Source: Siphonodentalium dalli (lineage: Eukaryota > Mollusca > Scaphopoda > Gadilida > Siphonodentaliidae). From it: a DNA stretch of 64,000 bases. The notes beneath the pieces are model-generated. The model was not told where the DNA came from. It saw nothing but the letters and a program-made list of their open reading frames with translations, and ran no database searches. Every line of letters starts with the position of its first letter. The first letter of the stretch is position 1. Shown here piece after piece: positions 1 to 64,000 of this stretch. Location of the stretch: contig CP136065.1 of NCBI GenBank assembly GCA_032622095.1, positions 245,211,474-245,275,473 on the forward strand, given 5' to 3'. A program made the translations under genes and the position numbers.

Positions 1-380
1 CCGGCCAAAACCGGCCAAATAAAGCTTCAACAGCCTAAAATATCTTCGGTCTGTCTCAATAGAACCATACAAATATGGATATCATTGTAACCGGCTCCTT
101 GACCACATTGTGATAGTTACAGTTATGCCCTGTGCCAATGCATTCTCTTATACATGCGAGTCGACCATAGGTCGCCTCGCATATATAAGAGAATGCATTG
201 GCCTAAAAAAAATCGTTTTTTAACACTTTTTACCATTTTTTCTTACATTCTTTAACAATTTTATAATTTTTAATGTGTTAAGCCAATGCATTCTCTTATA
301 TATGCGAGGCGACCTATGGTCGACTCGCATATATAAGAGAATGCATTGGCACAGGGCCCTTCTGTTGGGTAAAGGGTTAT
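1..380. mobile_element. piggyBac-like MITE, outer type a, carrying the double-hairpin cassette (cut by window edge)
   Basis: The right terminus reads GGGTAAAGGGTTAT at about 367-380, and the left end is lost at position 1. Two complete relatives (12740-13081 and 41511-41911) start TTAACCCTTTACCCAACA and end GGGTAAAGGGTTAA, with TTAA on both sides. The internal cassette at 128-356 has two hairpins of core CCAATGCATTCTCTTATAT separated by an A/T-rich spacer and is bounded by CCCTGTGCC/GGCACAGGG. It sits in intron 14, directly beside the exon 14 donor. Confidence 0.75.
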
Positions 381-388
381 ATACTCAC

Positions 389-624
389 ATCAACAATCCA
401 AGAAACTGATGACGCCTTGTTGTGGATGGTGATATTGACCAAGAATTCTCCGGTCGTGTTATAAGTTGGAATGGATTGTGCGAGGGATGGCGGTATGTTA
501 AACGTAGGATTCTGTATCTCGACAGATGTATCGTAATGGGTTATGATGATTTCTGCATCATCTGGATCTTCACCTGCAGGTCCTATGTACTGCATTGTCA
601 TCAGGTTCGTTGTAAGACCAGGAC
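389..624 (-). CDS. Exon 14 of the polycystin-1-like gene (last exon in window)
   Basis: 236 nt, acceptor TTATCAG|GTCC at 625-626 and donor GAT|GTGAGT at 388-387. The first two bases complete a Ser codon with the last base of exon 13, and the exon ends in phase 0. It encodes about residues 1086-1164: SPGLTTNLMTMQYIGPAGED and onward, ending KASSVSWIVD. The part with GEFLVNITIHNKASS looks like the final strands of a PKD-type sandwich and carries N-x-T sequons. The next exon lies left of the window. Confidence 0.8.
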
Positions 625-3600
625 CTGATAAAAAAATAAGTAGGAGAAATAAATTGGACCTGGGATCAGCCTAGAGGGAGGGTATGCGGCTTATACGGAC
701 CCTGGCTCTTACGGACCCTGGCTCTTACGGACCCTGGCTTTTACGGACCACCGGCTGATACGGACCCTGGCTTATACGGACCCCGGCTCATACGGACCTC
801 AATTAAAATATGCAATTTTCAAACTTATATTTATATATATAATTATGATTGTCTTTTTACCCATATATCTGTATTAATTGAGAATTTCGGTGATTTTTTT
901 GGTGATTTTCAAACTTATATTTATGAATATGGCTGATTTTTTCAGTGATTTTCAAACTTATATTTATGAATTTAATATATAATTATGATTGTCATTTCAC
1001 ACATATATCTGTATTAATTGAGAATTTTTGTGATTTTTTTGGTGATTTTCAAACTTATATTTATGAATTTAACCAATTTTTTCATTTTTTTTCAAACTTA
1101 TATTTATGAATTTAATATATAATTATGATTGTATTTTCACACATATATCTGTATTAATTGAGAATTTCGGTGATGTTCTGGCTTGAAAAAGCATTTATTG
1201 AATCGCGTTAATTAATCTCTTCCTTGTATAAACACGCGCGTGTGATCCCTTTATGTCGTTGTATAAACAGACATGCTGTGATAAATGGTGATCAGGATGA
1301 ATCCACTGAGTTTGATTTGTTACGAAAACATGTTAGTAAAAACACAACTTGTTTCAACTGATATATTAGCCATTGTGTAAACACTAGTGTGTGATCCCTT
1401 ATATTGTTTTATAAACAGACACGCGATGATGAATGGTCAGTGAATGGTGATCAGTATGAATCCACTGAGTTTGATTTGTTATGAAAACATGTTAGTAAAA
1501 ACACAACTGGTATATATTCAACTGATTTATTTTTGACTGGCATAATTCCACAATGACTGCATTGAACCTGAATGTTCTACTTGAGAGCACAACAGCTACT
1601 ACTCGTCGATGAGGATAACTGCCAGCAAACTACTGAAAGAAGCCGCCAAGCTGTAGGCCCCAATTTAGATAATGTTCATCTGATGTAACGTTGTTCCATT
1701 TTTGTTATCATCAGATATTTTGTTATCTCAGTATGTATGTTGTCAGTATTTTGATTTTATTTAAATAAACATATAAAACTTAAATTGTATATTTTAATTG
1801 AGGTCCGTATGAGCCAGGGTCCGTATAAGCCGAGGGTCCGTATAAGCCAGGGTCCGTATGAGCCGGTGGTCCGTAAAAACCAGGGTCCGTATGAGCCAGG
1901 GTCCGTAAGAGCCAGGGTCTGTATCAGCCGGCATTCAGAGGGAGATATTGTCTCCCTGATATGTACAGTAATGACCTAAATAATCTACTCCTTACCCACA
2001 GAAGAATTATGGTAACTTTTCAGGATTTAGTCGGAAATATGGCTTGTTGCCATTCATCGGAAAGTTCTCAGTGAGTGCTTTCCGATGAATGGCAACAAGC
2101 CATGTTTCCGACTAAATCCTGAAAAATTACCCATAATTCTGCTGTGTTTAAGGAATCGATTATTTAGGGCATTACTGTAGGAGAAATAAATAGGACCTGG
2201 GATTAGCCTAATATGTAGTTAACCCATCAATGACTGGTGCTTCCTGAAATTTGGAGAAAACCATGTGCCAATGCATTCTCTTATATATGCAAGTCTCCCA
2301 TAGGGACGAGCGACTTGATTTTTTTTTAAAGACATCTATTCAATGATACATGGCTATATGGAATTTAATTCTGAGAAAATATTGTTGAAAATTGCTTTGT
2401 AGCCCTGAAACGTGGTTACAATCATGGTAGGTAATCACGTGGTTTCGAAGTTGATGAGTATCACTCATTCAAAATTGGCTGAGGTGATCTCAAACGCGAC
2501 CATAGATGAGGAAAAAGGTAATAAACTAGGACACGACATATCACATAGTATTTCGGCAGCTACAAGCATATGCTATTCTATTTTTCAAAAAAGCTGATAC
2601 ATCATTTCTGACCAAAGTTGTCAGTCGAACTATTCTCCTAGTAGTATATATGGTCTTGTGTATTCCACGAACCTCCGACTGGCAAATTTGGTCAGAATGT
2701 GTAGAAAACTACTGAGTATTTCGGAAACAAATAAGGTATCAACATGTTTTAAAAATAATCTAGCATATGCTTGTGACAGTCAAAACGCTATGTTTTGTGC
2801 CTCATATATTAAGTTTTTGTTCGTTTGCGGAAGCCTCGGCCATTTTCAATGCGTGGTACTCAACCTCGAAACCACGTGATCATTCCCAACCGTGACAGTG
2901 ACAACGAACGAGAGAATTGATTTTGATTCCCACTTTTCTGCATGCCATTGTAATTGAGGTGGTGTTTGTATCATGTTGCTGGCAACAAAAATTCATATTT
3001 TTTGGACCATGTTTCTTGCCTTATATGATTTATTTGATTGATTTATTTATTATAGTGACATTACGTTAACAAACATCCGGCCCATAGGGCCTATAAGTCA
3101 CTTGGTACACAAATACAATATTATTATTAATGCATGTTTTGGCTATTTAGATAGTTTTTATTGTCTGATTGAATATGCCTGAGATATAAACCGAGCAGTA
3201 TGTACAGCACAATTATTTACACAGTGAGCCATGATATCTACATCAGAATGTAACGGGGAAATATCGATACGAGAAAATAGGTTTGAACGTTCCTGTCTGT
3301 AAGCTGGATAACGAATGAGGAAGTGAAGTTCAGTTTCCACCTCGCCTGTTTGACACAAAACACAAATCCTATCCTCCACGTCCACATTTCGGAAACGACC
3401 CGTTTCTATTCTGAGAGGCAAGATGCCACAACGGAATTGAGCCATCAGCGAACGTTCTCTGTGCGATATCCGCGAAAGCACGTAGGGTTCCACACAGTAT
3501 GTGGTTTTGAATAGTTTGTACGTACGGAGCTTCCTGAGGCGCCTGACATCAGCAAGCCAGTTTGCTTCATTAAATTCATTCAGTTTTATTGTTAATTTTT

Positions 3601-6600
3601 CTATATCACATTTATTCAAATATTTCACATAGCCTTATAAGTTATATGGCGCCACAGATCACTTTAGGCTTATACTTACTATTGCTGAATACTTCCAGAG
3701 CATTGGAAACGATATCAAAGCGAGGACGTAGGACAGGATTGAGACAGTTGAATAGTGTAGTGACGGTAATATCTTGAACTAAACTTAGGAGATTGACGAC
3801 TATGATCCTTCCACCTCCGGCGCAATCACCCGCTGTGAATGTATGGTGGATAGTGTCTGTACCATCCTCACCGCTCCCTGTCAAAGATACATATTCATAT
3901 ATTAGGTTAGGCCAAAACAACAAAATATAGACTGGTTTATGAACATTTGGGTTGAAAGAAAAGTAGAGGCATGATGGGGGGGGGGGTGTAAAAATTAAAC
4001 CACGACAGCAATTGCCAAAAAACAGGACTGTCCATGAATTTCACAAAAAAAATTAATATAATTTTACTCAAATTATCAAAACAAACTGAATTATTTCTTC
4101 CTATAAAACTGTATAAATAATGGAAAAGCAGTTGAAAACAAAACAAGAGACAGCCGTCAACTATTTTCTTCACCACTGTGACCACATGCTTCATGTTTTA
4201 ATGAACATAAACCAACAAAATATTTTTTTTGCAATTTGAGAAAAATGTTGTAGGATGGGATCGTAAACAGGACTATTAAATTGCTTTTGCCAAGCACTAG
4301 GGAGCCTGCTGCATAATCCGCCATGATGAACATACGATTGACAGGTGTCAGTAGCGTGCATCATGTATGCTCCCTGTCAAATATTGACAAGCCTGCAAAT
4401 AGTGTGTCTCAGGCCTGGAAATCACAATGTGGGCTGGCGCGGGCTCCCCACCTGCAGCTCGCCTAGAATTTTCCAAGAAGCCTTTTTGTAATGTTGTAGG
4501 GTCGGGTTTTAATTTTCAAACCCGAAATGCATGTGTGGTAGAGTGGTCAATTCCTACAATCATCACAGGATTATACGTTGAATAATAAGAATAACGTATA
4601 AAATAATTATTTAATTGAAGAATATCATTGTATTCAACATGCAAGCATATAGTCTATAATGCGCCGATTCAGTGGTTGAATTCCCATGCATAAGTACAGC
4701 AGCCCAAAGCTATGTTAACAGGGAGAGTCCAGAATCTGGCCTAAAATGGGTTAAATTCCAAAGTTGGGAATCCCAATAGACATCAGCTAGCAAAGGGATG
4801 ACTTTCAATTAATTCCCAAGTAAGTAAAACGCACCGCCTGTACAGGTGGTGACTAATTCCACTGTAGCGTAAACACCGTTTCAATTATGCCGAAGTCCAA
4901 GTCTCAGGTAAGACTAAAATGCCGTAAATCGAAGCGTCAGGTAAGACTAATTAGTTCCGCCAACGCAGAATTACGTCATGAGATGTGAATGGCCAACATA
5001 GTCATCAAAGTTCCTATTCCGGTAAGCACATAAATTGTGCACTAAGTATCAACAAAGGCTGTATATGGGTTATGCGCCAGAGAATGGTCTGTTTCAAAAA
5101 GTGACTCCTTGACGGTTGGGCGGGTCCTTTTATACCCAGTGACCCCTAGGGGTCACTAGCCTGACAACCAACGGACTAGGGGGTCGTACGTGACCCAAGG
5201 GGTCACCCGCGAGCCCGGAGTCTTAGAGAGTTGCTGACTGCCGTTGAGACTACTGCACGCGCCAGGGGTGATAGGAAGACAGTCAGTCATGACTATATCA
5301 CCCCTAGCAATATACATGTATAGTCTATCAATATTATATTTATTTGTAATTGTACTTTCCATGTGTGTATATTGTAAATAAAATTATCCTATCCTATCCT
5401 AGCTTGACAACGAAGTATGACGTAGGCGTACCTCGTTGCATCCATGTGCGTACAGTAAACAAGGAAAATGGCTGCCTAGATAGAGAGTATTTACGAAAAC
5501 GAAAGTAGCACGAATTGCACCTGGGAAAATCCCAAATTAGAAAACGTAACTCCGTTACATTTTTATAGCCCGTCTCGTCCTGAGAGATATGTACAGTAAT
5601 GGTCTAAATAATCAACTCCTTAACCACAGCAGAATTATGGGTAACTTTTCAGGATTTAGTCGGAATAATGGCTTGTTGCCATTCATCGGAAAGCTCTCGT
5701 CGAGAGCTTTCCGATGAATGGCATCAAGCCATATTTCCGACTAAATCCTGAAAAATTACCCATAATTCTGCTGTGGTTAAGGAGTCGATTATTTAGGGCA
5801 TTACTGTAAAATATGCTCAGATAAAAAATATGACATTGCGTCAAGTTGAAGCGTTCCATCGAGTGATGATGTCGGCCACGTGCCATGATGTGTTAAATCA
5901 TTGGCAAGCTTCCAAAATCTTAACTGTGTCCGACATTCTATATAATGGACATGATCGATGCATGTAAATGTGCAGAGATATATCGTTATTAACTGGGTCA
6001 AGTTCGAAGTACTTTACATATGCATTACGTATGTGGGGTTCACAGAAGGGGTTGTTGTCAGCGCTGAATATTTTGTCCTTGCGTGATTACTAAAGTTCGT
6101 TTTCACCGTGTGTTAGCTTGAGGATATACTCTGGTAATGTGAAAACCACAGAAATGACTCTGTAAAACTTGGTTTAAGTTTTATTTGAAATGTTTGTGTC
6201 AATGCGTGGCGTGGTGAAAACATGCACAATGTGGTGCGCCATTTTCAAAAATAGTTTTAAGAACTATCTTACCAATTTTCTATTGATTATTATTGATAAA
6301 AATTTTATAGGAAGAAATTACATTTCTTGGCCGTAATACATGCAAAGGATTGTTTTAATTTATTCAGTTTACGTGAGACGCTTACAGGGCCATATCCAGG
6401 GATAATTTGGAGACACCGGTATAAATGCTGAAGGCTGCAGTGAGAGCTTTCCGATGAATGGCAACAAGCCATATTAATACGACATACGTCAGCACAGTAC
6501 ATGTATTATAACCGATATTGATAGGGTCAATAATACTGATACATGTACTACACTTACTTGACAGATGCATGTTATAGTACGGTAAGTAGCATATATCATC

Positions 6601-9600
6601 GGAGGAGTTGAACAATATCTGTAAGTAGGCCTACACATTGCAGGTGCCACAGAGTGCAATATCGGTGAAACGAACATGGATGGAGACCAAGCAAAGAAAA
6701 CCCCATATCGTGTTTGAATAAAACAATATGAACACTAAGTAGTAAATACTTGTATATTTTTAATGCCATGCATCGAACCACATGCTATTGATGTTGTCGC
6801 CTTTCGTCATGCGATCTAATAACACAAATCGAAAAACACATGAGACGAGTGCCAACTCGCATGATGATTTGCATGCAGACTCGGGCTTTTCGTCATGACA
6901 ACAATAATCACTCAGTTGAGTGTGACCACTAATCGTCAATTTAAGTAGCAGCAGGTCACTCTTTGATGTTGCGAAGGTGTCGTTAACACTCATTAGGACG
7001 CAATAATATTCATCTGTAACTTATGTGGATGTTCAAAGGGGAGTAATCCCATGTTAGTATCCTATCGCAAACAGGATAATTATAAAAATCTACGACACGT
7101 GTTTCCTGCATATATGTGCCATACGTTTTATCACAGAATACTATTATGGGGTGTAAATTTAGTATCGTAGTTAGGAATTCTAGTCAAATTGAGTGATACA
7201 GCTTTGTGTTGTATTTTTTTGCATAAAAATATTTATGATTTCTGACCGTTTTACTGATCTTATAAAATATAGATAGATCCATGACTACTGAGTTTGGGCT
7301 CCTGGAGTTTGGGCGCCCAAACCAGTATATCAGTACCAAAAATGTTCTGGATATGGCCCTGGCTTATCAGCTGATTGTAGTGTCAAGGTGAAGTGTAGTG
7401 TCAAGGTGAAGGTGATATAGCCGGTCAGAAATAAACAGAACAAATAGATCTACACCATACACGTGGTGTTGTCAACTTGTCATCGGTGATGGAATACGGA
7501 TTACTTTGACAAATAAAGCAGTCATTTGTAACTGTATTATTCCAGTGTACATATACTGGATTTAATATGCTACTTGATTGTGTATATATATACTATTTTA
7601 TAAAACATTACACAACATAGAAATTACTTTAAAGATATTGACAAACTCACCCAATTTCATTGCATGGGGTTGACACCGACTGACAAATTGTTGAGTACAA
7701 ACACACTTACATTTTGTTTGTGGTTCATATTAATTATATGCTGCATTGAAAAAAATGGCCCGTGTTGGACCATTTTATTTCAATTTTTGATTCACCGTAG
7801 TTGTGAACCAGAATGAAAATACGAAACTGTCACATGGAAATTGGTTATGTTTCAAATATCGAACAGGAACTAAATACAATGGCGTATGTGTGGCTAATCA
7901 ACAAAAGACCATAGGCAATGATAACTATCAGGTATATTGTCACCACAGGCTGTCCAATCCCCCCAAGTTTATTGGTCAAATGTGTTATTGTTGTTAATAT
8001 GCTACTTGATTGTGTACTATTTTATGAAACATTACACAACATAGAAATTACTTTAAAGATTGACAATCTACCCTGCACAGTGGGCTAGCATAACCAAATT
8101 CACCCTCTGGGGACCTCATTCTGCATAGGCCTCAACTGGAAATTAAGTATCTATAGTCTCTAAATAACACTGTTTTTAGTTACTTCTGTTCAGTTTCTAT
8201 ATCCCCTAATTTGCAGAAGTTGAAATATTTTTATAAAAGCAGGAAGTGACAATAATATACACGATCTAATTTACAGTAATGACCTAAATAATCGACTTCT
8301 TAACCACAGAAGAATTATGGGTAACTTTTCAGGATTTAGTTGGAAATATGGCTTGTTGCCATTCATCGGAAAGCTCTCGGGGAGAGCTTTCCGATGAATG
8401 GCAACAAGCCATATTTCCAACTAAATCCTGAAAAGTTACCCATAATTCTGCTGTGGTTAAGGAGTCGATTATTTTGAGCATTACTGTATATTGCTCATGA
8501 CATTTGTGTATAGAAATCATGTTTTGCTTTGTTTGCTTTTTTCCATTTATCATTCTTGGTTATAACCAAATGTTTGTTTTTTTACCAATAAAGAATTTGA
8601 ATTTGTAATTATCATGCTGCTTAATGCAGGACTACAAGTACGTGTTTAATTGGTATCTACCACATTCAAAACATGAAATAGTCTGTCTGTCATTTACAGA
8701 ATGAGGTCCCCATAAGGTGAATGTAGGCATGCTACCCTGCACAGTGGGCTAGCATAATCAAATTCACCCTCTGGGGACCTCATTCTGCATAGGCCTCATC
8801 TGTAAAGTATCTATAGTCTCTAAATAACATTGTTTTTAGTTACTTCTGTTCAGTTTCTATATCCCCTAATTTGCAGAAGATAAAATGCATAAGGCCAAAG
8901 AAACAAATATTTGCGGTTTGGGTTTCCCTACCGACCCTATTTTAAACCCCCTACCCTAAAGTTTTTTTCATGGTTTTCAAGAAAATCTATTTAATTTTTT
9001 CTCCGAAAATTTCATAAAACACAAAAAGCAGATTTAAGCATCTCAGAAAAGGTTGATTTCTAAGTAAAAGTATTGTGTAATATTAACAGTTATACAAAAA
9101 TAATCAAAAGTAGTTTTATGTCATCTTGCGGAGTAAAATATGCAACGAAAAGTCATAAAAATATGCCAAAATAAAAAAATTAATTAAAAAAATAAAACTT
9201 CAAGCCTACCTACTGACCCTATTTTTTTCGGCTTGTAACCCAAACCAGACATTTAATTTTCTTTTGACTAATCAAGGTGACAAATGGGTGAACAACACTT
9301 CAATGAGGACTAAGCAGAATGAGGTTTCCAGAGGATGAATTTGGTGACGCTGTGCGGGGTAGCATCACTAAAATCACCCTCTGGGGACTTCATTCTGTAA
9401 ATGACAGACACACTATTTCAAGTCTTGCCCACATTCTGTGATTGTAAAGGCATAATATATTGTGTACTGTGCATGGGTTTATTCATATGGATGTAATTGT
9501 CTGAAATAAATTAACCCTTCCAAGACTGGAGCTTCCTGAAATTTTGCGAAAACCCTGTGCCAATGCATTCTCTTATATATGCGAGTCGACCATAGGTCAC

Positions 9601-12600
9601 CTCGCATATATAAGAGAATGCATTGGCCTAACAAATTTTATATTATTTTTTATAATTGTTAAAGATTGTAAAAAATAATGATAAAAAATTATAAAGCTTT
9701 CCGATGAATGGCAACAAGCCATATTTCCGAATAAATCCTGAAAAATTACCCATAATTCTGCTGTGATTAAGGAGTCGATTTTCAATTCTGACATGACTGA
9801 ATTAAATGGCCATTTTCCCACAACTCCGCCCTATGAGCAAAACCAGACCTGCTTAATATCTGATGGGGGTGTTTCTTATACAGGGTTCATACAATATTTT
9901 CACAATTCCATTCAAGGACTATTGAAGGACCCATTCAAGGACTATTGAAGGACCCATTCAAGGACTATTGAAGGACCCATTCAAGGACTAGATCGGTTGA
10001 ACTCAAGGACCTGCCCCCTATAATAGAAGCAAATTCCAAAATGTTATAATATTCACCGTATAGCATGCCTTTCATTGCACATTATTATTATTATATATAC
10101 ATTTAAAAACGCATTAGACATCAATTAGGCCTTTTATTTTTGATAAAGTGGTTTACGGAATTTTTGCCCATTGGTTCAGTCGGGTCGGACGAAAAAAAAA
10201 AATAAAAAAAAATGGCAATATCAATTTTTATTTTTTAGGTTCGTAAACATGTATGTCAGCACTTTTGTCAGGGGGCTTCCAGAATGAAGATAATACATTA
10301 TACTTGGGGAAAAAACACAATATTTGGTGTCAATATTCCGAATAATTCAAAAATATAAAGATTTGAGAATTTTTTAATGTTGAGTATACTGCTCCACAGA
10401 TATATTGCATCTGACAGTATTAAAGTCACGTCTTTCCATCCATATATTACTCTAGTGACCCAAATAAATGTACCTGTACGATTATTATTTTTAAAGTGAA
10501 AGTCCACCCTGTATGATTCTTATTTGGGCCCTATGATTATTACATTTAATGAAACATTTCTGATTTATTGGAATGCTCACATAAAAGTGTACATTACGTG
10601 AAAGAATAACATGTTGGCATCGAGCATTTACATCATTATTAGGTTAATACTGATTTTCGTCGCGCTCTCCATGACGGTCGTAGTGATAAATCATATCACG
10701 AAATTTGGAAACGCCGTCACCATGAAGAGCGCGACTATTACAAAAGCTACCCAGTATCGATTAAATACTGTACTAATTGTACGGGAATGACTCGCCGAGA
10801 CCAGGGGATGAGTTTGGCCGATCAAAAACTGATATGAAAAGTATGATGGTCGGAGAAATGATTTATTTTTTATAGTCGGAGGAAATAATAAAAAAAAAAT
10901 TATAATCGGGTTTTTTTTTTTTAAGCGGACGTATTTTAAAGGGGTCGGCGGATCCGTAAACCACTAAATCAAAAAAAGAGGCCTTAGTTTCAATGCGATT
11001 TACATAAAAAGGTACACAAAAGTTCACAATAAAAACAATATATTTTAAAACTAAGAATTTAAAATACGGAGTCGGAGATTTAAAAAAGTGAGTCATTAAA
11101 ACTATACACAGCGGTAAAAAATAACTAAAACTCAAATAAAAGTCATTGCACTTAAATATCTGATTTGAAGCTAAGAAGTGGATGCATAATCTACTGTTTT
11201 TTATTTGTCTGTTGCAATTTGAAGCTCAGATGGAAGAATATGTTACTATCGGCCATAGATTTTGGTCAAGATGACTATATATTTCTAAATTATCAGTTGA
11301 CAATTTAGATATGTTTATAGGCTTTATATAAAAATACGGAAGTGGAACTTTCCCATCAGGGCCGTCACGGAAAGGTATAGTTAAAGGGCGGAATGTTGGA
11401 TGGAACTGATGCTTGTTCTGCTTCATTAAGTTTACCGATCGAGTATAGTTAACAATATTTACAAAGCTGTACAAGTGTAGGGGAGCCTGGGAGGAGCCAC
11501 AGGTGGGGTTCTGTACTTTCTCAATATTCAAGGTCTATTCAAGGACTGGTTGTTCAATTCAAGTACTATTCAAGGTTCAAACCTGATTCAAGGACTATTC
11601 ATTCCAAGGTCCAAAATTCAAGGACTATTCATTTCCGTGTGAACCTCGCATATATAAGAGAATACATTGGCCTAACAATATTTATCCCTTTGAGTGCCAA
11701 GTCGATTTTTGTATCAACCCATATACCCTGTGCCAATGCATTCTCTTATATATGCGAGTCGACCATAGGTCGCCTCGCATATATAAGAGAATGCATTGGC
11801 CTAACAATTTTTTTTTTTTTTCTTCTATTTTTTTTACAATTTTAATAATTTATTCTTATATTCTTTAACAGACTTATTTTGTAGGTTTAGGGCCGATGAG
11901 ATCGGCCCCTGGCACTCAAAGGGTTAATCTGCACCAGTGCAGCTCCAGTCATGAAAGGGTTAATCCCTCCATGACTGGAGTTCCCTGAATTTTTGCGAAA
12001 ACTCTGTGCCAATGCATTCTCGTATATATGTGAGTCGACCATTAAGAGAATACATTGGGCTAACAAATTTTATATGTTTCATAATTGTCATAAAATGTGA
12101 AGAAAAAAAATTATAACAAATTGTTAAAGGATGTAAGGAGTAATGAAAAAAATTATAAAAATTGTTAAAAAATGTAAGAAAAAATTATAAAAATTGATAA
12201 AGAATGTAAGACAAAATGATAAAAAAATTTATCAAAATTGTTAAAGAATATAAAATTTTTTTCAAAAATGATAAAAAAAATGATGAAAATTGTTAAATAA
12301 TGTAAAAAAATTTATAAAAAATTGTTAAGCCAATGCATTCTCTTATATGCGAGCAATCTATGATCAACTCGCATTTATATAAGAGAATGCATTGGCACAG
12401 GGTTTTTAATGTTGCACAATCACAGCTCCCGTCATGAAAGAGTTAATAATAATATTATTGTTTTTGGCTTGTTATATGTATACATGTATCTTACCTGTTC
12501 TATCCATGTTTGGATAAACAGTCGTTCCGCCATCTAAATCCCAACTAATTTTCATCTGATTTGGTCCACGATACAGAACGATATTTATGGAAATATTTTC

Positions 12601-15600
12601 ACCAATCGGGATGTCTTCTGTCAGTAGCTGTATCCGAGGGTTTATAATCGGCTCCATGATCCACAGATCTCTCTCAAACACCTAGATTCAACATTCAAGA
12701 TAATTTAGGTCATGTAAAGTCAATTTCATGTTTCTCAGGTTAACCCTTTACCCAACAAACCGGCCAAATAAAGCTTCAACAGCCTAAAATATCTTTGGTC
12801 TGTCTCAATAGAACCATACAAATATGGATATCATTGGAACCGGCTCCTTGACCACATTGTGATGGTTACAGTTATGCCATGTGCCAATGCATTCTCTTAT
12901 ATATGCGAGTCGACCATAGGTCGCCTCGCATATATAAGAGAATGCATTGGCCTAAAAAAAATCTTTTTTTTAATACTTTTTACCATTTTTTCTTACATTC
13001 TTTCACAATTTTATAATTTTTAATGTGTTAAGCCAATGCATTCTCTTATATACAGGGCCCTTCTGTTGGGTAAAGGGTTAACACTCATTGTCCAAAAACC
13101 CTGTGCATGCAAAAAATTTATTTGCAATCTGTCATGAAAGTTTATAATCAATACAAAATAATTGGGATACATTGATTATACAAACGCACACGGAAGTGAA
13201 AGACATGTTTCTTGGTTCAGGTTTCAACTGGGGCTCAAATATGCATTTACAGTAATGCCCTAAGTAATCGACTCCTTAAACACAGCAGAATTATGGGTAA
13301 CTTTTCAGGATTTAGTCGGAAATATGGCTTGTTGCCATTCATCGGAAAGCTCTCGGGGAGAGCTTTCCGATATTTACTGTACAATCGGATCGATCTAACC
13401 GATTTTGATTCCGGCTCATTTTTTTTATCAGGTTCCGACTCTATTCCAACTTAAAAAATATTTTGAGAAGTTTTGTTGAGGAAGAACGAACAGAAAGGCG
13501 AGTGTAATCTTCTATGCCACAACGAGTTTCGACTATGTCAACAGGCGTCAAAGATATTTTTAGGTTCATAAAATCTTTGCGAGCGAAAAATTGCTTACGC
13601 CAGTTAAAAGTTAAATTGTGCAAAATTTCCAGGCCTGCAGTGGCCTGTAGGTCGTGTGTTATATCAGAAAATCCTGATTTATCAACGACGAGAGTCATGA
13701 TATTAACAATTTCCATATTTGTTGGGAAATAGTCAGTAGTTTTCTATAACATTCTGACCAAAGTTGCCAGTCGGAGGTTCGAATCGTAGAATAATACAAG
13801 TCCACATATCTAGGAGAATCCTTCGACTGACAACTTTAGTGATGCTATTTTAGCTTTAGCAGGCTAGCATCACTAAATTCACCCTCTGGGGAACTCATTC
13901 TGCTTAGGCCTCATCTTCTCTGGAAAGTTTCTTTATTATCAAATTTCATTAGAAACTTCTTCACATAGATTCTATTTCTTTTTTAGTTTAGTTTCTCTAT
14001 ATTCCAAAATTGGCAGACGACACATTGCATATTTGATGTTCCCAATGGGTGTACATTATAATATTCACCATTTGGGAACTTCAATCTAAGTTGATGTCTC
14101 CCATAGCAGATGAGGCCATGGGATACATCGACTTAGGTCCTAAGAGGGTGAATTTGGTGATGCTAACCTGCTGTGCAGATAGCGTCACTATTATATATAA
14201 AATTCACCTCTGGGGACCTCATTCTGCAAATGACAGCCACACGAAACTCAGACTTGGCGTCATCGATAAAACTAATGAAACCTATTCGGAAAATGACAAT
14301 TTTCCTACACATACACAAATGATAAGTTTTGTGCGATAGATAAATAAAATATATAGTTTGAGCCAATTTTTTTCCAAAATGGCCTAAAAAAAAGTAAAGA
14401 TTTTACCCCAAAATCGGAATTCTAATTCATCAAAAACCCAAATTGATTTTGTAACGGGAGTGACATGAGAATCAAATTTATAGTATGACCATCTGCTAAT
14501 TGATTAGGTGATACAGCTTAATGGGTAACAAGAAGGCACTTATGGCAGTTCACTATCAAACAATGTAATAAAAACAGTAATGAAGATTAACACTAATGAA
14601 TCCTTTGGTCTGTCATAAGGCTGAATGGTAATTAAATGATGGGTTGTGATATATTGTCACTTAACAATGGTGGGATTAAAGAAGTCTTGACACCCTATTT
14701 GAAGGTATGGAGATAATTATATAGAATGTTAGATCTTAAATAAAATTAAAATATTCATAAATTGGGAGACCAGAAAATGAGGATTTAATTTGGACAATTT
14801 TTTTTTTAATTTGTCAAAATAAAAATCAGAATTGGCCAAAATATTTTCGCCCCAGAGTGTACACTGCACAATTGAACCAATTGAAGTGCATGACTGGAGC
14901 CTCCTGAAATTTTGCGAAAACCCTGTTTATTCGCTGATTACCACCAAACTTATACACAACCATCCCCATGATATCAGGAGTCTAATTGTGTGGTTTAAAG
15001 ATGTCAATAGTGGGGCCACTCGAGTCAATGGTGCATGGAGGGGGAGAGGGACACAAAAATTGTTAAAATTCGAGTCAGGGGTGCACTTAACGAGAGAGAG
15101 GCACCACAATTGATAAAAATATTTTTAGCGCCGATTTAGACCAATTTGATAAACGTTCTTCGCCCATTTCTATCACATAAATAAATATTCTTCTCAATGA
15201 ATCGAGGAATCTCGCCGTGTGGTTTAATTATGTCAAATTGGTGCCATTTGGGTGAGAGATGGGGGGGACACTAAATTTTATACAAATTTGTTAAGTCACT
15301 GATTTCCATCAATTTTATAAATATACTTCATAATGATTCTAATTGTGTGGTTTAAAGATATCAAAAGTGACACCCCTTAAGTCAGGGATGGGGAGGGGAG
15401 GGTCACCAAAACTGATACAAATATGTTTAGCACCAATTTCCACCAAACTTCTCCAATGATATGAGGAATCAAATCGAGTGGATTAATTTGGTGCCTATAT
15501 TTGCGAATGTCTGTGTGTCTGTGTTATATATAACTTCACGGTAGACCATCTAGATGATAAAGGGGCCAACAGGCATAACGTTTAAAGAGGAAGATAACAG

Positions 15601-18600
15601 TTCGGGTTAAAATATTCTAAAGTGACGCTGTTGGAATCAGTTACAGAAAAGAGGGAGGGGCAGCAAAAATTATTAAATATTTTTTATCGCCAATTTCAAA
15701 ACTTATACATAATCATCTCCATGATATGGCACCATTCCAGTCAGGGATGCACAGAGGGGCACCAAAATAGATAAGAAAGCATCGATTTCAGCCAAATTGG
15801 TACATATTCTTCTCACCATCTAATAAATCTAATCATGTGATTTAAAGATGGCTAAATTGGTGCTGTTTTTGTGAGAGATGGAGGCACTAAATTTAATAAG
15901 ATAATCATCTTCATGAATCCAGGATTATAATTGACATGGTATAAATGTGTCAAAATTGGCGCCTTTTGAGTCATGAATGATAATTCCAATATGAGACATT
16001 GTTATTCTAATTAAACATGGACTCAATGATTTTCACCTCGTGAGATCACCGGAAAAACCATCAGTCAAATAAATGTACTTGGCCAATACTGTACCCAACC
16101 AATCGAATATTAATATGGCAGCGCATCATCAATAGAATACAAATATTCGTAATTTAAGTTCGGCCATTTTAAGGTCGAAGGTTAAATGTATGTGGGCAGT
16201 ACTCAGCTACTCGCAGAAATGCATCATGTTTCCTATTGATTTATAACTTATATTTCTAATTCTATAACGAGTACGATAATATGAATCGTATGTAACACGT
16301 AGTGGAGCAACCACACATCCTGTGCCTCAAATTTGCCTTTTATCGGCGACATAGTGCTAACAATAATTTATGTAACATCATGCAGTGATCACGATGGAGA
16401 TGACATGTCAACTTGATAAGACGTGTCGTGGATTGTGCAATCTTGTCTGGATTCTGGCCCACAATTCCAAAATGACATCAGAAACCGTGTCATGACGTCT
16501 TCATTTTCTTTTTCATTAAGCTAACCAAAGAAATTGGTCGAATTGAAATTAATAGACCTAAATCACATGTGAATTCCATGTAATTTGTGAATTAGTTACT
16601 TTCATTGCGATGCTTCATTCCCAATTCCGCGTTTTTTGCAATCTCCACACTGTTGCTAACCGGAAGTCACGGGATAATTTCTCCAAAATCCATACCCGCA
16701 ATCTAAAAAATCACTGAAAAACATATATGACGTAATTCACCTGCCAAGGTATAAGCACCCTTGGTGGTTGCTATTAAGACTTAGGGTACTTGAATCAGTT
16801 GATACATGATAGGGACATGCTTTATTAGAAATATTTATGACCAAACTCAAGATTTTCCCACATAACATTTGACGAATCTGAGGGTACAAATACATGTATC
16901 AGGCCTTCGATTATGAGGCGTGCGATCGCGCTCGCGCACCATAGCACGCCTGAAATTAAATCTTGGCGAGTAATTAATCACACTCCTCGGCGATATTTGG
17001 CGCACGATTGAAAAGGGGTTTATAATAACGAACAACCTTGTTTGCTGGAGAAGACTGACAGACATGCCGTATACGACGGAAGTAATTGTTTTAAGTTTTG
17101 CGCATGCGCTAGAACATTATTATAGTCAGGTGCGTTTAGCGATGTCGTCGCATTCGTATGTAGGTCTGAGTAATTATCGGCTAGATATTGTTACCAACAT
17201 GACATATTTAAATTAATCCCACCGTGCACCCCATCACCAATGCAATGTAATTTTGGTACCATGATTGTGTTGCGTTCTAAATGAATCGCCCCGATGGGCG
17301 GTGAAGATGAATAGAAATTGAAACTTGAGTTCGGGGCAATCAAACATTATTTTTAAAAATATCGATAGAGTTCACACAACAGGAAACTCTCACGTGGTTA
17401 CATGGTCTCTGACCGCATTTCATAACAACTTACATCCAACGGAAGCATTACGACGCAATTCGAGAATGGAGTTTTAATTACTTCAATGTGGAGAATACAT
17501 GTGTACAAGATGAATCACAATGGTGATAAAATTGATTTAATTTTGAGTCTTCGTTTGTCATTTTATACCCCCGAAATATCCACCAAAATCACACGCCTGG
17601 GTTTCAGGTTAGGCGAGTGACCAACCACACTCCTGCATTTTACAGAATCGAAGGCCTGATGTATTGTATTGTGCCATGCATACGATGATGCTCGCTATAA
17701 CTGAGAATCGGGAATGCACTGATGCAGTTATCACATTGAGTATTATTGGGAGAAATAAACTGCCAATTGGATAGTTTAATTTTGACAACAATTAAGATTT
17801 TAATATGCTAACTTCAAATGGAACGTTGTTACCGCACAATATTTGATGTTGAGATTCATTCTCCCGAATCGGCTGACTGATATTAAATAAAATCATCGGG
17901 AGTATATCGAATCGAATTTTGAAGCTTTGTCAGGCTCTAACATATATAAGAGAATGAACTGGCACTGGATCTTTAATGTTGCAAAAGTGCAGCACCCGTC
18001 ACGAAAGGGTTAAGGACAGGAAAACGTCTCACATCACAAAGACGTAATTTAGGTCAGTTGATGTTGTCCCTAGTTGCCTTCACAAATTGTATAGATAATT
18101 ACATCATGAAAGTACTAATAACCTAATAAAGCTAAACTGACCTAACAAAACTATGTTGACCTAATAAATGTAACGTTCATCAAGCAAGCTTTATGTTGGC
18201 TGGGAGCGGTGAATAAAATATTTTAATAATTACCTGCCAACTGAGTGCATTCGATATGTTGACTCTGAGATGATAGGTGTCCGGGTCCATGTAATCGAAC
18301 AGGTGAAGTTTAAAGAGGTCGAATGGGATACATGTAGTTGCGGTCACATAGTCTCCGTATTCATAACAAGCTGTTGCCTCGGTCGGCGGAAGTCCGATAC
18401 TTTTATTGTAATGAATCACAACGTGTCCTGGTGGTTGGAAAAGCTGCGGAAGAATGTCACAATTGGTTGTCATATTGATGTGATTGACAAGCGCCAGGAC
18501 AATTGGAGTGAATGGAAAAATAAGATACTCAGCAGAGTTGTCCATGTACACCATGATATTGTGTCTTTTCCCGAGTATGAATGTATGTTTGAAGGTTTTG

Positions 18601-21600
18601 AAGTACGTCCCCGCAGGATCTCCAAACTTCTGACCGCTGGGATCTGTAATGTTTTTCTGATTCCCGTCGTCAAGTTCAATAAAAATATTTATGCCAGTTC
18701 CCATCGTCATGTTGAAAAAGAAGGTTATCTCTGTGTCGACAGGAAACAACACACTTTCGATGTCAACGACAACATCCCGCATTGGCTCCTCGATTCTGAA
18801 ATCTACTGAGACGGACTGACTTGATATGAGATTAACTGCATGAATGGTTACGCCAGTGATAACACGAGCAATTTCGTAAGCTCCAAGATTCTGAGTGTAT
18901 CCCAGATTGGTTGATTTGTCATAAGTGAAGTTTAGTGTCATAGAATCATATGTTATTGTATACACTGGGTCAGTTCCGAGACTATGAGACCATCTGATGG
19001 TGAATACCTGTCGAATTTCTGCCCCAATGGTATCAAACTTCAATCCTACCAATGGCTCCTGAACGATAACAGGCAGAGCCATGTAGCTGTGACTGACATT
19101 GTTGGAACAATTTACAGCTATCGTGAAGAATCCTTCGTATGTGTAATGATGCTGTTTGATGTCACCGCCCATGACCAAATCAAATTCTCCAGTGATTTCC
19201 GATTGCCCGTCGCCATAGTCCCATGTGCAAATGAAATCTGATCCGCCGTCAAGTGAGAAGTTAATGTCGAGGGGAACGTCTGTCCGAGCCACAGCTGATG
19301 AGATGTTAACATTGAGCACTTCGTCTTCGATGATGATTTCCGTGTTGTAGAAGGTCTTATTGCTGGATACACTGAACGCAAACACGGTGATGTTGTAGGT
19401 GCCCTTATATGGATATGCCCTGTTGTCCAGCTTGTTGGTTGTATTGAAAGCATCACCGTTACCGAGCGTCCACTCATATGTCACCTCCCAACCTAAAGTA
19501 AATTAAAACGTTACCGAGCGTCCACTCATATGTCACATCCCAACCTAAAGTAAATTAAAACGTTACCGAGCGTCCACTCATATGTCACCTCCCAACCTAA
19601 AGTAAATTAAAACGTTACCGAGCGTCCACTCGTGTCACCTCCCAACCTAACATAAATTATAATGTTACTGAGAGTCCACTCATGTCACCTCCCAACCAAG
19701 CCTTGAAATAGTGTGTCTGTCATTTGCAGAATGAGGTTCCCAGAGGGTGAATAGCGGGCTAGCATCACCAAATTCACCCTCTGGGAACCTCATTCTGCGG
19801 AGGTGTAAGCAGAATGAGGTCCCCAGAGGGTGAATTTGGTGATGCTAACCCGCTATGTGGGGTAGCATCACTAAATTCACCCTCTGGGAACCTCATTCTG
19901 CAAATGACAGACACACTATTTCAAGGCTTGCTCCCAACCTAAAGTAAATTAAAAGTTGTTCATTTTTATTTACACCACATTCAGGCCTGCCGAATGAGGT
20001 CTCAATTCACCTTTTAAAACAATTGACCAAAAAATGTAGGAATAAAAGCTCAGACAAAATTGTATCCACGGACGGACAGATGGCCAGACAGACGGATGGC
20101 GTGTGGGGGGGGGAAATTATAAGGGAAATAAGAACAAGTCAATATATTTACCACATCCTGATGATAGATTTACATACTTTTATAATTATAACATCTGCTC
20201 ACATGAAGATCTTTGTGCTGTTCCCAGAAAAGAACATCTCACTTCATGGCATGTTACAGTAATGCCCTAAATAATCAACTTCTTAACCACAGCAGAATTA
20301 TGGGTAACTTTTCAGGATTTAGTCGGAAATATGGCTTGTTGCCATTCATCGGAAAGCTCTGTGAGAGCTTTCCGATGACTGGCAACAAGCCATATTCCGA
20401 TTTAGTCGGAAATATGGCTTGTTGCCAATTCATCGGAAAGCTCTGTGAGAGCTTTCCGATGACTGGCAACAAGCCATATTTCCGACTAAATCCTGAAAAG
20501 TTACCCATAATTCTGCTGTGGTTAAGGAGTCGATTATTTAGGGCATTACTGTATGCCAATATAAAACGCTTTTCGTGCATTTGTTTAAAAAAATTTTGAT
20601 GAATTAACTCTTCCATGACTGGAGCTTCCTGAAATTTAGCAAAAACCCTGAGCTGCTGCATTCTCTTATATATGCAAGTCTCCCACAGTGAATGTCGCAT
20701 ATATAATACATCTACCTTGACCTTGTAAGCCAGTGAGACACTCGCATATATAAGTGGATGCACTGGCACAGGATATTTAATGCTGCACCAGTGCAGCTCC
20801 CATCATGAAAGGGTTAAATAATAATGGGTTACTTTTATGATGATTGATTCATCATAAAAGAATTTATTTTCTTTCGGAGAGACGACAGGTAGCCATTTTG
20901 CACCTTCCATAGATGATTTGTTTTCTGGTTGGTCATTGGCTACCTCTTACTGAAAGTTAAGTTGTGGACAATACAATCGTAAACTACGTCATACTTTTAA
21001 TAGAACCAAACCAAATCATTGGCTATGCACATTAACTGCTGGGTGCATTTTTACTTCCTTGTAGAAATATTATATTCTTTTCAATTATTTTTTTTATTTT
21101 CGGAGATCACAACTCCAAATTTTCCCACCCACCCTATTTTCCCTTCATTGCAGTTTTTTGGTCTGATAGATAGGACTTCACGATATCCAGATTATAATAC
21201 CGACTACGATACTGAAAAAGATATCGCGGTATGACTAAATATCGTCACCAATAAACTTTGATAGAACTGTTTGAGCATGATAATTGTAACAAGCAGAACA
21301 ATTTATAGAATTATTGATTAGAAATACTTGGAAATGTTGAATTCATTTGCTGATAATAATTATAAACAAATAATTATAAACAAATTTTGCTTTGACAGCC
21401 AGGTCGCTTATAACATTAAATGTCACAAACAGTCGCTTATGTAAATAATAACAAACGCAGGTCATTGTCCAGATTATACAAGCACCACAAATTTGTATAG
21501 TATTTGGCCAGTAAACCTGCCAGTAAACCTTCCAGCAATATTGAGCTGAGATCAACCTTTATAAACGAAAATTGCCACCCACTGTGTACGGCATACAGTA

Positions 21601-24600
21601 ATGCCCTAAGTAATCAACTTCTTAACCACAGCAAAATTATGGGTAACTTTTCAGGATTCAGTCGGAAATATGGCTTGTTGCCATTCATCAGAAAGCTCTC
21701 GGGGAGAGCTTTCCAATGAATGGCAACAAGCCATATTTCCGACTAAATCCTGAAAAGTTACCCATAATTCTGCTGTGGTTAAGAAGTCGATTACTTAAGA
21801 GCATTACTGTATGCCTACTTGATTGTCTGCCACCTGTTGATAAACACTTAGGGAGCAGTGAGAATTACTTAATTTTCCAGCAATGCTAATCGGAATCCTT
21901 TATCCATGGCCTTTGTCTCAGTGTTAGAGGTGTTTGGGGTAATTAAATGCTGGACACTGATAGGGATATCATCCATATCATTATCCACACCAGCATCCAT
22001 GATGTACCGACTATTTACATAAAGTGAAACCAACTATACGGTGTCAAAAACAGTATTGCAATATGACTAAATACCAAAATACTGTGAACCCCTACTGATA
22101 GAATAGAATTTTAATAATAGGGCAGATTTAGCTTGTACATTATACTTTTCAATTCCTTCTATATTATGTAGCAGTATGTTGACTATATTTGCAGTTTTTT
22201 ATTATAAATTGAAAACTAATATTGTGACACTGATGATCGAATTGATGAATGCACAATATATCATTTGTATTTTGGTGTTTATAACACATGTTATTTACAT
22301 GTATATATTAGGGAGTTATCAAGCCTAATATATTTTGGTAATAAACATGCAATTAATGGTGTATGAAAACCTTTGAAGAGTTCTCGATCCTTTTGGAAGA
22401 TTGAGATAAATATAGCCTGTTTTGTTGGATATTCAGATATTCATGCATGAAAAAAATTTGTGAACCCACTGACAAGCAGACTCGTTCACAAAATGTTTGC
22501 ATGCTTTTAAGGCACATTTTTTTTTGAGTCACCGATTATTTTTTTTATAGTGCCTTGATATACGGTTTTAATAACAATCTAGGCAATAAAATATGATTAA
22601 AATACTATAATTCATCACTATTTGAAACATCTGTGTCTCAGAAGATGTCCACAGAGAAATAGAAAACTGCTGAAGACTTCCCCCCTCTGGCACCCAGAAT
22701 GCAACAGAATTCAAACTTTTTCAATGAAAGGGGAAGAACTCTATCTTTGATATGTAGAGTTATTCCCCCTGCATTGAAAATAATACTGATTTTTACTTCA
22801 ATCTTGATGACAAAAAGCATTGGCAACTCAACAAAAAGAACATGTCCAAAGTTTATTACACCGGATAAGTTGATAATACAATGTTTTGGAGCTTCCTCTT
22901 TCAAATGGTATATAATATGGCATATATTTTATATAAAGTGATCTGGGGGTTAGAAAATTAAGTGGGCCTTTAATCAAATCTATGCCATAAAATAAGATTT
23001 AAGATACTATAATTCATCACCATTTCAAACATCTGTGTCTCAGAAGATGCCCATAGAGAGCAGCTGAAATCAGAAAGATTTCGCCCATTATGGCTCCCAG
23101 AATGCAACAGAATTAAAACTGAAAATGTATTTTCAATGTAAGGGGAATAACTCTTAAGATATAGAGTTATTTCCCTTCCATTGAAAATAATGAAACTTGA
23201 GCACAGAACACCATGACGGATCTCAACAAAAACAACAAGTTCACAGTTTATCACACCGAATAATTTGACAATACAATATTTTGGATATACCATTTTCAAA
23301 TGGTATATAGTATGGCATATATTTGATATTACATTATCTGGGGGTTCGAAAATTAAGTGGGCCTTTAAATTCCTATATATCCAACTCAACAGAGTTTGTT
23401 TATCTCATGAATATAATATATTGTCACCATGACGAACAAAACCTCTATGGGGTATGCATATTTTCATCACGGACCACTGGCGTTTTATGTTGTCAAAAAT
23501 ACACTAGTGTAGGCGGGACAATTCGATTGTTTATCGATTAAACACTATAACCTTCTATGTTCTAAGTTTTTGTCATGATGTCGGTAACTTGACCAGGGTA
23601 TATATATATTGTCGCCATGACTACAGAGGCTAGATGACTGCATTGACCTGTATGGGGGCATGTGTTGAAGGGAAAAATTGGGGTGTTAAAAATTGCATGG
23701 CATCAATGGGGTTGATATATTGTCACCATGACAACACTGACCTGTATGAGGGTATGTGTTGAATGGAACAGAGTAGTTGGTCAGGAAATATTTTGGCATC
23801 AGTGTAATCACTTCATTTATCCCCTCCATTACATGTATGTTGTACGTGCCGGCCACTGAGCCACTAATCCGCTGATTGGTGATATTGACGTCGAATGTTC
23901 GATTAACGGCAGTACTGAAGTACTTCTTGAATTTGAATTCACTGCCACCTGGAAACACGCAAAAAAACAAGAGTAAAACATATATAAAAATCATTGATGA
24001 GCTGTATTTGATTTCAAAATTGATTCTACAATTCTGTTCTAAATTTGACACCTGGACACACACAAACTGAAAATCAATGGTGAGATGTATATCATACAAA
24101 AATACAAGTAAACAAACGTACAAACTTTGGTTGCAATCATCGGATATCAAAATGTTAACAGACAAACAAATGGACATCTGATTATCAGGGTCCGCGCTGG
24201 ACTGAAATTTACTTTTGCCAAATAATTTGCCAAATGAAAATATTTTTTGCCAAATTATTTTAGCAATTGCCAAATGCTATCTCCAATAGTATCATTTCCT
24301 GCAACCTTATGTCTTATGTTTCGACACTCGCAGTTTGGACAACTTTTGATATCGATAGAAAAGCAGTTAGTTAACAATTAATTATTTTCATTCGCATCTC
24401 TATTGTGGTTTATCATACAACAATAAGCCGATCACCGAACAATACAATGGTAGAAGGGTTTCTCCATCAGATCACAGGAGGATTAGTAATCCCTCCAACC
24501 ATCGTTACTAATGATATGAGATTAACTGCATCTTAATAGAGGTGTTAACTTTCCCTAAACCTTATAAAACACCACTAATATAATTATGTTGTAAGAGTTT

Positions 24601-27600
24601 CCTGAAATTAATGGTATTGATTGACCAGTATTTTTCAAATTGCTTGAGGAATTAAAAAGTGACTTGCCAAAACTTTTGCCAAATGAAAATATTTTTTGCC
24701 AAATGTGAATTATTTTTGCTATTAGCAAATTTGACAAGTGGCAGCGCGAACCCTGCTGATTATACATCATCGATGGGCTTCTAAAGAGTCGTATCCTCCA
24801 AAAATCAAATGTTACAAGAGACACAAAAACTATTATCTCTGGAAACAAGCCTGAGTCTAGTTTGTCTGTCATTTGCAGAATGAGGTCCCCAGAAGGTGGA
24901 TTTAGTGACGCTATCCCGCATAGTGGGCTAGCATCACCAAATTCACCCTCTGGGAACCACATTCTGCATTGCAACATCTGCTATGGGAGACATAGACTCA
25001 AATTGAATTTCCCAAATGGTGAATGTTGTGATGTACACCTATTGGGAACCTTGATTATTCAATGTGTCGTCTGCCAATTTGGCAATATAGGGGAACTAAA
25101 CTAAAAAAGAAATAGAATCTATGTGAAGAAGTTTCTATCGAAATTTGATAATAAAGAAACTTTCCAGAGAAGATGAGACCTAAGCAGAATGAGGTCCTCA
25201 GAGGATAAATTTGGTGATGCTAGCCCACTATGCGGGATAACGTCACTAAATTCACCCTCTAGAGACCTCATTCTGCAAATGACAGGAACACTAAACTCAG
25301 GCTTGTCTGGAAATAGCAATATCTTTGCATGATAATCAGTTATTATGAAACATTTTGTATTCATGTCTCTCTTAGTTGATGAGAAACAAGAGCTATGCTG
25401 GACTTGGCAAAATATGTCCGGTGTGCTTTATGAATTCTACACAAACAAACAATGGCAGTGACACTAAATTGTAGTAACCTCAAATATTGAATCCAAAGTC
25501 GAAAAGAGCCATAAGTCAGTAAAAAATAAAACCCATATTCGAACTTTGCCTGTATTTTGGTCTGGAAAACTCACATACCAAATTTGGTTCTGATAAAATA
25601 AACCAAACTAAAGTTATCATCCGGAAACCTCAAATATTGAAAATTCTAAGTCAAAAACAGCCATAAATCAGTACAAAATAATCGGAATGAACCCATATTC
25701 GAACTTGACCTGTAATTTGGTCTGAAAAACTCACATATCAAATTTAGTTCTGATAAAATTACCCAAACTAAAGTTTTCATCCGGAAACCAAAACTGCTAA
25801 TGGATGGACAGACGTCCGGATGGACAGACCAATCACATGGGCGTATAAAAACATAATTTTATAGTTTTTAGAAGTAACAAGGTCGAGTTTTTTTGCCCAT
25901 AAATGTGAATATGTTCGACCGAGAATAATTAAAAATGGACGAACTAAAAAACCATGACTCGGGTAAATAAAAAAAATCGGAGAAACCTGGTTTTTTAACT
26001 CAATCAAGATATTGATGTGAAAGATCCATATACCCAATATTAATGACATTGGTTGACGTTTGTTCAAGTTTTCGCACTAACGATCATAAAATTGCTAAAA
26101 AAAACAAAGGGCCGTATCTTAGGAAAAAAATTAGGACAATCCCGGTTTTCGAAACTGAACGAAATATTGTTGTGAAAGATCGATATGGAATGGAATCGGT
26201 AGAAGTTTGATCAAGTTATCACGCTAACGGTCATACAATTGCTAAACAAGGGTTGCATAACAAAGATGGCTCTAGTTGAGTTTTTTTGCCCATATAAGTG
26301 AATCTGTTTGACCAAGTATCACTAAAAATGGACGAACTGAAGATCCATAACTCAAAACTAAGGGCCATAACTCAGTTAGATATTGATAGATATTGTTGTG
26401 AAAGATCCATATACCCAATACCAATGGAATAGATTGACATTTCTTCAAGTTTTCACACTAATGGTCATAAATTTACTAAAAATAAACAAACTAAGGTAAA
26501 ATAAAGCAGACATACCTGGCTTTTGAACACGATTGTCATATTGTTGTGAAAGGTTCACATATCAAATATGAATGTAATCGGTTGACATCTGTTAAAGTTT
26601 TTGCACTAATGGTCATCAAATTGCTAAAAAAAAATAACTATAAGGCTCTAACTCAGGTAAAAAGGATCTGATAAATTTGGTTTTCAGAGATATTGTAGTA
26701 GAAGATCCCTATACCAAATATGAATGAAATTGGATAATGTTTGTTCAACTTATCGTGCTAACAGATCTAAAATTTCTAAAAATAGATGATCTAAGGGCCA
26801 TCAGTCAGGTAAAAATAATCGGACAAACCTGGTTTTCGAACTCGATTGAGATATCCTAATCTGAATTGACTGCTCGATATAGAGTTATTCCCCCTAATAC
26901 TGACCTGACACGACTGGTCGGATGTACAGCTGTTCTCCAGAATCAGAAAATGCTGTGAATGAGATGGTATTGTCAACAGCAAACGTTGAAATTGTTGCCA
27001 TATCGTCAGCATAGACCTGATTTGCTTCAGTTCTGGCACCTAGCACGTCACCGTAAACTCCAAAGATGTCGCCGGCTGTGATTTTCTTCTCGTAATCACC
27101 GATCTCGTAGTATTGATAACCGGTCTGAGTTACTGTGATGTCCACCACAGAGGTGATGGTGTAGTCAATAGTTGGCAAGCTGAAATGAAAATACTCCATT
27201 AATTGTAATTCCCACTATCTGATAATGATTTTGAAGCAAATAAAGTAAAGGAATGTAACTAAAATTTGAAAATTATGTGGCCTTTTGGAATACATACAAT
27301 TCAACCATAGGGCGCCTCGCATATATAATAGAATGCATTAGCCTAACAATATTTACATGTACCTTGTAAGCCAGTGCATTCTTCTATATATGCGAGGCTC
27401 CCTATGGTCGACTCGCATATATTAAGAGGATGCACTGGCACAGGGTCTGTAATGCTGCACCAGCACAGCTCCCGTCATTAAAGGGTTAATTGTTAATGTT
27501 AATTGTCTTCATTGATATAAGTTCACATTTAAAAGCATGAAGTGGATTTTGTTGCTATTTTTAGACAAGTGAACATGTGACCTGTTCCATTAAAAACTGC

Positions 27601-30600
27601 AGTTTTGGTTGATTCACCAGGACATGCAGTACCGTCACAGAATTGTGCTGTCCACAACATTAATCAACCGCGCACGTGAAGAACTAAAACTCAGCTCAAC
27701 AAATCTGAACAAGACACCTGCAATAAAATTTTAATTTCTTTCATTTTGCCAGTTTCATGCAATATGGTGTGAAATTCCAGCAACTATTACAACACTTCAA
27801 GATGTATCATAATTATATATATTTACATACTAAGTGTTGTCATCACTAAATCCAGCATTTTGATTGGTCGGCGCCCACGTGGCTAGTTGCAGTTATTTCT
27901 CGGTGAATGCGCAATGGCTCATAACACCAAGCTCATAACACCATCGATACGTCATTGGGTTTTGGGCGCATTTGGACTCGCGCAGGATTGACTTAATACA
28001 TCATCGGGTTTCAATATGAAGAGAAATTGTTCCTATTAACTTTTGCCAAGGGTGCTATTGGGTATTTTGGGCTGTTTTTGTCACGATACACTTTTCGATT
28101 TAAATACATTTACAAAAGTGGCTTTTTCGCTAAATGTATATAAATATAAGGATTAACTGTCATGTGAACTATTTTTATGGAGATGTAACCGTGAGGTAAG
28201 TGGTCATAACTTGTATGTAAAACCCTTCGGGTTTTACACAAGTTATGTCCACTTACCTCACGGTTACATCTCCATAAAAACAGTCCACCTGACAGTTAAT
28301 CCTTATATAAGTGATCTAATATTTTGTTGTTGATTATACCTTTGTACTAGAAAAGTTAATTCATCAATGAAAGTGTCAATGACACTGTAGCTCAATTGGA
28401 GAGGGGATAATTTCATGTGTTAGAGTCAATGGAGTGATTCGGAACTCGGAAAGTTAAATGTCTAAGTATTAAATACATTAAGTAATATGTGACCCGCCAT
28501 ATCAAATCCAGTCGGAAGTCGGGATTTTTTTACCCTGTGCCAATGCATTCTCTTATATATGCGAGGCAACCTATGAGAATGCATTGGCCTAACAATTTTT
28601 TATCATGTTTTTTAAATAAATGTTTCTTACAATTTTTAGGACATAAAATAAAAAACATCCATTACCCTGCAGGGAGCCCCACACATATATAGAAGCACAT
28701 AGAAGAGTGTCGTCTGCTCATGTTTGTCTGGGGCTCTGTATGGGTGAAATTATAAAATTGTGTAAGAATACACTTTAGAAAAAATTATTAAAATTGTAAA
28801 AAATTGTTAGGCCAATGCATTCTCTTATATATGCGAGGCGACCTATGGTCGACTCGCATATATAAGAGAATGCATTGGCACAGGGTAAAAAAAAACCCGA
28901 CTTCCGTCTGGATTTGATATGGTGGGTCACATATGGATAATGATTGTGTTTTAACCCTTTCATGATGGGAGCAGCGCTGGTGGAGTATAAATGAGGGAAG
29001 ATCCATATGAAGTTTGGTGACAATCGATTGAGATATGTTGGCTGTTGGGTGTCACAAAGGATTTAGTGATGCAATGCATAAAATCCATTTTCACAATAAG
29101 TCCCATTATTCAATGTAGGTCGTAACTCTAGAAAATGAAAGTGTCAATGACACTGTAGTTCAACTGGAGACGGGATAATTTCGTGTGTTGAGAGTCAATG
29201 AAGTGATTAGGAACCCGGAGAGTTGAATGTCTAAGTAACAAACACATGGAGTAATATAGATAAGGGTTGTGTTTTAATGGATATGTGTCTTTTTCCACTG
29301 GTTTAAAGATTTCCCCAACAACAACTTTGATGCATCAAAATCAACTGCAAATAATAGATGTTTGACAATTAAAGATTTACAATGATCAATTTTGTGTTTA
29401 TATAAGGTAAGTTTTGTTACATCAAAGATGCATTAACCCTTTCAGTGCCAGGGGGCCGATATCATCGGCCCTAATTTACGGTCTGTAAAATCGGCCCTAA
29501 AAAAAATAAAAAAATAAAATAAAATTAGGTTGAATTTTTTTTGGGTATGCTTAAGCATGCTATAGCGAATTTAAAAAGAAACTGGATAAAACCTTAGGGG
29601 CATGTTATAACTCAAAAATATCACCAAGTATTCATAGTAATAATTTTGATGCCCATGAAAAACGTAAGATTCCCTGGCACTAAACCTACAAAATAAGTCT
29701 GATAAAGAATATAAGAAAAAAAATTAAAATTGTAAACAATTGTAAAAAATAATAACAAATGATGAATAATTGTTAGGCCAATGCATTCTCTTATATATGC
29801 GAGGCGACCTATGGTCGACTCGCATATATAAGAGAATGCATTGGCACAGGGTATATGGGTTGATACAAAAATCGGACCTGGCACTGAAAGCGTTAACATT
29901 GGGGTCTGTGGTCTAAAATATGTACACACAGCCTAACCATCCTAACATCTAACTGCCACTCCCTATGATATACTGGTACCCTCTTCACCGTACCCTACAA
30001 AGTTGCATAGGGCATCGGCGGATATATGTCGATGCATAGGGTATATTACAGGGGTTGGTAGAGAAGGGGGTAGGAGGTCACTGTTGAAGATCCAACTCAT
30101 GTAGTCATGCACAAGTTGTACAATATTTATTGTATTTCATTTCAATTTTATTATAATTTGGTGACCAATTTAAATCCAAATTACAATCCAATGAAAACTC
30201 ACTCACGGCGCTCTTGAGCATGGACAACCGAACACACCAAAAGCAAACTTTCAGTACTGTGAAAAGGCCTGTACAGCCAAAGTTTATTTTTTTGTTCTTT
30301 CTGAAGAAACGAATAGTCTCCACCATTGATGACATTATTTCATCATTTTGTTATGATCTGAGTCTGACGAATCCAATAGCTGCAAATGACAAGTTAAGTA
30401 TTGCATGTACACAACTTTAACCCTTTACCCATCACATCGGCATTTGTCGGCATCCAGGTCTGCCATCACGCCGGCTTTTATCGGCATTTTTTTTTACCAA
30501 TTGACCAACAAACCATCTTACCTGCTCTTCCCGTACTAATTAAATTTAATATTTTTGCACATTGCCTAATGGGGGGACTTGACTTTCATAAACATGAAAA

Positions 30601-33600
30601 TGAATTGTTACCAATTAATTAAAATAAAAAAAAACCATCCATGCAGATAAACAAGAGCCACCATAAGATTTAATAATACATTTTTTTCCTATAACTTTGA
30701 CGTTACCAGAAAGTTCTGTTGGCTGGGATGATGACGTTAGACATATTACTGTTGGGTAAAGGGTTAATGTTAGTCTCGCACAAAATTGCATGCAAGTACT
30801 CCAAAACCTGAGTGTTTCATCAAAACATTTTGACTGTACAGGCAAATTGGATGGTGGATCTACTCAATCCCAGTGTGCCTATGGACAGCATTGGCCCCTG
30901 CACTGAAAACTCTACAAATACAGAAAAAAATTCCTTGTCTGCACACACACTGGGGGCAATACGCTCTTGTGACATCATTTACAAGGTTTTAACAGAGGAG
31001 GGAACATGCTCTGAGTGACGTCGGGAGTAAAACTCTTTTGTCTGCGGTGTTATATATACGAAATAATTTTCCCTGGCAGAAACCCTGATGAGTAATTAGT
31101 ATAGAAATGGTTATAAAGGGACCTAAGGTTTCCATGTGGAAGGAGCCAGACAAGCGCCGTTACAGCATCGCTATCCCATGTATAATAGTATTGATTGCTA
31201 CATCAATGTTCATTGAAAAGTGGAAATATAATTATTATTATTATTATTACTACTTTCCATTCATTGAAAAGTGGGAATATAATTAATATTAATATTACTT
31301 TCCATGTCTCACAGGAGGAGTCAGACATATACTATTACCGCATCACTGTCCCATGTTGAAAAGTATTGACTGCTACATCAATTTTCATTGCAAAGTGGGA
31401 ATATAATTATTATTATTACTTTCCAATCATTGAAAAGTGGGAATATAATTATTAATATTATTACTTCCATGTCAGACATTATACAATTATCGCATTGGCT
31501 AATATATTGAATTGGAAAACATAGTGCCCTCGTTGTCTGACTTCCAGGATTCGAGTGTTCTCCCAGATTGGTAAGTGACCTACGGCCTTGGTGAATATTG
31601 TCTTCCCCGGGTTGACAATTCCTCATGTCATGCAACCAAGAAACAATGCGATAACTGTTTTATTATATGAAACACACTTTGATTGGACAAGACGTTGTGA
31701 CGTTGAACGTCGATGGGAAAACTTGATCTATTTCCAGGTCTGATAATAAGTTATGTTAACCTTTGAAGTATCTGACGTCACTCAGAACTGTTATTAACCT
31801 GTTGTTTCATTAATGAGGTGAACATCGTTAGATATCTCATTTTTTCTTTACGTTTTAACATAGGAATTGGGGAAAGAAACTTATAATCATATAATAATAT
31901 AAGTTATTGTGGTGGATTGACGGTAACATTGTGTGACATTGACGGCTTGGAGTTTATGTTCAACCGAGTCGCAAAGCGTCAAGGTTGAACATACGCTCCA
32001 AGCCGTCAATGTCACACAATGTTACCGTCAATCCACCACAATAACGTATATGATCTGCCGACAGTCCTGGTCATTCTTAGAAATTTTACATTTATTCCAA
32101 AGAATGATCGACAGAAAATGTCAAAATTTCCTATCGCTCTCGCCATAACGTTGTTCAACGTAAATGATGTCATGAAAAAAACAGGCCAGCGTGAGACGAT
32201 GAAACGGTTGTCTTGGTTTCCCTTATGTTGACGGCTCGAGACGTAAACATAGGATATGTTGCGCGGCTCTCTGACTAATCAACGACGCGGTTTCTTACTG
32301 GAGGCGGAACATATACTATTGCCGCATCACTGTCCCATGTTGAAAAGTATTGACTGCTACATCAATGTTCATTGCAAAGTGGGAATATAATTAATATTAT
32401 TATTATTACTTTGCATGTCTAGCAGGAGGAGCCAGACATATATTGTTACAGCATTCCTGCGCCATATAGAACACGTTGGGATTGCTACATCTATGTTCAT
32501 TCTCTTGGAGGGCATCGACCATCGGGCCACAGTTGTTTGTATCAAATCTGTAGTAATTAGCGCTGCAATCTGGAGACATCACCTGAAAACACAGGGCAAC
32601 GAGAGTAATTTCCAATACACAGTGGAGAAGTTAAACCTTCCATGACTGGAGCTTCTTAAATTTTGCGATAACCATGTGCTAATCCATTCTCTTATATATG
32701 CAAGTCTCACATTGGCCTAATGATATTTACCTTGATCTTGTGATCATCATCAAAATTCACAAAAATTAAATAATTAAGGGGCGCAACTCCGTCCATAAAG
32801 GTGAACCTGGCCGGTTTTCGAACTTGATCAAGACATTGTTGAGCAAGTCTCATATGCCGAATATCAACAAAATCAGTTGATATTTGTTCAAGTTATCGTG
32901 CTATCGTCATCAAAATTCATGAAAATGAACTATTTAAGGGCCATAACTCCACCCATTAAGGTGAACCTGGCCGGTTTTCGAACTTGATCAAGACATTGTT
33001 GAGCAAGTCTCATATGCCGAATATCAACAAAATTATGTGATATTTGTTCAAGTTATCGCGCTATCGTCATCAAAATGCATGAAAATGAAATAATCAAGGG
33101 CCGTAACTCTGCCCAAAGAAAGCAGACCTTGCTGGTTATCAAACTTGATCAACACATTGTTGAGCAAGTCTCATATGGCGAATATCAACAAAATCAGTTG
33201 ATATTTGTTCAAGTTATCGCGTATCATCATTAAAATTCACGAAAGTGAAATAATCAAGGGCCATAACTCTGCCCAAAGAAGTCAGACCTGGCCGGTTTTC
33301 GAACTTGATCAAGACATTGTTGAGCAGGTCTCATATATCAAATATCAATAAAATCGGTTGATATTTGTTGAAGCTAATCGCGCTATCACCATCTGTTGAT
33401 GGCTGTCCGCCACGAACCGACCTCGCCAAACTATAGGACTATATATGCCTATTTATAGGCCTAACACATAGTAATGAAGTGAATGCTTGATTAATCTTGT
33501 AGATCATTTTGGATGCGAGTACACTTTTATAATTAGGCATAAATATTAACATACCTGTCTGTGTTACACCAAATCCTGTTTGGTGATTGGTTAACGGCCA

Positions 33601-36600
33601 ATTGGATCATCCGTTTCATACCCAAAGACACAGACCGTAACACGAACATGACATCACAAATTATTGACCTAATCTGATCTAATCAGTTATTTATATCGAT
33701 CACATTATCGTTGCTTAGTGCTTGCATATCTTATATTGAGCTGACTTAATGTGCTGTGTGGGCAAGTCTCAAATTCTCGGCAGATTTTGTGAAAATAAAT
33801 AACAACACACTCAACTTTTTAATGGGAATAAATCATTAACAAGGGTTGTGCATTGGAAGATGATGCTCGTCAAGTTTATTTTCCTTAAAGAGTGGATATG
33901 TCGCAAAAGAATTATTGGCGGCCATGTTTTTTACGAATTTTGGGAAAAAAGAGAGGCTCCCATCTAGAGTCCCCCCTGAAGATTCATATGAAGTTTGGTG
34001 ATGATTGGATGAGAAATGTGACCTGTGAGGTGTGCTAAAGGATTTAGTCATACAAAGAGTAAAATCCAAGATGATCCCTGGCCGTCATGTTTTTTTAACA
34101 GAATTCGGAGAAAAAAATGGTAAGCACCCAGAGGTCACCCCGAGGTCACCCCGAGGATCCATATAAAGTTTGGTGATGATCGGATGAGGGATATGCTCTG
34201 TAGTGTGTGTGCTAAAGGATTTAGTCATGCAAAGAGTAGAATCCAAGATTGCTGCCTGCGGCCATGTTTTTCATTGAAAATCATTTAAATTTAATAGCTC
34301 CCATCTAGAGTTGATCCTGTACTTATATCATTGAAATCGGTCAAAGTTTGTTAGAGTTAATGCACTAATAGCTGCAAACAATCGAAGTCACTTAAAATAG
34401 ACTAAGTCCCATAACTCTCATATAAAAGATTGGACAAACCTGGTTTTCGAACTCCTTCGAGATATTGTTCCGACCTCGCCAAACCATAGGTAGAGTATTT
34501 GAAAAAACTTGACTAAAAAGCGATATAAATATAAGTGCCCCAAAGACCACAGCGCCATATCCCCCAATAACACACACACCACTGCATACATTTCTTAATT
34601 ATAGCCTATGGTATAGAAATCAGCCTTTTATATATAACAAATGCCAATCATAAAATAATGTATATAGTGAATGTTATACAATGTATGTCGCTGCAATTGA
34701 GCCGACAATTAAGGATGCCACCTTCAGACCTAAGTTCCACCCAATACAGGCATATATATAAATAGAAACATGATTAGAAATGAGGGTTCATACAGACACG
34801 GATCTGGAAGACAGTATATGAAAATCCCATGTAATAATAATGTGATGTCGTTATCATCACATCCCACCCTTGTAATTATTTTAACTCTTACGCCATCGAA
34901 TTTACAAAGGTAAATTGACAAGGATACCGAGTTTACAGTAGTTTATATGGAAATTCTTTCTCTCAAAAGTAGGGCATTCATACTCGTTTTTATAAATGTG
35001 GTAGGTATGGACGCCCATATTTTGTCATGACCAGAGATGACTGCCCATCAATTTGCACTACCTACCGATAAATGACATGATATAATTGTGATTATACTAC
35101 CATGGTAAAGCATGCCATGTGTGAACAAGTGTGTAAATACATTTGAACTCAATAAATACTGTTACAGTTAACTTAATTGACCAAACTCACATTCAAATAG
35201 TTATTATTATATCCATAACTTGTCGTAATTTTAGCATATGTGGTGATTAGGAATGTAATTAGAAGGTGTACAATGAGCATAATGATGAGAACCTGCAATA
35301 GTATGCACAAAAAGATGTTATTTCACATTTAGGCCCAGATGTATTCAATGCAACTATATGATTATGTTGATGAATTATGAGTAATTTTCTAACTACAACT
35401 GCCAATAATCTCATTGCATTCCCAAAATGTTTATGCATGTCAATGTCATGGTTATAACATGCACTTGCAGCTATTATTATTGAAGTCGCACTGTTGCATG
35501 GCACGGTGAATTTCGTAACATTGCACCGAAAATAGGAGACACTAGATGAATACCACAAATAAAACATCATTAGAAAGTGCAACAATCTTCTTTATTTCAT
35601 AAACTTGTGTTATCGACATGTATTTGTGATAAACAATAACAAACTAAATCAAAGGTACATGTGTCTCTGATTAAAAACACCACACCTGTCAGCACTGTTT
35701 CATCAACATTTTTTGGGAAAACCCAGGGAAACCCAAAAATTGTAATTGTGACATCATACATGTGCTGTCTATATCTAGGCCGGGAACATCTAATTGAGGT
35801 CGTATATGTCAGGTCTTCAACAATCAATTAGCATTGATACAGAATATCACCCAAATGATATCGAATAAAATCATTAGCATATCCCCATAAACATGGTATT
35901 ATTGCCTGTTATTCCTGAAAATAATTATCTGCCCGCAAAAGCGGGCACAGTGGTGAACGTAAATTATGTTGATAATATCTTCACTCACCACTAATTTCAT
36001 TGCTCCTGTCGCATTAGCATAGAACTCGACCCCAATGAGTGTGCCCTTATTTGAGAAGTCTGAAGCTGGCATCAGAAAGAACTTCCCTGTATTGGACGTT
36101 GGCGGATAAGTTCCTTCTGTCGGCACTGGCACTCCATTCTGGTAGAGGATTGGGTCTGAAAATAGTAATGTTTTATGTTATATGCCAATTATGGCACAGT
36201 GGATGCTGGATCTAATAACTTAAAACATGGCGCGAAGCGCCACACCAGCCCCGGACTAGAGGGTACAGTAATTTAATCAAGATTGATGGCAATGTATGCA
36301 TGAGCATACAGCAGGAGCATACAGTAATGCCCTAAGTAATCGACCTCTTAACCAAAGCAGAGAGCTTTCCGATGAATGGCAACAAGCCATATTTCCGACT
36401 AAATCCTGAAAAGTTACCCATAATTCTGCTTTGGTTAAGAGGTCGATTACTTAGGGCATTACTGTATGCTCATGCTGTATGCTCATGGATTTGGGGATGA
36501 AAAACAGTTTGTGCATGAGCCAGCAAGCTGGCGAATTCACAAACTGTTTTCATGCTTAACCCTTTGAACCCTAGCTCCCCACAACGGTCGACACCCTGAC

Positions 36601-39600
36601 CCTGGGCTCCCAGTGGTATCTTGACTTATTGTAGGCAGTGTTTAGGCGTATGGTGTTGTTCATGTTCAAGTGGTGTCACATGTCTGAAACTTTAGAGGTC
36701 TGTTCACCATGGACCACTGATTATTTTAAGATCTGGCCACATGGTCACTCCCTGGTAATGGTTGCTAGGCAACTACCCAATATTGAAAGTAAAATACAAT
36801 TATAGCTTTATCATCGTAATTCAGCCCAATGAAGTGGCGTTTTTGAGGCAATCAATACCCTATTGTGAAATTTGAGATATATCTGACCAGAAGAGTAAAC
36901 CTAAATTGTATCTAAGGGTAGCAACGGTTGCTAAGCAAATACCCCAAATGATAGAATGACACCATTGCCCTGTGTATTCAATTGTAGTATGCCCCAATTT
37001 AGACATTCCATGGCATGCACATGGTGATGGTTATGTTCAAATGGTGCCACAGGTCTGAAACTTTACAGTTATGTTCCAATGGACCAGAGTATTTTTAAGA
37101 TTGGTAAACTTTGGCACACGATCACTCCCTGTTAACGGTTTCTGTGCAACTACCCGGAATTGAAAGTAATATTCAATTATAGCTTATAGCGTCGTAATTT
37201 CGAGCTAAGAAACAGCGTTTTCTATGGAGTCAATTCCGTGTTGTGAAATTTAGATATATCTGGTCAGAAGAGAGAACCCAACTTGTATTTAACGGTATCA
37301 ATGGTTGCTAAACATATATCCCAAGTGATCGTATGATACCACTTCCCTGTGCGTACAATGGTATTATCTCCCATTTTATACATCGCATAGGGGCATGGTG
37401 TTGGGGATGCTCAAATGGTGCCACAGGTTTTAAACTTTACAGAATTGCTCAATAAAGCAAGATTTGACACGTGTTTGTAATGAGCACGCGCAAGTAAATC
37501 GCACTACATGATATTGTGACTATGCAAGCGGCCAGTCGGGTGTATGAACGTTTTCTGGCTGGCCGCTTTTGCGGCCAGTCGGGTTCAAAGGGTTAAATCC
37601 ACCAATATGAACAGAGTACGTTAAAATCCTAAATAATATATGAGCTTCAGGCCCTGCCCTATCTTATATACATGTAATGCGTTATTATAACGATGGGTCA
37701 ATTTACCTGCAATTATTATCAAAGCTTGGTTAGATCATCATATAATCATGGATAAATTTACCTGTGATTTTGAGGTCCGCGTCCGCTACGCCATCAATCC
37801 AAGTTTTCATCCACAAATTTGTTCCTTCCCACACCATCACATGACATTCACGTTCCTCTTGGAATGTAGCGAATATATCACATTTAATAAACATTTCAGT
37901 CACGGGAGCGTCGACCTCTACAATAACATCAGTTGATTTTTCCTGTAAAGAGATAGAAGGAATATATAGAGGATCTACAAGGAGTCCCCAGTTTAGAGCG
38001 AAATTTACAAAAGGAGTCCAGTAAATTAAGTCTGGACCGAGTCTTTGGCGAGGTCCATTAATTCCTAATTTACTGGACGAGTCCCCCTATTCAGAATGAC
38101 GTTTGCGCAACAATAATACATTTCGCTACACCTGGCACTATTTTCTGTTATGATTAAGAGAGTGAAGAAATCAAAGGGATGCATTTCCCTCCCTTAATTC
38201 CCTCCCTTACATTACAACCAGATCTACTTTATCTCAGGAAAGTGATGATATTTTGCCACTTGCCAGCCAGCATTCACCTCCTGGCCGATGCAGGTCACCA
38301 CTCAGCATGCTTTTCAGCTTTTGTGACCTCGGTACTGAACGCGAACAGTTGTACTGGACACAACAATATGCTTTAGCTAACCCGGTCAACCTGAGGATTT
38401 CTGAGCGAGCTTACGAAAGAAAATTATTCCGATGGTTTCTATCCTTCTGAATATCACTTGATTGAAAAATTTACCATTTTCAAAAATCACACATTGAACT
38501 TTGACTCTCAACAGCATCGCATATTGTTGGGGTAACTGGGTAATCAGTGTTTGTTTACTGTCACCGACATTATTACTGCGTGGGGTTGTCTTGAACTTGA
38601 CAAGTTGCTGTGTAGTGATTTTTAAACACCCCCATATCTCATCCACTCATTGGTAAAGGTTAGAACACCATCGGGTTATAATTAACTCCCCTGATGTGCT
38701 GCACTTAGAATGTTCTCAATTTGCTAAAAATTTGTAGCGGTCGCGTTAGATGTTTTGTGTGATCACCGCAGTTAAGCAACGTCGAGCTCGGTTAGTCCTT
38801 GGATGGGTGACTGGCTTGGGATTCCGGGTGCTGCCAACTTTCGGTGCGATTCCCACACTTTTCCCTCTCTCTCCTTCTGTTACACTGTAAACCTTGGATG
38901 GAAGTATTACCAAACTTTACCAAGGTTTTCACATATTTAATCCTCGACTCCATTTTAAGTTGGGTCAAAATATTAACAATTTTTACAGGAAGTTAAAGAA
39001 GAGAAATTTTGAAGAGTTACAGCTACAGTGGTATTTTCATTGTTGACAATAGGTTGTTGTAGGGTCCTGCAAAAATTTCAGTTGCGTTCGAACCGATTAT
39101 CGAATCTAATTCACACTAACATTCATGAATAGAATCAAATATCGAATCTACCTTTCTGTCTCGTATTCCTCGTGAATATACCCCCTCTCCTTATTACATT
39201 CCTAAGCTTACTTATCCTTTCAACTCATATCGTAAACTCGTCTGTAGATCATAATATTAATATTACCATCATTTCTTAAACCTATTGTTTCTCGAACTTG
39301 GCCACTTGCCATTCGCGCTTTCTTTATTTATACAATCTTACTAATTGTCTGAGGAGATAGCTCAACAAAAGCAGATATCTGCTTGCTGCTAGATCCTCTT
39401 CCCCTTTTCTATTCTACTCATGTTTCCATCATCAAAATGTTGTTCATCATAAATGTAATAATAATTGGGGCAAATAAATATTGTTTAAATAAAATATCGA
39501 ATCAAATGTAATCATCGATTGATAAAGGTAAGAAAGCTCATAACTAAGCATACTTTCAAGCAGGGATAGCTCCATTTTATCACACAGGTGACAGTTACAT

Positions 39601-42600
39601 AAGCTCCAGTCATGGAAGGGTTAACCCACTAACCAACTACAGTAATGCTCTAAATAATCGACTCCTTAACCACAGCAGAATTATGGGTAACTTTTCAGGA
39701 TTTAGTTGGAAATATGGCTTGTTGGCATTCATCGGAAAGCTTTCGGCGAGAGCTTTCCGATGAATGGCAACAAGCCATATTTCCGACTAAATCCTGAAAA
39801 GTTACCCATAATTCTGCTGTGGTTAAAGAGTCGATTAATTAGGGCATTACTGTAGCTCCATTTTATCACACAGGTGACAGTTACATAAGCGCATGCATCA
39901 ATCCGACTATAATGACTGCATGAAATGGTGATTTAAAAAAAACAGTACTCAATAAAAATAGTCCCAACAGCGAGATCGTTGCATGATTGCTATTTCAATA
40001 TTATAAAGTTATTATACAATGTTGTGTACAGTATGTGTTTTTCTTGTACGAGTCCAGGTTGTGGTGAAAAGTCATATAGTGTCGAGTCCAATATGACTTT
40101 TCACCACAACCTTGACGAGTACAAGAAAATCCCATACTGTACACAACATTGTATAATGACATTTTTATTATCCATCTGTATGTTAATCCAAATTTTGGGA
40201 ATAAAACTTTTGTGGTTATTTTTGGTATTTGTCGGCACTTAATTCTCTATAAAAGCCTGTATTTTGATCATCAGAAAGCATGATTTGGAAAAGTAAAGAA
40301 GTGAAACGTCTGCTCAAATCCACCAGTGTTGCCCTCGCATCACAATTTCACCGATTCATTTCGCAATAGAGTTAATCGTGACGTCACGGAGTCCCGATAA
40401 AAAAGTGATATTGCACACTTGGGAGTCCAATATGACATTCGGGAGTACAATATGACTTTTTCCCGGACTATCACGTGGCGGCTTTTGCCCAATCGGAAAT
40501 GGTGTTAGTTAAGGGATGGATAATATTTATTTATATTTATTGTGGCCTGGCAGCATGCAGTTATTCATAGAGTTGTCAATGGGAAGGAAAACCAGCTCCA
40601 ATTGCACGCGATCCACAACAACAAACTGCAAAACAGTCTAGCATATTTGACTTTGGTACTGGGATCTACATGTATCTTCCTCCCAGTAAATTCGGACATG
40701 GGTGTTTACTTTTCGGTATCACTGGGTTGACTGGGGACACTGGACATATCAATCTGCACAATTTTATTGTCACAATCCTGTTGTGGCAATTTCACTTCCC
40801 TATCGATCGCCTTGGCATATAACATAGGACGCATGTTTCTTTGATGTGCCCATACATGTGATGTCATGCCCGATACCTGGGTTTGAATATTGAGAGACAT
40901 GCATAATGAACTTATATGTACGAGCAGCCTTGTGAGTATACAGTGTATATGATCAAATTTCTGACATGTTTACAGTATTATTGACAATACTCGCTCAGAG
41001 GACAAATCCTTCTACATGTATGTCACGGATCGCCGAGCGACTATTTTAAGATTTACAAATTATGGAATGGGACACGGCTGTCATTTTGTGAGTATAACGG
41101 TGTAAATGTATTTCATGTGCGGCAATCCAAATTTCACAATAATAAGAGCATGCCAATCAATGCATGTGGAACACGTTGTCGACTGAATGTTCTAAATGAT
41201 ACTATATTATTCCAGTCCACTGAAATCTGATTTTTTACTGTCCGGTTGACATCTTTCCGGTTGACACCTGTCTGGTTCACACGAATGTATACTGTTTATA
41301 AATATTAGCAAACTATTTCACAATTCACATAATGTACAATCAGTTTCTATTTGTTATTGATATCAATATCAATTTTGGGCGACATATAGTTGAGATATTT
41401 ACAAAGAGCCATAGAATGAAAGTCTAGCATAAATCGACCGCTTTCGAACCAATATTTTCTAACCGAATTTGAATTGAATATCGAGACCGAATCGAATATC
41501 GAATCGAACATTAACCCTTTACCCAACAAACCGGCCAAAACCGGCCAAATAAAGCTTCAACAGCCTAAAATATCTTCGGTCTGTCTCAATAGAACCATAC
41601 AAATATGGATATCATTGGAACCGGCTCCTTGACCACATTGTGATAGTTACAGTTATGCCCTGTGCCAATGCATTCTCTTATATATGCGAGTCGACCATAG
41701 GTCGCCTCGCATATATAAGAGAATGCATTGGCCTAAAAAAAAAACTTTTTTTAACACTTTTTACCATTTTTTCTTACATTCTTTAACAATTTTATAATTT
41801 TTAATGTGTTAAGCCAATGCATTCTCTTATATATGCGAGGCGACCTATGGTCGACTCGCATATATTAGAGAATGCATTGGCACAGGGCCGTTCTGTTGGG
41901 TAAAGGGTTAAATATTTGCAGGACGCTTGGTTGTTGGTAGGTAATGGTGGGTATAATACTTACAGCTACAGTGGCCTGTTCATTGTTCACATAGGATGTT
42001 ACTAGGTAGTTTCCAGGCAGTGAATATTCATGACTGAATGTGTTTTGGAAGATGACTGGCATTCTCCCAGCATCATCATCATAATCTGAGTTGTACATCA
42101 GCAATAAACTGTTTCCTGTTTTCATTGTGACGTTGAAATCTATCATTTCCTGTAAAATAAAATTTCTGTTTTAGTAAACAATTAAGTCAGGCACCCGCGT
42201 CAGTACTCATTAGCGCGCGCACCGCGTGTATTCTGTTCGGCAATTTCTTGATAGCCGTGGTCCCATGGGCATTTTATTTATAGATAATTGTTTTTTCCAG
42301 TTTAAAAGTCGAACTGCGCGACCAGGAGGCAGAGTCCGGTAAAAGGTGTAGTTGGGAATTTCAATTTTGTTCATTGTCCTTTATATTATTATGCCAATAT
42401 AGTTGATTTTTGGTTTGTGACAAGCTATGTCAATTACCAATAAAAAAAATTTAATAGATAATTTGTAAGTCTTATATTCCAACTTTTACAGATATTTTTC
42501 GTTCTGCAGCCTACTGATGGACATTCTATTAACAGCTGATTGGAGTAATGCGGACACTTTTATAAAATTCTATTTACGAGATGTCCACACAGGTGTTCTG

Positions 42601-45600
42601 GAATGAGTTCTGAAAGTTTCAAGGAGCTGTTTACATGTAAATGAGCAGTATTGGCATGCATGAAACTGTATATAATGTATATAGACAGCAAGCAAAAAAA
42701 AAAAAGAACAAAAAAAAAGTGTATAAACTGTATAATTAAAATTGAACAACATGGATGGAAGCATGAGACACATAATCAATCCACAGCAACAGAGGTGGCT
42801 TTGGAGTCAAGACAATTCTATATGAATATGTCAGGTAAGTGTTAGTTTATGATATAAAATTTATAGATTTGGACACAAGTCCAAATTTTATGAATAAACT
42901 ATACTTACCTGACATATTCAGGCCCACCCTAAATTATCCTCCCCTTCAATTATTGTCTCATGGTATGTTTTTGAGCGTCGTGAGATACTGAATGAAGAGG
43001 AAGCACGGATCACGTGACCACATAGCAGTTGTTTTTAAAAATGTAATCCGGAAACGGAACGAAACGAAACTGGATAGGGCCAGTTTACGACGAGATCGTG
43101 AATACAATTCTATATGAATATGTCAGGTAAGTATAGTTTATTCATAAAATTTGGACTTGTGTCCAAATCTATAAATCTGCAGGACAAACTTGTAAATAAT
43201 GTTGTATTAAAGCTGAGATCATCAGTCCTTCCCAGGAGACGGGAGCGATTGCTCTCGCACCTGTATGCACTCACAATTTTTAAATCACGGGTGCTAAATT
43301 TCGCACTCGTCTCTTGTCATAATATCTATAGTCACTGTAATTGTTGATTCATTATTGAACTATTTGAAGGTACAGTAATGCTCTAATTAATCGACTGCTT
43401 AACGACAGCAGAATTATATATGGGTAACTTTTCAGGATTTAGTAGGAAATATGGCTTGTTGCCATTCATCGGAAAGCTCTCGTGGAGAGCTTTCCGATGA
43501 ATGGCAACATGCCATATTTCCGACTACATCCTGAAAAGTTACCCATAATTCTGCTGTGTCGATTAATTAGAGCATTACTGTATAATTAGAACCTTTCACA
43601 TCTCAGTTAAATTATGGGCATGTGGAAGTGTAACTGGACATAGGTGTTTCCCACAATGACATTTTGTTTTATAAAAACCCAACTTGTGATTATATTACGG
43701 GCGCAATTACACCCGTCTTCTGAATTGCGAGGGCTAATAAGTGCTCAGCTCTCGCTGTGTTTTCCTCGTGGGAAGGACTGGATCATACCCCATATGATAA
43801 ATATCCCATGCGGTCAGAGAGTGCTCTCCGTAGTGCATAGACAATTGATACAGTAGTGGCAGGGCTGTCACTGATGAGGGGTGGGTTTCTTGGATCGGAG
43901 TAATCACATAATACATGATTTATGATCTCCCCCTCAGATGGAACCATGCATGTACAAAGCGAGCAACTGCATCCCATCCTAAAAATCCCAGGCTCTTCCA
44001 AAACTGATAAGAGGCTCTTTCGAATTTTGGCGGGTTGAATGGTATTATTTTGCATTACAGAAGACATATGCAATCTGATTATTGAACACCATCAACTTTT
44101 ATTTTTGCTTCCACAGATATGAGTATGTACATGTATGATGAGTGAGCCTTGTAGGTTAATATGGAAAGCCATCATTTATTTTCAAACAGAAGAACCAGAG
44201 GACAGGATGCATTTCCGCCCCATGTACATGCCTTATGTATCGAACGAATATATTCTTGCCTTAAAACATTTATTGAATATAAATGATCAAGTTGGCAACA
44301 TACGGTACATTACATTATTATACATTGAACGCAGAATATCTACATTTATGCATATGCTGTTTTCATTCAATTAATATTTTTGGGGAAAGAATGGAGCTCT
44401 CAGTTGCTGGTACAAACTTCTATATATGGTAATATGAACTTAAAACTGTAATTTGCTAAATGAAATTACAATTTTAATTTGCACTATTACGTAACACTGA
44501 AATGATGTTCTTTGAATCATTTCTGGATTAAGACTCCACAGATTAGCTCCTGAGTTAGGGGCTATGTTGGTTGACAAATCATTGTAACAGTTTTGTTTAT
44601 ATAAAAATGGTTTCAACATGCAAATTTTTTTTATTGGAGAACTATCAATAATGAATTTAAGAACAAAGTTAATCTATTTCTCTATGTGAATACAGACCTT
44701 GGTGGATACGAGTGAGGCCGATGCTGTGATGAGCAGACCGGTGATTGGATAGTCAGTTTGATACACACTGATGTGGCATTTGCCACCGCATGTTTCCCCT
44801 GTATTGACCCCCGAACATATCTCGGTACATCCCCACTCCTCTCTCTCTGATGCTGGAGGTAAGGTGTTTCCACACCAACATTGTTTCCCCTAAGAATATA
44901 AAATATGAGTCATGTGTTTTAACCCTTTCAGTGCCAAGTCCGATTTTTGTATCAACCCATATTTCCTTGATCATTTTTCAAATTTATTGATTATAATAAT
45001 GTGATACATTGATGGAAAGAGCTCTAAGAGCTCTTTCCATCAATGTATCATATTATTATAATCAATAAATTTGAAAAATGATTAAGGAAATATGGGTTGA
45101 TACAAAAATCGGACTTGGCACTGAAAGGGTTAAAGGAACATTATTTAATCATTTAATCATATTAACCCTTCCATGACTGGAGCTTCCTGAAATTTTGCAA
45201 AATAAATTTTTTACACAATTAATGTATGCAAACAATGAGTTATTGGAGACGGCATAACCTGTAAAGGCTGTCTTCCTGCTGTCTCCAAAACCGGAGGATA
45301 TAAAGAAATCATAGAATTATTTTAATTACTTAAATAAATATAGAATGTTTACATTTGTTTCGAAAAGTAGAAACATACTAGTAATAATGTTCGTCCATCG
45401 CTCAGCTAATAAGGCCAAAGAAAAAAGATAGTATGTTTCCGATAACGAAGTGAAAAATTAGGGTAGGTAGGTAGGGAATTTTTTTTTATTTTTTTTTTTT
45501 TATTTTTTATCCAGCTGCAGAAATATTGAATTACCTCGACCGAAAATGACATAAAATGCCAACTTGTGTTGTGGGAAAGTATTACTTGATAAACACAGCA

Positions 45601-48600
45601 CTAGGAAATATACTTTTAAGATTGATGAAAGATCAAACTTACTTCATGCTTTAATAAGGATGTTATTTATTTTTCACATACCACATTTTATAAATTTGGC
45701 TATAAACTTGGTATGAGATTGATGTCACTAACTTTTATAAGAATTTTACCCATAATACCGCCATTATACCGTACTTGTATTGTGACAACAACATCCCATT
45801 GTCTAGAGGTAGCCAGTGCACCCAACCTAGCATGCCTGGTTTTTGGAAACAGTAGCTGTACCCCTAACATATGTGGTCATAACCTATATACATGTATATA
45901 TACAGATACACACACGTCTGTTTATAGTGTTCCTACCGGTACTCTCAGGCTCCAAATAAAAGTGCAGGCCCAAATAATAGTGCACAGGAAAAATTCCATT
46001 GAAAGTTAAAACAGTGCAGACCCAAATAACTCTGAGCAAAACATCAACTATAGTTAAAAAAATTATAGTACATGTAGGTCAAGCATAGGAATCAACATAG
46101 TATGTGTCATGTAGAGTTTTATTCGATATTGACATGTTCACATGTATGCCATATACTTTTCATAGCCTCAAAATTAATAAACTTGCAGACTCAGATAAGC
46201 ACTGTGCAGGGAGGGGGGGGGGGGGGGGGGGGGGTCCCAAGAAAATAATAAATGGGCATGCATGTTTATTTGGAACCCATGAATATGTTCCATAAGTCCC
46301 AAACAAGGCATAATGGTAAAGCAGGCATGAGATCCACTCTCTTGAAATTAAAATTGCAAGATTCATGCCTATCAACCACAACCCATCACACACCTGTGGC
46401 TTTTGAGACAACTGTCACACTTCATGTCACTTATCACAGGCTTATGTTAGAAACCATGTGTTTTGCACCTAATGATTATCAATATTTATGAGCATTAGCG
46501 GTAAAAACAGTCGGCGGGTTATTTTTAGGGTCGGTCAATGTACAGAAACATAGTATCTTTTTTCTTTGGCCTAACATAGAATGTATAATATATCTGTGCA
46601 ATGTTTTGAGGAGATGAGGTCATATGTCGTTCATGATTGAGGTTCAAAATGAGATGAAATGGAATAAAATGGGGGAAGGTAAATATATTTAGGGAATGAA
46701 TATTCAACTATTACTAAATTGGTAAACTAAATTAAGAGGATTACTCACTGAGCACAGTCAGGACATCTATTGTATGTACATTTTGGTTTCATTTGGTAAG
46801 CAGTGTTCGCGCTGGACCGACACAAAATTTAGCCAAAAGTTTAGCCAAATGAAAACTTTATTAGCCAAATGAAAAAAACTTTCGCCAAATTTATTTTGGC
46901 CAAATTAAAAAAAACTATGGCCAAAAATTCATGCTTCCAGTCTCTATTTGGGGTCAAAAAAAGTTTAGCCAAAAGTTTAGCCAAATGAAATTTTTATTAG
47001 CCAAATTCGAAAAAGATTAGCCATTGGCTAATTTGGCTACCGACAGCGCGAACACTGTTGGTAAGTAGATAGGAATGTTCGAGAATAGTTGTTTTTAAAC
47101 ATTGGTCTTGTTGGGAGATCTTTAAGTCTATCTTCTAATTGGATCCATATATTTGGAAAATTATGTTCTGGTAAATCTTCTGAGAAAACACTCTTAGGTA
47201 TTCCGGACGTTAGCATTCCATTCTGACGAGTATTATTTTTTTAAATTGTGAACCTGTGCCAATGCATTCCCTTATAGTATCCCATAGGGAGCCTCGCATA
47301 TATAAGAGAATACAATGGCCTATAAAAATTATAATAATTTTTTCCTTGACCTTGTAAGCAAGTGCATTCTCTTATATGTGAGGCTCCCTATGGGAGACCC
47401 GCATATATAAGAGAATACATTGGCACAGGATCTTTAATGCTGCACCAGCACAGCTCCAGTCATGAAAAGGTTAAGCAGTCAATTCACTGAATACAATTCA
47501 TTGGTGACTTCTAAACTGTTGTATCCTCAAAAAAGCTAATTTTACAGGAGACCAAAAATTATTTATTTCTGCAGATAAATATAGGTTATCACTACCATGT
47601 TGGTCCATGTGCATTTCCGAGATCCGTCTTCAAGTGGAGCTACTTTCTCTGGGCCGTATATGCAGCCCAGAGAAGGCAGCAAGACTTGAGTACCTATCTC
47701 GGAAACACACAAAGTGGTGATGGCCAGTTTATCTTACAATTCACACAACAGATTATCATCTACAAGGTAGTATCTTAAGAGGATTATAAATGTATTTGTG
47801 CATATATAGATAATGAATTGCACAGTTGTCAAAAAAATATGTCAAAATAGATCCGAATAATCATACACACTAAATCACAGCAATATAATTTTGTGAAATG
47901 CAAACAGGTGTTTCGCAAACAACTCAATTAAATGGATATAATACTTCCCCTAGTAGATGTTTTAGTCAGATATTGTGAAAATTATAAGACTAATTGCATG
48001 ATGCCAATAGGCCGGTTTATCATATTTTGTTTACAAACGAAGTCTCTCCACTGCTCAATCACTATTGTCATCCAGGTTATGATCAAGCCTGAGTTTAGTT
48101 TGCAGAATGAGGTCACCAGAGGGTGTATTTAGTGACGCATAGCGGGCTAGCATGACTAAATTCACCCTCTGGGGAACCCATTCTGCTTAGTCCTCATCTT
48201 CTCTGGAAAGTTTCTTAATTGTCATATTTCTATAGAAGCTTCTTCACATAGATTCTATTTTTTAGTTTAGTTTCTCTATACATGTATCTCCAAATTGGCA
48301 CATTGCATAATCGAGGTTCCCAATGGGTGTACATCACAATATTCACCGTTTGGGAACTTCAATCTGAATCTATGTCTTCCATAGCAGATGAGGACATGCA
48401 GAATGAGGTCACCAGAGGGTGAATTTGGTGATGATAGCCCGCTATGCAGTACAGCATCACTAAATTCACCCTCTGTGGAACTCATTCTGCAAATGACAGG
48501 CACACTAAACTCAGACTTGGTTACGACTTGTTGCCATGCAGAATACAAGATTGAAAACCTCTTAGGCATAATTCACATGTATTGAGGAAAAATATATAGC

Positions 48601-51600
48601 TAAATTTTAAGATAATCTTTTTTATTATATGCTTGCCTCTAAAATAATGAAATATTACTGAAACGTAGATATGTATTTCTTAGAAGTCACAGTTAAATAA
48701 TATGATTTCATTATTCTACTGTAGCTTGCCGGTGTTTAATGCGAGCATGAATCAATATGCCAAGTACATACCGGACTCTTTCTTTCAGACTATATTGTAA
48801 TCATCAAAACCAATTAATTTCTCTCCATATCTTCATTTACCTGTGCTATCGCCACATAGATGAAGTTCAAGCTCCCGCATTCTGCAGTGCATTTGTATGG
48901 GTTCAGTTTCCATGCATTGTAGCCAGCAACAAAGTCTGTGTACATCCGTCTCCGACCCAGTCCAAATTCTTTGTAACAGCCACGATAGAGTGGTGGGTCT
49001 GCAATATGAGCGTATGCAAGCCTGGATTTAGTGTGCCTGACATTTACAGAATGAGGTCCCCAGAGGGTGAATTTAGTGACGCTATCCCGTATAGCGGGGT
49101 AGTATCACCAAATTCACCCTCTGGGGACCTCATTTTGCTTAGGCCTCATCTTCTGTGAAGTATCTAGAGTCTCAAATTAACATTGTTTTTCGTTTCTTTT
49201 CCATTCTGTTCAGTTTCTATATCCCTTATTTTGCAGAAGATAAAATGCATACCGGTAATCGAGGTGACTACTGGGTGAACATCACCAACTTCAACTTGGG
49301 AACTTCAACCTGATCTGATATAGGTCTCCCATAGCAGTTGAGGCCTAAGCAGAATGAAGTCCCCAGAGGGTAAATTTTGTGATGCCAGCCAGGGAAGAAT
49401 CCAGAGATAATTTGGGGACACCTGTTTCCAGCAGAGGATATGTACCGATATCCCAATATAACTTTAAAATACGGCTTCTACACCGAACCAACACAGATAC
49501 AGATGCATATATTATAAATATGACATAATATTTCTGATTTAAAAATTCAACATGCAAATGAAGGCTGTATTGCAACTGCAGATTTTTTATTTACAGCTCA
49601 TATTGTTGAATTGCCTTGAAAATTCAGGTTGACTCAATACTGTCCACTAGGAATTTGGGGTCATTTGGGCTTCTCAAGTTTGGGCGCCCATACCTGTAAC
49701 AGGTATCAAAACAGCCCTGGAAATTTCCCTGATGCCAGCCCTCTGGGGACCTCATTCTGCAAATGTCAAGACACAATATATCCAGGCTTTAGAGTATTTT
49801 AGGGATTATCGTTGGAATCATCAGGCCACGAATATAGGACCATAGAGCTCTTAACCCTTTGAGTGCCAGGTCGATTTTTGTATCAACCCATATACCCTGT
49901 GCCAATGCATTCTCTTATATATGCGAGTCGACCATAGGTCGCCTCGCATATATAAGAGAATGCATTGGCCTAACAATTTTTTTTACAATTTTAATAATTT
50001 ATTCTTATATTCTTTAACAGACTTATTTTGTAGGTTTAGGGCCGATGAGATCGGCCCCTGGCACTCAAAGGGTTAATGTCACAACTAGCCAATTATTTTC
50101 CCAATTTCTACTCTACAATTTCTGTACATGTAAAGTATGTCCGAACACAAGTAGGAATAAGTATATTCATGCTCTCCAACACTCAGAGCAGCTAGGATGA
50201 TGCTACACATCATATATGCCTATATTAATGGTGCCCCCCCACCCCGCCCTTTTAAAATTTCCTGGATCCGCTCCTGTGGATGAACAAATAATAGGGGTTA
50301 TTGGTGTTGAAGTGGAAATGCATAATATTTACCCTGAATGAAAATGAAAATAAATATGCAATGATTCCACCTATATTCAAAATAGCAATGTTTCTGGTAA
50401 CCCACCCACCCCCCTATGTAACCCCTGCCCACAAATTCATATGAAGATCATTTAGTCCACGATTATCATTTTCATGTGGAGTATGTATCAAACAACAACG
50501 GTACCTCCAGATGTTTAACCCATTGCTCGGCGATATATAGAGATTTATAGCTATAACTGATAGGTAGAGGGGTAATGTCGCAAGAGCTATACTCAACCTT
50601 CACCTCATAATTTGCAGTAACGTTATATTCAACTAATTAACAGGTCTTTTTCGGGTGGTTTCCAGAACACCAAAGTGGGTGGAACATCTTGATATATAAG
50701 TCAAATTGCACATGCGAGTGGAATTGAGTCGATTTGAGATTATAGATGCGCGCCCTATGAGTATACCATTTATTGAGGTCAAGGACGAGTATAGCTCTTG
50801 CGACATTACCCCGCTACCACCTCCATTGGTCATATAAATGAATAACTGCACCATGATTGTGTGTGAAATTTAAAATTGCAATGTTTGTCACTATTTGAGG
50901 TCTGCAGATGAGATCTATGACGAGAACATGTACAGTAAAACAACAAGCATTTAGTTCATGATTTACACGCAAAGTATGTGTTAGACATGATTGTGGCAGA
51001 TATTATCGCAAACTCCAGAACCCCCACACATGCATACAAGTACATGTATGGTACATGTATGTATATAAATTATATAACAATGTTTGTGATGCATTTAATA
51101 AGAACTACAACTCCCCGTACACACATACAAGGACATGTACGTGTATAAATCTAGAATGATATTAAAATATATAATCATGTTACAGTTTTTTAAAAATAAT
51201 TTACCAGGCTAAATGTTGAGTTTGTTGGATTGCCCTGATTTTTAATGTATATATCTACTGGTCTGTAGGATTGCCCTGATTTTGTATGTATATATCTACT
51301 GGTCTGTTGGATTGCCCTGAATTTTAATGTATATATCTACTGGTCTGTAGGATTGCCCTGAATTTTAATGTATATATCTACTGGTCTGTAGGATTGCCCT
51401 GATTTTGTATGTATATATCTACTGGTCTGTAGGATTGCCCTGATTTTGTATGTATATATCTACTGGTCTGTAGGATTGCCCTGAATTTTAATGTATATAT
51501 CTACTGGTCTGTAGGATTGCCCTGATTTTTAATGTATATATCTACTGGTCTGCACTGATAATGTTGAGTATGTTGGGTTGCCTTGATTTTTAATGTATAT

Positions 51601-54600
51601 ATCTACTGGTCTGCACTGATAATGTTGAGTATGTTGGGTTGCCTTGATTTTTAATGTATATATCTACTGGTCTGCACTGATAATGTTGAGTATGTTGGGT
51701 TGCCCTGATTTTTAATGTATATATCTACTGGTCTGCACTGATAATGTTGAGTATGTTGGGTTGCCTTGATTTTTAATGTATATATCTAGTTGGGGTGATT
51801 ACATGCCAATGTAATCGATTACGATTACAATTACTTTTGATTTACATGATTACGATTACTGATTACATTTTTTTTCTCAATGTAATCGATTACGATTATA
51901 ATTAATTTAGTAAATGTAATCGATTAGTTTTTGATTACATCTGATTACAATTGTTAGTTTCCAACCATTTTGATTGCATATGAATAAATAATGAAATAAT
52001 TCAAATTAACACATCAAATTTGATTGAATAAAGACATCACTGCATAACATGGAAAATAGAAATGACTAAAACAATAGAAAGAAGCAAGCAATAAACATAT
52101 AAACTATTTACATTTACATGTATTGGAAAGGTTTCAACATGAAGTTATGCACCAACTTATTGGGAATACATTAGTTTTATGTGTATTTATTTATGTAAAT
52201 ATATTTTAATATATTTTTAATTTTCTTACATGGATTTAAACTAGCGCATAAATATTTATGAAAATATCACCAGAAACATTTATAAATTATTTTCATGTTC
52301 TGTTAGATTCAATACCCAACACAATGAAGATAACACTAAGATTTATTTGATGATCATCAATGAGTGCAGTAAATGACAAACCAGCTAATTAGGTCTACCT
52401 GTGTACATCACACCTGCTTTGTTCAGTTAATTAGCCCTATTGTACTAGTGTGGCTCTTACAGCCATTGTCTGCAGCAGTCCCAATTCAATTTAATCCTAG
52501 CCTATTTATTCATATTAGAACATTTCATTGTCTGTATCACAAGTTTATTGCCATAATGCCATTCATGCTGTATTCAACATTTGTGTGTTGTTATCTGTGT
52601 CCACTGCCAGAATGTACATACACTGTACCACTGACATAACAAATGAGAGAATTATACTAACTTTCTAATATGTTGTTTGTATCGTTGCACACTCCACAGT
52701 ACCAAAGTATGAGACTATGAGTATACAATAGCCATCCATATGGATATTTTGGTAAAAGTAATCAAAATGTAATCATGATTACAGGTACATTTGAAAGTAA
52801 TCGATTACTATTACAATTACTTGTAATCAAGAAATGCCATGATTACTGATTACAGATGATTACTCCAAATTTTGTAATCGATTACTTTGATTACGATTAC
52901 TGATTACAATTACCCCAACCCTGATTTATTATCTACTGGTCTGCACTGATTTTTAATGTATATATCTACTGGTCTGTAGGATTGCCCTGATTTTTAATTT
53001 ATCTATCTACTGGTCTGCACTGATATTGAGTTTGTATTGCCTTGATATTTAATTTATATATCTACTGGTCTGCACTGATTTTTAATGTATATATATTCAT
53101 TGGTCTGTATGATTGCCCTGATTTTTAATGTATATATCTATTGGTCTGTATGATTGCCCTGATTTTTAATGTATATATCTACTGGTCTGCACGGATTTTT
53201 AATGTATATATCAACTGGTCTGTACTGATATTGAGTTTGTAGGATTGCCTTGATTTTTAATGTATATATCTACTGGTCTGCACTGATTTTTAATGTATAT
53301 ATCAACTGGTCGGTAGGATTGCACCAGGCTAAACGTTGAGTTTGTTGGATTGCCTTGATTTTTAATTTATCTATCCACTGGTCTACACTGATAATGCTCA
53401 CAACTGATGTGGACACCATAGGACAAAAACAATTTTATATAAAGGGCAGTTATTCCAAGGTGTTCTGGGATGTTATATTATATTATATTATTACCAATTT
53501 AGAGGGTGTTCTATAGTAGAATAACAGTATTTTACCTACAGGATAAGATTCCATAATTTTGAGGTGAAGTTGACTGGAAGCGGGCAGCGGGTGTTAATGA
53601 AGTTTTGTTTTCATTAACACCCGCTTCCGGTTAAGTCACCGATCACATGATCAAAAGAGGCCGGAGTGGTAATAATAGTAATAACATGAATTTGTCTGGT
53701 GTCATGGTATATTAACGGCCCGACAGTAATGATTAACAGTCCGAGGGCCTCTAATAGCCCCGAGGGCTGTTAATAATTCCTGGAGGGCCGTTAATATACC
53801 ATGACACCAGACAAATCAGTTGATATATACATTAAAAACAATAACGCCCTCAAAAATCATGTTATTGTTATACTGTCGGGCCGTTAATAAACCCATAACG
53901 CCCTCAAAAATCATGTTATTGTTATACTGTCGGGCCGTTAATAAACCCATAACGCCCTCAAAAATCATGTTATTGTTATACTGTCGGGCCGTTAATAAAC
54001 CCATAACGCCCTCAAAAATCATGTTATTGTTATACTGTCGGGCCGTTAATAAACCCATAACGCCCTCAAAAATCATGTTATTGTTATACTGTCGGGCCGT
54101 TAATAAACCCATAACGCCCTCAAAAATCATGTTATTGTTATACTGTCGGGCCGTTAATAAACCCATAACGCCCTCAAAAATCATGTTATTGTTATACTGT
54201 CGGGCCGTTAATAAACCCATAACGCCCTCAAAAATCATGTTATTGTTATACTGTCGGGCCGTTAATAAACCCATAACGCCCTCAAAAATCATGTTATTGT
54301 TATACTGTCGGGCCGTTAATAAACCCATAACGCCCTCAAAAATCATGTTATTGTTATACTGTCGGGCCGTTAATAAACCCATAACGCCCTCAAAAATCAT
54401 GTTATTGTTATACTGTCGGGCCGTTAATAAACCCATAACGCCCTCAAAAATCATGTTATTGTTATACTGTCGGGCCGTTAATAAACCCATAACGCCCTCA
54501 AAAATCATGTTATTGTTATATTGCTTCATGTTACCTTTATATTTTTTTCTTTTCTTTTTTTTATATTTTTATTGAATAACATTTGAACATACGTATACAT

Positions 54601-57600
54601 AGCTAATACAAGTTACACCTAAAGATGTTACCTTTATATTGATATTTGTAAACTGCCACGGGACAGACTGCTCTGGATATCATTAGTGAGTGTTGTTATA
54701 TTATATACTTCTCCTAGGGGCTTATATTCAGACGGCTGCCATTCCATCAAATTTATTGAATTTCCAAATAATGATAATCGCCCCCCCCCCCCCCCCCCCC
54801 CCCCCACACTGATATTCCAACCATTATTTATTGTGAAAATTTCAACCATTTGAAAAGTTTGATGGTTTGAGGTATCACTTGGAAAAGTCAAACCAAAGGT
54901 GATGAAAGTGAAGTTTCTTGGACTTGGGACCTTTCAGTGTTTCAGGGAGCACACTGAAGTCTTGTTATGTTAAGAATTTCCAACAGTACCAAGGTGGAAA
55001 CAAGCGCCCCCATTAGAAATCTACTAGACACGTCCCTGGACACCCACATACGGCCCTAACAACACGGACACATCATCGCATACCAGCGACACAATCACAC
55101 ATAAATATTGATTATTCACCTCAGTACAGGATGCACTGATTGAAAATCACACCATCAAACATTTCGCCTGCAAAGATGACAGCATAAAAGCAAAAAACGC
55201 GCGAAAGAAATTCCAGTCATATGTTTGCGCATGTCCAGGGATAATCACATCCTGTTGTCTGTTGAGCATTTGGCCAAGGATTATTTAAGTTCCCTGATTT
55301 GGCGGCAAATATGTATTATGTGCCTGTCAATCGGCAAACCTCGGTGATTTCCGTACGCAAATAATACTATTTCTGCAAGAACGATAATCCGAGAAGTTGC
55401 GATTATGTATAATTATGTATAATTATGAATTCCTGCTCATATCTCAAGAATGTTATGACGACCGACGTACTGATATATATCTTGGCCTGTTTTTATTTTA
55501 AAATTTAGAAATCGTGATTGAAAAGTATTGTTCAGTTTGTGGATATCCCTCCTGTGTGTGATGAGCACCCCAAGATGATGGGTTACATTAAAAAAAAGCT
55601 AAGTAGTGAGAAGTATGAGTCAAGTAAAAAGTCAAAAATATATATGAATATTGGATAGTCATGATATTAAAATAGTAGTATTGGATAAAAGTAGTTTCTG
55701 CCTATTTACAATATAACTTGGGTTTTTTTTTGTTTTTAAACTTAATATTAGTAAGAGCTTATATACAAATATATATACGGTGCTTATATATATAACACAG
55801 ACAGATACCGTTTATAGATGCTGATAGTATTTCCTCTATCTTTTGTATAATTATATTTATGTTTGGGTTCTGGTTGTCGACAGTTTGCTATGAAGTGATA
55901 TCTATCCTTATTATCATCATTACATGTTGGACACACGGCTTCCGTAATAAGTTGCCTCAATTTACTTTTATTATATTAAACCACTTAGGTTTCTCTGTTA
56001 TGAGGTAATTATGAAGAACAATTCTAACTGATCGCACGGAATAATAATTCTCAGCGATATTACGTATTTCAGAGATTTCCATAATCTAAAGAATGTGGCA
56101 ATCAACTAGCCTTATAGTATATATTGTATATAAGTTATAATACTGTCAAGAATTCAAAAAAAATATTGATCGTGCCATTTAAAGACATATTATGGACTTG
56201 TTCGGGTACAACTCCATAGAAAACACGTCTGAACTACGCTCAATTGTAAATATTTACATCCTGATTCGGGACGCAACTATCGGTGATATTTATAACTAAC
56301 ACAACTGATTTCGCCATCAAGAGTCATTGCATTTAATTAATATATAAGAATGACGGTGAGTATTGTCAATTTGGTTTAATAATCGTAAAAAATAACTACT
56401 TGGAGCATAATTATTCTCAATTTCTAATTGACCACCCTACCGGAGTGTTTCACATCACTTTAAGAAAACACTTTATACGTACGTACGTTTGAAGAACTTA
56501 AATAGTTATTCCCGCGAATTAGACTGGATTGCTCACTGTCGCATGGTATCGCGCAAATAGACACCCAGCTAGGATCTCTTAAACGTGCAAAAAGTCACCG
56601 TGGCCCAGCATCTTGAAATCTCACCAAAAACGCGATTTTAGACTACCGTAGTCGTATTATTATAAACAAGTATTTGTTTTTGATCGGAGTCAGATTTCAA
56701 TGGGATTTCATGGGCATTCCGTTCGCTTTGAGTTTTATATATATCTTTATTTCCTTCAGGTAGGAGAGTATGAAATGCTGGATGACTTTTTTGAAGATGT
56801 GATGACATTTCGTGAACAATTTTAATTTAAATAGACCTATAGACCTATAGACCTATGTGATAAACAATGATAACAACCAATTTGCTTTTTTCTTAATCAT
56901 AAAAATCATAGTTTTTTATTTGGAGTCCTGCTTAATAAATTATATACTATTCTATACTAAACATACCACCAGCACCATCCGCCCAGAAAATACTGCACAC
57001 CTGAAATGTTAAAAGAAAACAATTTGGAAAAGCACATACATGTTTTGGCACATATAGCAATGAAAACACTCCCAGTGGGTAAATGCACAGGGGCCTGTGA
57101 CGCGCTCCGCTGTCTGCCCCCCCCCCCCTTGCGCTGCCGCTGCTATATACGCGCCTGCTTCACGCTAATGGTATAATAATATTATTATTATTATTATACC
57201 ATTAGCGTGAAGCAGGCGCGTATATATAGCAGCGGCGTATATGGGCAGCGCAAAAGGGGGGGGGGGGGCGGACAGCGGAGCGCGTTACAGGCCCCTGTGG
57301 TAAATGTGATAAAAATCCCAAGAAGAACATGGAGAAATAAATCAACTTTGTTCTCGTATTCATTATATCAATAGTTCTCCAATAACGACAATTCGCGCGT
57401 TGAAACCATTGTTATGTAAACAAAACTGTTAAAGGCCCACTTAATTGTCGAACCCCGGATCACATTATATAAAATATATGCCATATTATATACCATTTGA
57501 AAGAGGAAGCTCCAAAACACTGTATTATCAACTTATTCGGTGTAATAAACTGTGAACATGTTGTTTTTGTTGAGGTACCGATGTGTTTGTCATCTGGATT

Positions 57601-60600
57601 GTCGTGCAAAGTGCAATATTTTCAATGGAAGGGGAATAACTCTATATATTTATATATAGAGTTATTCATCTTCTATTGAAAATAAAATATAGTTTGAATT
57701 ATGTTGCATTCTGGGAACCACAGCGGGTGGAAATGATTTTATGATTTGAGCTATTTTCTATTACTCTATATATACATGTATATATATATGGGCACCTTAT
57801 GAGACACAGACGTTCCAAATGGTGATGGATTTTAGTATTTTAATCATATTTTATGGCATAGATTGTTATTAAAACCGTATATCAAGGCACTATAAAAACA
57901 AATAAGTGACTCGAAAATTAATTGGGCTTTTAACAGTGATTTGTGAACAAACATCGCTAATCGCGTAGTAAAATAAAATATTTTAGTCTAAAATTGATTT
58001 TCAGAATATTTTTCAATGCTTTGACCTTGTCCAATGTTTACCATCAATGTTTTATCATGATTCAATCTCAATATAGGAGAGTTAAAGATGCATTTATAAT
58101 CCGAATTAACGCTCGCAAATTACTATTTCCTTGGCTTCGAGGGGTAAAAAATATTTGATTCGAGTCGAGCACTTCGAAGCTCAGAGTGATCAGATATCGA
58201 TTTTTTAAATCAATTATTTTTCACCACCGATAATATTAAGTGGCCCAGTAAACAGTCGACGAGAAGACCGTCTCGGACCAAATTGCTGATGAAGATGGAT
58301 AACTCTAAAATCAAGTGGCTTTTTGTGTCAGATATTTGACAAACCGGCAAAATTTCATTGAACAAAATGATGATAAATAACAGGTTTTGGGCAATTTTAT
58401 ACCATACATAGTTGACTGCGGTTGGCATTATTTTTGGGCAATTACTCGATTCTGATAACTGAAGCGGAATTTTAAAAAAGGTTGTTGTTGGTATCTGATG
58501 ATATGGGGGAGCGATTGTGTACCTTTAATGAACATAATAGCAAAGTCAAACTAGTTTATCATGTACTTGTTGTCATGGTGTAACAGATTTTACTCTGGTA
58601 AACAAGTATGTACTCTTGTAAAGCTCACGTAAAAGGACATATACCCGCGTAAAGGCATGGTGTTCCCGCTTTTATATTCTCGTAAAATGATGAGGAAACA
58701 GGACATACACGGGTAAAAACCAATGTAAATCAGAACATATTCTAGTAAACTATTGATGGAGTCATGGTGTAACAAATTATACTGTGTTAAAAATTGGTAT
58801 AACAATTATCTATACTATGGTAAAAGCAATGTAAAGCTCATGTAAAAAGGGAGATACACGTGTAAAAGTCATGGTGTTCTCGCTTTACTCTCGTAAAATA
58901 CTGATGAAACATGACATACATGGGTAAATACCCATGTAAACCCATGTAAATCGGAACACATTCTGGTAAAATTATTGATGGAGTCATGGTGTAACAGAAT
59001 TACTCGGGTAAAACCCTCGGCTGGTGAAACGGGATATACAGCCTCTTTAAAATCACTTCTTCTGGCTGCTTCTGGGGGAAAAAAGCTCTTTAAAAAACGC
59101 TGTTTAAAGTGATGTGAAACACTCCGGTAGGGTGATAAAAATATAAATGGAGAATATTATGGCTCAAAGTAGTTATTTTTACGAATATTAACCCAAATTG
59201 ACAACACACACCGTCATTCTTATACATTAATTAAATGCAATGACTCTAGATGGCGAAATCGTTTGCGTTAGTTTTTCGCCGATTGTTGCGTCCCGAATCG
59301 AGATGTAAATATTTACAGTTGAACGTAGTTCAGACGATATTTCTATGGAGTGGTATGGTCGATTTCTTTGAAATTTTCGGTGATGTTAGTATAATGATAC
59401 ATTCCCCAAGTTGGCATAGCGTCTGAGTACTAACTTATAAGTTTATCGCGCCCGAACAAGTCCATAATATGTCTTTAAATATATGTATTATTTTTTTTTC
59501 ATTTCTGAATATATTCGTTATTTAGTCAATATAGATTTATTCGAAGAAACAAAACGCTTTACTTCCAAAGTTGTCAGTTACTTCAAAACCTGGCGTTACA
59601 ACCATGCACGTGTTTCTTTTTTTATGGGTTGTTTCCAGTCCGAGTTGGATTTGCGAATAATTTAGTTGTAAATTCCCTAACATTAATGTCATGTGACAGC
59701 TAATATAAGCATCGTGATTTCGAATGAGGTGAGGTAATACCATACAATAATTTACAAATAATACAAGGGGAATGATAGTATGAATCTTAGTCTTATTTCT
59801 GGACTAAAGTCTGGTGTGTTGCCTTTGGAACCATTCAGACTTGATTTAAGTCTGTACTATACCTACAAAACGTATTTCAACCATGCAAGGGACAAGAATT
59901 TAGGTGGGATGGGTTGTGTTATTTTTTTTTTTTTTCGGATATTTAAGTAAAAAATGTAATAACTCTGCAATGTGGAGTCCAATCAATCTCAAGATTGCTG
60001 GTATACACATGCTCCGATGTTGGTTAATGTTGTGTATGCAATTATAATACACCAGTATTTACCGGAGTATAATGTAAGTGGGTTACACCACACATTTACT
60101 TAGAATTTACAAGGGTATACGTTCTACATGGGTTTTACATGGATTTTTAACAGTGTTTTTACACGGGCATGAGCGATAATTTTATTTCACAATAGCACAT
60201 TATGCAGCTGGTGTGTTTTCTGTCTCTTTTGTGAGAATAAAATCACATGTTGTTCGTTAATCAGTGGAAAACAATTATACCCGGTGTCATACTCAAAAGT
60301 TAACATAATGGGGCAATAATATTCTTATTAATTAGTCAGCTATAAGTCCTGAGGTTAAATAACACCTTATGCAAATAACCACATGTGCCATTCACATGAC
60401 CTCCAATCTGTTGTCAAAAATTGTAAGGCTTCTAAAACCGTACTCAGGTACTACCGTTGTAAATTACCTTCATATCGAGGTAATTAAATTACCCTGGTAT
60501 AATTACTCTAGTAGAACCACCACATACATCATTATACTTACGTCCCTGTAAAATACCTTGGTGAAATAAGTGGATGGCTCCATTTTATTAAAGTAAATGC

Positions 60601-61199: not shown

Positions 61200-61370
61200 G
61201 TTTGGCGCGTTTCTTAAATCTGCATGATGATTTGATCTCGAACCCACACGGAGTCCGCTGCGCTCTGAGCCCGGTGGCGGGCGGAACCTCCCTTTTCAAT
61301 ACTCGCCTTGGTGACGGGATGTATTGACTAAATCGTCAGCTGACACGGGTGTGGCGAGTATATATAGCGA
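61200..61370 (-). promoter_or_regulatory. Candidate core promoter and 5' UTR
   Basis: On the minus strand, GCTATATATACTCGCC at ~61356-61371 is a TATA box about 160 nt upstream of the ATG, placing a start site near 61330. Between them is a GC-rich stretch with GGTTCCGCCCGCCACCGGG (61266-61284), containing a GC-box-like CCGCCC. No other gene start is visible nearby. Confidence 0.45.
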
Positions 61371-61438
61371 AGTGGAAATACCACGTGGAATGCGCCCTGC
61401 CTGCCACTATAACTCGCGGTTATATTGGATCCACCAGG

Positions 61439-61580
61439 CCCGGTTCCGTGGTTTTAGTGCTACATGTCAAAGTTTTGGAGTAGAATTCCATATATGGAAT
61501 TTATGAATTATTCATGACTTCCATATATGGAATTGCTACTCCAGAACTTTGACCTGTAGCACTAAAACCACGGAACCGGG
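61439..61580. repeat. 142-bp near-perfect palindrome upstream of the promoter
   Basis: CCCGGTTCCGTGGTTTTAGT ... ACTAAAACCACGGAACCGGG, stem through GTCAAAGTTTTGGAGTAG and TTCCATATATGGAA, tip TATGAATTATTCATGA. Likely MITE. Confidence 0.78.
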
Positions 61581-62426
61581 ATGGATGAATCTCTTAAACA
61601 CGGAACGTTACGGAGCCTGGGTGAATCCAAAACGGCCGCGACCTCGCTTATACCATAGTGTAGCTAGTTTATGCAGACCCATGCATAACCCCGTATATAG
61701 GGTAAAGCGATGCTGTTTAAAAAAAAGGACCGTTATGATGGTGTCACCCCCCCCCCCCCCCTCTGTTGGTACGCGGGATTCAGGCCATTTCCAGGCAGTA
61801 CGCATGATTAACACCCATATGTTAACTGGCACGTACCCTGGATTCATATATATGCCCATTTTATCCAGTGTTTTATCCGGTATTCAGGACCCAACAACAA
61901 CGCTGACCAGTACGCAGCCAAAATGGCATATTTTTATGTGGTACATTATTATACATCTTGATATGTTGAAATTATGATCATTACATAAGCAAATGTGCGA
62001 AAATTATCATATTAGTGCGAAATAACTATGACATGTATTATATTATCGTATGCGGTATATATACGCATGATTCACCCCTCTATTTTATCTGGCATTCATG
62101 ATTCATGGGGGGGGGGGTATAGCTATGAATATCTACTCAGGCTACGCCCATATAGAGATCATATATTCCCATCCGTTCTTTTTATGTCCAATTGAATTTG
62201 AAAAATAAAACATGTCTTGCTGGTAATATATATGTGAAGGTCTCAGATCAAGACTGCATGATTTAGGTGACTTTGTTGAGCCGATTTTGATTTGCATCGC
62301 TTACAATCATGGGATTATTAAGGAACAGTATTAACACAGAAATATATTCCCTGCGTAATTATTTGTTCGTGTAAAAAATAAAGTTCCCCGTCAGAACACG
62401 TCAGAATAACAAAACGTTCCCAGGTT

Positions 62427-62684
62427 TTGATGATGATGATGATGACGGTGATGGTGATGATGATGATGATGATGATGATAATGATGACGCCGAGGCGAAT
62501 AAGATGATGACGATGACGACTATGATGGGCGGTGATGACGAAGACGACGTTGATGACGACGACTATAATGACTATATGGCGATAACAATGTGGATGCAGA
62601 ACGATTAACATGATGATGATGATGGTGATGATGATGATGGTGATGATGATTATGATGATGATGGTGATGATGATGGTGATGATG

Positions 62685-62716
<32 letters not shown>

Positions 62717-62735
62717 GGTGATGATGATGATGATT

Positions 62736-62770
<35 letters not shown>
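62427..62770 (+). repeat. (GAT)n / (ATG)n microsatellites
   Basis: Two blocks, 62427-62480 and 62609-62770, of GATGAT units with GGT interruptions. They generate poly-Met and poly-His open frames that are not genes. Confidence 0.9.
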
Positions 62771-62771
<1 letters not shown>

Positions 62772-63678
62772 ACACAAACAAAGGACCCCGAATTCGATGG
62801 CCAAATGTCACTTTATGCACATACACTGTAAATATGTTACATAACTCTATATTTTGTGCATAATAGTACGATTGAGTTATCAATAAAGCTTCACACTACA
62901 ACTGATGGAGTGTGATCTCAACGGCGTAGCCAGAGTAGAGATCCATGGTATGATTTATAGTATGCATGGAACATTCAATAACGGGCGTAAATACTACTCG
63001 ATTCGGGTCGCATCTATCGGCGATAAACTCACGAAAACGATTTCGCCATCGAGAGTCACTGCATTTAATTCATATATAAGACTGTTGTCAATTTGGAAAT
63101 ACTATTTGTGAAAATTACTACTTTGAACAAGATTATTCTCCATTTCTATTTAATCACCATACCGGAGTGTTTCACATTACATGTTTTTTTATTTTAGTGC
63201 TGTTGACCCTTACTCGATACATTAAAGCTGTGCAACATATTTAGTGAATATGAACGTTGTATCATATTGGTGTAATCAATTCCTCCTACAATTTGTAGTA
63301 TAGGGATCTGAACCCCATAAATCCTTCAAACCTGCGGCCAACCTGCCATCTTCGTCGGGGGACATTTTGTTCAGCGCCCTTTTGTTTATTTTGTTTCGTC
63401 AGATGGTGAAATCGCTCCCGGCTTTATGCGCATATATTTTTTCGAACTATGTTCTGGGTTTAACGATATATTGACCATTCACATTAGAACAATGCAACAC
63501 ACAACTTACATTAATTATACTGGAAGGAGTTTAATTAAACCCCCGAATGCGTCGCGGCTAAAGGAACAATACGAGAAACTCGGAGGATACCAATCTTCTT
63601 TTTTACCATCGATTTACATATAAATAAATAATTCGGAGTTTCTCTGCATGATAATTTTCCACCTTTGCTCGTTTTCAG

Positions 63679-63824
63679 GAAATTTGGATCAATTTGATGA
63701 AGTTTTTATCAATGGAGAACAAACCATTGCACCAGTGCGTCGGTCCGTTGTTAAAGACTGCGATCAATATGAGTCGAGGAGAATGTTTGTGGCATTTCAG
63801 TACGATATATACACGGGAGATTAA
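63679..63824 (+). CDS. Possible terminal coding exon of an unidentified plus-strand gene
   Basis: After TCGTTTTCAG| an open phase-1 frame of 47 codons reads GNLDQFDEVFINGEQTIAPV, RRSVVKDCDQYESRRMFVA and FQYDIYTGD, then TAA. Composition is protein-like with no repeat content, and the acceptor is good. I do not recognise the family and cannot see a convincing upstream exon with a matching donor, so this may be chance or transposon coding. Confidence 0.3.
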
Positions 63825-63930
63825 CCGTACTTGTTGCGGCTTCAACGGTCAGCTTTTACTTAGTAATTTTAATGTTTTGTTAAATGAGAGATGAAATGCT
63901 GCGAACCCGGGAGTTTGGTCTGATCCAAGG

Positions 63931-63966
63931 GTGGGGTGGGGTGGGGTGGGGTGGGGTGGGGTGGAG
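63931..63966 (+). repeat. (GGGGT)n simple repeat
   Basis: About seven GGGGT units. G-rich strand with potential for quadruplex structure. Not a telomere signature for an animal (TTAGGG absent). Confidence 0.85.
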
Positions 63967-64000
63967 TGCAGTAAATACACGAAACACTGCAATACGGACT

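Follow-up and report, generated by a model that had tools for sequence, protein, structure and literature searches.

A hairpin cassette carried by at least four short transposon families in the scaphopod Siphonodentalium dalli

How does one hairpin module come to lie inside short transposons that differ in their ends and even in their target sites? The question is raised by a 64,000-nucleotide stretch of the Siphonodentalium dalli genome (the window; contig CP136065.1, positions 245,211,474 to 245,275,473), in which 67-bp palindromes bounded by CCCTGTGCC and GGCACAGGG are carried by three TTAA-flanked MITE families of piggyBac type, denoted a, b and c, and by one TA-flanked family, d. This hairpin module, the cassette, is common to at least four kinds of short transposon.

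The cassette and its carriers in the window

The carriers, and two shells that serve for comparison, are as follows.

1 to 380, plus strand: a-type element; cassette at 128-356; left end just upstream of the window; right target site TTAT
12740 to 13081, plus strand: a-type, TTAA at both ends; most of the second hairpin is deleted
41511 to 41911, plus strand: a-type, TTAA at both ends; cassette at 41658-41887, with two hairpins flanking an A/T-rich spacer
11682 to 11927, plus strand: b-type, one hairpin; apparently inside an older c element; left target site TTAT
29433 to 29896, minus strand: b-type, one hairpin, longer b interior; TTAA at both ends
49851 to 50076, plus strand: b-type, one hairpin, TTAA at both ends
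9511 to 9690, plus strand: c-type left half with a young hairpin; another repeat in place of the right half
11960 to 12446, plus strand: c-type; spacer of young type (a minisatellite); two hairpins, of which the first is shortened; both cassette ends
20604 to 20817, plus strand: c-type, old form, degraded hairpins; TTAA at both ends
27299 to 27489, plus strand: c-type fragment, left end lost; two hairpins and right end
47252 to 47474, plus strand: c-type fragment, left end lost; two hairpins and right end
2218 to 2320, plus strand: c-type left-end fragment, half a hairpin
32630 to 32760, plus strand: c-type left-end fragment, half a hairpin
17940 to 18013, plus strand: c-type right-end fragment, half a hairpin
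28486 to 28933, plus strand: d-type, TA, TGTGACCCGCC...TGGTGGGTCACA, TA; longer interior between the cassette ends; left hairpin shortened
44919 to 45133, plus strand: palindromic MITE with b ends and no cassette (comparison shell)
30417 to 30767, plus strand: TTAA element without the cassette, a-like in its terminal bases only (comparison shell)

Most of these elements had been listed in a first-pass annotation, and those given there for a (1-380, 12740, 41511), b (11682, 29433, 49851), c (9511, 11960, 20604) and d (28488) are present with their hairpins. Its further c-type elements at 27299 and 47255 have two hairpins and the c right end but have lost the left end, and degraded c copies at 2218, 32630 and 17944 extend the list. 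Two elements had been taken as empty shells: that at 30417 has only 11-15 terminal bases in common with a and belongs to another family, while that at 44919 does have ~40 bp of the b end and no cassette but has a different interior. Ends of c without the cassette are also found at 39616 and 45162.

With up to one mismatch, CCCTGTGCC is found 24 times in the window where 5.5 occurrences would be expected, and none of 100 shuffles reaches the observed number; the stem word, with up to four mismatches, is present 20 times on the plus and 19 times on the minus strand. The spacer between hairpins is A/T-rich and variable in length, and that of one c copy is built of minisatellite units of ~32 bp (12146-12328); the b copies in the window have a single hairpin each, not two. 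Relative to shuffled sequences, the a element at 41511 has a fold z of -21 for the whole element as DNA and of -24 for its cassette as RNA. A scan of the window against Rfam returned nothing at gathering scores; a 24-base stem word had no match in the viral contigs or genome contigs searched, the a element had none among the plasmids searched, and three words of 20-24 bases had none in the literature text searched.

TTAA target duplications are present at both ends of the a elements at 12740 and 41511, the b elements at 29433 and 49851 and the c element at 20604, and one target-site base is changed in a 1-380 (TTAT at the right) and in b 11682 (TTAT at the left). Most a, b and c copies end in CCCTT, with certain c ends changed, which fits the CC[C/T]T terminal motif (PMC2872659, in part), and the d element has TA flanks and TGTGACCCGCC ends. 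A piggyBac transposase is encoded in the same genome, with at least 128 matches to PF13843 from the 116 of 649 candidates that were scored, many of them with open frames; none of 14 control genomes has a match.

The shells had been called unrelated. Outside the cassette those of the different families indeed do not align, but since piggyBac-type ends (TTAA-CCCTT) are common to a, b and c these three are not fully unrelated. That common start, which resembles piggyBac elements, is also what could be expected if all shells descended from one element whose ends had diverged around a conserved cassette, the refuting case posed in the first-pass annotation. We regard such a descent as very improbable: the ends of d are different and its target is TA, some hairpins are identical between a, b and d although the flanks do not align, and b-type and c-type ends are also found around other interiors (44919, 45162).

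Copy number and boundary of the cassette across the genome

Genome-wide word counts are of exact patterns. The 33-base start of the cassette, which can be counted up to twice per element, has 123,984 exact copies in the 2.23-Gb genome, and the reversed control has none; on C1, cassettes lie at regular large steps. Junctions were counted for two carrier families, giving 36,619 for a-left and 11,222 for b. The base before the exact cassette start is C or T in 1,043 of the 123,984 copies, so the outer boundary looks nearly fixed, and six of eight such sites inspected prove to be known shells in which a base has been altered or gained (three a, two c and one d).

Genome-wide, two places have three non-C bases directly after the exact a flank, and both still have the cassette. 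By pattern match alone, for one T-run length and one d subtype, the d flank occurs at one place without the cassette word; one exact c-left flank, likewise by pattern matches alone, occurs at 59 places without the cassette start, more than half of which begin with an extra A, and in a comparison by eye none of the 59 adjoins a PF13843 place among the matches listed. No carrier shell was matched to a counterpart predating the capture. Of 31 modules in sampled loci, 27 have a fuzzy match to a shell end within 400 bp, some possibly from neighbouring elements; the other four are L010:6353 and L014:888, plus L012:3289 and L017:2705 with weak single matches. Contexts without a known shell number five (L014:888, L049, L056, L059 and L010:6353).

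These observations bear on whether the cassette is itself mobile, having CCCTGTGCC ends and perhaps a TA target, and has inserted into several shells. Its exact inverted ends, its identical boundary across four shells, the TA that adjoins it in b and d, and the copies without a known shell (L014:888, L049, L056, L059) would all suit such an element. In a and c, however, there is neither TA nor a common target duplication, and sites preceded by C or T are few, six of the eight inspected resolving into altered known shells; we therefore think a mobile cassette quite improbable. The free and repeated movement proposed in the first-pass annotation is not supported, given the nearly fixed boundary and an exact a flank that was not found empty.

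Hairpin diversity and exchange between families

Median similarity over 76 bp between hairpins from different classes among a, b, d and young c is mostly 0.90-0.99 (~97% for most pairs), as it also is within a class, and 0.86-0.92 where the two young c-right ends are concerned; young c is represented here by one c-left and two c-right ends only. Old c hairpins are far more diverse, being 0.66-0.67 alike among themselves (medians, 76 bp). From 81 distinct flank-plus-hairpin sequences, 11 without an assignable shell were excluded, at least three of which look like chance matches, and a tree was built of the 70 labelled hairpins. It contains one identical set of 14 (nine a, three d and two b), of which four, including both b, are from loci picked through the exact 33-base cassette start. 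Within the window, the hairpin at 49895 (b) matches that at 41658 (a). The tree has 14 label changes, against a minimum of three and 27.9 when labels are shuffled; because few of its forks are resolved, it does not prove single captures.

Exchange at the palindromes, as had been suggested, is seen directly in two loci. In L010 a 521-bp duplication fuses c sequence to a d end, the junction of the two copies lying within the hairpin and recording an exchange between them, and in L002 an a element has its two hairpins collapsed to one hybrid.

We think it rather probable that the cassette originated in c, was captured rarely by a, b and d, and was then amplified as part of each chimera, an account that fits the near-identity of hairpins in a, b, d and the young form of c, and the far greater diversity of old c. 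The cassette would have been the interior of the old piggyBac-type MITE family c, this direction of transfer being suggested by the diversity of old c; a younger c form, in which the hairpin loop had changed and the A/T-rich spacer was longer, would then have entered the founders of a, b and d by copying, probably on one occasion per family. This transfer is likely to have involved a template switch at the palindromes during repair or replication, for example in gap repair from an ectopic copy after excision, and each chimera was presumably amplified by the transposase of its own shell. Random template switching is expected to give varied boundaries, whereas the CCCTGTGCC boundary is identical in four shells, so this account additionally requires serial transfer, or else a limit set at the base of the hairpin.

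A different kind of evidence comes from divergence within a. Among 11 a elements from unselected DNA, non-consensus bases number 12 of 1547 in the hairpins and 58 of 1862 in the shells (p 7e-7). This, together with the large size of both families counted, could mean that the cassette aids its carrier, the hairpin either favouring transposition or letting several piggyBac transposases mobilise one MITE; a similar proposal was made by the coral authors (PMC2872659, in part). We hold such a benefit to be distinctly unlikely, as 33 of the 58 changes in the shells are variants common to a subfamily, and singletons alone give p = 0.06 for the 11 copies (0.013 once the collapsed copy is set aside, and 0.005 for all 18, five of them selected via the hairpin word). 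Paired changes, moreover, are absent from young stems: 35 young hairpins have no double and 16 single changes. In 23 c or unlabelled hairpins there are 12 same-base double changes against 6.9 (sd 2.0) shuffled; 58 of the 81 hairpins were readable for this comparison. Correction between stems was considered, and the covariation signal is too weak to claim it.

In a ten-base test of a-left junctions genome-wide, ten hairpin bases are lost in 7.2% and ten shell bases in 10.4%, a 1.5-fold difference that one choice of sites could account for. Because this difference is so small, the fourfold lower divergence of a hairpins is not taken as homogenisation, the indication of which, as an ongoing process, is weak at best. 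Ongoing gene conversion that keeps hairpins alike across shells would explain the identical hairpins, and would agree with shell and cassette distances that are uncorrelated in 18 a elements (r -0.04, p 0.49; a set that includes the collapsed copy, five copies found via the hairpin word and two via an a flank). A recent common source accounts equally for the identity, and with a ten-base difference of this size we give gene conversion hardly any credence.

Comparison with known composite elements

MITE families usually have the ends of a parent transposon, and one family's interior usually shows little resemblance to another's (PMC2872659, in part). The statement in the first-pass annotation that no described family behaves in this way is nevertheless wrong, as the CMITEs of Acropora corals and Galileo of Drosophila demonstrate. 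CMITEs (Wang et al. 2010; PMC2872659, in part) are TTAA MITE families with different ends and a common interior of ~75 bp, some of which form tandem arrays, with ~1600 copies estimated in A. millepora. One interior common to families with different ends is likewise what we find here, and one coral TIR, CCCTTTCACTGCCA, is one base off the b end, CCCTTTCAGTGCCA. The CMITE interior is another sequence, with no match to the present hairpin and just 13-16-base matches (E 0.55) in the DNA searched, and the cited parts of that account describe TTAA sites and mention no TA-flanked family such as d.

Galileo of Drosophila mojavensis (PMC3573991) has three TIR subfamilies with the same central region, and its chimeras are ascribed to ectopic exchange. 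It differs in that these are related subfamilies of one P-superfamily transposon with long TIRs and 7-bp target sites, studied in 170 copies; the target sites here are TTAA or TA, so the present elements lack the 7-bp target duplication of the P superfamily that a Galileo/Foldback-like element would have. For the P-MITEs of Anopheles gambiae (PMC1562414, in part) it was proposed that interiors arise by gap repair off an ectopic template and that stable secondary structure is an advantage, although the internal regions of different families are there without significant identity.

Highly conserved domains of SINEs and MER6 (PMC6887750, in part) are a further case of a module in otherwise different elements, the V domain being found also in a mariner MITE; that domain is retroposon-derived, whereas the module here is palindromic. 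The conserved centres of SINEs offer a parallel for a broader but unlikely reading, in which the cassette would be a passenger domain, a palindrome that promotes template switching, crosses between TTAA and TA superfamilies and increases the amplification of every shell that acquires it. One interior in at least four families, one of them with another target site, provides a rich natural data set on how MITEs acquire their interiors, and the data bear on whether the interior affects amplification, a point left open by the coral authors (PMC2872659, in part). Corals and fruit flies already offer smaller instances of a shared cassette; what is unusual here is the copy number and the TA-flanked shell.

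A shared cassette and its shells

The first-pass annotation proposed that one palindromic module is common to several transposon shells, and this shared core is real and very abundant. In the window the cassette is bounded by CCCTGTGCC and GGCACAGGG and contains one or two 67-bp palindromes with the stem CCAATGCATTCTCTTATATATGCGAG, together with an A/T-rich spacer that in one c copy is a minisatellite of roughly 32-bp units. At up to one mismatch, CCCTGTGCC occurs 24 times in the window against 5.5 expected, and the opening 33 cassette bases have 123,984 exact matches in the 2.23-Gb genome (nine contigs, with the window in contig 5); the reversed control gave none. A C or T precedes the exact 33-mer at 1,043 of the 123,984 sites; eight of these were inspected, of which six are a (3), c (2) and d (1) elements with a base changed or added, and two have a d-like interior and no known shell. 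Counts of exact words, which are thus lower bounds, give at least 36,619 a-left and at least 11,222 b junctions in the genome.

Shells a, b and c have TTAA flanks and start with CCCTT, as in piggyBac-type elements, and carry the ends CCCTTTACCCAACA, CCCTTTSAGTGCCA and CCCTTYCATGACTGGAGC respectively; shell d has TA flanks and the ends TGTGACCCGCC. All four shells meet the cassette at the same outer boundary. At least 128 piggyBac transposase matches are listed in the genome, many with open frames (116 of 649 candidates scored), and among those listed no individual transposase could be linked to an individual shell. Five cassette ends in other stretches of DNA lack a known full shell end (L014:888, L049, L056, L059 and L010:6353); four adjoin T-rich sequence, most have a d-like interior, and they may be truncated d elements or else mark a fifth context. 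In another stretch, L028, repeats of the c-type end sequence TTAACCCTTCCATGACTGGAGTTACCTCCC form a short array, which gives the impression of a transposon end turned into a minisatellite.

We note that the cassette is patchily distributed: in a stem search at up to three substitutions, among sixteen 10-kb stretches (L005-L020), nine have no match (L007, L008, L009, L011, L012, L013, L017, L019 and L020) and the other seven have 4-13. Evenly spaced cassette copies on contig C1 (735735-779403 and 820017-920823), with steps of about 14,555 and about 11,175 bases and one of 11,408, are probably large-unit tandem arrays.

Hairpin likeness and a probable direction of transfer

Hairpins of a, b, d and young c elements are about 97% alike in most class pairs (medians over 76 bp, indels counted), a likeness raised for some a and b rows by the choice of their loci via the exact 33-mer. 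Lower values are seen for a-left with d (0.91), d with d (0.91) and two young c-right ends (0.86-0.92), and old c hairpins, from elements whose spacer is short and whose loop differs, are only 0.66-0.67 alike among themselves (medians over 76 bp). Within c there are also copies of the young form (9511, 11960 and L026), in which loop or spacer resembles those of a, b and d. On a tree of 70 labelled hairpins, one identical set of 14 comprises nine a, three d and two b members; shell labels are clustered, with 14 changes versus 27.9 when shuffled, on a tree with few resolved forks. Given the hairpin likeness, the diversity of old c and the young form inside c, the simplest reading is that the cassette would have originated in c and later been transferred from it to a, b and d.

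Eleven a elements taken from unselected DNA bear on homogenisation or constraint: off-consensus bases number 12 of 1547 in hairpins versus 58 of 1862 in shells (Fisher 7e-7), 33 of the 58 shell differences being shared subfamily variants. With singletons alone, p is 0.06 for the 11 copies, 0.013 without the collapsed copy, and 0.005 for all 18 a elements, five of them chosen via a hairpin word and two via an a flank. Ten tested bases are retained at 33,994 of 36,619 a-left junctions in the hairpin and at 32,814 of 36,619 in the shell, a loss of 7.2% versus 10.4% based on a single choice of sites; the difference is statistically certain, yet small.

Exchange at palindromes and the search for shells without a cassette

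Stretch L010 holds a 521-bp duplication (97% identity over 612 bp) that extends from a d element, across the flank of that element, into a c element. The middle hairpin resembles c as far as the loop side of its right stem and thereafter is a d end; the switch point falls within an interval of about 5 bases when the last differing base is taken as original, or anywhere in the right stem and end when a later CpG change is assumed for that base. Here cassettes of two different shells have exchanged sequence inside a hairpin. In stretch L002, two hairpins of one a element are fused into one. The exchange and the merger together show palindromes to be sites of rearrangement, seen between or within existing cassettes and not as capture into an empty shell.

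A search on a single exact a-left flank with three non-C bases after it revealed no empty a shell, the two places matched both having the cassette. The equivalent flank test gave one candidate place for d, where it covered a single T-run length and a single subtype, and 59 candidates for c, more than half of these 59 starting with an extra A. Ends of b type surround a different palindromic interior at 44919, and L006 holds a b-ended element without the cassette.

Other features and comparison with known systems

Further features, in window positions unless stated
5592-5808, 8268-8492, 20255-20553, 21607-21797: near-perfect palindromes, second family, arms 63-124 bp
36296-36490, 39637-39855, 43419-43547: further copies of this family, arms 63-124 bp
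688-798 and 1802-1929: opposed arrays of the 16-bp unit GGCTCATACGGACCCT and its reverse complement
18183-19502: PKD domain
L004 5233-6819 (outside the window): polycystin channel domain
53841-54520: 54-bp tandem repeat, 12.6 copies, 100% matches

The arm gap in the second palindrome family is mostly 1-3 bp (51 at 20255 and 63 at 36296), and several members have ACAGTAATG-like outer ends. The region 660-1935 looks like an element with tandem repeats as its ends, and the PKD and polycystin channel domains, both on the minus strand, perhaps belong to one polycystin-like host gene.

A literature search with cassette sequence words matched no paper, which does not show the cassette to be unpublished, and passages of PMC4168063 and PMC3442997 contributed nothing decisive. 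Earlier papers describe coral CMITEs, piggyBac-type, TTAA-flanked families whose ends differ around one conserved interior (PMC2872659), Galileo of D. mojavensis, in which a single centre is combined with the TIRs of three subfamilies (PMC3573991), a SINE domain within a mariner MITE (PMC6887750), and gap repair as a proposed source of interiors (PMC1562414). The best interpretation of the cassette carriers is as a set of chimeric MITE families, unusual relative to the known cases in their copy number and in the presence of the cassette in a TA-flanked family.
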